Shown here one piece after another: positions 1 through 64,000 of a stretch of DNA of 64,000 bases. The stretch lies in contig JAGPYM010000028.1 of assembly GCA_020736575.1 (NCBI GenBank), positions 372,001-436,000 of the forward strand, in the 5' to 3' direction. Under the pieces are notes generated by a model that did no database searches, was not told the DNA's origin, and was given only the letters and a program-made list of their open reading frames with translations. The stretch is from Thelonectria olida (lineage: Eukaryota; Ascomycota; Sordariomycetes; Hypocreales; Nectriaceae). Both the position numbers and the translations under genes were made by a program. Position 1 is the stretch's first letter, and each line of letters starts with the position of its first letter.

Positions 1-2284
1 CAATCCCTCGAAGAAGAAGCAGCGGGATACTACAACACGACGTACAGGATGCCTCTTCTCTGTCACAGCAAAGGAAAGCTTGTGCAAGACTATATGGAGT
101 CTGAGGCATCGTCCTGGGGCTGGCTTTGGTCAACACAATCATGAACCAAGCTTCAGCCAACTAGCACATCCAACGCTTCGTCAACTATCCGGTCCAGAGG
201 AATCAACTGTCCATCAACTCGCCAATGCCGGCATTGCGCCAAGGGAGATCAGATCCTATTTACGCATGAACTCAGATACACTTGCTACACAGAGAGATAT
301 CTACAATTGTATTGCACGGGGCAAACGGGAGCTTGCTAAAGGTCAAAGCCATATGCATGCCCTTGCTGACCACTTCGAGAACGAGGGCTTCTGGAGTCAG
401 ATGCACCTTGACGAGAGTGGCAGAGTTACAGCAGTGTTATTTGCACATCCGAAGTCACTGGGATACCTCAAATTATATCCCGAGGTGCTTCTATTGGACT
501 GTACATACAAGACCAATAAGTACAAGATGCCTCTTCTCGATATAGTTGGTGTTGATGCTTGTCATCGATCCTTCTGTATTGCATTTGCGTTCCTTAGTGG
601 CGAGGAAGAGGATGACTTCATCTGGGCTCTTGGCCGGTTACGGAGTGTATATGAGCTTTGTGGAGCAGCCCTTCCATCTGTGATACTTACAGATCGCTGC
701 CTTGCTTGTATGAGTGCTGTTTCCTCTTGTTTCCCCGAGTCAAGCTCGATGCTATGCTTATGGCACATCAACAAGGCAGTTCTGACCCATTGTATGCCTG
801 CATTCACTCGAGATAAACCCGAAGCCCAAGGGCAGAAAGACTGGAAGGAGTTCTATGGCTCTTGGCATGAGATTGTAGCCTCAACGACTGAGGATATCTA
901 CAACGAGAGGCTTGAGAAGTTCAAGAAGCGTTACATCCCTGACTACATCAACGAGGTGGGCTATATCATAGAGACCTGGCTGGATCCCTATAAGAGGTTT
1001 GTCAAGGCGTGGGTTAACCAATACCTTCACTTTGAGCAATATGTTACATCACGGTGCGAGGGTATTCATAAGCTCGTCAAATCTCATATGAACAACAACA
1101 ACTCGCAAGTTGACCTCTTCGAGGCCTGGAGGATCATCAAGCTCGTTCTAGTAAACCAGCTTACCGAGCTCGAAGCAAACCAGGCTAAGCAGCATACCAG
1201 TGTACCTCTTCAGCTATCTGGGGTATTGTACGGCAATATCCGTGGTTGGATCTCGCATGAAGCCCTCCGGAAGGTTGAGGCTCAACGGGAACGACTATTG
1301 AACGAACTTCCTGCGTGTACAGGGGCCTTCTCTAGGACCCTCAGTCTGCCTTGTGCTCACACCCTCCAGCCTTTACTGGTGCAGAGTCGGCCCCTTCAAC
1401 TACATCATTTCCATTCACATTGGCATCTCCAACGCTCAGGAACCCCCCAGCTTATTATTGAGCCTCACAAGCAGTTTGATCGTCTAGCAGCTCGTTCAAC
1501 GCTGCCACCAACAAGCACACAACGTGAGCCTTGTGCATTTGAAGCTGTTGAGAAAGCAGCACAGCCAAAGGCACCACCGAAGTGTTCGAGATGTGGTGTA
1601 CAAGGCCACACTAGGAAATCTAAAGCATGCCCCTTACGTTACGAAGAGCTATTGCAGGCTCCTGCCCAAACCTCTACGACGACGCGTACAACAACACATA
1701 CATCTACTCGCTCTGTAACTCGCTCACTGTCCCCGTTATCCCCATCAGGAGACTCTGTGGTATCTGAGATTATAGCATACACAACGACACATACGACAAC
1801 ACACACAACAACTCGTGTGCTATCTCCACCAGCAACCAGGCCAGCAACTGTCACTGCAGCAGTGCCCGCATTACGACCTGATGACCCCCGTGCTATCTAC
1901 CAACGATACAAAGAAGCACGAGAGGCCTGGTATGCTACATTGGATCGGGGAGCTGTCAAGACCAATCAACAATACCGGAAGGCCAAGGGTCTGCCTACAC
2001 GCTACTCCAAAACAGAGTATAACTGGTGCCTTGACTACAAGCGAATGGGGCCTCGTTGCAAGGTAGGAAATAGCTTCAGGGGCTGGACTACAGAGGAGAA
2101 GATGAGTTATCTTGATTGGGATAGGGCTGAGAACGAGCGGGTTGAACAGAATGTAGGGATAGAGATGGCGAAGCAGCCTTTCTCAGGGCGGCGAGGCATG
2201 CGAGATATCTGGAATGCTGCGGAAAGAGATCTCGAATTACAGGAGGAATGGTACGGAGGTGGGAACCCAGCCCCCCCCAACTAA
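1..2284 (+). CDS. MULE-type (Mutator-like) transposase, 5' end outside window
   Basis: The frame is already open at base 2, and the first 26 codons match the GCM/FAR1-like DNA-binding region of the second MULE copy near 22.4 kb (RRTGC...), so the true start lies left of the window. The MULE core contains LLLDCTYKTN and VILTDRCLA, which carry two of the catalytic acidic residues, followed by CLWHINKAV. Next come a Cys/His-rich SWIM-like stretch (about bases 1310-1430) and a CCHC zinc knuckle (CSRCGVQGHTRKSKACP, about 1579-1630). A Thr-rich low-complexity linker of ACA/ACG repeats lies at about 1675-1830. The role is cut-and-paste transposition. No stop or frameshift is visible, so this copy may still encode protein. 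I could not find its terminal inverted repeats. Confidence 0.85.
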   Translation, partial: NPSKKKQRDTTTRRTGCLFSVTAKESLCKTIWSLRHRPGAGFGQHNHEPSFSQLAHPTLRQLSGPEESTVHQLANAGIAPREIRSYLRMNSDTLATQRDIYNCIARGKRELAKGQSHMHALADHFENEGFWSQMHLDESGRVTAVLFAHPKSLGYLKLYPEVLLLDCTYKTNKYKMPLLDIVGVDACHRSFCIAFAFLSGEEEDDFIWALGRLRSVYELCGAALPSVILTDRCLACMSAVSSCFPESSSMLCLWHINKAVLTHCMPAFTRDKPEAQGQKDWKEFYGSWHEIVASTTEDIYNERLEKFKKRYIPDYINEVGYIIETWLDPYKRFVKAWVNQYLHFEQYVTSRCEGIHKLVKSHMNNNNSQVDLFEAWRIIKLVLVNQLTELEANQAKQHTSVPLQLSGVLYGNIRGWISHEALRKVEAQRERLLNELPACTGAFSRTLSLPCAHTLQPLLVQSRPLQLHHFHSHWHLQRSGTPQLIIEPHKQFDRLAARSTLPPTSTQREPCAFEAVEKAAQPKAPPKCSRCGVQGHTRKSKACPLRYEELLQAPAQTSTTTRTTTHTSTRSVTRSLSPLSPSGDSVVSEIIAYTTTHTTTHTTTRVLSPPATRPATVTAAVPALRPDDPRAIYQRYKEAREAWYATLDRGAVKTNQQYRKAKGLPTRYSKTEYNWCLDYKRMGPRCKVGNSFRGWTTEEKMSYLDWDRAENERVEQNVGIEMAKQPFSGRRGMRDIWNAAERDLELQEEWYGGGNPAPPN

Positions 2285-2671
2285 CATTTACAAGAGTGAC
2301 AGGAAATTGTGATTTCTATATATCATTAGAAAGAGAAAGAAAACGTAAATCTACGAGAATAGTTATGGTGACCCAATGGCTTGATTCAACAACGTTGTAG
2401 CTGAGTTCACATGTAGGGTTGAGCAGGCTTAGTAGTCACTCATACGATAACCGCAGGAATAGCAACAACAACACGATATTGCATCTATTGGCCTATTCTG
2501 CTGTATCACTGCGTTAGATGCTGTTTCTGTAGATAGAAAAGAGATATCTCTTGCACACACATGATGCCTCTTACGGATGAGTGTTGCACCACCGGTGGTG
2601 CATGAGTCACGTGAGGATATTTGCACCATCGATGGTGCATGTATCAAGACCCGGCGAGCCAAGGGCGGGTA
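2285..2671. other. Intergenic stretch between MULE and pogo element
   Basis: No gene is recognisable here. The stretch should contain the 3' end of the MULE element. It holds two 16-bp perfect palindromes (listed separately) just before the pogo insertion site. Confidence 0.5.
2586..2638. repeat. Two near-identical 16-bp palindromes
   Basis: GCACCACCGGTGGTGC (2586-2601) and GCACCATCGATGGTGC (2623-2638) are each perfectly self-complementary and differ only at the symmetrical central positions. They start 37 bp apart, both preceded by TT and followed by AT. They resemble dimer-binding sites or a transposon-end structure; function unknown. Confidence 0.6.
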
Positions 2672-2746
2672 ACGTAATCTACCACCTTCCCGGTCAAACC
2701 ACCTACTCGGTCAAAAAATTCTCCACCGACGCGACCCGCACCTCAC
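2672..2746. repeat. Left terminal inverted repeat of pogo element
   Basis: 75 bp, identical to the reverse complement of 4604-4678. The adjacent TA at 2670-2671 is the presumed target duplication. Confidence 0.95.
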
Positions 2747-2767
2747 AGCAAGACAAAGTGGACACAG

Positions 2768-4540
2768 ATGGCGACGCAAGACCAATCAGTTCCGCGCGAA
2801 GAACGGGTCCTGCTCGCCATCAGGGCCTATCAACAAGGCCAATTCAAAAGTGCTCGCAAGGCTGCGATTGCATACGACGTCCCTCCATCGACAGTATCTG
2901 ATCGACTCCGCGGTGTTCGTCCCCGATGCGACGCGCAGATGAAGAACCAGAAGCTAACGGCGACGGAAGAGACGGCCCTCGTACAATGGATCTTGTCGAT
3001 GGACGAGCGAGGGATGCTGCTGACAGTGGCTTACACTTGCTGGATGGCCAATTTATTGCTTTCTGAGCGAGGCAACGATCTTGTTGGCAAAAACTGGGTG
3101 CGAAGGTTCGTTGGCCGCCACGACGAAATCAAGGCAAAGTACTCTCGCCGATATGATTACCAACGTGCCAAATGCGAAGACCCGCAAAAGATCCAAGAAT
3201 GGTACGATCGAGTCGCAGCGACGAAGCAGAAATGGGGGATTCTTGACGAGGATGTCTATAACTTTGATGAGACGGGCTTTCAAATGGGAGTCATTGCAAC
3301 AGCGAGAGTCCTTACTAGGTCTGACCGGCGAGGCCGGCCTATGCTCACGCAGCCTGGAAATCGCGAATGGGTTACTGTGATCGAGTCTGTCAATTGCCAG
3401 GGTTGGGCTTTACCGGCGAAGGTTATCTTCCAGGGCAAGTTACACCAAGCAAGCTGGTATGAATCGGGCGTACCCGGCGACTGGCATATCGCCGTTAGTG
3501 AGAAAGGCTGGACTTCCGACGACCTTGCCTTACATTGGTTAAAGGAAGTTTTTGATCCAAATACGCTGCGCCGTACGGTTGGTACACATCGACTTCTTAT
3601 TCTCGACGGGCACGGCAGCCACGTTACGCCGGAATTTGACAAGTACTGTACGGCAAATTCCATCGTGGTACTCCAAATGCCAGCACATTCCTCACATCTC
3701 TTGCAGCCTCTTGATGTTGGGTGCTTTTCGCCGTTAAAAACAATATACGGCCGAAAGGTTCAAGAGAAAATGCTCGCCGGGATCCATCATATCGATAAAC
3801 AGGACTTCCTTCCTATATACTTAGAAGCTCGCCGACAAGCACTCTCGCCGTCAAATATCCGAAGCGGATTTATGGCGACAGGCCTCTTTCCATTGGATCC
3901 AAACAGGGTATTATCGCGGTTACAAGTTCAGGTTGACAAAGTGGGTAACGATCACGGTGATAAGAACACTCCAAGCCCCCACAAGAGGCTGGAATCTTAC
4001 AACACCCCGTATAACGTTAACCAACTTAACACTCACGCCGAAAGGCTTCTTGAACGCCGGCCACAAATCCCAGACTCGCCAGTCTCACAAGCTATCAACC
4101 AGCTTATCAAAGGCTGTCAAATGGCCATGCATAGCGCCGCCCTTCTTGCCGACGAAAACCGACAACTACGGTCAGGAAACCTACGGCAAAAGCAGAAAAA
4201 AGAACAACGCCGTGAATACATTAGCGACGGCGGGACTCTGTCAGTTGCAGAAGGTACGGCTAGGATAAAGCGACGGCGAGAAGAAGAAGAAGAGCGGGTT
4301 AAGCGACGTCGAGAAGAGGAAGAGGAGCGAGTCAAGCGAAGGCGAGTGAAGGAAGAGGAGCGAGTTAAGCGACGGCGAGTGAAGGAAGATGAGCAGACCA
4401 AGCGACGGCGAGAAGAAGAGGAGCGGGTCAAACGACGGATAGAAGAGGAGCAGGAGCTAAGTGCCCCAAGACAGCGTGCGCCACCAAGGTGTAGTAAATG
4501 CAGGTCCTTTGAACACACCGCCCGTACGTGTAATGGTTAG
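2768..4540 (+). CDS. Pogo-family DDE transposase with zinc knuckle
   Basis: A 590-aa protein. The N-terminal HTH (psq-type, ARKAAIAYDVPPSTVSDRL) is followed by a CENP-B-type HTH (GKNWVRRFVGRHDEIK). The DDE domain has its three acidic positions in VYNFDETGF, LLILDGHGSH and LLQPLDVGCF. The C-terminal 100 residues are unusual: about six tandem copies of a charged unit (RVKRRREEEEE type, bases 4265-4455), predicted to form a helix or coiled coil, then a CCHC knuckle (CSKCRSFEHTARTC). It catalyses excision and integration of the surrounding element. Fot1-like proteins are usually about 500-560 aa, so the repeated tail makes this one long. The ORF is intact. Confidence 0.95.
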   Translation: MATQDQSVPREERVLLAIRAYQQGQFKSARKAAIAYDVPPSTVSDRLRGVRPRCDAQMKNQKLTATEETALVQWILSMDERGMLLTVAYTCWMANLLLSERGNDLVGKNWVRRFVGRHDEIKAKYSRRYDYQRAKCEDPQKIQEWYDRVAATKQKWGILDEDVYNFDETGFQMGVIATARVLTRSDRRGRPMLTQPGNREWVTVIESVNCQGWALPAKVIFQGKLHQASWYESGVPGDWHIAVSEKGWTSDDLALHWLKEVFDPNTLRRTVGTHRLLILDGHGSHVTPEFDKYCTANSIVVLQMPAHSSHLLQPLDVGCFSPLKTIYGRKVQEKMLAGIHHIDKQDFLPIYLEARRQALSPSNIRSGFMATGLFPLDPNRVLSRLQVQVDKVGNDHGDKNTPSPHKRLESYNTPYNVNQLNTHAERLLERRPQIPDSPVSQAINQLIKGCQMAMHSAALLADENRQLRSGNLRQKQKKEQRREYISDGGTLSVAEGTARIKRRREEEEERVKRRREEEEERVKRRRVKEEERVKRRRVKEDEQTKRRREEEERVKRRIEEEQELSAPRQRAPPRCSKCRSFEHTARTCNG

Positions 4541-4603
4541 TCCTGAATTGATTTAACGGCCTCTTGGAATAAATTGTCGTCATTGTGCTCAGTTTGTATT
4601 GCC

Positions 4604-4678
4604 GTGAGGTGCGGGTCGCGTCGGTGGAGAATTTTTTGACCGAGTAGGTGGTTTGACCGGGAAGGTGGTAGATTACGT
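4604..4678. repeat. Right terminal inverted repeat of pogo element
   Basis: 75 bp, the perfect inverted copy of 2672-2746. It is followed by TA at 4679-4680. Confidence 0.95.
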
Positions 4679-7500
4679 TACTAATAATCTGTATTTGTAT
4701 AGGAACTCGAGTTATTAAGTTTATAGAGAGCGCTATTGTACATAGAAATTCCTCTTAATGTAGTAACAAAGAACCTCTTGCCCTAGCTCCACTCGATCCA
4801 GTTGAATTTTGCCAATATTTTGCCAAGTTGTATGGGGGGTCGCAGACTTTTGAGGCTACCTGGTTGGTGGTTGCTTAATTTTTTTTTTTTTTTTGCGAGC
4901 AGGCCGTGGTGGAGCTGCTGCTGCAGCGAGCTGAGAAACCCTCTTTGAGTTGTAAACCAGTGAGGCGGAAGACAAGATGGGAACCAGCCCAAGTAGGTTC
5001 AGTTTTACGAGGTCCAGTATGCAGTGCCACGACCGGAAATCTTTCGAGGCGACCCCGTAATCACTCTGTTCGCTTTTAACAGTTACATAGCAAGTAAGGC
5101 AAAGCATAGCCTACCGGTAAAGCTTGGATCTACAGACCAGCTGAGGAGATAGGGTGGGTGGCACTGAATGCCTGACTCCGGTTCAATTTTCCGGCCGTGC
5201 AGGTAGATATGACGCCTTCGAGGTCTTGCGCGAGTCAAAGAACGCATTGCTTACAATAACCGGCGGTCCTTATGGACTTGGAGCTCATCTACAACTGATC
5301 AAACGTGCTGTGCGTACCAGTCCATCAAGACTTGCGTAAGCCGGACTGGCCGCTCAACTGTTGCAGATTGTGCAGTGATGCTGAGTGCACTTGATAAAAG
5401 GTGGTTATTATTGTACTGATTGTTATACTTGGATTTTAATGAACATGAAGGACCTCTTTTATACTTCAATATGAGCATGAGTCCTATGAAGTCGCCACCA
5501 TCTAAGACTTATTTAGAGTTTGACATGATATAGGGTCGTGAAGTCGAGAGGGGAAACCTTAATTCTTCCAACATCAACGAGGAGACCGCGGTCTGGGTTT
5601 GGTTGCGACATGGCAGGCACCTCGGAAAGTCTTTTCTTATAGTCGAGACGCACTGATAATGGCTTTTAAAATGAGGCGTCGAACTTAAAACGTCCCGTGT
5701 AAGTGTGTGCTACACATCATGATTCCAGAGTGGGGCACGCAAAGATGGTACGTTCGGGAAGCTCGGCCAGCACACCCATTCCCTCGTACTTCGTATAAAG
5801 GTATTGGCGTATGTGCCAAAAACACTGACGTCAAAATGCCGAGGTAGGAAGGATAATAATGCCAAGTCCGAAGACACCTGGGTTTTGAGAGTGCTTCAGA
5901 CAGCGTTGGATATTTTTCTTTGCCACATCGTTTAAGCTGGCGTAGCTCGTTATTTTCCCACAACAAAACCTGTCCATCGCTCCCGTACTGCGTCTGGAAA
6001 TTACTCCAGCCCGGTGAAGCTATAGCAAACTATGCCGCCAAACCATCGGGCCGACTACATCATATTCTAAGAACGCCCAAGGAGTTGCACGGCCTCATCC
6101 ACTTCAAGTTAGCAACTTCCGGGATGAATAACTCTCTTAGGTTTACTGAGACGTGTGTGTACGAGTTCCCAAGCGACAAGCCGCGGAGTTCAGCATTGAT
6201 GAGGATGACAGCGACGTGGCAAGCAGTAGTGGATCGTGAAATACTAATATATAAATGAGAGCTCTAACACTCTTTATCTTCATTGCAAGTAGACAAGGCT
6301 ATCTTAAGTCATTGAAGGTGTCATATCATCATGCGAACTCTCGAGGTTCGGCCTCCTGGCGATCAAGTTCGTTGCTGTATGCAACGGAGATAGAAATGGC
6401 CATTTCAACACGATACCACCATTTCCGACCCGTATGTGATTTCCTTTCCTTAGTTGCAATGATGGCGGTGACGACCCATAGCCGAGTCCGATGGTGAAGG
6501 CTGGGATGCTGTTTTTGCAAAGGCGAAAGCGACTGTAGCCTGCCTCAACTTGGCGAAAAAGGTCAGCTTGACCACCGGAAGCATTCTTGGAGCTCAGTGC
6601 AACGGCAATATTGCTCCTATTCTTAAAATTAGATTTACCGGCCTATGCCTCGCTGGTGGCCCAGTCTCTGGTACACCCCCTTGCCGGATGCAGCTGTTAA
6701 GTCCGTTTCTAACATACACATGTTAGTCCGCATTGCAGAGTGATGTGCTTTAGCTGCCAGTAAATAATCCAGATCACCTGCAATACATGACATGTATTGC
6801 CACACTGGCAATATATTGAGTTCTTAGCAATATAATACAATATGGGCCAATGTCATACAGCCTAATACAATATGTACCACTTGGTAATATAATAATATTG
6901 AGAGGCTCCCTTATTGCTAATATACGTATTGTTCATATTATTCGCAATACTGCATTTATACGGTGAAGTAGATTTGTACAAATCTTATTGTGACAATCGG
7001 ACTGTCCCTAACACGTGAACTTAAGTCGAATCTTTATGTTGGCTGAAGGATCAGGATGTTGCTGAGTACTATGGGGATTGCTATGTCAACCAATTTCAAG
7101 ATGGAAATCTTGATAACTTAGCTGTGTTGATGGCTGAAGAGCTGTAGACTGGCAAAGGAAGGAGTGCTTATTCGCATATACTGATTCGCCCCGTGATGCT
7201 TTAAGGGAGCACCGCGCTCTTCTATCATGGGGCTCCTTTCCTGGTTGGTTCTCCTCCGTGTGGCTAGGAAATCCTATGTAGCTGAGTCTGCCATGATTTA
7301 CTGCCTCTCAAGATGCGGTTATGTCAATTGCCATGACGGTCATACGATTCACCAGATCGGCTGCCAGGAGGTCCGGACTCCCAATCAAAGGTTGGTGTCA
7401 ACTGTCTCCCAAAAAGCAAGTTCTGTATCACAGAGGCCCTGGAGGCCCTATTGAACTCATATATGAAGACCGACTCTGTTCGGTCCTTAGATAGAAATCA
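4679..7500. other. Gene-poor stretch, no recognisable gene
   Basis: Only short, unrelated open frames occur. There is a T run at about 4880-4896. From about 6780 to 6990 the sequence is AT-rich and built from irregular CAATATA/AATATAATA units. I see no coding similarity and no complete element; probably eroded transposon sequence. Confidence 0.5.
6780..6965. repeat. AT-rich block of irregular CAATATA-like units
   Basis: The motifs CAATATA, AATATAATA and TACAATATG recur at irregular spacing. This is degenerate low-complexity sequence with no ORF. Confidence 0.4.
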
Positions 7501-7559
7501 AGAGCTTCCCTATGACTTCCTTTGCAACCTGCTAGTGAATGTGCCATGACTTACCCTAC

Positions 7560-8102
7560 GCATCGGGGCTGTGGACCGAACGGCTGTGATGACCCCATGA
7601 CCTGGAGGTAGAGGAAGAGCCCGAACCCCAAGACCCGACTCCCCTAAGAAGCGTCGCACCGCCCTCATTACACACCCTAATGAGCACGAGTAGACGCCCT
7701 CGAGCCACCACAAACAACAAAAAGACCCTCCGGATTCTCCAGGCTAACGTAGGCAAGGTCCCTCCGGTCCACGACTGTGCCCTTGCACTGGCCGACTCTG
7801 AACGATACGACATTGTCCTCCTACAGGAACCGTGGACAGCAATTGCACGTTCTGACTGCCTCACGATGACGCACCCAGCATACGACACCTTCTCACCAGT
7901 CGATACCTGGGGCAATACGAGCACCCGACCACGAGTCATGACATACGTCCGCCGAGACTCGGGGCTTGCGACGGACCAGAAACGCCCTTTCCCGACCCGG
8001 GGCGTTCTGTGGCTCACGACCAACAGCACGACGATAGTCAATTTCTACCACCAAAACGACGAAACTGACATACTGGATACCTTACGTCCTGTGCCCCAAT
8101 AG
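7560..8102 (+). pseudogene. LINE fragment: AP-endonuclease (EEP) domain start of ORF2
   Basis: Bases 7680-8102 encode 140 aa beginning MSTSRRPRATT and including ILQANVGK and YDIVLLQEPWT, the amino-terminal signature of the APE-type endonuclease of Tad/I-like non-LTR retrotransposons. The frame runs through Y-D-T-F-S-P and ends at a stop after LRPVPQ, about 100 aa before the domain would finish. The preceding bases may be the tail of ORF1 (a Pro/Arg/Lys-rich frame ending next to the ORF2 ATG). No RT follows. The copy has lost its 3' part, the opposite of usual LINE 5' truncation. Confidence 0.7.
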
Positions 8103-8633
8103 GGGACTTTTACGGGCCTCGCGGCCATCGGACGAAAAATATACATGCATACATACATACAGACGGCTGTGGTGACTATGGCCACACGCATATCATTGCT
8201 CTCTCTCGCTATATTGATACTTGTCTCTCCAGTGCACGGCGGTTTATGCTTGAGAGAGCAGAGCGTTTAGTGGTCGGTTTTCTTTACCAAAGTTCGCGTC
8301 TTAGCAAAAACTGGAATTCATGGAGTGTAGGACTGGCTTGGGCTGAGACCTTATGGCTCGATCCTTATTCTAAGAGCTACTTATATTGTTAGTAGAATTA
8401 CGTAGAAGTAATAACGTTTTGCCTTTCGTTTCGGCTGCAACCCAAGCAGTATTTCAGTGATCTCAATAAGCCGCGACCTCTCACTCGACTCTTGGTGGAT
8501 TGATAGCGCGAAATGTAAATCAAACATGAGTTCTAAATAGGCACAAGATAAGTCCGTATCCTATAAGTAAGAATTCCTTGAATCATACAAACCCACTATG
8601 TCGGAGATGTCGCTGTACTGCTCAACCCCAAAG
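8103..8633. other. Intergenic, no gene seen
   Basis: The stretch begins with a short CATA microsatellite (about 8144-8160) at the broken end of the LINE fragment. Otherwise it holds the 3' flank of the minus-strand regulator gene. Nothing else is recognisable. Confidence 0.5.
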
Positions 8634-9957
8634 TCAAGCCACCGGTGCTACCCATCCCATCTCCTCAGCCGGTCTGTGAATCCAAGCCTTATGTTCCGCA
8701 TCAAGTCGCCTGTAAACCTCAGAAATGATACGATCCGCCCAGCCTTGCAACCACCACTGCGTTTCCGCCTTCTTTACCATGACACAAAAGTGTGCCAAGA
8801 TGGCCAAGGCCTCCTGAGTTGAAAGTTCCAAAAGTGGTAAGAAGCCGTCGATGCATCGATAAATCCAGACGAAGGCGTCTGCCCCCTCCCAGTTAATGGA
8901 GCAATATGCCGCTGACCGGAGACTGTTAATTGTTTCAGTATATATGCATAGTCTCCCCGGATCTTCGACATGAACGTTGATCCGGTTTTGAAGTTCGCAT
9001 AACATGTCGTTTCTATAGATGTCGGTAACGGTGGACGGACATTGAAGCTCCCATCTCTCTGCGCCAAACTTGAGCAGGGGCGCTAAAGGGCTCTCCGATA
9101 TATCCGCACCTAGAATATCTCGTAGTTGTTTTGTTCCTTGGATAAGATATATCCAGTCCTCGAAACTCCCTTCGTCTGCGGGTATTTCGCCAAACGAGTC
9201 TCTCTTTGGAGTTGCCAATGCTGCAAAACACTTGTCAGCGCCACCAAGTTCATCTACAATGAGAGCGGCAGGCTTAACTAATAGGGATTGTCAAAGCTGA
9301 GAACATGAATAGACAGGCAACATTCTCGTTTCGTACGTCTTGCAGCAGTTTCAGCGCTTCTCTCGACGCCACCTGGTGATGTGTTAAGGCGGTTGACATG
9401 TAAGAGTCTCGATGTTCCGGTCGGTGGCGCGCTAGGTGCAAGGCGGACAGGGCGAAGATCTCTCTCATTAAATATTCGTATTGAAAGGCCAGATGAGGGA
9501 CTGTTATTTTCCAGAAATCTCTCAGTGTCGGCGACAGCGAAAGAGTAGCGTAGGTCGACGTCGAATAAACGTGGAATAGCTCCAGGTCTTGGAGATTAAT
9601 TCTATCGCTGGCGCTCAAAATGCTCTGTTTCGAAACTGATCTCAAAACCGGTGGTAATGTTCTGTACTCGCATATTTCTTGCAGTCTAGTACAGTTGAAG
9701 CATGACGGTCGTTGTTCATCGCACTAATGTCCATGGTTGTTAATCGAGAGGCTTTATTATTGAGATGACGCTTCGACACTTGCCTTGACCTTTCTTTTCT
9801 TACACAAGTTACAGCCTCTTCTGGACTTGGTATGGGGGATGCGCGGTCCATGTTTTCGGCTACGCTTTCTATCGCAAAGGGCAGTAGAGGAAGCGCCTCC
9901 AGGGTGGAATGTTGAGGGAGGACTCTCCGATGTTTCAGATTTGAGTGTCTTCATCAT
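8634..9957 (-). CDS. Zn2Cys6 transcription factor, UPC2-like (sterol-regulator type)
   Basis: My model is complement(8634..9220, 9279..9723, 9784..9957), 401 aa. The zinc cluster spans intron 1 and reads C-x2-C-x6-C-x6-C-x2-C-x6-C (GCNLCKKRKVK / CDEQRPSCFNCTRLQEICEY). The LELFHVYSTSTYATLS and FALSALHLA segments are typical of the short sterol-uptake-control-like regulators. Intron 1 (9724-9783, 60 bp) begins GCAAGT, so it is a GC-AG intron; no GT donor restores the cysteine pattern. Intron 2 (9221-9278) is GT-AG and rejoins LTIP to LATPKRD in frame. It is predicted to be a nuclear DNA-binding regulator. Its neighbour, read away from it, is an RTA1-like gene; a second regulator of this type lies at 12.1-13.5 kb. 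Confidence 0.85.
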
Positions 9958-10896
9958 CTAATAGAGGCGATGTTATGGCCAGCCACTCGAGCGTAGGGTT
10001 GTCCGTTGATTGTTCAAGTTGCCCACAACAGAGAGAGGGAGACTTTTATTTCACCTGGGGGAAACACCCCATAAGGGCTTGACGCTAAGCTATTTATGTT
10101 TCGTACAGTGCTTCCATAATCACCCGAAGTCCCACAAATTCACTTTCACTGACCGGTCCAATCTTGTGAACATGCCGTGACAGGCCTGCTTGATGGCCAA
10201 TTTCTCCAAGTGTTCAACGTCCTATCCTCAAGAGAGCGATAGATCATTAACTGCTGATCGAGACGGGCTGACTGAGTTAGGAGCTTTCTGGTAAATCTCT
10301 AGTTCGGGATGTAAGATGTGGCCGGCATTTGACGACCAGCATGGGTCCGTAACCTTGGTGTCCATAGTGATACCTCAAGTTGAGCGAAGTTGAACGAGGC
10401 TTGGACTAAGGTTAAGCGAGAAACGAGCGTCTCACAAGTGCATAAACCAAGTCGACCCACGCTAGCCTGACTGGGGTTGTGCGTTCCCTCGTCGTAACGA
10501 GCTCCGATTGCGAACTCGTTTGGTAAGGCATTTTCACGGATAAGGGACGTTCTCTGGCGGTCCTACCGTGGGCGAATAACTGAGATGGAATGCACCTCCC
10601 TTTCTGCCTTACTTTCGAAGATATAATCTTGTTATAAGGACCGTTTTGAGTATTTCATATTCTCTAGAATCACGTTTTGCCCTTTGATATACCTCAGTCT
10701 GCTCGTTTTCTCCAGTTGCGTTATCAACCCCTTCCTTTGCGTCTCTTAACTCTCTCTTCTACGCACTATTTTATCTTTCCAAGTCGTTCTTTAGCCTGGA
10801 GCTTCAGACGCAGATCTAAATACTCGGATTACCGCCGACCATTCTTCTTCGCACCCCTGCTCTCCAGTCAACCCTTTCTAGACGATCTTAGACATC
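9958..10896. promoter_or_regulatory. Divergent promoter region between regulator and RTA1-like gene
   Basis: It separates the starts of the minus-strand regulator and the plus-strand RTA1-like gene. It holds a 190-bp LINE 3' tail (10044-10232, listed separately). The CT-rich stretch at about 10690-10890 looks like a fungal 5' UTR or core promoter. No other motif could be supported. Confidence 0.45.
10044..10232 (-). mobile_element. 3' tail of a Tad-like LINE (5'-truncated copy)
   Basis: Bases 10044-10232 align with 59804-59997, the 3' untranslated end of the LINE at 59.8-62.6 kb. They share long blocks such as CTTCCATAATCACCCGAAG and GCCGTGACAGGCCTGCTTGA. By eye, identity is roughly 80 percent. 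Only the terminal ~190 bp are present, as expected for an aborted reverse transcription. It inserted into the promoter region of the regulator gene. Confidence 0.75.
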
Positions 10897-11958
10897 ATGT
10901 ATCTTCTCTATCCAGACGCACGAGCTGCTGGTGCAGACAGCTCGTTCAAGCTCTACCACTACGATCCGACGATAGCGGGCGGTGTAATTTTCGCACTGCT
11001 CTTTCTCAGTACGACACTGTTGCATTTCTGGCAGTTGTTCCGGGAACGATGTTGGTTCATGATTCCACTAGCCGTTGGCGGTATTTGTAAGTCAGAATCT
11101 CGCTTTCTGGGGGTGGCTTTGCATGAGTTAATGGCGATCGTTTTCTTGCAGTTGAAATCATTGGATACGCGGCTCGATCTAAATCTGGTGACGAGAGTCC
11201 TAACTGGACGCTCGGTCCTTATATCATGCAGGCTATTCTTTTGCTCGTCGCGCCCGCCCTCTTTGCTGCCACGATCTATATGGAGCTCGGCAGGATTGTC
11301 ATCATGGTGGACGGCGAGGGACATGTCCTGGTTCCAAAGAAGTGGATGACCAAAATTTTCGTCACCGGAGATGTTCTCTCATTCATTCTTCAAGGTGGAG
11401 GTGGGTGTTTCCCTTTCGACCCTAAGTATTCCGTGCCTTTGAGAGAACATACGCTAACATATGATACCAGGTGGCGGCTACCAATCTGCTGGCTCCCTTG
11501 AAGCCTTGGATAACGGTGCCAAAGTCATCATCGCCGGCCTCTTCGTCCAACTTATCTGCTTCGGCGTCTTTATTGTTATCGCTGTAACTTTCGACCGGTC
11601 GATCCGGCGGTCCCCAACGGGCAGTTCCCATATGGTTCCCTGGAAGAAGCACATGATGGTCCTTTATATAGCCAGCATGTTGATCATGGTACGATCTGTT
11701 TTTAGGGCGGTCGAGTACCTTCAGGGTTTTGACGGATATTTGCTTAAGCATGAAGTGTACCTGTACATTTTTGACGCCGTCCTCATGTTTCTTGTTATGG
11801 TTCTGTTCAACTGGATACACCCGGCCGAGATTGCGGCGATTCTCTCCCAGAGGGGCAATAGTTATGGTTTGAAGATGGGCCCGATTCCAGGGGACCATCG
11901 CCGCTTGCCATCAGATGCCAGTTTGGACATACCAACAACCTCTTGCAAGGCCGGTTGA
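10897..11958 (+). CDS. RTA1-like seven-helix lipid-translocating protein
   Basis: My model is join(10897..11086, 11152..11400, 11471..11958), 308 aa, with two GT-AG introns of 65 and 70 bp. The protein starts MYLLYPDARAAG and has seven hydrophobic segments. It shows the family features: Y-x-Y/P near the first helix, P-Y-I-M-Q-A-I-L-L-L-V-A-P in helix 3, the D-V-L-S-F-I-L-Q-G-G-G-G block and R-S-V-F-R-A-V-E-Y in helix 6. RTA1/RSB1 family members sit in plasma or other membranes and are linked to resistance to aminocholesterol and sphingoid bases. The exact substrate here is unknown. Flanking UPC2-like regulators suggest sterol or lipid stress control, which is inference. A broken paralogue lies at 14.2-15.2 kb. 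Confidence 0.9.
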
Positions 11959-12098
11959 TATCCGAGTTTTCCTTCTTAAAGCTTTAAACTGAGCGCTCTT
12001 GCAAGCGCGGTCTCATCACCGATAGTAGGACTTGGGCTAGGTCGTTTTGGTTATATTGTGGTTGAAATTTACATCCCAGCCATTTTCTCGTATGTATT

Positions 12099-13506
12099 TC
12101 ATAAGCCAACAACTTTGGCTGGCCATGCAATCCAAGAGTTCCAGTAACTCCCCAATATATCATCAACCACCTCCACGATATCTCGACCCCAACCTTCCAT
12201 ACACCAACAGTAATCCACTGTGTGTAATAGAGCTCCAAAAAAAGCGAAAAGTATCAGAGCCGGAGGCTGCCGTTGGTGCAACAGTGTAAAGTAGGCCTGG
12301 GGAGCGTAGTGGATAAACATCAGCGGCCCAGACCAGCCTCTGTTGAATCCCCATTGCTTCAAGGTCTCAGAATCCATATTCTCAAACTGCGCAATATACA
12401 ACCTGCACTTCCGAAGGATCCACAAAGCATCGTCGTAGGTCCGAGCGTCGGCGCTGCGCTCCCACGATGTTTGAACTTGCTGGAAATACTTGTCATCAAC
12501 ATCAGAAAGCTTGTCAGGATCCAGCTCAAGCCAATTACCGACCCTCATTATCTGATATAAGGGACCAAATTTCAGAGTATTGTGAGTTGGTTGTAGAACG
12601 GCCTCAATACCCTGAATCATGGGTATCCATTCAGCGCCTAGTATGCGGTCTTTTCGGCTACTGCGAGCCCGACGGTCCTCGACATCGTCACTGAGCCGCC
12701 CTGACGTGGTAAAGACATATAAGAGGTTGAGTAGTGACCAGACAAATAGCGCATCGCTATTCTCACTTCGCACGTGGCTGACAGCGTCTTGAAACCCCTG
12801 GAGCGCCATAGAGTGGTAGCGGGCTGCATCTACCATATGAGAGTGCTTGTCGGATTGGTTCAGGTATGCAAGATGTAGAGCGGCCAAGCTAAGAATAGCA
12901 TATACCACGAATGGGTGCTTGAAAGCGATCTGCGGGAACATGACCTGCCAGTAAGCCGACATGTCTGTCGCCTTAAGTATGTCAAGGCTGGTGGAAATCG
13001 TCCAGTGATGGAGAAGGGCCATGTCTTGGATGCCAAAGCTGGGCGATGGGTTACCCGGAGTGCTAGACGAAGCTCGGAATGGGGTCGGAGCTGAAAGTGG
13101 GCTTGAAGCGCATGGGGAAATGCGTTGCTGGCTCAGCGGTTGCATCAGAGCTGTTCCGGGCGATACCCCGTCATTGTGTGTTGACGACGTCGAGGGCTCT
13201 ACAGATGGCGCTCGAGCTTGCCTGGGGTATTGACATTGGACGCCACGACGAATGCACGCCCGACACTCTGGTTTCTCTTCACCACACTATAACGGTACAT
13301 CAGAAGGCTGCAGGAAGAAATGTGGTCAAGCTGTAGGACAGGCCCCAAAAGGCCACGTCTTGTAAGAGCGGGATGGGCTGAAACGAGCGAACTGTACCCA
13401 CCTTAACACGGCGTTTCCTACAGTCGGCGCAGCCCGTCTTGGCCTTTTTATGTGGTCTGCGTCGTTTGGTGCGAGCTTCACCTGACGTTTCGTCAAAGTC
13501 AGCCAT
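12099..13506 (-). CDS. Zn2Cys6 transcription factor, second UPC2-like regulator
   Basis: My model is complement(12099..13286, 13402..13506), 430 aa, with one 115-bp GT-AG intron splitting the zinc cluster (TGCADCRKRRVK / CGEEKPECRACIRRGVQCQY; C-x2-C-x6-C-x6-C-x2-C-x6-C). The remainder has the sterol-regulator-like pattern LLHHWTISTSLDIL and AILSLAALHLAYL. I chose the ATG at 13506 because the frame upstream, though open, only translates a 17-bp minisatellite into a repeat of RHLVPFAISFPSPS type. The gene lies between two RTA1-like genes and has the same architecture as the regulator at 8.6-10 kb, pointing to duplication of a regulator-transporter unit. Confidence 0.85.
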
Positions 13507-13604
13507 CTGTGGGCGTGGCGAAGGTGGGCGGAACGGATTGAACGAAGAGGCTTGAGACACGATGACCGGCTGAACTAAGGGGAACGGGAGGCGGGTGGCG
13601 AAGG

Positions 13605-13774
13605 GAACGAGATGGCGAAGGGAACGAGATGGCGAAGGGAACGAGATGGCGAAGGGAACGAGATGGCGAAGGGAACGAGATGGCGAAGGGAACGAGATGG
13701 CGAAGGGAACGAGATGGCGAAGGGAACAAAATGGCGAAGGGAACGAGATGGCGAAGGGAACGAGATGGCGAAGG
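13605..13774. repeat. 17-bp minisatellite, 10 units
   Basis: Ten head-to-tail copies of GAACGAGATGGCGAAGG; unit 8 (13724-13740) differs at two positions (GAACAAAATGGCGAAGG). Partial units flank both ends. The array begins about 100 bp upstream of the regulator ATG at 13506. Because 17 is not divisible by three, but three units are, long open frames run through it without being genes. Confidence 0.95.
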
Positions 13775-14195
13775 CGAAGGAACTGCATTAGTATAGATTA
13801 TCTGAGACCGGAAACGAATTTAAGCGAGCGTCTAGGGTATTTATGGATACGACAGAAGTGGGTGCGACGCAAGGAGCAAATTTATTGTCCCACTTTTATT
13901 CTATGTTCACGGAAAAAGCGGCTTTGAGCATTATTCCACCAGATTTGCAATATGCACCCAGCCAGCCCTGAAACGAAAGCTTGGTCGCGCGTCAAAGTAT
14001 ATATCGTCATGGCACAGTTTCATATCTCACTATTACCTATTTATGAATGTTCCCAAACCGGGAACGACCTTTGGCCTATACTGAGAACGCTACCTATCTT
14101 TATCGCCCAAATCAAGGTTCCCCAGCGGTTCCACTATGCCATAGCTTGAGCAAGCCGACATCTCTTGCCCCTCCAACCCTGACGACTGTTTCAAT
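13775..14195. other. Intergenic between regulator and RTA1 pseudogene
   Basis: Upstream sequence of the regulator gene beyond its minisatellite. No gene or clear motif is seen. Confidence 0.4.
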
Positions 14196-14199
14196 CCTT

Positions 14200-15144
14200 G
14201 AAGGTGCTCAACATACCAAACCAGGAGTATTACCATCACAACGGCCATCAGAAGAGTGTCAAAGTTGTAGAGGAAAATTTCGTGCGAAATGAGGTATCCG
14301 TCGTTTCCTTAAAGGTACTCAACCACTATGAAAATGCTGCGCACCAGGTGACTACGCTCGATCCGTATAGAACGCAGAGGTAGCGCTTCCAGGGGAAAAA
14401 ACTTTGCGTGGACTCCGAAGTAGGGTTTTGGTGGATCCGGTAATGGAAGAGGAACGATGTGAAGACGAAGAAGCCAAAGATGCAAATCTGGACAAATAAA
14501 CCGGCGATGATGATCTTCTCGCCGACTTTGTAGAGGTCGAGAGTTCCTGCAGATTGGACACCTCCGCCTCCTGCTTGCAGCCCAAAGGCGATGACATCAC
14601 CAGCGACAAAGATCCGAGTAACCAATGGACCGGGATCAACGAAAGGTGTACACCACGAACTGTTCGAACCAAGCGATCAAGGATCATGTAGATTGAAGCT
14701 GCGTGGAGTGCGGGAGCGACAAGAATAAGGATAGCTTGAATGACGAAGCCTCCGATGGAGTATATATCGTAGTGACTCCAGATTCTTCCGCAGTAACCGA
14801 TCGTTTGGACTGCATCGTAATCGAGCCAGCCTAACCGCTTCCTTTGTATGTTTTGTAGAACAGCATCGCTCCCTTCGAGTTTCACGAAAGGGCAATGATC
14901 ACCTACAACCACTAAAGAGGCTTGCAAAGTAATAGGCAAACGGTCACTTACATATGCCGCCGATTGCGAAGGCGATAAAGTAGTAGGCTCGGACTCGAAG
15001 CAGGCCCCATCTGTGCAAGCTCGTAAGAATAGCAAAGATGATAACACTCACAATGGCGGCCGGATGCGACGGGGTATACCTATAGAGTTGAAAGTTCCGG
15101 TCAGCCCCAGGGCCTGACGCGCGCGCATCATGGGTGTTGTTCAT
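14200..15144 (-). pseudogene. Broken RTA1-like paralogue
   Basis: The sequence aligns throughout with the intact RTA1-like gene at 10.9 kb. Exon 1 starts MNNTHDARASGPGAD (15144). A GT-AG intron follows IAFAIGGI, and exon 2 contains IQAILILVAPALHAASIY. A frameshift occurs at about 14625, between the reading SLIPVHWL and the reading VTRIFVAGDVIAF. A second lies at about 14345-14350, where the frame must move from YGSSVV to VRSIFIVVEYL; that continuation meets an in-frame TAA before GNDGYLISHE. At least three disabling changes make it a pseudogene. It probably arose by duplication of the neighbouring regulator-RTA1 pair. Confidence 0.85.
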
Positions 15145-15778
15145 CGTGCCATTGTGACTTGCGGTGGCAACCAAAAGCATAAGAAGCGAGAGAGAAGAAG
15201 CACATGGCATACAGGAAATGCAGCCGAAAATGTGTTCTGTAATATAACCCTGTATTAGGGCAGACCTCGTTATCCCCCAAAGTCAATTCATTCGTCAAAA
15301 TTTTTAGGTAAGTCAGACCTGTCGGAAAAGCTAGCACGGCATTTTGATGGTCTTGATGTGTGTATTGTCTCTGTAGGAGGTGTCCTCTATGATCGATCGA
15401 GTGTTCATCTCCCCCTGAACGCATCAGGCCATCCCCAGGCCCTGACGCGGCCCCTGGAGTCACCATGTGACCACCCTATCCAATGCTCTGTACATGATCC
15501 AATCTAACAATAAGCCACCGGGCGAAATAAATTGTGTGTGTGTGTGTGTATCTAATGAGATCTCTCGTCCATATGTTCCTCGTAGTCAAAATAGAACACT
15601 TCAAACTGTCATTGATGATCACTACGTTATATTAAAACCTTCGTGTTACATCCTCTCATGGTCTCATTAACCCAGTAGACCCTAGTTTCAGACAGTATCT
15701 ATCAGGCGTTTGACTTCCGTTCCAGCACCCCAAGCACCATGTTGTAAGCGCTCTGGAGAGATCCGTGCTTCCCGTGCA
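15145..15778. other. Intergenic with LTR-like repeat and TG microsatellite
   Basis: It contains a ~190-bp dispersed repeat (15322-15509, listed separately) and a (TG)n run at about 15533-15548. No gene is seen. Confidence 0.5.
15322..15509 (-). repeat. Dispersed repeat, LTR-like, copy 1
   Basis: Read on the minus strand it begins TGTTAGATTGGATCATGTAC and matches plus-strand 59421-59612 over about 185 bp with small differences. Both copies start at the same TGTTAG, and both contain GATGAACACTC and GACACCTCCTACAGAGA. A TG start fits a solo LTR, but I could not define a matching CA end or target duplication. Confidence 0.65.
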
Positions 15779-17509
15779 TCAACTCTTGGGCCTTTCGTTT
15801 TGATACGAACGTCTCGCGACCTTGGTCAACTCCCAGTTAACATCAGCTAGGAAATCATCTGCATTATCAGGTGTCATGTAATTATCATAGTGGGCGATAA
15901 AAGGTTCGTCCACGGAGTGCAGTCGTTTGCGCTTGCGTAGCCAATCAAAGCCAAGTGTTTCAACTTCCTGCCGTTCCCAGTCATCCGTTTTTGACCTTGG
16001 TCTACCTCGCGGAGAGGAAGGTAAGCTATCGTCGTCTGACAATGAATCATCTGTTGACCCAGAAACGTGCTGCTCTTCCCCTGGCTGTGTATCTCGAGCC
16101 CGCTTAGACGGATCACCGGAAGTATTTGGACCAGCCTGGCTGTCTGGGTTTCGTGACTGAGAAGGTGACTCTAACACACTTGGACTTGATAATTTGGCCA
16201 GCTTGGTTCGTATGTCGAGTGGTGTATCCTTGCCAGATGTCGCTGCACTCCCCGACCACGGCATTGGCTCCACATAAGCCATCTTGGCAGCCATATTCTC
16301 AATGCAACACATCTTGTAGTGATGCCGCAGGGCAGCCCGATCTACAGATCGAGGCACTTTGGCGAGAGCCCCATGATACCCAAGAAGGACATCGTAGGGC
16401 ATGAAAACTCGAATCCGCAGGGTTTTGGGGTGTATGGAAAAGAGCCGCGCATCAAAGAGTTCATGGAGATGGCTTAAGAGAAGAATCCCATTGGCAGGAT
16501 CCCAGGTACTTTCCCAGGCCTGCATCAAGCGACGGTTACTGAACCTTGCGCCCTCAGGTTGTACTTCACCGTCGACAGCTTCCGGGTCAGGATATAAATG
16601 GTAGTGCTGCTGTGGCACAATATGACATGCTTGTAAAGCAGGACCGATAGTCGGATTGGCGTACCATGACCGCCCCATGCCCGAGACAGCACACTGGCGA
16701 GCTGCCGCGAGACACGAATCTCGAAACCTGGCAATGACGTGTTTGGCTCGTTCGGCCTGGATGTTCTCTTGGGGAGGCGTAACCATGTTGGGGAGATCGT
16801 CTTCTTCAATCGAAGGCTGGCCGATCTCCGAGTCCTTACTCGGGGATACAGAACCAGATGCTGATCGTTTCGAGGGCGATCGAGAGCCTTTCCGTGCGCG
16901 TGCTGTCTTTCGAAGAGGGTATGCAGCGAATCGAGGGTCGGCAGAGGGCTTCTTCGGCGGCAGGTAGCGTGGTTCTACGCGGCGGACTGGTTTGGGAATG
17001 TGCTGTGCGCAGCCGGCTACGGGAATTGTTAGCGATAAGCTGCCATACGTACATGGCGCTGGCAGTTACCAACCGTTGACATGAGAGTCCACTGGCTGGT
17101 CAGTCGACAGGCTGCACTTCCGGTGGGTAAAAACGCGATATTGAATGACTGGCCGATCGTCTGGCATAGGCGATGCCCCTTGCGGAAGGGCTGGAACTGG
17201 TTGATCAAAGCTGTTGCTGTGGAGAAACGTCGGGATAGGAGGGTGGTCGTCGGATATGTTTATCAAGTCCGCCAAGCCAAAAGCGACATCATCCCAGATA
17301 TCTGCAGAATTGCCACTGCTGATAGAGTCCAATTCGTCGTGCGGTATCTCGAAACATAGTCGCATCTCATCCACGATGTCGCGGAAAGTCATGAATGCGT
17401 TTTGGTCAGGTTGAAACGTGCCGGCAAAAAGAATGTCGCCGCGCGTCGCCAGGAATTCGATGTTCCAGCCAAGGGTGCGCATCGTCGGCGTCACGGCTGC
17501 GCTGGACAT
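15779..17509 (-). CDS. HNH-endonuclease-domain protein, fungal-type
   Basis: My model is complement(15779..17016, 17074..17509), 557 aa, one 57-bp intron (donor GTTGGT; exact boundary less certain). The central part has an HNH_2-like motif: CAVSG, then QACHIVPQQHYH, then W-x6-NGILLLSHLHELFD. These supply the His-Asn-His metal site. It is followed by an acidic, Ser-rich tail with RGRPRSK. The N-terminal ~140 aa are unrecognised. Proteins of this build are common in Pezizomycotina, and their role is unknown. Nuclease activity is inferred from the motif only. No neighbouring partner gene suggests a defence system. Confidence 0.75.
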
Positions 17510-18226
17510 ACTGGGTGATTGGGCCAGACCAACGGCGCGATGGCTGAATTTAAAGGATCCGAAAGGCGCTGCGATATTGCAATGTCAAAATGAACGACAT
17601 CGCTCTACTTGTTTGGCGAGGTGGAGCTGCGGCTTAGTGTTGATCTGAAGTGCTTCACTATTATAATTGGCTGCCCACACCATTGTCACGGTTGACGCAG
17701 CAACCGAAATTTCGCATGTGACATTCCCACTTTTCAATTCAAGTCTAGGGTAATCGCAACAGGTGTTCGCACCATATCCTAACTAGACTTAGACACAACA
17801 CGTTCGGTCTCGGGCCTCAAAATCGTATCAGATATAGAATTGACATTTCTAAACCACATAATAAAATTTTATTTAACGTTAGTATCATTACCAATAAAGT
17901 AGAATGGCTTGAGGGGTATTTTTTTACTTTATGACTATTTCTCTTCCACCTCAAGCCCATTGTAAACAAACGTTCATAACTCTCCAAGCTTACTTAATCC
18001 ATCGGAGTTGATTTTTTAGGCACTCCGCAGAAAAAGCAATCTGGACATCCTCAGCCCGCACATAGTGACGCCTCCCTGGCTTACTTCTGACGGAATCCCC
18101 AAGACCTCAACCGTTCCTCCAATCATAAGCAGTCCACCCCTCGGTAGCTAGCTTTCCTTTGAAAAGCAAGTAAAGAATGACAGCAACAAACCGGCATCCC
18201 TTTTCCCTATGAGTCGTCCCGGTACA
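17510..18226. other. Intergenic, AT-leaning, no gene seen
   Basis: Upstream region of the HNH gene and 3' flank of the next gene. No ORF, repeat or motif could be supported. Confidence 0.5.
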
Positions 18227-19132
18227 TTACCAATCTCCCTCGATGATCTTGATCATGTCATCGGTTCTGTTGGCTTCCTCCACCTCATCATCGGTATCGG
18301 TTTCGGAACTCAAATCGTTTTCAAGGTAATAGGCAAGTCCTTCGCTGCAAGAATCTGAATCGTCGTCATATTTCGTATCGCACCGTTTGTCGAAAACTTC
18401 AATTTGATTAGCTTTACACAAGTCCGGCTTTTCCCGAAACCCACCTGACAGATTGGCCATGGCATCTGAAAGACCAAAATCGCATGGCGAGACATTGGCC
18501 ATGGGTTTTCTCCCAAACTGCTCGAACGCAGGCAAGACAACATCGTCATACCAGTTGGGGTTGCTACTGAGGGAGTTCCATGGCCAATGGCCGACGATTT
18601 CTGCTGCTGTAACCTCCCATAGACAAACGTAGTGGTCTTTGTAGTATTCGTTTAATCTGCCGTATGGGTTGGGTATACTGTAATGGTCCATTTCGGCTCC
18701 GACATCGAGGATGGGCAACCTCTTCCTCCTGCGAACGCCCGGATGTATGACGGTGAGAGTATGCGGCCCTCTTTTCGGCCAACTTCTCAAACCCGCAAGC
18801 TTTTCAATGGCTCCCGGTGCGCTTGTGAAAGAGATGTAAGGCGTTGGTTCCCAGATTCTGTTATCGATATGCGTGGTCAGGGAATCAATGCGGGATTCGG
18901 CTGTGTCAAGTCGTTTCCGAGGATGCCTGGATCGCATGCAATTATTCTCGTTAGGGTGGCTTCTGGAATAGCAGTCCCATAACCTGAGCAGAGGTTGGTC
19001 AATTACTGGGACACAAGTGGTCAGCCAGGGATGGAGTTCTTCTTCGATGTCGGTCGAGACCATGCTGCCTGTTTGAGGTAGCAAAAGGCGTTGCGCTATG
19101 GAGTAAGTCAAATCGAAATATTCCCCCATCAT
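18227..19132 (-). CDS. Hypothetical fungal protein (PYISFTS / EIVGHW family)
   Basis: A single-exon 301-aa ORF. The core contains PYISFTSAPGAIEKLAGLR, HTLTVIHPGVR, LPILDVGAEMDHYSIP and HYVCLWEVTAAEIVGHWPW, followed by NWYDDVVLPAFEQF. I recognise this pattern from many uncharacterised Pezizomycotina proteins. The spacing of YIS(F)TS and the later E-I-V-G recalls an ADP-ribosyltransferase-like layout, which is speculation. The C-terminus is very acidic. There is no signal peptide or membrane segment. Start at 19132 or the next Met (19129). Confidence 0.65.
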   Translation of the reverse strand: MMGEYFDLTYSIAQRLLLPQTGSMVSTDIEEELHPWLTTCVPVIDQPLLRLWDCYSRSHPNENNCMRSRHPRKRLDTAESRIDSLTTHIDNRIWEPTPYISFTSAPGAIEKLAGLRSWPKRGPHTLTVIHPGVRRRKRLPILDVGAEMDHYSIPNPYGRLNEYYKDHYVCLWEVTAAEIVGHWPWNSLSSNPNWYDDVVLPAFEQFGRKPMANVSPCDFGLSDAMANLSGGFREKPDLCKANQIEVFDKRCDTKYDDDSDSCSEGLAYYLENDLSSETDTDDEVEEANRTDDMIKIIEGDW

Positions 19133-20442
19133 TAGATTTGGTTAGCTCCTGCGTTTCGCTGTGGCTGTTCGTGGGATTGACGTGACACAATGTCCGCGCA
19201 TGGATGAGTGGATGAGACTTTTTGCGTCTGTCGAATTGAATACAATCTAGGGCATGGCTATCGTGCCTTTACATAGGTCTCTCTTCTTAGTCAAGAAAGA
19301 TGAGCTGCGATTGTCAACTATGAGCAAGGGATGGATGGGACCGATAGTGTTGGCGTGAAAAACGACCGGCAGACATAAACCTTGACTTCTGGCTCAGTTG
19401 AGAATTCAGAGAGTCCGGAGGCCTCGGGATCAGCCACGTTGTCAGCTGTGGCGTGCCGAGTTTCCATCAAAGTTAAACAGTGCCATGCCCAAGGGTGACA
19501 ACACACTCTCTTAGAAGTTGATGTCGCCACCGCCAGAATGACCACGGACAAGTCCAAAAGTGTCAAGGCTGCTTTCATAAAATCATCATCATTGTAGCGT
19601 CATTGAAAATTGACTTCTGACAGCGGCGAGCCAAACTCCATAAGCCATTGGAATACTTCCGGTAAAGGCAGCTTCGTGATGATCTCATCTGCGGGGGGTT
19701 GGAAAATGTGTCACAGGCGTCACTCGAATTAATTAGATAATTTCTCCCTCTATGGTGCGGTCCTGGCCGGGACCGAGGTTGTAGGTTTGAGGAGGTTTCT
19801 TTCAGGGCTCCGATCAACTACATCAACGGACACTGAAGCCCCTGGTTTAGTGTGCGTGTATTTTAGTCAGCAAAAGGCCAGTTGCGTGTATCAATCTGGG
19901 GCTTTCGTTGATTCATGTACACCAAGTGGATTTTGCGTGTACGAGAGTCGACTTCCGGATTATGGCAATTGTGAAGACCATTGTCAGTCTCATCCCATAT
20001 TTTTTCTTCCAGTAGTTCACTTGGTTTCTCCAACAGCCATGCCGACGTCGCCTCGGAAACATTGTCGTCGACCTCACATTCTCTGCTCCTTCGTCTGTTT
20101 CCCGTACCAAGGAGACAAACTCTATCGCGCCCTTACTGCCAACGATGCCTGCGCGTAACTAGGAGCGTACTACTTGACAGATCCCAATCACCAGAGCGTC
20201 CAGGAAGGAAATGACGGCATTATATGGACACGCTCCAAGGACTAGCCAAAACTCCGAACGGTGAGGGGATCCAGCAGCAGTGTACAACAGTATCGGAGTG
20301 CAATAATTACCAGTGATCTATCGGCAATGCTATGCTTAGTTTATGTACATGGAATACTGTTGAGCAATTATTTCGCAAAAGCCGTGATGGCTTTATATAG
20401 GGTAACTTAGTGGTGGATTGTGTGGGAATTTACGGAGGTGCA
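19133..20442. other. Intergenic with weak secreted-protein candidates
   Basis: One short minus-strand ORF with a signal-peptide-like start is listed separately. A plus-strand frame near 19838-19990 is rich in Cys but unsupported. The right part leads into a degenerate mariner-type element. Confidence 0.4.
19318..19578 (-). CDS. Possible small secreted protein (weak)
   Basis: An 86-aa frame starting MKAALTLLDLSVVILAVATS, a plausible signal peptide, followed by R-V-C-C-H-P-W-A-W-H-C. Size and Cys content would fit a small secreted fungal protein. It may be one exon of a longer gene or a remnant. I recognise no family. Confidence 0.3.
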   Translation of the reverse strand: MKAALTLLDLSVVILAVATSTSKRVCCHPWAWHCLTLMETRHATADNVADPEASGLSEFSTEPEVKVYVCRSFFTPTLSVPSIPCS

Positions 20443-21986
20443 TTTCAAAAGTTGTTGCTCACGCTAAGGACGCTAGTGGAGTAGGAAAAAGCAAATCAGC
20501 ATGTGTTACATATGTGTCAATTCCCAGATGTACCCCTAGTCTATCCGCCCTTCCTTGTACTCATTTCCGCCCTCCAGTTTAATGATTTTTTGAACATGAC
20601 GAGGGATGCGTTCAATCCAAGCCTGAATAACCTCTTGCGGCAGCTCCTTCCAGGCAGCCTTCCAAGCTGTAATAGCATCACTTCTTGATTTTGGGGCCCC
20701 TTTTCTAGTAGTCCGTCTCTTCAACCACGGCCAGGCTGGCTCAATATGGTTGAGATCCGGGGAATTTCCACACTAAAGCAGCCGGGCGATGTTATTAATA
20801 TCATAACATCGTTGTTGAATATAATGACTGTGGGCTGGAGCCTTGTCTTCTTGAACAACTGTGCCCAGTCGGTCCTTAGCACATTCCTTAGCAAAAGGAA
20901 ACATCTTCGGGATTAGAATAACCTTCTGATACCGATACCAGTCAATCCCGCCCTTTGAACCTCTCGCAAGCTTGCCAGTCTGCTTATTCCATCGAAAAAC
21001 AGGCTTCGGGCCCGGAAGTTGACGAAGATTGAGTCGTCGTATGCCATTTGAAAGCTCCCACTCTTCCCGCATAAGGGGCTCAAGTTCCTTATTCATCTCT
21101 TCAATCGTCTGGTCGGCCTCTTTTTTCTCTATCGCAGTCTCAGGACCCCAGCAGTGGCAAGGGCCCTTTTTATCATATGAAAAACACCCCCAGAACATGG
21201 ATTCAGACGCTCCTTTCCATCTTTCCCGGATACAACTTCGAACGAAGGCCTCATCGGATTTCCTCTACACACGGTAGCTCCCGCGCCGATGAAGCAGGAT
21301 AACAGAAGTCTCATCGGACCAAATGACATTCTTCCAGTCCTCCAAGGTCCAGTGTTGGTGCTGAAGACACCAGCTAAGCCGGGCTTGCCTCATTTTCTTC
21401 GTCAATCCAGGCTTCCTGGTCGGCTTCGTCTTCCGGAACCCAGCTTTTCGAAGGATCCTCCACACTGTAGTGGCAGAAATCTCGAATCCGGAGCTACAGA
21501 GCTCGCCCGCAATATCAGCACATGATTTTTCCCTTCCATAACGGTCCCTGCGAACCTTAGCGATAACCTCATCTCTCCGCTCGTCCGTCTGCTTCTTGGG
21601 GCGCCCGGCGCGGTCGGCATCGCGAAGATATTCGTCTCGAAGGGTCAGAGGTCGATGATTTGGGTCCAAACCGCGTTCAATAGCCCGGACATAGATGCTG
21701 TTGATCGTACGGATTGAAATCCCGGTTATTTCAGCGATTTCGGCAGTAGTTTTCCCGCCCAACGGGCTTTTCAATGTAACAATAAGAGCCCGGGTCGCGA
21801 CATCGGTTTTTCGAGTCATTTTTGCCTATCGAGCAGTGAGAAAGGAACCAGAATGAAGGAATAAGGAAGAGGGGAAAGGTACCTAGCAAATTTGGTGTGA
21901 AGGTTCCCTACTTGCTTTTTCCTTGTTTGTTGGGAGCAAAACCCGGGCGGGCTCCACTTGAAATACACCACATCGATTACATCAAC
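20443..21986 (-). mobile_element. Degenerate Tc1/mariner-type element
   Basis: It surrounds the broken transposase at 20536-21819. Possible imperfect inverted ends start GGTGCATTTCAA (about 20438-20450) and GGTGTATTTCAA (reverse strand, about 21958-21970). Both are followed inside by GGAAAAAGCAA, and TA lies near both outer edges. The boundaries are tentative. Confidence 0.5.
20536..21819 (-). pseudogene. Mariner-type transposase with two nonsense codons
   Basis: The reading frame is continuous from MTRKTDVATRAL (21819) to NEYKEGRID (20539) except for two TAG stops, after RRGSYRV (21265-21267) and after NIARLL (20773-20775). In both places the family would have Trp (TGG). The N-terminus has two HTH motifs (KTTAEIAEITGISIRTI; EISATTVWRILRKAGF). 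The DDE residues lie in VIWSDETSV, VVQEDKAPAHSH and NSPDLNHIEPAW. TGG to TAG on the coding strand is CpA to TpA on the other, the RIP direction. It is non-functional as it stands. Confidence 0.85.
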
Positions 21987-22135
21987 GTACGGATACACCA
22001 GACCCTCAAATTGATGGCGACTGATACATGAGCACCCGGGTGCCCAAATTATGTCAGCAGTCAGCCCCACGCCGGCCCCGCGCTCCACCTTCAGCGCGTT
22101 CGAGTTGCACACGTAAATGCCATCAAGCGCTTGAC

Positions 22136-23733
22136 ATGGACCACACAGCATTCCCTGACGATGCCCTTCCACCTGAAGGTAAATATGAATCTCGTGAATC
22201 CCTACTAGCCGCCATCAACTCCTGGGCGAAACCCCGTGGCTATGCATTCACGACGGGGAAATCTTTAAAGACACCCAACGGCAGAATCAGAGTCATATTC
22301 GCTTGTGATCGAAATAAACTACCACCGAGCGCGTCTGTCGATCGAATCCGCCGCACCTCGAGTCGAAGGACTGGCTGCAAGTTCCCAGTCCTGGCCAAAC
22401 GATCATTAGATGGAAGTACGTGGGTCCTGAGCCATCGGCCAGATAAAGAATGTGCTAGGCACAATCACCCACCAAGCGAGGATCCATCTGCGCACCCGGC
22501 GCACCGCCGGTTTAGGGAGCCAGATGCGACGATTATTTCCAATCTTGCGACGTCTGGCGCTGCTCCTCAAGATATCCGGACATATCTCCACAAGCATTCG
22601 GATACCCTCGCGACTCAACGAGACATATACAATCGGATCGCAACAACAAGGAGAGATCTGCGCGAAGGCCAGAGCAGCATCCAGGCACTGGTCGATCAAT
22701 TGCATGAAGAGGGGTTTTGGTGCCGAATCGGCTGACAGCCATTTTCTTCGCTCATCCAGACTCTGTTGCATATCTACAATGCAATCCAGACGTCTTGTTA
22801 CTGGATTGCACCTATAAAACCAACAAGCACCAGATGCCACTTCTTGATATGGTCGGAGTCGATTCCTGTCAGCGTTCTTTTTGTATTGCATTTGCCTTTC
22901 TCTCAGGTGAATTAGAAGAGGACTACTCGTGGGCATTACAACATCTCAAATCGCTCTATCAGCACGACCTTCCATCTGTTATCTTGACCGACCGATGCTT
23001 TGCTGCGATGAATGCTGCGGCGACCTGGTTCTCGTCCTCTAAAGCACTGCTTTGCCTCTGGCATGTCAACAAGGCAGTCCTCCAGCGCTGCCGGCCCTTC
23101 TTTGCACCAAATGGTGATCAAGCTCCAAACCAGGCAGGAGTCAAGTCCTGGGATGAGTTCTACGCATTTTGGCACTCAATTGTGGCTTCCCCAGACGAAA
23201 AGACATTTGAAGAGCGCCTGGCCAAGTTTGAGCTCAAGTATAGTGACAAACACCTCGAGTCAGTGGGATACATCAAGATGTACTGGCTCGAGCCGCACAG
23301 GGATGATTGTCAAGGCATGGGTGGACGAGCACCTGCACTTTGGCAACGTGGCCACCTCAAGGCAGGTGGCCTGCGGCACCCGACACCCGATGGAAACTAA
23401 TGATGTACGTGCTCTAGGGCTGAAGGTATCCATTCACTGATGAAATCGCATATCAAGACGTCCACGTTTGACCTTTTCGACGTATGGCAGGCAATGAAAC
23501 ATGCCATCGCGAACCAACTTAAGGAGCTTAGATATGTGCGTGGTTCTCAGCAACTGCGGACACCTCTTGATGTTTCAGGAGTATTGTTCGAGGCAGTACG
23601 AGGATGGGTTTCGCACCATGCTTTGCGCAAGGTACAAGAGCAACGGCAGTTACTCCAGAAGCCACACCAAGCTCCTTGCAGTCAGACTGTGTTATGTGGT
23701 AAACTGGTCCACACCCAAGCACGGCTTCTCTAA
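22136..23733 (+). pseudogene. Second MULE transposase, frameshifted and truncated
   Basis: It starts MDHTAFPDDALPPEGKY with a FAR1/GCM-like DNA-binding domain (YAFTTGKSLKTPNGRIRVIFACDR, RRTGCKFPV). The MULE core follows (LLLDCTYKTNKHQMPLLDMVGVDSC, VILTDRCFAAM, CLWHVNKAV). The frame breaks at about 22725 and again at about 23300 and 23400. The C-terminal SWIM and zinc-knuckle parts found in the copy at 1-2284 are missing. It is clearly the same family as that copy, decayed. It sits directly against the left edge of the cell-wall catabolism cluster. Confidence 0.85.
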
Positions 23734-23770
23734 GGCAATAGTTACGGACAGTAATTTAGTAATTAGTACA

Positions 23771-25314
23771 CTAGTGAACGCTATTAGACCTTACTTCAGC
23801 TGAACTTGTCGCATCTGTATGCTGCGACACCGTCCAAACAGTTGGCAAGACAATAATCAGCGAACCCATTGACAAACCCCAAATCATAGCCAGCTGACTC
23901 ATCGGCGCAACCTTTAAGGCATTAATCCGCCATGCCATAGCCCCTCCCGTCGCCTGAAACGTCTTATACGCACCAACAAGAACAGCTGCGCGGCCTGCCG
24001 AGTTTGACTCGGTGCCAATCAGCCAGTAGCAGAAGCCTTGCCAGAGGGCATCGTACGCGCCGTAAAAGATATACAAGAAGATGGGACCGGTGCTAAGCGA
24101 GCCTTGCGTATAGTCGATATCTTGCTTCAGTCCTTTAGCCACCCGTGCATCCTGCCACCGCTGGAACGCGTAGCCACCACCCCAGATGGTCATGCCGGTG
24201 AAGAACAAAACGCACCAGCCGATGCGGGCACGCATTGGGCGTTTCAGACCAGGCAAATCAAGCAAGGCGCCGATGGCAAGGCCACCGGCCATCTGGGCTA
24301 TCCAATAAAGCGCACCGTTGAGACTGCGTGTGCGGATGTTGAATGTCAGCCCGTTGACGTCGTTTTGCTGGTAGCTGTAGAATACATTGGCGCAAAAGAA
24401 GAGCGGCAACATGCACGCGACGCGCCATTTCAACAGTGTGCGACTCGCCATCTCAATGGTTCCCTTGATTGACGACTTGTCTGTTTCCGTGGCTTCGTGC
24501 AACTGCGCTAGCCGAACTTCCTTGGGGTCACAGATGAAGACGCCCAACAGCCAGCCAACGAGCATAATTACCATCAGGGCGATGTACGTGCTGTCAGTGA
24601 CGGTGCCGCTCTTGCTGCGAAAGTTGAGCCCAAAGGACGCCAGTGACCCAACACCGCCGCCGAGGTTGAAGATGATCCAGAAGACGGCAATGGCTCGTCC
24701 TTTCTGGGACTCCCCCACGTACGTTGTCATAATGGCACCCTGTACAACCCAGAGAAAGGATGCTCCAATACCGAGGATCGCTCCAGCAGCGATAACAAAC
24801 GTGCCATTCTGATGATCTGTTTTTTGTGTCAGTCCAGTCAACAAGCCGCTAGCATTCCTACGCGTGGAAAAGGGAAGAAGAGCTCGTACGATTGAAGTTC
24901 AGTAGGCTACCGCTATACAAGGCATATGTCCAGCCACCGATGAGAAAACACACCCGTGGGCCCAAGTACGAGAAAATCGGCCCGACGAAGAAGAGGGCGG
25001 TGGCTGCAGTGGTCGAGAGAAGGGCGACAGTTGCATTCGCGGCGACAGTTGGGTCAACCTGCCCGGATCCTCCTAGACCGCTGAGAGCATTATACATCTG
25101 ATGTTGACATTAGCATGCTTTTGGTGTGTTGAGAACGGCAGTAGCATACGCCAGGTAGGCAGAAGCAGACAAAACTGATCAACGAGATCTGCGTCCATGG
25201 ATGGGAGTAGAGGCGCGTAATTTTGGATTTTGACTGAAGCTGGCCCTCCTCAATGCCGGCTGGTAGAGGCTCGAGAGCAACGCGCTCCTCGATTGATTGC
25301 AGTTTCTCGTTCAT
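23771..25314 (-). CDS. UNC93-like major-facilitator transporter
   Basis: My model is complement(23771..24816, 24890..25097, 25150..25314), 472 aa, introns of 73 and 52 bp. It has about eleven hydrophobic segments. The sequence MYNALSGLGGSGQVDP after the first helix and LWVVQGAIMTTYVGESQKGRAIAVFW are hallmarks of fungal UNC93/DUF895 membrane proteins. Substrates of this family in fungi are unknown. It shares a 483-bp divergent promoter, with three TCGGAGTG motifs, with the MurQ-kinase gene, so I infer a role in moving an amino sugar or breakdown product of the pathway. It is the leftmost cluster gene. Confidence 0.88.
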
Positions 25315-25797
25315 CTTTGCTCTTAAGGCGACAATTGGTACTTGACGGACAGACTGGAGATGAAAATATGCGGGGCGATTGTCAGGGACCTTTTAAGGTG
25401 GGAGTTACTGGTATATGGAAATAGTCGTGTGGCTGGCGAAGTGCTGAATCGCAGATAATGGTCGGAGTGATCTTTATCATCGGAGTGATTGTCGGAGTGC
25501 CTGTCGGACAGAACCTATGAGAGCACACACGACCTTGGACAACCATGAATAAATGCAGATAACATATTAGGGAGGCATCGGCGTATACAGTAGGCTCTTG
25601 TAAGATCCACATCGGACACTACGTGACATCAAGGACGCCCGAAGAATTATTAACATGCCACATCATGATTCCCCATCGGCAATTAGGCGATAGGATGCTA
25701 TTTTACCGAGTCTTCGGTACCAACAAGGTCTTCGTTATGCTCCCGGATTCGGACTAGCAATATCAGCAGGGGACTTCATTCTTGGCGATATGCCTCC
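25315..25797. promoter_or_regulatory. Divergent promoter: UNC93-like / MurQ-kinase
   Basis: Three copies of TCGGAGTG at 25462, 25480 and 25492 (spacing 18 and 12 bp) lie between the two gene starts. A related TCGGAC occurs at 25504. The same motif recurs at the other four divergent promoters of the cluster. CGG-centred sites are typical for Zn2Cys6 regulators such as the one encoded at 46.6-49.1 kb. Confidence 0.6.
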
Positions 25798-25851
25798 GTG
25801 TCTTGTAATCATCCGCTAGGGATTGCTTGGGTTGCCGGCAATCTTCTCTCT

Positions 25852-27946
25852 ATGTTGCCCTCAAAGGCCATGGAAGCTCTCAACACTGCCCCAGGAGCCA
25901 TTGATTTGAGTGGTCTCCAAACTGAGTCTCGCAATTCGACGAGTATGGACATAGATCGAATATCGACGATTGATCTGGTTCGAGTGATGAACCGAGAGGA
26001 TGCATCCGTAGCCCCAGCCGTGGTGCCCTGCTTGGAGGCAACTGCTAGGGCAATCGATATCTTGGCAGAGCGTGTGCGCCTCGGTGGCCGGGTCTTCTAC
26101 ATTGGCGCCGGCACGTCTGGGCGATTAGGTGTTCTCGACGCCTCCGAGATTCCGCCTACCTACTCAGCTCCTCCCGGCCAGTTCGTCGCTCTCATGGCGG
26201 GCGGAGACAGAGCTATCCGCAGCGCTGTTGAAGGTGCCGAAGATGACTACAACGGCGCAGCACGGGACCTCGCCTCCTTACAGCTAGATCCAAAGATGGA
26301 CAGCCTCATCGGCATTGCGGCATCCGGGAGAACACCGTATGTGCTTGGCGGCATGGCGTATGCAAAAGCTCGAGGCTGCGTGACTGTCGGCATCGTATGC
26401 GTGCGGCCTAGCGCGATGGAAGCGGCCAGCAATGCGGATATCGTCATCGCGCCTGTGACGGGCCCCGAGGTTATGACCGGAAGTACGAGGATGAAGGCTG
26501 GTACGGCAACGAAGTTGGTACTCAATATGATTAGCACGGGAATCATGATTAGGGTCGGGAAGACGTACGGCAATTTGGTATGAATGACCCAGTCTACACT
26601 TGTACACGGACTGAACGCTTATCGCGGCATAGATGATCGATCTAAAAGCGACAAACCTCAAACTGAAGCAGAGAGCCAAGAACATATTGCGATCTGTTGG
26701 AGGCGCATTCTGTCCCCAGTCAGACCAAGAGATAGAGGCACTCCTGGAAGAGTGCGAAGGCAGTGTTAAACTCGCAGCGGCGGCAATGATGCTGCAGAAA
26801 CCCGTCCACTTCGCGCACCATGCATTGGAGAGCAACGGCGGTTCTCTAGCCAGAGTCGTTGAGGACCCGGGACGGCAACATGAACCAATCCCAAACGGAC
26901 CTGCCGATCCAGATGCCGAAAGCTTCGTTGTCGCGGTAGACGCGGGCGGTACCAGCTGCAGTGTTGTTCTCATGGACAGATCCCGCCATTCATGGACAGC
27001 TCAAGGCGGACCTTGCAACGTCGCAACAGTAGGCATTGAAGCGGCCATGGCTATCATCTCAGAGTCGGTGCAACGTGCGGTGAACGCACACCCTACACGA
27101 TCCGCCCAGCCTCTCTCGTCAATCCCGATATCCCACGCCTGGGTAGGCATGGCAGGTTACGACCGTGCTACGCCGAAGCCACCGATTGAGAACCAGCTAG
27201 CGACAATGCTTGGTGTTAAGGATGGCAGTCGACTGCGAGTCACAGCTGACGTCGACCTGCTTACTGCCTCGGTGTCTGACAACCCACTTGTCAAGTCTGC
27301 CATAGTCTTAATTGCAGGGACGGGTTCCGTTGCGATGAGGTTCAGACGCGAGGCCAACGGTCGCTTTATTCGCACCGCCCGAGTTGGCGGCTGGGGTCAC
27401 GCGCTGGGCGATGATGGTTCGGGGTATTGGATGGGTCGGATGGGCCTGAGGGCTGCTCTAGCTGCCCTGGATGTAGAGAGATTGCACAGGACTATTGCAC
27501 AACAAGATGATAGTCGACGAGATATTAGCAACGACGGCTTCGTGGAACAGATACTGGCTCACATCGTTGACTCCTCCAACTCGCCAGAGGGAGCCGCATG
27601 GGATCTCGTCACACACGCAACAAAACACGGAATCAAAGGTATTGCCGAGTTTTCTAGGATCGTCCTAGACAACTATACAACATCACCCGCGGCAAGAGCC
27701 ATAGCCAATGACGGAGCTCGAAGTCTGGCAGACTTGGTGGAAATGTTGGCGCTGGAGCCGGGTATCAATAGCCCTAACACCGTCCTTGTTTTAGCTGGAG
27801 GTCTGACGGGAAGCGAGCTTTACCGACGGCTTATTACCAAGCATCTATTAGATCGCAGCATCGACTTCTCGTCGGTTCAGACCGTGGAACAGCCCGCCCT
27901 CGCTGCGGCTGCCACGCTTTGTCAAGAAATGCACGAGACGGACTAG
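25852..27946 (+). CDS. murQ-like: MurNAc-6-phosphate etherase fused to BadF-type amino-sugar kinase
   Basis: My model is join(25852..26577, 26633..27946), 679 aa, one 55-bp intron joining KTYGNL to [15 protein letters not shown]. In-frame ATGs also lie at 25798 and 25870. Residues 1-320 are MurQ (SIS fold): [26 protein letters not shown] (with the catalytic Glu position), [26 protein letters not shown] and [18 protein letters not shown]. From residue ~338 a BadF/BcrA-type kinase follows: [12 protein letters not shown] (phosphate loop 1), [25 protein letters not shown]. Predicted reactions are phosphorylation of MurNAc (and/or GlcNAc) and cleavage of the D-lactyl ether to GlcNAc-6-phosphate. 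Both steps are cytosolic; no signal peptide. Fungi make no MurNAc, so the substrate must be bacterial. Confidence 0.93.
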
Positions 27947-28201
27947 TTGGAGACCCTAGCGTTTGTTACGCTCATCAGAATTAGAGGATCTTTTTCAATC
28001 GTCGAAAACAGAGGGCGATTTCATAATTGTATTCGACTTCAAAGTTCTTGTTTTACATTCTCTTCACAGTTCCAACTAATTCGCAGCTATGCCATTTGCC
28101 CCGAACAGTGTCCGTGAGATCTTCTATGTTCCGCTGACCCTATAATTATAACGGCCCAGGTGGCCCGCATGAGTGCGTTCACCGCGCCACGAGGGGTGCT
28201 C
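27947..28201. other. Convergent 3' gap
   Basis: 255 bp between the ends of the MurQ-kinase and NamZ genes, presumably shared terminator space. No motif is identified. Confidence 0.5.
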
Positions 28202-29741
28202 TCAGTACAGCAAGTACTTGGCTCTTTTCTTTCGGAATGACTTGAGCCCGCCCTGCCATTGATCTCTTATCTCATGTGGTGATAACCCTCTCTCAATACC
28301 CTCTCGTACTATCGTGCTGCCTGTTAAGAGATCGACAGTATACATTCCTCCACTGTACACCCAATGGAAGCTCTGCGTGATGTCTCCTTGCCCACCAGCT
28401 GACCCCTCGCTGTACAGATGACGAGCTGTCCAGAGGAGACTGACACCAACGAAAACAGGGTCGAACTCTGCAAGGTCCAGGGACGTGCTGAGGGAAAGGT
28501 ATGTCTGCAAACCACATGCAGTTTGGCCGACGAATTTGGAAGTGGTTGGCGTAAAACATTGAAAGCGATAATCGGTTCTGGGGATTTGAAGACTTCTCAT
28601 ACTTGCAGTCCACGACTCGTTTGTCCAGGGAGCCCCGATTATCTTGAGAGAATATCAGCTTTGTAATATTGGTCCCAACCATGAGTGATATATGCCTACC
28701 TCAAATGGTCGCGTGGTACCACGACCTTCGGAGATGCTTGTGCCTTCAAACATGCAAGTTCCGGGATATATCATGGCCGTGTCAGGAGTGGGCATGTCTG
28801 CAAAGAAATTAGCGAGCCGAGATCATCCTCCTCAAAGTTGTGCCTACTTGGGCTGGGAATAACCCAGGGAAGGCCTGTATCTTCAAATCGCATATGTCTA
28901 TCCCAACCCTTCATCTTGATGACGTTGAGAGACTTGAGATCAGTGCCGCCGGCCGAATCTTTAATCCATCCCTCTCCGACGAACATCTTGGCCAACTCTC
29001 CAGCTGTCATGCCATGCACCTGAGCAATTGCCCGACGGCCAACATAGGAATTGACGAAGCTCTCGTTCAATACGGGCCCGAACAAACCAGTGATTGGATT
29101 TGGACGATCTAGCACTACAAAGGACACGTTGCTCAAGGCTGCTGCCACCATGGTATCGTACATGGCCCATATATCTAAGATTCGCACAAGTCAGTGTCAG
29201 GGAACGGAATGAAGATTGAAAATAGTGGATGAGGCCATTCACAGGTATAAAACCGTGCTCCGACATCTTGAATATCGAAGAGCACGGTATCTGCTCCCGA
29301 ATCGTCGATGTAGGATTTTAGCACGGTGTGGTTGACATTATATGCATCCTGTTCCCGGTAAGCTAGATATTAACCAAGAGGCACCGGCGTCTGCGTCCGT
29401 TTACATACATAGACTGTCAGTCCCGTCTTTGGGTCTATGAAGGTAGCTTCCCCTCCACCATTCTGCGAAGTTCCTCGGAAGCCATGTTCAGGACCCATGA
29501 CGCCAACCAGGTCAACCATACCATAGGCTACCATTACATCCACGCCGAGGTCGAGCCCCGGTGTGATTCCAGTTGGATTTGTCAAGGCAATGATCCTCTT
29601 GCCCACAAGGCTGTGGTAATTGGATTGAATAATGACATCCAATCCAGTCCTGACTTTGGGTTTGATTCGTGCGCCTTCCTCGGCCATCGCTAGAGCGATG
29701 GCTGCAAGAAGTAGTAAGAGTTTGCATAAAGACCTGTTCAT
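28202..29741 (-). CDS. namZ-like: Secreted NamZ-like exo-beta-N-acetylmuramidase (DUF1343/GH171)
   Basis: My model is complement(28202..28642, 28700..28797, 28848..29174, 29243..29348, 29409..29741), 434 aa, four GT-AG introns of 50-68 bp; all phases close. A signal peptide covers residues 1-20 ([13 protein letters not shown]). Family motifs: GPEHGFRG (residues 83-90, with the presumed catalytic Glu), [13 protein letters not shown] (about 135-147), [11 protein letters not shown], and [17 protein letters not shown]. NamZ of Bacillus subtilis releases MurNAc from non-reducing ends of peptidoglycan fragments. That activity is transferred here by homology. It is paired with the GH3 gene across a motif-bearing divergent promoter. 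Four introns argue against bacterial contamination. Confidence 0.93.
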
Positions 29742-30403
29742 GGTTTAGTCGGTTGAAATCAAAGACAACTATTTTGGGCGGAAGCTGAGTAGTTTGATGG
29801 AACCAAGGGTGAGATTTCAGGAAAATGTATCTATATAGTACCCCTATTAAGAGGAAGGAGTACGACTAGTTGATGAGAAACGGGTCGCCAGGAATAGCTT
29901 AGGCTATTGATCCAGACGTAGACTCTGGCGCGATTATTCCACTGGGAGCTTCAGCCGAGAACATCTGGCCTAGAAACAACACCACCAAGCATAATCCACG
30001 TGAATCGTTTTTCAAGGTTGCCTCTGTTACGTTACAAGCCAACAACTATCGCAATATCCTATCTATTCTAAGGTCCCATACTTGGGGACGTATCTACGGA
30101 TAGTGGTGATAGGTACGTAGCATCGGAGTATTGCGGGTAATGTTCCTGTCGCCGAGACTCCGACCTCGAGGCCCGATTCGGAGAGAGTCCATCACGCCGA
30201 AAAACCGAGTGACGGGGAAACTAGCAAGGGAAAGCATGCTCACCAACAGGACGCCTAGGTGAGGAAGAATATCAAGTGGCGCTTTATCCCGAGGCTGGTG
30301 ACTGGATGCGTCCATGTACAAATGCGAGGCGATTCATCCAGCACGAGGCTATCAATTCGCACGGTAAAGTCTTTTGCTTGGGTACTACGAATCGACCAAC
30401 ACA
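29742..30403. promoter_or_regulatory. Divergent promoter: NamZ / NagZ-like
   Basis: TCGGAGT at 30123-30129 and its reverse complement ACTCCGA at 30157-30163. A partial site TCGGAG lies at 30178. The rest shows no recognisable feature. Confidence 0.55.
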
Positions 30404-31519
30404 ATGATTATTCCTACAGCAGCTACTCGATCATTTCTGATCGGCCTTGCGATCTTCTCTACTGGCCAGGCTTCTCGAGTTGGCCACTCGCCTTCGCATG
30501 AGGACCTATCTGTTCTTGCCGGACAACATGTCATCTACACTTATCCCGGCATCACCCCGCCTGACAGACTTTACGATCTCCTCCGTGCGGGCAAAGTCGG
30601 GGGCCTCATTCTCTTCCGAGAAAACATCGACCAGACCAATTTGACCAATACCGCTGTTATGGTGGCCGGGTTGCAGCAGGCCTATGCCAAGTCACCCGCT
30701 TACGGGGGCTTTCCGCTGCCCATCATGGCGGACCAAGAGGGCGGTTCTGTGAAGCGTATCACCAATGGCGGGCCGTTTCAGTCAGCCAAGAAGATGGGTG
30801 CCTCGTTAGATCCCGCCGCCGCATCGGCTAAAGGAGGCAGTGATGCAGCCGACGCACTCATTGCAGCTGGGATCAATATCAATCTTGCCCCAGTCCTTGA
30901 TGTGTACCGTGCAGCCGACAACTTCATGGACCACTGGGAACGCTCGTTTGGGAATACGTCTTCTCTTGTCAGCACCTGTGTCGTGCCGTTCATCAAGGCC
31001 CTTCAAGGAAAAGGCATCGTGGCGACAGCAAAGCACTTCCCCGGCAACGGTGCCAACCCGGCTGGAAATGACACGGATGCCGGTGTCGTTTCCCTGGACA
31101 TGCCCCTTCATGAAATTCGCGCCGTGGATGAGGTGCCCTACCGCGCGGCTTTCAAGGCCGGCCTTCGCTTGATCATGGCATCGTGGGTCAAGTATACCGC
31201 CATGGACGATAGACCGGTAGGCATAAGCAAGAAATGGATTCGCGGAGAACTGCGAGGTAGATTGGGTTTCGATGGTGTAGTGATGACGGATGCGCTTGGA
31301 GCAGGAGCCGTGAAGCAGTACGGTGACTGGTCCACCGTAGCTCTTCTGGCCAAGCAAGCGGGTGTGGATTTCATTCTTTGCGCTTCAAGAAACTTGACTC
31401 AAGGAGAATTGGCGATGCAAGGCATTGTCCAAGGTTTGAGGAATGGCCACCTGTCTCGACACGACCTTGACGCTTCCACGGCTCGTATTATGGCTCTTCG
31501 CGAAACCCTCCTGCTCTAG
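30404..31519 (+). CDS. nagZ-like: Secreted GH3 beta-N-acetylhexosaminidase, NagZ-like
   Basis: 371 aa, no intron. The start at 30404 gives a signal peptide (SFLIGLAIFSTGQAS); an in-frame ATG 30 bp upstream would precede it with hydrophilic residues. GH3 single-domain features: IMADQEGGSVKRI (108-119), KHFPGNG (210-216), and the nucleophile Asp296 in VVMTDALGAGAV. The loop that in NagZ carries the Asp-His general-acid pair reads NDTDAG here, with no His at that position; this resembles the actinobacterial GH3 subgroup. Predicted role: remove GlcNAc from muropeptides outside the cell. The catalytic mechanism or exact substrate may differ from that of classical NagZ. Confidence 0.9.
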   Translation: MIIPTAATRSFLIGLAIFSTGQASRVGHSPSHEDLSVLAGQHVIYTYPGITPPDRLYDLLRAGKVGGLILFRENIDQTNLTNTAVMVAGLQQAYAKSPAYGGFPLPIMADQEGGSVKRITNGGPFQSAKKMGASLDPAAASAKGGSDAADALIAAGININLAPVLDVYRAADNFMDHWERSFGNTSSLVSTCVVPFIKALQGKGIVATAKHFPGNGANPAGNDTDAGVVSLDMPLHEIRAVDEVPYRAAFKAGLRLIMASWVKYTAMDDRPVGISKKWIRGELRGRLGFDGVVMTDALGAGAVKQYGDWSTVALLAKQAGVDFILCASRNLTQGELAMQGIVQGLRNGHLSRHDLDASTARIMALRETLLL

Positions 31520-31910
31520 ATAGCTGGCAAATGTTTTAGATGCTTTGGCAGTTGAATAAGATTCCGAGTGCATCTGCTTAAGAAAGAGGAAAAGGAACGA
31601 ACTGAACAAAAGGATTAAACTAGTTTGTAGCAGTTATCCATTCTAACCCAGCCGTTTCTAAAACAGTCTTTGCAAAGAGAAAGGTTTGTCGTGTATATTG
31701 GATCTGATTCATGACAGTTTGTCAAACTTGGAGGAGAAAGATGATGGAAAAGGCTTTTCATACTCGCGGGGAGTGACCAAGGCTACCCGCTACAACAGCA
31801 CTGAGATGGTGATCACAGAGAGGGGAAGCCAATGAATTGTGATGCCAGTGAGACTGGCTACTACTTAAAAATGTTGGAAATCAAGCTGTATGGAGCTAAA
31901 CACCAGGATG
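31520..31910. other. Convergent 3' gap between NagZ-like and ABC genes
   Basis: No gene or repeat is seen; it presumably holds the two transcript ends. Confidence 0.5.
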
Positions 31911-34900
31911 TTATAAAGCCTTAAAGATTGATTCTTCAAGGGAACATCGATCAGCAGCTCCGTGTACCATCGACCGAAAGACACCATCCTCGATAGCCAT
32001 AAGATGATGGGCAGGGCCAGACTCAACCAACCTTCCCGAATCAAGAACAAGAATAGCATCAAAATCGACAACCGTACTCAAGCGGTGGGCAATGACTAGC
32101 ATTGTGGTATCGCTACGACTAGCTTCCTCTCGAATGGCCCTTTGGATCAGGGCATCTGTGGTAATGTCCACACCAGATGTCGCTTCGTCAAGCACCAGAA
32201 ACTTTGGCTGAGTGAGGAAAGCACGACAGAGACTGAGTAGTTGACGCTGACCGGCTGAGAGACTCGAGCCTTTTTCTGAGATGGCCGAAGACAAAGATGC
32301 AAAGATGTTCTTATCTTTTGCTGCCGCATCTGTCCGCTCAGTGGGTACGTTGAGCAACTGGAGACGTTCCAAGGCTTGGTACAGCTCTGCATCTGTATGC
32401 TTGCCATGGGGATCCAAGTTTGATCGAATGGTACCTGAGAAGAAGATGGGGTCTTGCGGGATGATTTGCAACCGGCTGCGCAGATCCTCCAACTTGAGAG
32501 TGGAAATGTCAATCCCGTCGATCCAGATGGATCCTTCTCGAGCCTCGAGAAATCGAAACAATGCGAGAGTTAGAGACGACTTCCCAGCTCCGGTCCTCCC
32601 AACTACTCCAACTCTCTGCCCAGCTTCTATGGTAAAGCCAATGTTCTTCAAAACAGGAGGAAGCTGCCCAAAGCCAACGGACAGGTCTCGGACCTCGACT
32701 TCCCCTCTCCGGGGCCATGCTTCAGGGGCATCATGACCTCCCTGGTTCTCGAGGTCCATATTTTCGTACTCAATGACTCGTTCCACTGAGCTCATACTCA
32801 ATTCAACGTTGGTGTATTGACGGACAGTCCAAAGAAGGGCAGAAGGGTACTGAATGGCAAAGCTGAGGACAAATCCGACAATAGAGACTTCTACTCCAGG
32901 CAGTAAAACAACCAACGTGGCTGTCAGTACACAGTAGAGTGTTCCGGTAAGATTCATGCGAAGGTTGAACCACCGGTTGAACAGCCACAGGTGCCAAGAG
33001 GCCTGACCGTGCTGGTCAAGGAGCCCGTACATGCGAGAAACATACAAAGAGACGTTTGAAAATGCACGAATTGTCGTCAACCCGGTCAAGCTCGAGCCAA
33101 ATTGTTCTAGCACGGGGCTGATGGCAGCGCTCTCAAGTCGTTTGATCTGTCGTGCGGCCGCTAGATATCTGGGGGCGTAGTAGCACGCGCCGACTACCGG
33201 GATGAGCGAGAATACGAGCGTGAGGGGCGAGGCGACAGTTCCAGAGATGGCAATGCCGACGACCTCGAACAGGCGGTGCGACAAAGCACCGATGTCATAA
33301 CTCAGCTCCGAGTCGACTAAGCTCATGTCTGCTGCAAAGCGATTCAGCACGCGGCCAACAGGCACACTATCAAACCACTGAATAGGAGCATGCAAAACAG
33401 AAAATAACAGCCCGTCGAAGAGTGCTCGGGAAGCTCGAATCGAAGCCGAAAGGATCAAGAAGTACCTAGTCGACCCTGCAAGGCAGGAGAGGAACGAGAT
33501 CAGGACATAAACGGACAGATAGTAGCCAAGATTACCAGTGGCATTTAGCTGATAATTATCGAGGTTTTGACCGATAGAGACGCTGAATGGCTGGAACTTC
33601 AGGCCATACGTGTTGGCCATCTCCGATCCTTTCAACACCGATTTGGTCCAAAGGTTAACCCACCAGGGCTGACACCATGAGTTAGCCAATTCCAGTAAAA
33701 TTTGGCACGTTCAACTAGGAGACTTACCCTTGCCAGATTGAGAGCCATGTACGAAATGTAAGCCATTATGATGAACGACCATATCCAAATATTACCTCCG
33801 GCCTTGATGTATCTCATGTACACTCTCGTTTTGACTGCACCTGTTGCTGAAGTTTCATTCCCGAGATCGTGCCGTTCTGGACGAGTCATATTAACGGTGA
33901 CATGATCCCTAGAAGCCTCGGGTTCAGATGTCTCAGAGTCAATCAAATCACCGTTAGCATAAATATCGATCAAGGTCGGAGTTGACATTGGGGTCGGAGG
34001 CATTGAATCTTGAACACTGGTTTGCCAAGCTCCCGAGACTCCAAGGGTGATGGCAAGATTTGCATATTGACTGCACAATTCCGTATGGTGCGTAACGAGG
34101 ATCCTCGTTCGATTCTCAGCCAAGGGACCGGCTAGCGCCCGTTCGCACAAGTGACGTGCGGTGTGGACATCGACGGCACCAAAGATGTCGTCGAGCAGGA
34201 GTATTCCCGCTCTCGAATACAAGGCCCTGGCCAATGATATCCTCCATTTCTGCCCTCCGCTGAGTCGGATGCCATGGGGCCCGATTCTAGTAAGTTCTCC
34301 ATGCGGAAACTTGCCAACGTCGACCTCCAAGTCGCAGGCAGCCAGTGTTTGCCGGTACCGGGATTCACAGTAAGGAAGGCCAAATAGAATGTTGTCCCTG
34401 ACTGTCATGTTCTCTACCCATGGGGTTTGGGGGACAAAACCAATTCTGGACTTGACAATCCAAGTCGCCTGGGCCGCCCTATTATCTGGGCAGTCGGTTG
34501 CCAGGGGCTGTGCAGGGATACGGACTGCGCCGGAAAAGATGTCGCATTCTCCCAGTATGGCAGAGAGGACGAGGCTTTTCCCGCTCCCTGTCTTCCCCGA
34601 TATAACGCTGAAGCCGCCAGGCGGGAAAGAAAAAGACAAATCACTCAGGACAAATCGGTCCTCAAGCCGCGCATCATCGTCGGCGTGGGGATACGCGATT
34701 GTGGCGTTGTCGAATATTATGCAATCCGCATGTTCTTCCGATTGGATCGTTGCTGGCTCAAAATCATCGGCGTTGAGGAATTCTTCAATCCTTTCCAAGC
34801 TGACATATGCCTCCATCAGGGATGTAGCCATGTTCGGTAGATTCGCAAAGGATATTTCAAGAGACCCAAATGCTGCGATAGCAGTAAAAGCCACGGAGGG

Positions 34901-36627
34901 CGTTAATGGTCCGTTCACCTTGACATATGTCCCTAGGGACACAATGGACAATATTATCGGACCAAGCATGCAAATCGCGAGTAGTCCAATGTCGTATAGG
35001 AAACAGGTCCATTGAGCCCTGAGCTCCGAACGTCGCATGATGGAGATCCTAGTGTGCCAAAGGCCTTCGTGAGCCCCGAGCTTCACCTCTCGGATTCCAT
35101 TCAAGGCTTCGCTGACAGTTGCAATCCTCTCATCGCGAGAAGCCATCAAAGCTGTCTGAGACTTGGCAAACTGTTTGCTGAGACGGATGCCGACTGGCAC
35201 TATCATCATCGCAACAGACAGTCCCGCTATCGTACTTCTCCACCCAAGCAACGAGACTAGAAACATGCAGGCCACTACAAGCTTGAAAAAGATAGCAGTG
35301 GTGGTGTAGCTGTATGCCGCCTCGTTGCTGACGCGTTTCACGTCCACAGCCACAAGGGTGCTGGGGTTTTGCCCCGACACCCGCGAGGTCGTTATACCTG
35401 GCTCCTCAAGCTCATCCTCGCTCACTCGCATCTCCTCTTTTGTTGCTGTCTTTATTATGACATGGGATCTCATGGCTTTCGCGTAGACGGCGGCAGATAG
35501 CTGCTTACGTATCGGAATCGCGATTCTGGAAATCACCAGCCAGTAGAGCCAAGACTCGGCCACTGTGCTCAGGGCCATGAAGCCACCCAGAGCCATGACC
35601 CAGACTAAAGCACTGGTTGTTTGTGATCCGTTCTGTTCAAGTTTTTCCAGGCATTTGAGGATATGAAAAAGGCTGAACTGAGGAGCAAAGCCCAGGGAGA
35701 CTGTTGCCAAAGTGAGAACCTGTTGAACCACCAGAGCTGGCCAATGAATAGATAGAACGGCTGAGAGTAGTCCACAATGCATCAGGGCTCGTTCCAGTTG
35801 CCCATGAAGGTGAGACGATCGAGCTCGCTCTGGCAGCCTTGGCAGGTCATTGGGTCCAAGACTTTGCTTCTCAGCCACGGTCCGCATTGAGTCGGCGGCC
35901 CAGGAAAAGGCGAGGACATTCCAAATGGAAACACTATCCTGGCGGTCGACGGGATCGTTTTCGACGTACACATCCGGTCGGCGTGCAAGGAATAGGTGGC
36001 AGAGCGAACACAGAAAGCCCCCAAGAAGTTGTCCAATAGCAAGGATAGGGACCATGTCATCCGCAGAGTGAGAGTCACTCGTGACCCAGTCATTCTCCGT
36101 CGCCACGACGTACGGGACGACCATCGATATGACGTTTATGTAGAAGCCGTAGAGAAGAGCACATGTTCTTGGGCCCGGAGCAAAGACGAACCGTAGTGAG
36201 ATCGAGTGGCTTAAGGCTAGGGTCTGTGTTTGTGCTGGTGTTAGCTATGCCCAAAATGGGACTGGATTTCAAGATGACATGTTAAACTCACATAAAGCCC
36301 GGTTTGAATTGCGTGCGGAAAGACCGAGTATCTGCTCGAGTATACTAGGATCAAAAAAAGAGATAGCAGGGACAAAACGAAGTCAACAACCAAAGTCCCA
36401 ATGATGATTGTTGAAATTGCTGCATTGGAGAACCGTTTTAGTGATTCTACCGTTGCTCTTCCATTGTTGTCTTCGTAAATATCGCTTTCTTGACCCTGGC
36501 TTGTTTGACGGGATAGATGGCAGACCACGGGCCAGCCAAGAACGGCCAAGAGGCATGCTACTCCTAGCCATAACCAAGCTGGACTAGATCCAAAAGAGGC
36601 GGATAATCCGAGTTCCGATTTTGCCAT
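31911..36627 (-). CDS. ABCC (MRP)-type full ABC transporter
   Basis: My model is complement(31911..33668, 33728..36244, 36292..36627), 1536 aa, introns of 59 and 47 bp. It starts with an extra membrane domain (TMD0: WLWLGVACLLAVL, IIIGTLVVDFVLSLLSLFLILV). The order is then TMD1, NBD1 (Walker A GKTGSGKS, signature LSGGQK, Walker B ILLLDDIFGAVD), TMD2, and NBD2 (GRTGAGKSS, LSAGQRQLL, FLVLDEATSGVD). Both ATPase sites look complete apart from a degenerate NBD1 Walker B (Asp-Asp), normal for ABCC. The family exports conjugates, peptides or drugs from the cytosol, or loads the vacuole. Placement inside the cluster suggests handling of muropeptides or protection from bacterial compounds; this is inference. 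Confidence 0.93.
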
Positions 36628-37098
36628 GTTGAATACTCAAACAACAGCAAGGAGATTGTCAAGACGGTAGTGAAAGTCGGGCGTTGAGGCTGCATCAGAT
36701 ACGAAGTGATTGTGCATTATGTGATGGCGGCTCTTCATTCACGACTTCAACAACTCTAAAACTCGGCTTTATCGTAGAGCAGTTGCAAGTTTTCTATTCT
36801 TAGATTTCTTGTAATCAACACGATGTTCTCCGCAGCCCGGCGACAATAGTGTCGACTCCGATTACTCCGATCGATTACTCCGATGAGACCATCACTCCGA
36901 ACACAAGAAATGCCGCGACTAACACCGCCCTCATCGGGATCGACATAACCTCGCACATAATTTCCCGCCCCACATTAGTAAAGCAAGGCAGACGCTCACC
37001 AGATCCACGACTTCTTAGTCATATTGAAAGTGGGCGACCGCCCGGTTTTCCCATTCTGAGACCGTATTAGGAGTGGCACTGTTCCCTAGCAACTCATC
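36628..37098. promoter_or_regulatory. Divergent promoter: ABC transporter / GGT
   Basis: Four ACTCCGA sites at 36855, 36864, 36877 and 36894 fall within 46 bp. These are the reverse complement of TCGGAGT, and three are part of ATTACTCCGA or ATCACTCCGA. It is the densest array of this motif in the window. Confidence 0.65.
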
Positions 37099-39015
37099 AT
37101 GGATGATCTTGAGAAAACGACATTGCAATTTCCTTTCGAGCTGCCGCCCCGTACCGACAAACGCCGGAAGAGGCCTGGTTTTTACATTAAAAGGGCCGTT
37201 ATTCTAATTGTTTTGATATGTTCATCTCTATCTTTCTTTATTCCACGGGTCTACAATCCAAGGACACGAAAATTATCAGACCAAAACCCCGGTCAGTTGG
37301 GTGCCGTCGTCACAGAGAACAGGAGATGCAGTCGCATTGGCATTGACATACTTAGGCGGGGAGGCAATGCGGCAGACGCAGTAAGTGGGATCCAAGCTCT
37401 CGGTGACAGGTATGGACAAGACTGACTGTATCGATAGGCCGTAGCTAGCACGTTATGTGTTGGCACGGTTGGAATGTATCACAGTGGCATCGGTGGTGGA
37501 GGATTCGCCGTCATTCGTTCGGTTGATGGTTCTTATGAAACCATTGATTTCCGTGACGCCGCTCCAAGCTCGGCATTTCAAGACATGTTTAAAGACAATG
37601 CCACATCCAGCATGCGAGGGACGTTGGCCAGGTAAGTTATGCCACATGAAACATCATGTCAACGGAACTGACAAGCAATAATGTATAACAGCGGCGTACC
37701 AGGTGAAATCAGGGGACTTGAATATATACACAAGAAGTACGGACGTCTTCCATGGAGCGACTTGTTCGCTCCCGCCGTTCAACTTGCCAGAGACGGCTTT
37801 TTGGTTGGGGAAGATTTGGAGAGATGCATCAACGCCAGCCTTCCAAGTTCTTCAGACCAGCTCGACTTTTTTACACAAGACGCCAGCTGGGCCCTCGACT
37901 TTGCACCAAACGGCACAAGAGTGAGGAGAGGGGATCATATCTCCCGCAAGCGATATGCCGACACTCTGGAGCTGATTGGGATGCACGGCCCCGACGCTTT
38001 CTATCAAGGTCCGATCGCCGAGCGTATATCCCACGCCACGAACGGAAGCATCACGTTGGAAGATTTGCGGGAATACTCGGTCAGGCATTTAAGGACAGCC
38101 AACATCACCTATCGAAACCATCGGCTATTCAGCACCGTGGCCCCGAGTAGTGGCGCGATTGCTCTCTCCATATTGAAGATCGCCGAGGGGTTTGACGACT
38201 TCTTCACGCATGACACGGTCAATTTGAGCACACACCGGCTCGTCGAGTCAATGAAGTTCGCCTACGGCCAAAGGGCAAAGCTAGGGGATCCTTTCTTCGT
38301 GCCAGGGCTGGACGACTACCAAGACAATATCTTAAGCGATGCAATTGCCAAACGGAACCGCGACAAAATCTCGGACAAAGGGACCTTGGACATGGATGCT
38401 TACAATCCTGACGGCGTCGAGCTTCCATCGAGCCATGGCACATCCCATATCGTGACCGCAGATCATACAGGATTGAGCATCTCCCTCACTACCACGATCA
38501 ACCTGCTTTTCGGTTCGCGAGTCATGGACCTCCAGACGGGTATCATTATGAACGATGTTATGAACGACTTTTCCATACCCGGTGTTCCGAGTGCGGACGG
38601 ATACGCACCGTCCCCAGAAAACTTTGTGAGGCCTGGCAAACGCCCTCTGTCCTCAACAACACCCACGTTCGTCGAGGATTTGGAGGGAAATCTACAACTC
38701 ATCATTGGCGCGGCGGGAGGGTCACGCATTATTTCGTCGACGGTGCAGAGCATTATCCATGTCCTAGACCAAGGCATGACCATGGCTGGAGCTCTCCAAC
38801 AGCCGCGTTTCCACGACCAGCTCATCCCAAACGAGACGGGTTTTGAACTGGGCTACGACGCTGAGGTCATAACGTTTTTGGCGGCGCACGGGCATAATGT
38901 GACCCTGATGCCATCGACTCTCAGCGCAGTCCAGGGTATTATTCGAAGGCCGGACGGGTCATTTGATGCGGCGAGCGAGCCTCGGCAAAAGGATAGCGGT
39001 GGGTTTTCCCTCTAG
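37099..39015 (+). CDS. Gamma-glutamyltransferase (T03 family)
   Basis: My model is join(37099..37380, 37438..37631, 37692..39015), 599 aa, introns of 57 and 60 bp. An N-terminal membrane anchor (residues 32-48) follows a basic stretch, so it is likely a type II membrane or vacuolar/periplasmic enzyme. Motifs: ILRRGGNAADA, GIGGGGFAVI, FRDAAP, the Thr nucleophile in SHGTSHIV, LFGSRVMDLQTGI and GAAGGSRI. The autoprocessing site and the acceptor pocket therefore look intact. The usual role is glutathione turnover; here, the gamma-D-Glu bond of the peptidoglycan stem peptide is an attractive alternative substrate. It pairs with the ABC gene over the four-motif promoter. Confidence 0.93.
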
Positions 39016-39471
39016 GTCCAGAGGGTTTGATTCTACAACCTAGACATGCAGGCCTTCTCTTCTCGGCATATTAAATCGAAACTAAGAGCTTCCATGAGTT
39101 CCATGTTTCCTCATACACTTTTCAGAGAGAGGCTGCAACGGAGGACTCATTAGTTTCTATAACTGCACTCTGCATTTAATTGACCAATTTGCCTTGCCGT
39201 TCGCAGTGGTCAGGGAACAATTAAATCAAGATCGTAGATCTTTTTTGCCAAAACAAAATATATGACGGCCACATCAGAACGTAAAAATATCAGTTTGGTC
39301 ATTGTGGAAGCATTGGGTCCATAAAATGCTTAAATTGAGGAAAACACACTGTTTTTTTGCCTTTGTGTTGCAACTCGCGCCTTGACGGGCCAGTTTGCGA
39401 AAAGATAGATAGTAAAAATATCAGTCATCTTGGAAGAAGAATGAGCTAATGATTATGAGGGGAAAAGTAAT
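39016..39471. other. Convergent 3' gap between GGT and dipeptidase
   Basis: AT-leaning; no gene or repeat is seen. Confidence 0.5.
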
Positions 39472-40937
39472 TTATACTGTGTTACTCTGATCTAGAAAGT
39501 TTCCTCCAAGCGTCTCGTCGTCCTCGACAGGATTGACACCACGGCGCTGCATCTCGAGTGCTACCTCGTCCGCCTTCCCCCATACACGTATCAAGCTACC
39601 TCCCGCCACAAGAGCGGCATCCTCGTCCGTAACCCCACGCCTAAGAAGCTCCTCGATCAGGCCGGGGAAGTATGAAACGTCGTCGAGGCCACTCGGGGTG
39701 ACGGGTATCCCGTCAAAGTCGCTACCCAGTCCGACATGCTCGTAGCCAATCAGCTCGCCAATGTACATTATATGGTCAATGACTCGGGATAATGTTGCTG
39801 GGTTTGAATCAGACACGGGCAGTCGATTGGCTTCCTGCGAGGCGGTGCATGAGAGAAAGGCGGGCACAAAAGTGACCATGACCACAGATCCCGTGTCCTT
39901 GACCATCTGAAGCACGTCGTCTGGAACGTTGCGCGGATGCGGACACAGAGCATAAACCGAACTGTGGCTGAATATGACGGGCGCCTTCGAGCCTCCCCAG
40001 GAATCTTTTCCTTGACCGAGGACGTCTCGCATCGTCTGGTGGCTCACGTGGGCAAGGTCCACGAGCATGCCGAGCCGGTTCATCTCAAACACCACCTGCT
40101 TCCCGTTCTCGCTGACGCCGTTCCACAAGGGCTCTGGCATTTCCAAGCCCCCTGAAGGTGCATTGACCACAGCCGCATCCGCAAAGAGATTGTGGCAGTA
40201 GTGGGTTAGGGTTGCGTACCTCACTCCAAGCTCGTAAAAGTCGCGCAGTTGGGCGAAGGAATTGCCAATGGAATGAAGACCCTCCATGCCAAGGGGCGAA
40301 ATGACCTTGCCGGATCGAAAGAAATCCATGGCTGTAGTCCCATTGGGAGGCCTGGAGAGGACGTCTGGGTACTTCTGTTGAAGGCGCCTGACCAGATCAA
40401 TCTGCGCCGACGTTTGGCGGACACCTGGTACGGGCTAACGTTAGACTACAGAAACCTGTTTCAATCGGCAAAGGGGTACCTGCTTGAGCATAGTTCTCAT
40501 TGGAGAAATCCGAAACATTTGCTGGGCAGTCGACATAGACGCTCCAGAAAGTTCCTCCTACTTTGCCCTCGGCCAGGCGTGGAAGGTCGACATGGCCTGT
40601 GAGATTACCCCGGACAAAGGGGTCGGCAAAAGACGACGAGTAGATGTGGTTGTTGAAGGTTGACCTGATGACATCGGCAAGGTCATTGTGTCCATCTATG
40701 TTTGGATGTATGGATTCATCAGCACTCTTTCCCATCTCGGTGCTGAGTCGGGGAGCCGTTACCAATCAGCGGGGTGTTTTCGAGAATCACCTCGACTCGC
40801 TCCTTGAGAGACAACGTTTGTGTTGCGTCATCACATCTGTCGCTAACAAATCCGCCCAACGAAGTTGTCACACCCAAACGGTGACCCAAACCATAAAGAC
40901 CCAAGGCGATCAGGAACAGTTCAATCGGGGTACTCAT
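39472..40937 (-). CDS. Zinc dipeptidase, peptidase family M19 (renal dipeptidase type)
   Basis: My model is complement(39472..40424, 40480..40695, 40763..40937), 447 aa, introns of 55 and 67 bp. An N-terminal hydrophobic segment (residues 5-16) suggests a secreted or anchored enzyme. Metal and active-site motifs are all present: DGHND, the bridging Glu in GMEGLHSIG, THYCHN, DLAHVSHQ, IFSHSSVYA and GLGSDFDGI. M19 enzymes split dipeptides, including those with a D-residue at the C-terminal side, and some bacterial members act on peptidoglycan-derived peptides. It fits the last peptide step of the proposed pathway. Confidence 0.93.
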
Positions 40938-41535
40938 TGTTCAACAAAGCGACGCAGTGAAGACGGTCCTGATGCGGCTGGTGGAGGCCCTTCAAAGCAA
41001 GTACTAGCAGCCTTTATAATTTTGGGTTTCTGGGTGCTTGCCGCTTTCGTTTCAGAAGAACAAGCGGATCACGTACCGTCTCCCCGTTCGGCGTAAGGAA
41101 TGGCGCCTTAGTCCGAAGATCGGTGTAGCTATCGGAGAGTCCGCCAGCATCGGCCACCCGACCAGAGTAATCCAACCCCGACGCCGGCTTCTCCTCTAGG
41201 AAGCGTGATGCTTACGAAGTTTGGAACAAAAGTTGCTAAACACAGGCTATAGGGGGCTAATTGAACAGAAGGCATATGCTGGGGTGTCACGTGCCGGTCA
41301 AGGGTCTTATGATGAACAGCAGATCTTTCAGGGGCAGACACTTAACAACAACACACAACATGAATACGCTGATTTGGATCAATGGACCGAATACACGTAC
41401 TGTCTGACACTTACTCACGCGCAAGGATCGATTCTAATACCACTCAGCCACGCAACCACGTTATATCCATATACAACTAAGGGCCAAATTCAACTCCTTC
41501 TCACCACCCCAAATCTCTCTCCAGACAACTCGTAA
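40938..41535. promoter_or_regulatory. Dipeptidase promoter region / OPT 3' flank
   Basis: Only a partial motif is present, TCGGAGAGTCCG at about 41132-41143, i.e. an inverted pair of TCGGA-like halves. No complete TCGGAGT is found. No gene is seen. Confidence 0.4.
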
Positions 41536-44028
41536 TCACGGCTGCATAGCAGGTGGCAAAGTAGAAGGTGGGAAACAGCGATCTGTTGCAGCACTGTTCC
41601 CCCACCATGTGGGAAATTTGGTGTTTGTCAGACTGATGGTAAAGACCATAACTGTTTGCATAATCTGAGAGCCGCAATCCAGACCGACACTGGTCAGATA
41701 ATTGTACTTGCGGAACCAGACAGGATGGTAGCGTTGGATGTAACCCATGCTGCGTTCAGCGGTTAGCGAGGGTGTGCTTGGAGCGGGTCTATGTGCTAAC
41801 AAGGGATTACTCACAAGACAAAGGCAACAATGGCAGATGTCATTAGATTCGTCGTTCCATACACCGGGAACCAAGTTGCGCCAAACATGATGACCACCGG
41901 GTTGAAGCAGTGCTCAATGTTCCACGTAGGCTTCCACCGCTGGACGAGATATGCAATGAGGACAAGTCCAGGGCCAACCAGGAAGCCGTAGTAGATGTAG
42001 GAGTACTCGGACCCTGAGCCGAAGAAGGATTCGGGGCCGAGCACTCCCCAAATGACGGACATGGAGTAGAAATTGCGGCTCTTGAGCGCGAGCCAGGATG
42101 GGGACTCTTTGACGCCGGTCAGGACATCGACACCGACGCGGTCGATGATGACGCGCATGAGGCCGTAATTGATGAACGGGCCGAGCAAGGTTCCATAAAT
42201 CTGAGCCGCAAATAGCTCTCTCTCCGGGATCTTCATGTAGAACCCAAACTTGTAGTCAGAGCAGAGGTTCAATGTCTGATCCAAGACCTGGCGGCCAAAC
42301 ACCAACGTGGCCAGCATAGCTCTCGGGTGGCCTTTGAAGAGAGCGCCGGCAATGAGCTCGCTAAAGTAGGTCATACCAACCTGGATGTTTGCGATGCCGA
42401 AGAGAATGCCGCTGGGGAAGGTGAAGAGGAGAGAGATGACACTGATCAGTATAAAACCCCACCAGGGAAGACCCCAATCGCCACCGTAGAGAGATGCGAG
42501 GGACAGGGCAGTGGCAATGGCCAAGATGGCAAGATACCACCAGTGGGGAACACGCTTGAAGTCTGAAACAACTCGAAAATAAGGGTCGTCGTCATACGAC
42601 TTGCGGCCCTTGGACCAGGTCTCTCGAATGGCACTCCAGCTCTCGTTGCCATACCACAGCAGTGCAAAGGCGATGGCACCGGTGGAGGAGGCGAATCCCC
42701 AGAAGAAGGTCATGGCATATGAAGTGGACCAATGAGGCGACGAGTACTCAGCCATGGCAGTGTAGTTTCCAGTGCCGTCAGGGGTGAGAACACGCGAGAC
42801 GTTGTATGTTGCTCCCGTGGAATCGAACGTGCCCGATGACATCGCTGGATAGTTTTGGCTGTCACGGGCGTTGGCAAAGTAGAGAATGGGATATAGAAAC
42901 CAGCACGAGAAGACGGCACCCGCAACTTGCGACGCGGTCGACCATAGAGGGGTGTAGAGAGGTGCAAAGAAGGATGCGTAGTTCCAGTCGAGAGAAATGT
43001 CCAGCATGCCGAATCCCTTCGATCCAGAGCCGATAAGGTACGCAATCCAGTTTCCGTGGCCCATGTAGCAGAGCAAGGGCAGCGAACCCAGCATTGGCCA
43101 TATCAGGGAGGGGAACCACTGGTAGCAGAAGGTGGCAGTCGCAACGATGGCGAAGTACTTTACCGACTTTGCCGTCCTTGCAGGGTTCTTGTGCATGGCG
43201 TTGAAAAGCGCAACGTTGGGCAGCGCAACTGGGTAGAAGATCTTGGGGGGGCGAACGACGATGTCGCGGAACAGGCCGACGAAGCCGTAGCCCAGCAATT
43301 GGGTGGAAAGGAGGAAGAGAATGGACCACCCAGCGCTGATTCTATGACCTAGATCAAGATGTGTTGGTGAATGATGCATAAATCGAGCTTCGCGGATCCC
43401 AAATACATACCGTAGTACAGCTCCAGGGCAGAGATCGGTCCAAGACCGTAAGCTGTATGCTGGCTACCCCAGACGGCGACAACAATGAGTGCATGCTCCT
43501 TCGAGTTCCACGGCCCAGGGTTGAGGCTCCATTCGTATCCAAAGGTCGTCCACTTCCTCGTTGGCAGCCATCTAGCCATAGCCATGCCCGTCCACCAAGA
43601 AAGCAGCTGGATAGTTACACCCGACAGGGTAGTGCTGTACGGCTTGAAGAAGTAGAATGTCGAGATGATACAGCCAACGCTCACCCAGAATCCACCGAGG
43701 ACCCAAAAGCGAAAGGTCAAGATTGGTTCCCTTGTGTCACAAATCAGCAGAGGCTTGGGGACTGCGCCCTGGCACCTCGAACTCACGTGGGGTCATTGTG
43801 GAGAGAGACTGTCTTCGCGACAGCAGGAACGGGGTAGTCTCTAAGGCGAGGGTCAACCCACTCGTCAGCATCGTCTGGGATGTGAACCTCGGCGACCATG
43901 CCCATGTCAACGGAAGGAGGCTTGGACTCGGCCGAGAAAACATTCTTTTCCGCGTCTTGAATACCGGTGACAGTCTCCACCGGCTCACCAGACTTCTCAA
44001 TCGTCTTGGGATCATGTTCAGCCTTCAT
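41536..44028 (-). CDS. OPT-family oligopeptide transporter
   Basis: My model is complement(41536..41749, 41815..43348, 43411..43730, 43787..44028), 769 aa, introns of 65, 62 and 56 bp. An acidic cytosolic N-terminus ends DYPVPAVAKTVSLHNDPT, then many hydrophobic helices. The OPT signature SLNPGPWNSKEHALIVVAVWGSQ is present, as are LYFANARDSQNYP and the closing WWGNSAATDRCFPPSTLP. OPT proteins import tri- to hexapeptides with protons, so this one could bring in stem peptides freed by the AmiE-like enzyme. Its promoter, shared with that gene, carries two TCGGAGT sites. Confidence 0.94.
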
Positions 44029-44547
44029 GATGACTTGACAGCCAGACTAAGGGGAGGGCGAGAGGGTTGGGGGGGGGGGGTCTATCCTTCTGTCTTGACT
44101 GCGGAGTAATTTATGGAAGAGACTTGTGAAAGAGAAAAACATCACGGCTGAAGACGAACCATATAGTAGTAACCGTGGCGACGTTTGCAGTATAGCCAGT
44201 TGCTTATCGCACCAGCAGCATCGGAGTAATTGATCGGAGTGAAGCTCGGCGTTGAAAGGATCGGCGAGTCTTTCGGCGTCGAACCGGCGCTCAGTTAGTC
44301 ACTTATGCATAGATAGGCCTTATGGTATTGAAAGACCGTGTTTTTCGCCGGACTTGTCCAGTATGTGTATGGCCCTCCCTACTATGGGCTAATTGATCAT
44401 CACTCCGTAAGGTTAGTTCGATCGGTGAAGCCCATTTGTAGATAGCGACAGTTCGTCTACAGATAGCGAGCCGATCCAGCTTAAATCCCCTCAAACTCCA
44501 AGGCCTCAACTCTGAAGCAAACTTGATCGCGCGAGAATAGCGTCACC
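44029..44547. promoter_or_regulatory. Divergent promoter: OPT / AmiE-like hydrolase
   Basis: TCGGAGT at 44221-44227 and 44234-44240, the latter in GATCGGAGTGAAG, which is identical over 13 bp to the site in front of the regulator gene (49079-49091). A related ACTCCGT lies at 44402. A G run (about 44072-44082) lies near the OPT start. Confidence 0.6.
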
Positions 44548-45875
44548 ATGAGATCCTTACCTCCAAAGACAACGTTTTTTCAAATCGCTACATCCACAAT
44601 CTTTTGGCTGTCTGCTCTTGCAGCGCCAAGATCCAAGTCAGATGTTCTCATTTATGGAGAACCTGAGTCTGTGGGCATGGAGTCCAAGCCTCTGCTGGAA
44701 ATGAAGAGCAACTTCACCGCCTACACCCACCCCGGCAACTATAGCTCTTTCACACACTATCAAACTCACCCCATCCAGCCGGGAGGCGCAGTCATGGTGG
44801 CGCGTGAAGGCACCATTGTCCATTCATTTGCGTTCGGCAAGAGAAATATCTACGCGAATGTTTCAGGCGCCCATTTGCCCAGCCACCTCCAGGAAGATGC
44901 AACCTTAGACACGGTCTACGACATGGCGAGCGTGACCAAGGTCTTCACCTCCGTTGCGGCACTGCGAGAGATGGATGCCGGAAGGATCCGTCTCAACGAC
45001 ACGGTGGCCAAGCATGTTCCCGGATTCGAGGTCAACGGAAAGGAAGATATCACAATCCGTATGCTCGTTAGCCATACGAGCGGCTTCGATGCCGATCCTA
45101 ACCCGCCACTATACTCGAGCTCCTATACGACATACGAGCAGAGGATCGAGGCCATTATCACGCAAGGATTGAAGAATACACCGGGGAGCACGTACCTCTA
45201 CTCTGACCTAAACTTTATGTCGTTAATGCTTGTGTTGGAGAATGTCACGGGTCGGAAGCTTGATGATCTGATCCGTGATTTCACCCAGCCAATGGGCATG
45301 CACTCAACCTTCTTCAACCGAAACAACCTCGAGGGCAGGCACAATCCCTTCTGGGTCCGGTCAGCCGCGCAAGAGTTTCAGATTGGGCCAATCGACCCTC
45401 TCCGGCCACAACCCGTCCGCGGAACTGTTCACGACGAGAACGCCTGGGCCTTGGGGGTGTATCTGGGCACGCAGGCCTTTTCTCAACCGTTCCAGACGCT
45501 GCCAAATTCTGCCAGATGATCCTGAACAACGGCACGTACGGGGGCCATCGAATTCTCTCCCATGAAGCAGTTGATCTCATCTATACCAATTTGAACGCTC
45601 GTTTCAGCAACATTGACTCCTCTCACGGCGTCGGCTTCGAGCTGAACCAATTCTACACCGACGGGCCTCTGAACACGACGTTGGTTGCGTCGCACACTGG
45701 CTATACAGGAACAAGCTTGGCCATCGACCGGGGCCGAAATCTGTTTTACATTCAGTTTGCGAACCGCGTGCATCCTTCCCGACTGTGGAGCAGTAACAAT
45801 CTTCTTCGCGAAGCTCTTGGGTACTGGGTTGGAACGAGTTTGGGACTCAAACTTCCGTTCCCGCTGAAAAAGTGA
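44548..45875 (+). pseudogene. amiE-like: AmiE-like serine hydrolase (beta-lactamase fold), one-base frameshift
   Basis: Both frames together give about 442 aa, with no intron. A signal peptide covers residues ~1-26. Active-site motifs of the class C/PBP4* fold are intact: S128-V-T-K131 in MASVTKVF, Y218-S-D in YLYSDLNF, and HTGYTG near the C-terminus. The frame breaks in the run GGGGG at 45453-45457. One more G would join NAWALG to GVSGHAGLFSTV, as in relatives, and the second frame is then open to 45875. No splice pair explains it. Either the sequence lost a base in the homopolymer or the allele is newly broken. Bacillus AmiE (YbbE) frees stem peptides from MurNAc; that role is inferred here. 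Confidence 0.88.
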
Positions 45876-46612
45876 AGAGGTTACTGGTAGCCCTCTTGAT
45901 CGAGAACTGGTGATTCGGGTGGCCATTCATCAATTATATGGGTGCGAGGTGGCCAAGGATACATCTGGTAGTTAGATAGCACACCGTTTTCTATTCTCTC
46001 AACCAGTCATAGTGTTACCTCTTTTGACAATATTCGTCCTGGTCCTTTGGTCTTCAAATATATCCTGTCCGAGTAAGCATTGCACTTTCACATTCAGTAG
46101 CTAGTTGGAAAAGAAGTCATAGGAAAGCTTTTGTCATAATCTAACGAGCGGCTTAGAGCCCTACTTCTATCTATTCAGTGGGTTCTTAGCTAGGAGATTG
46201 TTACAGTGCTGAGACGGTCTTCTGACAGGAAGCTCAGTGTTCCGGCGAGTGAGATGGTTCTGTGACCCGGACCTCGGTGCTCCGGCTAGATGGTATCATG
46301 GCCTGGTTGATGTGATCTGTATGGCATGACCCGCGTGACATGTACAGAGCATTAAAAGCAAAAAGGGATATTCTCCAGAGGCCTACTAAGGCATATACGA
46401 AATAGCAACTCTCCGCACCAAGAGTAGCGCAGGTTTCCTAATTGTAACTTTACACAATAGTCGGCACTGTAGTACTATCAATTTCAGGTCGTAGGCCATC
46501 AGTAGCAACCACATTCATCGATGCGTATCCCTTTTGCCCCAGTTGATAATGTGACATGTACAAGCCGCGGGTTTTGCGAGGGGAAGAGAAAGCCATCATC
46601 CCCATAGAGTTC
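45876..46612. other. Convergent 3' gap
   Basis: No gene is seen. A short stretch at 46339-46353 (CATGTACAGAGCATT) is shared with the LTR-like repeat, but the surroundings do not match. Confidence 0.45.
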
Positions 46613-49054
46613 CTAGAGACCAAAGGCATCCAATTCAAAAGATCCAATCCTACAAAGCGTTAGCGAACCTGGTTCTTGCTCGGGACAGCGGTATGATTTA
46701 CCAGGACTCCGGGTTAAGAAGCCAATGATCCATCCCCGGATCTTGAAGCGGCGACCAGGAATGTGACGCGTAGTTTTGAGTCTGCGCGTCGGCCTGGGCC
46801 ATCCCGGGAATGCGCAGAACAGTTTCAATTACCTCCTTCAACACTTTTTTGGCTTGTTGAAAGAGTTTGTAGTTTCCGTCCCCAGGCTCGTGCAGATAGT
46901 CCATGTGGCCCATAAGGATGGATAGGTCTTGGACAATCTTCACCTGAGCAACCGTGCTCTGCCATTGCCGAGACGGGTGGAGAGGGCCGGGCATCATGCA
47001 ACGCGCCAGAGCCCCGGCGGCAGGCAGTCCGCACGCAGCCACCTTGATGAATAAGTGTCTTTGTCACAAATATCGGGGAATCGTGTAAATGTTGGCAAGA
47101 GACTTACTCTCCAGGCGAGTGAGCTTAGTCCCAACTTGTTCAAGCGCTCACGTCGAATCATGGCCTCATTGACCCATGCGAGCAAATCTCCAGAGATGAT
47201 GTAGAGGGCGTCGACGTCGGCAGTTCCGTGGACCGTAGCCGCCCACTCAACTAAGAAGACCGCTTGGAGGTAAATCAGCCGGATCAAATATAGACTGTCC
47301 ACCTTGTCTGCAGACCTGCCCCTGGCCCAAACCTCGGAAGCAGACACTGTAAGATGACTAGGCAAGCTGTTCCACGCTTCTTCGATTCGCACTCGCAGCG
47401 TCCTTTTTCCAGTGTCAGCATCACAGGGTACTTTCGCTCAGGAGGAAGGGGGAAGCGCTTCACCGAATAAGCTGTTGCCTCTCTTTTACTTCGGGCCCGA
47501 GCATTGCTTCCAATATTTCTTCACGGATTTTAGATGCCATAACTGACCATCTGAGCGCCGAAAAAATGCGGATCTCGCCTTGCTTGTTCCAGCCATTCCG
47601 GTCTAGATGAGACAGCTCCTCATTAAGAGGCTCGGCGGTCAATCTGAGCGCTTCCCGGTCAATATCCAAAGGCATAGGAATCATGCAGTGGCGCTTGCTG
47701 ATGCGGGGAGGTCTTCCAAGAAAGGCTGCAAAACTAATATCCAGTACATAGACGCGAGCAAATATTTGTTTTCGAAGCTCGACAAGGAAGACGGGCATTT
47801 GGGGGTCCTTGTCTAGTCGCTGATGAAGTCCACGGGCGAAGAGGGCGCTGATGGCATCGTTCAGCCTGCGCCACGTGTGGAAGCCTTATAGACTGTCAAA
47901 TAGTGTCAAGCGTGGAATGGCATTAGAGAGTGGCATACTTTGATCTCCAAAATAAACAGAGTAAAATAAAAAGGTCTCGTGTAGAAAAATGACAAAAACG
48001 TCGTTCAAAACGTCGAGCGACTCACAGATTGATGCGCAGCGAGTACACGCATCGAGGAGACATTTGCAAGTAGCTTGCCTCTCTTTCTCCGTGTCGAAAG
48101 CTGCATGTGGCGCTCGAATGTCTGAAGCGGCATTGCTGCTCTCACGGTAAGCCAAGCCCGGCTGTAGTCGAGATGCTTCCAGCTTACCCTGCCAGCGCCA
48201 GGACTGTCCCGATAGTTTCCCACCTCAGATTCCGGCCGGTGTGGCGGGTCACAAAGTCATCAAGAGTCTTTGCCTGTGAGACCTCGACGGGTACGCTTCC
48301 TGCATTAAAAAGACGATGAGATAACTGTGTCAAATGCGATCGCTTATCTGGAGAAGAAGCTTCATTGCACAGCTCGCTCGTGATTGTACGAAGGAACGAT
48401 GCAACCAAGAACGAACCTGCGTGTGATTCCAAGTCACGCTCAACCCAATGGTCAAAGATTCTCTGCAGGGTACCTCTCATGACGATGTCTGCGACCATTT
48501 CCAGGACTTGCACTCCTTGCTCTACAATGGCTGTGCCTCCTCGCAAGATGGCTTGGCACTGGGCTGATTCGATATCTTCGTCACCGCTGTTGTCCATGTC
48601 GCCCCCCGATGGTGTCGACTGGTTCGAGTCGTAGTCATTCGCAGCTCCATACTCGATTGCTTCCAGGATTGTGGTTGAACTCGAAAGCCCTTGAAATCCG
48701 GGATCCGGATACAGGGTGACACGCAGAGCGTGGGGCAGGGCAACGGGAAACTCACTCGAGGAATTTGCAAACCACGGCTGCGGGGTCCTTCATGGGGGAA
48801 GGGTTAACAGAAATGTGTGGCGTCAAGGCTGTGCCTGGATGTGGAGCTTACCCAGGTTGCGGCTCGGCCACAGACGCAGTCTTGCGAGCTCTCTTGAACG
48901 GGTTTGTCCGATAGACACAGCCATCGGGCCTCCCCCGCCTGGCGCAGCGAGAACACACGGGACGGTTGTGGTCGCAGGCCAACTTGGACATGCGGCAGGG
49001 CTCGCATGACGGGACCCTGATGCGACGATTTGATCTGTTGGCGAGATTCAGCAT
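46613..49054 (-). CDS. Zn2Cys6 transcription factor with fungal-TF middle homology domain; likely cluster regulator
   Basis: My seven-exon model is complement(46613..46649, 46702..47042, 47108..47402, 47464..47884, 47939..48138, 48188..48787, 48852..49054), 698 aa; introns of 49-65 bp, all phases close. The zinc cluster is CEPCRMSKLACDHNRPVCSRCARRGRPDGC (C-x2-C-x6-C-x6-C-x2-C-x8-C), followed by a basic patch NPFKRARK. The fungal_trans domain spans FLHETFLFYSVYFGDQ, the FHTWRRLNDAISALFARGLHQ helix, and RPPRISKRHC. It is the only regulator inside the cluster. Its own promoter carries TCGGAGTGAAG. The splice sites at 48188/48138 are the least certain. Confidence 0.85.
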
Positions 49055-49665
49055 GAGGAGTTCGGGGGATCAAGCGGGGATCGGAGTGAAGAGGTGAATA
49101 TCCAACGACCGGCCAGGGCCGACACTTTGAGTAAAAGTCCTGTCAACGACGTGCCAACAGGCCGGAGAACAGTGCGCGATTACGCCGACAGAAGCACCCA
49201 GGTCATTGGTTGGGGTTAATTCCTTATCTTCGGCTAAAATGACTCAAATGAGGGGTTGCCGGTAATACGAAACACTCAATGTCCTCTCAGGGATAAGGCT
49301 TGTCCAAATTGATTTGCTTTACCTGTTTGACCGAGACTTATGATCCCTAGCGTCTGTAGGTACGGATACATGGCAATTGGAACGGAAGCGTCAACTGATT
49401 ACCCCGACATTCGATCCGGTGCCCGATAGGAAAGTAGTGAAGCTCGAGTGATTATGAGAAGGGGTAAAGATGCCGCAATTGCGTGTGCGGTACTGTCGAG
49501 GTCAGTAGATAAGCCCAGTTGTAAAGGTAACGTTCCCAGCCAACTAGAAAATTACTAAATAGTCCATTATCCGCACAGCCGAGCGCCCATCCTGAGCAGT
49601 TAATCACAATAAACCGGCTAGTTGCAAAGTACAAGTTCATATCCCTGCCTATATCGTTGCCCAGA
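49055..49665. promoter_or_regulatory. Divergent promoter: regulator / GH25 lysozyme
   Basis: One TCGGAGT at 49081-49087 within GATCGGAGTGAAG. The rest is featureless. Confidence 0.5.
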
Positions 49666-50415
49666 ATGCCCTCTTTTAAATCATTTTCCGTTGGGCTGTG
49701 CTTGATCCTTGGTGCACCCTTCGCCAAAGCCGCGGTTCAAGGATTTGATATTTCGCATTATCAATCTTCAGTCGATTTTCAAGCGGCCTACAGCTCGGGA
49801 GCTCGCTTTGCCATAATCAAAGTAATACAATAACCCTTACTATCGCTCACAGAGGCCACAGTAACATTAACCTCCCATCAGGCTACCGAAGGCACCACCT
49901 TTCTTGACCCTGCCTTCACCGTCCACTACCAGGCTGGCAAAGCAGCCGGGCTGATATGCGGCTCGTATCACTTTGCGCGGCCCGCATCATCCACCGGTTC
50001 AGCGCAAGCCAAGTACTTCATTTCGAACGGTGGTAGGTGGTCCAAAGATGGGAGCACTCTGCCTGGCATGGTTGATTTGGAGTTTAACCCAAGCGGAGAC
50101 AGCTGCTATGGGCTGTCCACTACTAGCATGGTAGCCTGGATCTCCGACTTTGTTAATACATATCAGGCGAGCGAAGGTCGATACCCTTTGCTCTATACGA
50201 GCACAAGCTGGTGGAATAGGTGCACGGGCAGTAGTGAGGCCTTCGGCGCAACGTGCCCACTCGTTGTCGCACGATACTCCAGCTCCGTAGGCGCACTGCC
50301 CGCAGGCTGGTTGACTTATACAATTTGGCAGAATTCAGGCAGCTATATATATGGCGGAGACTCTGATCTTTTTAACGGTTCGGAGGCGCAACTTCAAAGC
50401 TTAGCTAGTAGTTAA
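49666..50415 (+). CDS. Secreted GH25 (Chalaropsis-type) lysozyme
   Basis: My model is join(49666..49821, 49882..50415), 229 aa, one 60-bp intron. A signal peptide lies at residues 1-22 (VGLCLILGAPFAKA). The mature enzyme begins AVQGFDISHYQ, with the Asp of the active site. The catalytic pair Asp117 and Glu119 sits in MVDLEF. GSYHFARP, YPLLYTST, VVARYSS and GWLTYTIWQ complete the fold. GH25 muramidases cut the MurNAc-GlcNAc bond of the glycan strand. This would be the first, extracellular step of the cluster pathway. It is the rightmost intact cluster gene. Confidence 0.95.
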
Positions 50416-51955
<1,540 letters not shown>

Positions 51956-53504
51956 TAGGGTTAGAGTTATGTCACTTGTAACAAGAGTGATAATGTAGGT
52001 TGCAACCTGGGCAATAACTAGCACTACCAAGCTGGCGCCCATCTGTGCACTCCCGATGTCCGTAGTAGTTGCTAGGCCATTCAAACAGTAGTAGACTTAG
52101 CTAATGCAAATCGGGGAGATATATTAGAACGGCGAACTAATAGAAGAGGTATGACGGGCTGATGGTTGTCGACTCCGCTGTAGGCGGTAAATTTGATCGG
52201 AGCTGTGAGTCTCGCTGACTGTCCGGATTATCTCGCAGGTCGTTTCAACAATCACTAGCCTGAAATGTGAATGCTCTTCGTAGCTTCTATCGACCCAAGA
52301 TTTCATTTGTGTGTGCTCGAACTCATTCTAGAGGGCACGAGCAATATCCTGATAAATTTATCCTCACCTCTGGCAGACAAACAAATACCAAAGATATCCC
52401 GTTCAATCCCGACTTTCGCATTCGCAAACATGGGACTAGTTTGTCTGTCTTTCTCATGTAGCTCAGCATCGGCACACAGCCAGTCTCAACATTTCCTTTT
52501 CCTCCGGGTGGGCTTATTCGAGCTCATCTCCCTAGTAAACAGCTTCTTGGGCCTCGAGAACGACTCGTAAAAGAAGACAGCCGATTGCCTTCTAGAAAGA
52601 GCAGAAAGGAGTTGAATTCCATCCATGTGTGGTTATTGACTAGGTCGATCCAATCTTGGCAACGAGAGGATGCAGCAACCCCTACCACTCCGCGCCAAAG
52701 TTCAATGATCGAGACTCGAGAGTGAGCTCCGAGAAACATAATGAAGAGGAAAGAAGCCACGAGAATATGATGACCATTTGACGAAAGCTGTTGGGCAGAA
52801 TTGGGCAGAGGGAAGGTCGGTCGGGAATGCGTGATCAAGTCACTCTCAATCGTGGGCGCGTACTCGCAGCTGAATGAGCACCTCACCCAATAAATACCGT
52901 TCTCATACGCCACAACACGCCAATCACACACTTCGCGTGACAGCTGGCTCGTGGACGAAGGGACTTCGTCCTGCCAAAGTAATCCTGGTTGAACAACCAG
53001 GTCGAGTGATAGCGCCGTGAGGTGATTTTCTGAACATATCTCCAGACGGCAGCGCCTGGTCGCGTCGATTTAGGGCCCGCTTCTCGGCAGCCTGGAGTTC
53101 AAATTAGGGAGATGTCTTCCGGTTTCTGTCACGTCGATTCCTCCCTCTTTCCTTCCACCAGCTTTCTCCGTACATTTCACATGCGATGCCTCCCCCAAGC
53201 CAGTGACGCAAGGGAGACCCAGTGCAGACATCAGATCGTGCCAAGTCTTGTTCGTTGGTGTCGAAGAAGAGCAGTAGCTGAGTGTGAACGGCCCCTAGTA
53301 ACTATATTCCGGCTATCTAGTCTAGGATGCTATTTATATCAAAGATAAAGAAGAAAGAAAGAAGCTCCAAAGCGCCCCCCTGAGCAGTGCAAAGCTTTCT
53401 CGTCCCTGGCCCGTTACAATGGCACTAGACAGCTAATTAATCCATCCACCTCATGTAATTGCATCACCTTCGCGGCAGGTCGATTAATAAGCCTTATATA
53501 GCCG
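51956..53504. other. Intergenic, no supported gene
   Basis: Several short frames occur without recognisable domains or consistent splice structure. It probably includes the 3' flank of the PTH11-like gene. Confidence 0.45.
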
Positions 53505-55040
53505 TTAGCGGTTGGTGGGCGCCCTCGAAGCAATCGGGACAAGCTCAATATCACTTCGATTGCTCTTCTTATCATCGTTCCATGCGTAATCTGCTGTCCA
53601 GTCAGGCGAATGTGGCTGTCCACCGATTTCTTGCCCAACAGTAACTCTTCCCCCGGGATAGAGCTCATCATCAATTTCCTGGAACCCACTCTGTCCCATG
53701 AGGTGCGAAGGGACCGATCTTGCCGGCGTTGCTGACTTTTCGTAGCTAGGGCTAGACGACGATTTGAAGCCCGGGCGCAAATAGGGTCGCAAGGAAGGGA
53801 GGCAGGCGACAACGAGACCAATGTATGCATCCAGTGCGGCCCAAAGTTCTGTAGCGCGTTGGGAGATCATTTACGTCAGTCAAAGGATGGTGCATTCAAA
53901 GGAGACTTGGAAGAAACGTTTAGAAATTTACCAACTAAGGTCATGGACCGGAATTCACCAGCATTGCTCAGCTGAATCGTGAAAAAGCGCGCCAGCGAGA
54001 ATGCAATATCGACCAGGCCAATTAAGAAAACACTGCAGACGCTTATTTTCAGACGCCTGGGCATCTGCAGGTTGTGGAGGATTAAAAATGGTATGACAAA
54101 CACTTGACCGATAGATGTGAGCTTAGTTTGAGCAGGCAGAAACCCGAATGCGATGCCAGGCAAGTTCCTAGCTTTCGGTAGGAAGATAGAACTTACGGGA
54201 GATGCTTCCTGTAATGTGTAACACCCAGTTTACCTGGATCCCGATGACCGTCACGGCCACGTCGCACATATGCTCTGGTTTGGTGACTGACCTGGGGCAT
54301 AGGGTTAGTCGCGCAGGAGGTAATGGGAGACGAGAAGAATGGAAGGGTGGAAGTTCTCCTTACCAATTTCTCTCAACTGGAAAGCAGAGGAATAGCTGCA
54401 GCGAGATAGTCACAACGTATGCTAAGGAGCAATACGCAACGGCTACCCACAGTAATATCCTTCGCCTCTTCATAAAGCGGGGGAATAGCTGTAGATAGAA
54501 AGATAATAAAGAAGCCTTGCAGAGGTAAAACGTCGTGTAGTATGGGATGATACCTCCCCACGAGGTCTAGGACGAGGTTTCAGCAACCATCAGCACTTCC
54601 TGATAGGCAAGAGAAGGAATTTTAGAGGGAGGCATATCCACAATTGAATATTGCGATTAGTCGATATCTAGGGAGAGAGCAGATCGTCTTACCCTCAACA
54701 CAAGTTCATATGTGTGCACATCGACGTGTAAGTTAGTTAGGAACCAGTCAATCTCGGGCCTCAAGACACCCTTGACCACCAGTACGATGTCAAAGGAGGC
54801 TGCCGTGCAAGCACAGAACCATGCGGCGATCATGAAGAAGTCGCTCATCACCAGCTTCCGCTTCTGAATCTTGACTCGGAGATAGATGCGGGCGGCGATC
54901 GCACAGGCAGCAATGCCGATAAGCGTGAAGATTACGGCCTTGATAGTTAAAACGTGAATCGGTCAGTCACTGATATTTGATATTGGAGCCATCAACGAGG
55001 AGCATACCAAAACGACCTCGCCGGTCGGCCCTTGAATCAT
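53505..55040 (-). CDS. PTH11-like (rhodopsin-domain) integral membrane protein
   Basis: My model is complement(53505..53848, 53932..54102, 54197..54291, 54364..54566, 54693..54938, 55008..55040), 363 aa, five introns of 69-126 bp; all phases close. Hydrophobic helices include LAVIFTLIGIAACAIAARIYLRVK, SDFFMIAAWFCA, YTTFYLCKASLLSFYLQLFPRF, VIPFLILHNLQMPRRLKISV and ELWAALDAYIGLVVACLPSLRPYLR. These are diagnostic of the fungal rhodopsin/PTH11-type domain. The cytosolic tail is Ser-rich. The CFEM domain of true PTH11 is absent. It is a putative receptor with unknown ligand. The third exon start is less sure because the preceding intron is long. Confidence 0.8.
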
Positions 55041-55985
55041 GGCAGCAAGGGAGACCTGGGCAGTTCCTGAATGATGAGAGTGCAGATGACAATGAGGGGG
55101 GTTTGTTTTCTTGCCTTTTCCTGATGGGATAATGCTGTTCTTAGATTGGGGTAAGGTGATGGTGACCTGGGGACGCGGCCCATCTAGTTAAGGGGTTCGA
55201 AGGGCTAGATAAGCTCCAACAGGAAGTGGCTGCAGGTATCAACAAGGATGGCAGGCCTGGACCGGGGGACTAAACCGGCAGCATTCCCCGAGCGAACCCT
55301 ATCGGTTTCTCTGTGGCCGATCGGTCTTCTTGTCTTCTTGTGGCTGGGCCAGTGTCAGCCACATTGTAATGCCACCAGAGGGTCTGTGTGTAGGGCGATC
55401 AAGGGCATCTGAATCAATGGAGGTCATACATTAAGGAGCTTACTTCAGATACATCGCCGGGACATGAGGGAGAAAAGGGGGGTGGCGGCGGGTGAAACTA
55501 CCGGACTGGCAACATCATGACAAGTCGCATTCGTTAAAGTGCACGCACTCTCCTCGCCTCCTCAGCTCCATACTAGCAGCATTAGCATCCCCAGACAGCC
55601 ATTGCCCTAAAGTAGCCTCATCAGCGTTTGGACACTTTGCCCGCCATGGGGACATATATCGCCTCGCCACGCAGTATAGTGCGCAGCACGAAATTAGCAG
55701 CCAAGCCCTCCCCGGACACCTCAGTGCTCCAGGATGACGGGATCAGCAACTTATTAACGCTACGGGGTATTCCATGAGGGAGATAATATGCTTAGCCAAC
55801 CACGCGGAAGAAGCTGGCAACACTAATGGTGATGGAGTTAAGTGCTGACTCGGGTGCCATCCTACTTGTGGGAGACGGAGACGCCCAAGACAGTAGGGAA
55901 GCGGGAACCTGAGGGCGAGAAACTCATTGAGGGGATTGGCCTAGAATCGCTAGACTATTATACGCTCTCAAAAGATTCGGAAAAG
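55041..55985. other. Upstream region of PTH11-like gene, otherwise empty
   Basis: No gene or repeat could be supported. Confidence 0.45.
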
Positions 55986-56690
55986 CCTGTAAGCCCTGGG
56001 CGCGCTGAGAACAGCTCGCCTGCCCCCCCACACCTCTTGATCCTGCTTGGACCACCGAACAGCAACCATTGAGTCAGCCAATAGTCTCGCGCGCGAGCGT
56101 GTGGAGGAGTACAATACCAAAGTTGAAGGTGTTTCAAGCCTTCTGTGCTAAATTCGAAGAAGCTGCAAATCAATTCACCACTACACTCGAGCGAGAGTTC
56201 GCTCAAAAGTTCGCCGACAGCTTTCTAGATTCCTGGAATCAGGTGCTCACTGATGCCAAATCTGCCCCCGCCCCTACGTACAGTACTGTCGTGGCCTCGA
56301 CGCTGCAGCTATCCCCTTACCCATCAACACCCACGTCAACAACAACCCTAACCTCTCATTTCCATGAATCGCCCCACCCGAGAGGGCCTCCGCGCCTTCA
56401 TCCGATGTGAGGCCGGAGCTCCGGCCAGAGCCCAGAAGATCTACGCAATCCGGACCCACATCTTGAGGAAATCGGAGTCGACTGCTCAAGATCCTGCAGG
56501 TATTCCAAGTCAAGTCCGGATGGACCGTCCTAACCACTGACATAACCACTCGCGACCTCCTCGTACAGAGACAAACCGAGTGGGCAAACGACTTAGGGGC
56601 CGTTATTGTAGAGGTCAACAAGAAGTGGTTCACTTATATAGTCCCAGACTATCCCTGCAAACTGACAGACCTCTATGGCTGTTGAAATGA
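55986..56690 (+). pseudogene. LINE ORF1 (gag-like) fragment
   Basis: After broken frames, REGLRAFIRCEAGAPARAQKIYAI and then, in another frame, LQVFQVKSGWTVLTTD, TRDLLVQRQTEWANDLGAVIVEV and WFTYIVPDYP match the conserved part of ORF1 proteins of fungal Tad/I-like LINEs. Frameshifts at about 56470 and stops make it inactive. It lacks the zinc knuckles and ORF2. Confidence 0.65.
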
Positions 56691-57165
56691 GAGATTCAAG
56701 TTGCTTCATTCATGCTAATGTGCAGTAGAGGAACCACTGTTTATGTACAAGCACGATCTCCTATATAATGTTTCACCTTCCACAGCTCGCCACCGGCTTG
56801 GTCGCCTCACACTTGTAATTTCCAAAACTCCAAGACTCCCACTCGAGCAAGGCGGTGGGTACTTAGGCTGTCTAAGATCTCAGCAATCTCATTAAAACCT
56901 TCAAAAAACATCTTCGTGGGGGAAAGTGGAAAGAGTACTGCTGGACCCGTCAAAGCTTGACACAGTCCTGGGCGCGTGGGGGATCTTGTCTCGGATATGA
57001 CAATGTTGAGACCGTATGACTAAGATGGTCCGATCTGCTAGTGGCTGGGATGTGGATACTATGTAAGGAGCTGTGCTCCTCTCAGACATATGTAACTCAG
57101 ACCTTTCAACATAACTGATAACCTTTTCGCTTCATCAGACAAGGCTCCCACTGCAACCCATCTCT
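56691..57165. other. Intergenic, no gene seen
   Basis: No ORF or repeat could be supported. Confidence 0.4.
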
Positions 57166-57691
57166 GTGTCGTCCTCAACCACTTCCGTCACACACCGGGC
57201 CGTTGCCAACCTCAACGGCAACCATGTCCTCGACTATTCCGGCATGGTAGGCTCCGGCCCCTGTAGTGCCTCTTCAAAAGAACGTGTGGCTCTCGAATTC
57301 TTCGCCGCCAGTTGTGGATCAGCTCAAGCGAGTGACCATATCGACCGGCCTTGATTCACAGGTGAGGGACTTTATCAACCCTCGAGGCGACTTTGAATGC
57401 CCGTTTGCGGGAAAGTTGCCGTTCGAGTTGCCGCCTTCAAACATCTGGATGAGCGCTGTCTCGCTGTTCAATCGCTCGTGCCAAATGGTCCGTTTAGTAT
57501 CTTTAGGCTCCAACCAAGCGGGATTTGAGATTTTTTGGTTTGAGATGACGTACAACCTGGACATAACTGCCAGGTACCTGGACAAGGATGAGAATCCACT
57601 AGGCATGGCGGCTGGGGCTATCAGTGGCGTGGGTGGATGGTTCACTCTTGGATGTGAAGGCTTGACTGGTCCACTGGCGAATGCGCCTTAG
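57166..57691 (+). CDS. Orphan ORF, possibly a gene remnant
   Basis: The frame at 57266-57691 (141 aa) reads PLQKNVWLSNSSPPVVDQLK and later FECPFAGKLPFELPPSN, MSAVSLFNRSCQMVRLVSLG and ITARYLDKDENPLGMA. Composition looks protein-like (balanced, few rare residues), and an upstream frame (57166-57270) may be connected after a shift. I recognise no family. It could be the tail of a degraded gene. Confidence 0.35.
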
Positions 57692-59420
57692 AAGATATCT
57701 TCTCACGAGTTTTTAGCGGCGTCGGGAGCAGCTCGGGCCGGACCTCTATGTGCACTACAAGAAGGATAGGTTTGGTTTTTCGCAGAAAGCGGTATTTGGA
57801 GGCCTTAATCACACCCGTGCCTCCTCCGAATCGATGGGCATTTTCCTACCTATTTATTTAACGAACCACCTTTGGCTACGTTGTCTTACGTTAGGCACCC
57901 CAAGCATATGCAGAATCGGGTTCACGAAATCTGGCCTGGTTGCTGGCGCAGCAGGTTCAACGGCAGTACAGTCCCTTTAGACCTAATAAACGGCCAGACC
58001 ATTTTCAGCGCCAATACGGCCGCGAAGGCCACATATAATGGCTTTCTCGGTGCAGCTGGCGTAAAAATCTCTTATAGGAGGGATGAGACTCCGCCTCGCA
58101 GCGGCGGAAAAGAATGTGGGTCCGTATCCGTATGTACCTGCGGAGTAGGTAAGGCACAATTTCTATATGCGCCGCAGTTTCGGTGGCTGTGTAAATGAGA
58201 ACTCTGTCAATTCTCAGCCCATTTTCAGCGTATGTTAACTCGAACAATTATTGTTGTTTCACTATATGTTCACATAGAACTCCTATAATAGTGATAGTAA
58301 GGATAGATTGGGTACGAGCTTGGCTAATCCTCCTTCTAGCTGGCGTTACTAGTATCACATAACTATTTGTCTTTCTTATCCGTTTATGTTGCGAAGCAGC
58401 TTAAGAAGCAATAAGCCTTTGTCTGCCACCTTAGTTATCTAAATACGACTTTGTATTTATTAGAGCCACTGCATAGGCCTATTAAATTGATAAATTCATT
58501 ATCGTTAAATATGCAAGAACTATGCGGTCATGCGATTTGGCCCAAGGAAACGCGTTCTTCGGCGACATTAAGGGACACGGGCTGTGTAACGGTTGTGCTA
58601 GACCGCTGTACCATAGGGCAAAAGATTGGTCAATAATCGCATTGGTTGCAATTACAGTGGCACACAACAGCTCTTTTAAGCCCTGCACAGTGGACCAGGC
58701 CGTGACAAGCTGGGCCAGTACGTTATCTAGAGCTTTTACCGAACTCCAGATGCCATTTTCCTCCTATTCCTTCCAGGAGGCTCGCTCGAGGGTCGACTAT
58801 ACAATAATCAAATGCAAGAATCTGGCAAATTCGTCAAGGTTAAAAAGTTGGAACCCATTAAGCTCGTAGAACGGTGCTTATCTTTCGCTGATAACCATAG
58901 GTAACTACATAACAAGGTGGAGAATTATCCAGTTTTGACCACCCTACTGTTCTATACATTGAGTCCCTTAAAGAGGCTTTGATTTGGATAATTGCGCCGG
59001 GAAACCCCTATATCTTATTTACAACCCTGCGGTTATAATTCTCAGCCATAGTGACTCTTTTGGCATGATAAGTCACATCAGAAGTACCACAACAAGCATT
59101 TAATACAATTGTAAGCAAGATAAATGTAACGGGCTGAGCCTGTTGGGGTCTCGGCTTGCACTCTCGACTAACCGAAAGACCCACATAAGCTCGAGAGCCA
59201 AGAAACTCCTCTCGCTTCCCCCTTTTACTTTCCTTTCCTTTCCTCCTTAGCTTTAGAATACTAGTTAGAGTCACCCAGCTAGTTGTCAGCATACTCAGTT
59301 GGACCGTTACAATAAATTGCTGGTTTGCTCTGAACTTTGGGGTCACGTAGGCAGCAATATGCATGCTTAAGGAAGTGAAGACTCAGGCGAGCAAGGGAAA
59401 ATGCTCGAGGGGGTTATATC
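57692..59420. other. Gene-poor stretch
   Basis: Short frames only. A Cys-containing frame near 58110-58190 has no support. No element boundaries are seen. Confidence 0.45.
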
Positions 59421-59612
59421 TGTTAGATTGGATCATGTACAGAGCATTGGACCGGGTGGTCACGCCATGGCGCCCGGGGCTGCATCAGGGCTTGGGGATG
59501 GCCTGACGTGGTTAGGAGGAGATGAACACTCAATCAATCACGGAGGACACCTCCTACAGAGAGAATACACACACATCAAGACCATCAAAGTGCCGTGCTA
59601 GCTTTCCGATAG
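59421..59612 (+). repeat. Dispersed repeat, LTR-like, copy 2
   Basis: It matches the minus-strand copy at 15322-15509 from the shared TGTTAGATTGG start to GTGCCGTGCTAGCTTT. About 190 bp further right lies the 3' end of the LINE. Confidence 0.65.
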
Positions 59613-59803
59613 TAACGATCTGGTCGGTTCCCAACTGTCGGACCCGGAAGATGTAAAGGGCCGGGCCGAAATAACGGGTTCAAATATGATGGAATTCACA
59701 AGGAAAATATGATGATTTTAGCCTCAAAGTGAGGGTATTCAATTGATCAGATGGTCGGCCCGTGAGCTGTTGTGATGATGTCTGTGTTGGGGGTTTGATT
59801 TGA

Positions 59804-62640
59804 TTTTATTCCGCCCGGGGGGATACACCCCATAAGGCCTTTGCGCTAAGCTGCTTGCGTTTCATACAGTTCTTCCATAATCACCCGAAGCCCCATAATT
59901 TTCCCTTCTCACTGACTGGTCCAATCTGGTGTATAATGCCGTGACAGGCCTGCTTGAAGGCCAATTTCTCCAAGTGTTCAGCATCCTATCCTCAGCAACT
60001 GAAGCACGGTCTGTCGAAATGAGATTGTGTGATGTTAGTAGGGTTTGGTCTGAATAGTTAGTATGCCTGCGGCTTCACGTCCATGTCAAGCCTCCCTGTT
60101 GCAATGGCAAATTTGATCGTCGCCCGTACTGCCTGCATGTCTGGCTCCCATTAGTCGCTGTCAGACACTGCCTTTCTTCCTAAAAAAGAAAGAGAGGTTT
60201 CCCATCTTTGTTTGTGAGCATTCCAGCATGCCTTCCCGTTGCGTTGTCCACTTTGTGCATCTGAATAGAAAATGCTCAACTGTCTCGGATGCTTGACCAC
60301 ACTCGCACGTATCCGATTCCACTGCACCGATGTTGTATAGAAAGCTGTTCAGTCTTGCCATTCCAGTGCGGAGCTGGACCAGCACCTCTGCTTCTTTCCT
60401 CTTCAGCGGGTCATATAGAGTACGGGTATGCTTGCCGGGTAGTGCCGTGTCTATCGTCTTCGAGTATTTCCCGACCCTTCCTAGCGGTGTTCTTGTTTGC
60501 CGCTGCTTGGTTATCGCTAGTCTTATCCTCGTAGATCTTGCCTGATATATTGGCACCCCTGGCCTGCACTCCCTTTCCGTGGCCTTCCGGGCTGCTGCTT
60601 TGGCTTTTGGTCCTAGGGCAAAGTCTTCTTCTCCTGCTGGAACCCACATCATCTGGAGGGAATTGCTCCCGTCTTCAAGCCGCTCAACATGGTCGTAGAT
60701 TTGCCGAATGGTCTGTTGGCCGGATTGTTGTCGCGGTCGCCGTATGGCTTCTAATGCGGAGCGGTTGCTCGTGATGACGGCTATACTCCGTCGACACAGT
60801 CCGGATGGCATGCATCTCAGCGCCATCTCTATAGCTCTCAGCTCGGCCATATACAGGTTCAGCTCCTCCCTAGACCCAAGAGTGATGGAGTAGCTGGCCA
60901 CTAGTTCGTCGGCATTGTTGAGGGCGGTATCTCGCACGACACCTCCCATGCCTACCATACCCTCTCTCTGCGAAGAGCAGGTGGCAATGACTATGCCATC
61001 CGCCTTACTTGCAGCTTCCATCGCCCTCTCCCGGTCAGGGTCGCATGACACCAATACACGGTTTCTCCATGGCGGTAGCGCGAACTCCCGAATGACCTCC
61101 ATTCGTTCAGGAGTCATTTCTCCTTGTGCCTGAGCGATCTTTTGCATGGGCGATGCGAATCGTCGATACGCCTTCACCTTCAGTGTAGCCAACGGGTGTG
61201 CCCTAGGAAGGGTCTGGAGGTTGATCCAAGACCTTGTTGCTGCCTGTGCATGCCGTTCCTGTACCGGTTGGATACTAGCTTCGGCCTCTGCCACCGCCAC
61301 TGCGATAGTCCGGAAAGCCCCTGTGATCGCCTGTGCTCCGACCAGCTGTGCCTTGCCCAACCAAGCTGTTTCTCTAACGCCGCATGAGTGCGCCCACACA
61401 TTAGATGCAAAGTCCATAGTGGGAGCCACTGTTGCTATGAATAGTTGTCTCGCCGTCCGCGGTGATAGCATTTTCAGTCTTCTCAGACACATGGCGGCCG
61501 TGAGCCCTTTTGCCGCGGCTCTAGCGATATGTTCCTTGTACCGTAGCTTCGCATCCATTACTACGCCCAGGATCTTTGCGTTGCTCTTGGGCTTGACTTC
61601 TTTTCCTTTGATCATGAATGGTGTGTCGCTAGCACGCGCGGCGTTTCTCGTGAAATGTACAATGACCGTTTTGTCTCCTTCGAAAGTCGCGCCGCTCCGC
61701 CTTTCCCAGTCCAGCGCTTCATTTATGATTGCCTGGATGCCTGCTCGGTTCGCCTCCGCCGTTGGCCCTGTCACCCATGCCGAGTAGTCGTCAATGAATG
61801 CAATTGAGCCGCCTCTCGCGTTGATTCTTCTTTGCACCAAGTCTGCATTGAAGAATAGGAACAACACCGGCGACAGCGGTGATCCTTGCGGGAGGCCCGC
61901 CTGCGGCAAAACCCGTTGCTGCGACGTGTGCCCATTTACCACCACGGCAGCCGATCGCCTAGAGCAGAAGGCATCAATGCATCTGACCAGCTCGCCAGAT
62001 ATGCCTCTCGCCTTCAGCCTCTCGAGTAGACGCTCCTTGAACACTCCATTGTAAGCGCCTTTGACGTCGAAGCTGATCAGACTGAGCACCCTGCTGGCCC
62101 TCCATGCCTTATAGATCTGCTCCTGCAACAACATCAGTGCCTGTTCGGCTGACCTTCGCTTCCTTGCCCCAAAGTGGTTTGCGGGTAGCAGTCCATAACT
62201 CTCCACTACATAGGAGATCCGTTCTGCAACGACTGCTTCGAGTATCTTGCCTAGTGTTGACAGCAACGATATCGGTCTCCATGCCTTAGCCACTGTGTAG
62301 TCTCCTTTGTCTGGCTTCTTCAGCGGGATGATCTTCGCGCTTCTCCATTGGTGAGGTACCACACCGTCCCTGAGGGACGTGTCGAAGAGGTGCAAAACGC
62401 GGTATCTAACTACTGGCCAAAGTTGTTTCCACACCATTGCCGGCAGGCCATCCTCTCCAGGCGCTTTCCAGGGTTTCGCTACTAGCACTTTTTCTTCAAC
62501 TTCCTCCATGGCGAGGTCCAACATGAGCACTTCCCTCCGTTGCGGTCGATCACCTTCATCTTCAATCCTGGCTGGCAACGGCGGGAAGAACGTGTTGTGG
62601 ATGCGGCCTTTTCCCACCTTTGACCCCGACCTCCTTAGTC
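59804..62640 (-). mobile_element. Tad-like LINE, 5'-truncated, with intact RT/RNase H frame
   Basis: Reading on the minus strand, the RT-RNase H ORF (62617-60161) is followed by a ~350-bp 3' untranslated tail ending near 59804, next to an A/T-rich stretch. The endonuclease domain and ORF1 are missing, as expected from 5' truncation. The 3' tail recurs at 10044-10232. Confidence 0.85.
60161..62617 (-). CDS. LINE reverse transcriptase - RNase H (ORF2, 5'-truncated)
   Basis: An 818-aa open frame. RT blocks: KAPGEDGLPAMVWK, AWRPISLLSTLGKILE, FDVKGAYNGV, LPQGSPLSPVLFLFF and the catalytic AFIDDYSAW (FIDD in place of the common Y/F-x-DD). An RNase H-like region follows (IVIATCSSQREGMVGMGGV, AELRAIEMALR, SNRSALEAI), though the first acidic position is unclear. 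The C-terminal zinc motif is CECGQASETVEHFLFRC. The long stop-free frame implies a young copy without RIP damage. It cannot move alone, because the endonuclease part is absent. Confidence 0.9.
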   Translation of the reverse strand: MGKGRIHNTFFPPLPARIEDEGDRPQRREVLMLDLAMEEVEEKVLVAKPWKAPGEDGLPAMVWKQLWPVVRYRVLHLFDTSLRDGVVPHQWRSAKIIPLKKPDKGDYTVAKAWRPISLLSTLGKILEAVVAERISYVVESYGLLPANHFGARKRRSAEQALMLLQEQIYKAWRASRVLSLISFDVKGAYNGVFKERLLERLKARGISGELVRCIDAFCSRRSAAVVVNGHTSQQRVLPQAGLPQGSPLSPVLFLFFNADLVQRRINARGGSIAFIDDYSAWVTGPTAEANRAGIQAIINEALDWERRSGATFEGDKTVIVHFTRNAARASDTPFMIKGKEVKPKSNAKILGVVMDAKLRYKEHIARAAAKGLTAAMCLRRLKMLSPRTARQLFIATVAPTMDFASNVWAHSCGVRETAWLGKAQLVGAQAITGAFRTIAVAVAEAEASIQPVQERHAQAATRSWINLQTLPRAHPLATLKVKAYRRFASPMQKIAQAQGEMTPERMEVIREFALPPWRNRVLVSCDPDRERAMEAASKADGIVIATCSSQREGMVGMGGVVRDTALNNADELVASYSITLGSREELNLYMAELRAIEMALRCMPSGLCRRSIAVITSNRSALEAIRRPRQQSGQQTIRQIYDHVERLEDGSNSLQMMWVPAGEEDFALGPKAKAAARKATERECRPGVPIYQARSTRIRLAITKQRQTRTPLGRVGKYSKTIDTALPGKHTRTLYDPLKRKEAEVLVQLRTGMARLNSFLYNIGAVESDTCECGQASETVEHFLFRCTKWTTQREGMLECSQTKMGNLSFFFRKKGSV

Positions 62641-64000
62641 AGCCCGGCTAGACCTGCCCCTTCCGTCTGACACCAACGGTAGACTAGACTGTTCTAGGTT
62701 TATGTTAGCAGAGAGATCAGGGCGTTAACGGTTCTGAGCAATAAACAAAGGTGTTGCGTCTGGTAATGTGCTCAAAGTAGATGAGTGTAACCAAGTTGTA
62801 TTGAAAGCTAAAGAGCTGTGTTCTATCTAGGGTGCTAAATGAATGTGTTTATATACTAAGGGTGTTTTCCTTGGCTCACGGTTGAGGGCCGTGATCCTCG
62901 TTCTGGATCACGATTGTGAGTGCGATCCAGGTGCCTGAATCACGATTGAGAAGGTGATTGGAAGGAAAAGTGGGGGCAGTTGGAGCGGGTTCCTGGCACG
63001 CGATGGGAGTGTTGTCGCGGGCTCGTGACAGTAGGGGTGTGCAGTGCTCTTTGAACCCTTATTTGAGCCCAGGCGTTTCCAATTCGTAACAAGCTCGAAT
63101 ATCACTGCGTCGGGCTAACGTTTGTGGGCTAGCAAGTACGCGCTAACTAACACCAACCTAGACAGTGACGTATTACTCTGGTAAGTGACGCCCACTGAAA
63201 CGGCGCTGGGGAAACAGGGCTGGCTTCGCTCAAGAACGCCACGACTCGTACGCCTTCGGCAGTTAATTCAGCACATGATATAGTTATACAACTTTCACAG
63301 ACATTGTAGTCAATGCTCCTTTTGCCAACTCCTCAAGATTTTTTTTGCAAACGTCGACAGATCTCCAGACCTAGAGAGTTACTTACTCACGGAAAACCAT
63401 TAGGTGGAAAGATCCCATGAGTATCCAACATGTTGCGCTTACAGGCTTCAACCTGGTAGCAGCCGGAAGAAAATATCAAAATCCGAGGTGCCTCGTCTTG
63501 CCAACTAACGTTGCGGGCATAATAGTGTCGGACGGAGGAGGATGCTCTGGCCGACATGACTAAGAAAGCGGCAAAAAGCAGGAAACCCCGCTTCCACAAG
63601 AACACAAACATCACATCTCTCCCAGAAGAACTGGTCAATTGAATAACCTCTCTTCGAGGCACATATCATAGTATATTTCCTGTGAACATCTTATCGATTG
63701 AACCCCTCAGCTTGTGCCGCTAGTTTTATCCGTGCGAGTCTGACACTAAGAATGCCTTGCCGGACATATTATTTGAGTTTCGCATTTGGAAAGCGGAGCC
63801 GTATAATGCGAGGCGGAAAATATTACTGAAGCGAGCCTACTCTGAACATGGGGTGGTTGATGCTCTCGCTTAGTGCTCGTTTAATTCTCGTTCAACCTCG
63901 CTCAGCTTAGTATCCAGCCCAGCCTAATCGAGCATTGTCCAACACGGACGAACCCAGGATCCCTCGGCATCGTTTCAGGACGATCCTTGGCTAGACCGTG
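62641..64000. other. Right end of window, no supported gene
   Basis: A minus-strand frame at 63387-63611 starts MFVFLWKRGFLLFAAFLVMSARAS, a plausible signal peptide, and ends at a GTGAGT donor (about 63389). It could be the first exon of a small secreted-protein gene, but I found no convincing second exon. Confidence 0.35.

What the first reader, a model, noticed from the sequence alone, without database searches (positions are those of the whole stretch)
23771..50415. A complete bacterial-cell-wall (peptidoglycan) catabolism gene cluster in a fungus
Eleven contiguous genes cover nearly every step for using peptidoglycan as food: GH25 lysozyme, NamZ, NagZ-like GH3, AmiE-like amidase, GGT, M19 dipeptidase, OPT, UNC93-type and ABCC transporters, MurQ-kinase fusion, and a pathway regulator. 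In Bacillus subtilis the recycling operon is murQ-murR-murP-amiE-nagZ-namZ. Four of those functions recur here side by side with fungal introns and eukaryotic transporters. Fungi make no MurNAc, so an etherase for MurNAc-6-phosphate only makes sense with bacterial substrate. I know of no described fungal cluster of this kind. The pathway assignment is inference from families and context.
Basis: partly seen in the sequence, partly recalled or inferred. Interest (0 to 1): 0.96.

Follow-up and report, generated by a model that had tools for sequence, protein, structure and literature searches.

The report
Fungal cluster for eating bacterial walls
A fungus carries eleven neighbouring, apparently co-regulated genes that look like a kit for digesting bacterial cell wall and burning its signature sugar; if enzyme and growth tests agree, feeding on bacterial walls would be an organised fungal trait.

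Summary
The window is Thelonectria olida. All eleven genes are at 23771-50415; each has a family over its Pfam cut-off and nine of eleven models have introns. MurQ-kinase, NamZ and GH25 match nowhere else in the 52.5-Mb genome; the best-scoring other matches to the GH3 and the amidase-like protein are 26% identical. New: the six promoter regions share 7-mer ATCGGAG (6 of 6) and its 8-mer (5 of 6), reached by 0 of 1500 shuffles, partly as direct repeats suited to a Zn2Cys6 regulator. This ties transporters and peptidases to the sugar genes. Later steps lie in the ordinary fungal GlcNAc cluster elsewhere.
Corrections: the GH3 lacks NagZ's D-[ST]-H motif; the amidase-like frame is broken in this assembly; the MurQ-kinase fusion is widespread in ascomycetes; the whole cluster is not kept together in most fungi that contig lengths let me judge; the nearest bacterial NamZ and GH3 listed are actinobacterial. 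Function is inferred, not shown. Best reading: inducible muropeptide/MurNAc catabolism, 0.8.

The parts
23771..25314 (-). MFS/UNC93-type transporter, 472 aa, 3 exons; candidate sugar importer (substrate inferred)
   Evidence: MFS_1 56.1 bits, UNC-93 42.3 bits; model
25315..25851 (.). Divergent promoter of MFS and MurQ-kinase; ATCGGAGT at 25479, direct repeat TCGGAGT-N5-TCGGAG at 25480
25852..27946 (+). MurNAc-6-phosphate etherase (MurQ) fused to BadF/MurK-type sugar kinase, 679 aa, exons 25852-26577 and 26633-27946; no N-terminal hydrophobic segment, probably cytosolic
   Evidence: TIGR00274 over cut-off; best PDB MurQ 4s12, best kinase match 8zo3 MurNAc/GlcNAc kinase; only match in genome
28202..29741 (-). 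NamZ exo-beta-N-acetylmuramidase, 434 aa, 5 exons, hydrophobic N-terminus (secretion likely)
   Evidence: NamZ_N 222.7 bits, NamZ_C 154 bits; only match in genome; fungal clade 100% SH-aLRT
29742..30403 (.). Divergent promoter of NamZ and GH3; ATCGGAGT at 30122
30404..31519 (+). GH3 glycosidase, 371 aa, intronless, probably secreted; KHFPGNGANPAGNDTD where NagZ has KHFPGxG...D[ST]H
31911..36627 (-). ABCC-type full ABC transporter, about 1529 aa, 3 exons; role unknown
   Evidence: two ABC_membrane + ABC_tran halves
36628..37098 (.). Divergent promoter of ABCC and GGT; three ATCGGAGT on the minus strand (36855-36884), direct repeat
37099..39015 (+). Gamma-glutamyltranspeptidase, 599 aa, 3 exons, one N-terminal membrane segment
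   Evidence: 515.7 bits; other GGT matches in the genome
39472..40937 (-). M19 membrane-type dipeptidase, 447 aa, 3 exons
   Evidence: 325.4 bits; other M19 matches in the genome
40938..41535 (.). M19 upstream region; TCGGTGT-N5-TCGGAG at 41120, ATCGGAG at 41131
41536..44028 (-). OPT oligopeptide transporter, 766 aa, 4 exons; candidate importer of stem peptides (substrate inferred)
   Evidence: 441.9 bits
44029..44547 (.). Divergent promoter of OPT and the amidase-like gene; direct repeats at 44221 and 44234
44548..45875 (+). AmiE/YbbE-like serine hydrolase (beta-lactamase fold; SVTK, YSD, HTG motifs); reading frame changes at about 45450-45456
   Evidence: PF00144 166.5 bits; 36-40% identical to the gene following namZ in 10 actinobacterial loci; two-frame alignment
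46613..49054 (-). Zn2Cys6 transcription factor, about 629 aa (inner exons and 3' end approximate); candidate pathway regulator
   Evidence: Zn_clus 25.4 bits over cut-off 21, Fungal_trans 22.1 under cut-off 23
49055..49665 (.). Divergent promoter of the factor and GH25; ATCGGAGT at 49080
49666..50415 (+). GH25 muramidase, 229 aa, 2 exons, hydrophobic N-terminus (secretion likely)
   Evidence: 151.5 bits; only match in genome

Best explanation
This is a fungal catabolic gene cluster for bacterial peptidoglycan fragments. Proposed working: secreted GH25 cuts the glycan; the AmiE-like enzyme takes stem peptides off MurNAc; NamZ releases MurNAc and the GH3 (probably) GlcNAc from non-reducing ends; GGT and the M19 dipeptidase trim the peptides; OPT and the UNC93-type carrier bring peptides and sugar in; the cytosolic MurQ-kinase fusion phosphorylates MurNAc and removes lactate, giving GlcNAc-6-phosphate, which the ordinary fungal GlcNAc cluster (deacetylase, deaminase) turns into fructose-6-phosphate. 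A Zn2Cys6 factor in the cluster would switch the genes through TCGGNGT direct repeats. Shown: gene content, near-uniqueness in the genome, shared promoter motif, bacterial operon parallels, presence of the downstream genes. Inferred: every substrate, every transport step, and the link between factor and motif.
For: Each protein has a Pfam family over cut-off, MurQ also an NCBIfam equivalog. MurQ-kinase, NamZ and GH25 match once in the genome. Of 13 non-Streptomyces actinobacterial namZ loci, 13 hold at least one of MurQ, AmiE-like or GH3 nearby, and in 10 the AmiE-like match starts 61-272 bases after the namZ match; Terrabacter (L072) reads GH3, NamZ, AmiE-like, RpiR regulator, MurQ, further genes, BadF kinase. 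Promoters share ATCGGAG 6 of 6 and ATCGGAGT 5 of 6: 0 of 1500 shuffles reach either; of 2000 non-overlapping sets outside the cluster 7 and 2, and of 2000 coding sets 5 and 1, reach the 7- and 8-mer counts. TCGGNGTN{5,6}TCGGNG: 5 in the window, all in these promoters, 125 in the whole genome. Hydrophobic N-termini on NamZ, GH3, GH25 and the amidase-like protein, none on MurQ-kinase (crude hydropathy). nagA- and nagB-type genes present elsewhere.
Against: No expression, growth or enzyme data. The GH3 lacks the NagZ motif. The AmiE-like frame is broken. MurQ-kinase and NamZ share a contig in 1 of 7 fungal genomes that could be judged, the one being T. olida itself. The direct-repeat pattern was defined after seeing the sites and is not enriched genome-wide (125 against 178 for the reversed control); at 10-mer level the shared motif is not convincing (22 of 1500 shuffles). 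The nagA-type match is below its family cut-off. ABCC transporters are usually exporters (recalled).
Confidence: 0.8

Rival explanations
1. Antibacterial weaponry: the secreted enzymes serve to kill or fend off bacteria, and the intracellular part only cleans up products or senses them.
For: Eukaryotic GH25 and GH3 enzymes of bacterial origin are discussed as antibacterial (PMC4241558 passages; PMC12612818 passages).
Against: Killing does not need a MurNAc kinase, an etherase, an oligopeptide carrier or a dipeptidase sharing the promoter motif. The two roles can coexist.
Confidence: 0.12
2. The cluster acts on chitin or plant polymers; the MurQ-kinase and NamZ homologues have shifted function.
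For: The GH3 has no NagZ motif; a GH3 gene is often part of fungal GlcNAc clusters (PMC4950302 passages).
Against: The fungal GlcNAc genes sit at a separate locus without ATCGGAGT in the 18.5 kb read, and the GH3 there is a different gene, 26% identical. MurQ passes an equivalog cut-off; NamZ motifs are invariant over 16 hand-picked fungal and actinobacterial rows.
Confidence: 0.05
3. A decaying cluster: once a peptidoglycan pathway, now losing parts.
For: Frame break in the AmiE-like gene; a MULE transposase domain close to the cluster's left edge.
Against: Both halves of the AmiE-like gene stay open and conserved, the other ten models translate without internal stops, and promoter motifs are present; a one-base assembly error in a G run would explain the break.
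Confidence: 0.1
4. Bacterial contamination or an assembly join.
For: Nearest named non-fungal NamZ are bacterial.
Against: Introns in nine of eleven models, fungal transporters and regulator in between, three database proteins of T. olida listed with one 530,054-base contig, and fungal clades with 100% support for NamZ and MurQ.
Confidence: 0.01

Closest known systems
Bacterial peptidoglycan recycling operon (B. subtilis murQ-murR-murP-amiE-nagZ-ybbC; actinobacterial namZ loci)
   Same: MurQ, AmiE-like hydrolase, GH3 and NamZ/YbbC side by side with a regulator (that ybbC is namZ is recalled)
   Different: Eukaryotic host, introns, five divergent gene pairs, MurQ fused to a kinase instead of a PTS transporter, Zn2Cys6 instead of an RpiR-type regulator, GH3 of another subfamily, added GH25, GGT, M19, OPT, UNC93 and ABCC genes
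Fungal GlcNAc catabolic cluster (hxk3, dac1, dam1, nag3, ron1; Trichoderma reesei, PMC4950302)
   Same: Fungal amino-sugar catabolic cluster, often with its own regulator and a GH3 gene; it would supply the later steps here
   Different: Separate locus (contig C111), no ATCGGAGT in the 18.5 kb read, Ndt80-type regulator; 'muram' and 'etherase' occur 0 times in that paper's text
Horizontally acquired cell-wall genes of eukaryotes (GH25 across domains PMC4241558; Trichomonas toolkit PMC12612818; murQ in Camponotini ants PMC13320244)
   Same: Bacterial cell-wall enzymes in eukaryotes (passages); one paper reports a fungal GH25 and a GH2 gene likely transferred together
   Different: In the passages I saw, no physical cluster joins hydrolases, uptake and MurNAc-6-P etherase. 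The ant paper says murQ transfer had not been reported and is potentially unique to those ants

Membership tests
MurNAc-6-phosphate etherase (MurQ) | Passes TIGR00274 equivalog cut-off | tested here: met
   336.5 bits, cut-off 302
MurNAc-6-phosphate etherase (MurQ) | Conserved glutamates of ASE and EGAE motifs (catalytic role recalled) | tested here: met
   ASE at 97, EGAE at 127, aligned with 4s12 and 1nri
MurNAc-6-phosphate etherase (MurQ) | Cleaves MurNAc-6-P to GlcNAc-6-P and D-lactate | not testable with these tools
   needs enzyme assay
MurK-type MurNAc/GlcNAc kinase | BadF family with DAGGT/GTGS motifs and similarity to a known MurNAc/GlcNAc kinase | tested here: met
   PF01869 69.6 bits; 8zo3 at 53.7 bits; motifs. 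Specificity not tested; NCBIfam NagK_SO3507 50.7 bits is far below its cut-off 370
NamZ | NamZ_N and NamZ_C domains | tested here: met
   222.7 and 154 bits, cut-offs 26.9 and 25
NamZ | Motifs GPEHGFRG and SEGRG shared with bacterial NamZ | tested here: met
   invariant over 16 chosen rows
NagZ (GH3 beta-N-acetylglucosaminidase) | KHFPGxG...D-[ST]-H motif with catalytic histidine (motif recalled; PMC12612818 passages name a catalytic histidine) | tested here: not met
   KHFPGNGANPAGNDTD; D-[ST]-H in 0 and TD in 120 of the 120 listed relatives; the GH3 in 8 of 8 actinobacterial namZ loci with a GH3 match has DSH
NagZ (GH3 beta-N-acetylglucosaminidase) | PRK05337 equivalog cut-off | tested here: not met
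   140.1 bits, cut-off 207
AmiE (YbbE) N-acetylmuramoyl-L-alanine amidase | Homologous to the hydrolase encoded directly beside bacterial namZ | tested here: met
   36-40% identity over 352-445 aligned residues, directly downstream in 10 of 13 non-Streptomyces loci
AmiE (YbbE) N-acetylmuramoyl-L-alanine amidase | Intact reading frame | tested here: not met
   frame change at 45450-45456 in this assembly
AmiE (YbbE) N-acetylmuramoyl-L-alanine amidase | Direct similarity to B. subtilis AmiE, and amidase activity | not tested
   no B. subtilis AmiE sequence was obtained; no assay
GH25 muramidase | PF01183 with FDIS and DLE motifs | tested here: met
   151.5 bits, motifs
Fungal pathway-specific catabolic cluster | Regulator in the cluster and shared promoter motif | tested here: met
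Fungal pathway-specific catabolic cluster | Co-expression of the genes | not testable with these tools
   no expression data
Fungal pathway-specific catabolic cluster | Linkage kept in other fungi | tested here: inconclusive
   only contig lengths: NamZ+GH3 3 of 7, MurQ-kinase+NamZ 1 of 7, MurQ-kinase+GH3 3 of 9, T. olida included

The most novel reading that the evidence does not exclude
Catabolism of MurNAc is a widespread and overlooked trait of filamentous ascomycetes: a MurQ-kinase fusion, one supported fungal clade from Hypocreales to Eurotiales, lets these fungi feed on bacterial cell wall, and in T. olida the whole route is gathered in one regulon run by a Zn2Cys6 factor that senses a peptidoglycan-derived inducer.
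Probability: 0.5. Interest if true: 0.92.

Novelty: new variant of a known kind. Interest (0 to 1): 0.86.

Why it matters
Fungal lysozymes are known, but a MurNAc kinase-etherase under a common regulator would mean that a fungus uses peptidoglycan as carbon and nitrogen food. That bears on the turnover of bacterial remains in soil, fungus-bacterium competition around roots, and on how operon-like pathways are reassembled in eukaryotes. It is directly testable by growth, RNA-seq and single-gene deletion.

Tried and rejected
Transfer of a Bacillus-type operon as a block: not favoured; the named bacterial relatives listed for NamZ and GH3 are Actinomycetota, and the fungal GH3 is of another subfamily than the GH3 of actinobacterial namZ loci. 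MurQ-kinase fusion inherited ready-made from Actinomycetota: not seen in the 15 genomes or the 296 (one genome in both; at most 4 candidates per genome were scored, 80 of 296 had any match and 35 a match to the MurQ part at 1e-49 or better); the one frame that seems to hold both domains has the reverse order. Exact donor: not settled; NamZ bacteria and fungi are separate clades with long outgroup branches, and the MurQ tree does not place the fungal clade. A 59-base intron in the AmiE-like gene: rejected, because it would remove a stretch that bacterial homologues conserve in another frame. CGG triplet spacing: CGG-N9-CGG is in 5 of 6 promoters, 0 of 300 shuffles for that spacing, but 9 of 300 reach 5 at some one of 48 spacings tried. 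First control sets for the promoter motif were allowed to overlap (for k=7 and 8, 8 and 10 of 1000 outside, 34 and 40 of 1000 coding) and were replaced by non-overlapping ones. At k=10 the motif is not convincing (22 of 1500 shuffles; 41 and 39 of 2000 sets). Structure prediction of the GH3 could not be run. Rfam found nothing at gathering scores. No repeats of 40 bases or more in 20000-54000.

Papers: ten searches. None of the titles and abstract starts listed (some lists capped, e.g. 20 of 314) showed a fungal peptidoglycan or MurNAc catabolic cluster; one Monascus genome paper names a murQ gene in its chitin pathway section (PMC9159588, passage). The library lacks most subscription papers and the NamZ paper I asked for, so absence from print is not shown. 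Of PMC5061867, PMC4950302, PMC4241558, PMC12612818, PMC13320244, PMC13041923, PMC12168751 and PMC9159588 I saw passages; all others only as search listings.
Full report
What is there. The window is G000:C87:372001-436000 of a 52,528,275-base, 165-contig genome. Its MurQ-kinase and NamZ proteins match Thelonectria olida at 100% and the GH3 at 99%, each listed with a 530,054-base contig; T. olida is a Nectriaceae ascomycete. A splice-aware script and hand checking give eleven genes between 23771 and 50415. Ten lie as five divergent pairs: MFS/MurQ-kinase, NamZ/GH3, ABCC/GGT, OPT/AmiE-like, Zn2Cys6/GH25; M19 stands alone. My NamZ model starts at ATG 29741 and has a hydrophobic N-terminus; the database model (416 aa) begins 18 residues later and lacks it.

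How sure are the families. Pfam or NCBIfam hits are over cut-off for MurQ (TIGR00274), the kinase domain, NamZ (both domains), GH3, GGT, M19, beta-lactamase type, GH25, MFS/UNC-93, OPT, ABC halves and Zn_clus. Fungal_trans is slightly below its cut-off. The GH3 fails the NagZ tests: it is under the PRK05337 cut-off and carries KHFPGNGANPAGNDTD. Among the 120 listed relatives (of 597 hits) 120 have TD and 0 have D-[ST]-H in this stretch, whereas the GH3 matched in 8 of 8 actinobacterial namZ loci that have one reads KHFPGHGDTxxDSH. It keeps the TDAL stretch (nucleophile role recalled). It is best called a GH3 of unknown specificity.

Uniqueness. In the own genome MurQ-kinase, NamZ and GH25 match only here; for the GH3 and AmiE-like proteins the best-scoring other matches are 26% identical. 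M19 and GGT have further copies. The idealised chance of five single genes falling in 24.6 kb is about 2e-13, with the caveat of choosing them afterwards.

A shared promoter motif. In the six upstream regions (3398 bases) the 7-mer ATCGGAG is in 6 of 6 and ATCGGAGT in 5 of 6. Of 1500 dinucleotide shuffles none reaches either, 2 reach the 9-mer count and 22 the 10-mer count. Of 2000 non-overlapping sets of six segments outside the cluster, 7 and 2 reach the 7- and 8-mer counts; of 2000 sets from cluster coding sequence, 5 and 1. All 8 cluster copies of ATCGGAGT lie in these regions; 4 more lie elsewhere in the window. In several promoters the sites form direct repeats, TCGGNGT-N5/6-TCGGNG: 5 in the window against 0.04 expected, all in cluster promoters, 125 in the whole genome and 178 for the reversed control, so the pattern is not enriched genome-wide. 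At that density 0.06 would be expected in the cluster; the pattern was drawn from these sites, so that figure is descriptive. A looser look at CGG-N9-CGG gives 5 of 6 promoters, but 9 of 300 shuffles reach 5 at some one of 48 spacings. Direct CGG repeats suit a Zn2Cys6 dimer (recalled), and one such factor sits in the cluster.

Downstream steps. A nagA-type match (best piece 151 bits, below its cut-off of 225.65; three pieces, C111:1135766-1137043) and a nagB-type gene over cut-off (C111:1131313-1132134) lie together, beside frames that read, by eye, like a hexokinase and a GH3-GNAT protein (the GH3 part also). This is the arrangement of the fungal GlcNAc cluster described for Trichoderma reesei (PMC4950302 passages). 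A second nagB-type gene is on C86. No ATCGGAGT occurs in the 18.5 kb read there. So GlcNAc-6-phosphate made by MurQ has an outlet; joint control with the cluster is not indicated.

Bacterial parallels. Of the 80, 13 are not titled Streptomyces: 12 hold an AmiE-like match, 7 MurQ, 7 GH3, 13 at least one; the AmiE-like match directly follows namZ in 10 of 13. Of the 67 Streptomyces loci 1 holds an AmiE-like and 1 a GH3 match, none MurQ. Some stretches are short, so absences are weak. Terrabacter L072 reads GH3, NamZ, beta-lactamase type, RpiR regulator, MurQ, further genes, BadF kinase. B. subtilis carries murQ-murR-murP-amiE-nagZ-ybbC (PMC5061867 passages). This supports reading the fungal beta-lactamase-type protein as the amidase partner.

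Trees. Fungal NamZ (32 rows against 45 bacterial) and fungal MurQ (33 rows against 19 actinobacterial) each form one clade with 100% SH-aLRT (quick method, chosen rows, long outgroups). T. olida NamZ groups with Grosmannia and Sporothrix (99) rather than with other Hypocreales. The fungal MurQ rows reach to Aspergillus and Penicillium. Of the 120 listed MurQ-kinase relatives (of 7208 hits) 119 carry both Pfam domains. No fusion in the fungal order was seen in the genomes (limits under Tried and rejected).

Co-conservation in fungi. No tool opened other fungal genomes, so I compared the 'longest contig' lengths in the three lists of 120 proteins (of 7208, 7985 and 597 hits). Same length, hence probably same contig: NamZ and GH3 in T. 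olida, Talaromyces pinophilus, Pleurostoma richardsiae (3 of 7; different in Conoideocrella, Metarhizium rileyi, Purpureocillium lavendulum, Aspergillus sclerotialis); MurQ-kinase and NamZ in T. olida only (1 of 7; different in Pleurostoma, Conoideocrella, Helicocarpus, A. sclerotialis, two Beauveria bassiana strains); MurQ-kinase and GH3 in T. olida, Xylariaceae FL0594 (113 kb), FL1651 (2.1 Mb) (3 of 9; different in Pleurostoma, Conoideocrella, Penicillium lagena, Nemania FL0031, N. abortiva, A. sclerotialis). Without T. olida the counts are 2 of 6, 0 of 6 and 2 of 8. I dropped Aspergillus lentulus and B. bassiana ARSEF 2860 for the last pair because a row of each pools several sequences; their lengths differ, so counting them would give 3 of 11. 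Some kept rows pool sequences too (e.g. the T. pinophilus NamZ row, 27 members). The three NamZ-GH3 linkages are exactly those where the GH3 is 56% or more identical to the T. olida one. The full cluster is therefore not general; parts of it may be.

The AmiE-like gene. Bacterial homologues align across it in two frames, frame 1 up to about 45456 (to 45468 in two of four) and frame 3 from about 45450 (from 45363 in one of four). Both parts are open and conserved. A one-base error in a G run or a recent lesion are both possible. I left the frame as it is.

Verdict. Observation confirmed; interpretation right in kind, overstated in completeness and in its Bacillus comparison. The best reading is a regulated peptidoglycan/MurNAc catabolic cluster of a fungus (0.8). 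Ten paper searches listed no such cluster; an ant study of 2026 calls murQ transfer potentially unique to ants (PMC13320244 passages), though fungal proteins already bear the etherase name in databases. I file it as a new variant of a known kind: a bacterial recycling pathway rebuilt as a fungal regulon.

Noticed in passing
window 45440-45470: Frame change in the AmiE-like gene within a conserved stretch beside a run of G; error or lesion undecided.
   Followed up: partly
window 22025-23730: MULE transposase domain at 22708-23397 with adjoining open frames up to about 40 bases from the cluster's first gene; frames at 353-1487 and 2768-4263 also read like transposases (by eye only).
   Followed up: partly
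window 50734-51372: GH43-like piece just beyond GH25, possibly a remnant.
   Followed up: partly
window 60411-62524: Long minus-strand frame that reads like a LINE-type reverse transcriptase (by eye, no family search).
   Followed up: no
fungal and actinobacterial GH3 proteins P0241-P0360: A GH3 subfamily with a TD motif instead of NagZ's D-[ST]-H in 120 of 120 listed relatives; I saw no characterised member.
   Followed up: partly
genome handle G111, contig C30:163842-165476: Actinobacterial open frame of 677 aa that seems to hold kinase and MurQ in the reverse order to the fungal fusion.
   Followed up: no
NamZ tree: T. olida NamZ is closest to Grosmannia and Sporothrix rather than to other Hypocreales, hinting at transfer between fungi or lost paralogues.
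   Followed up: no
G000:C86:120991-121695: Second nagB-type deaminase gene apart from the GlcNAc cluster.
   Followed up: no
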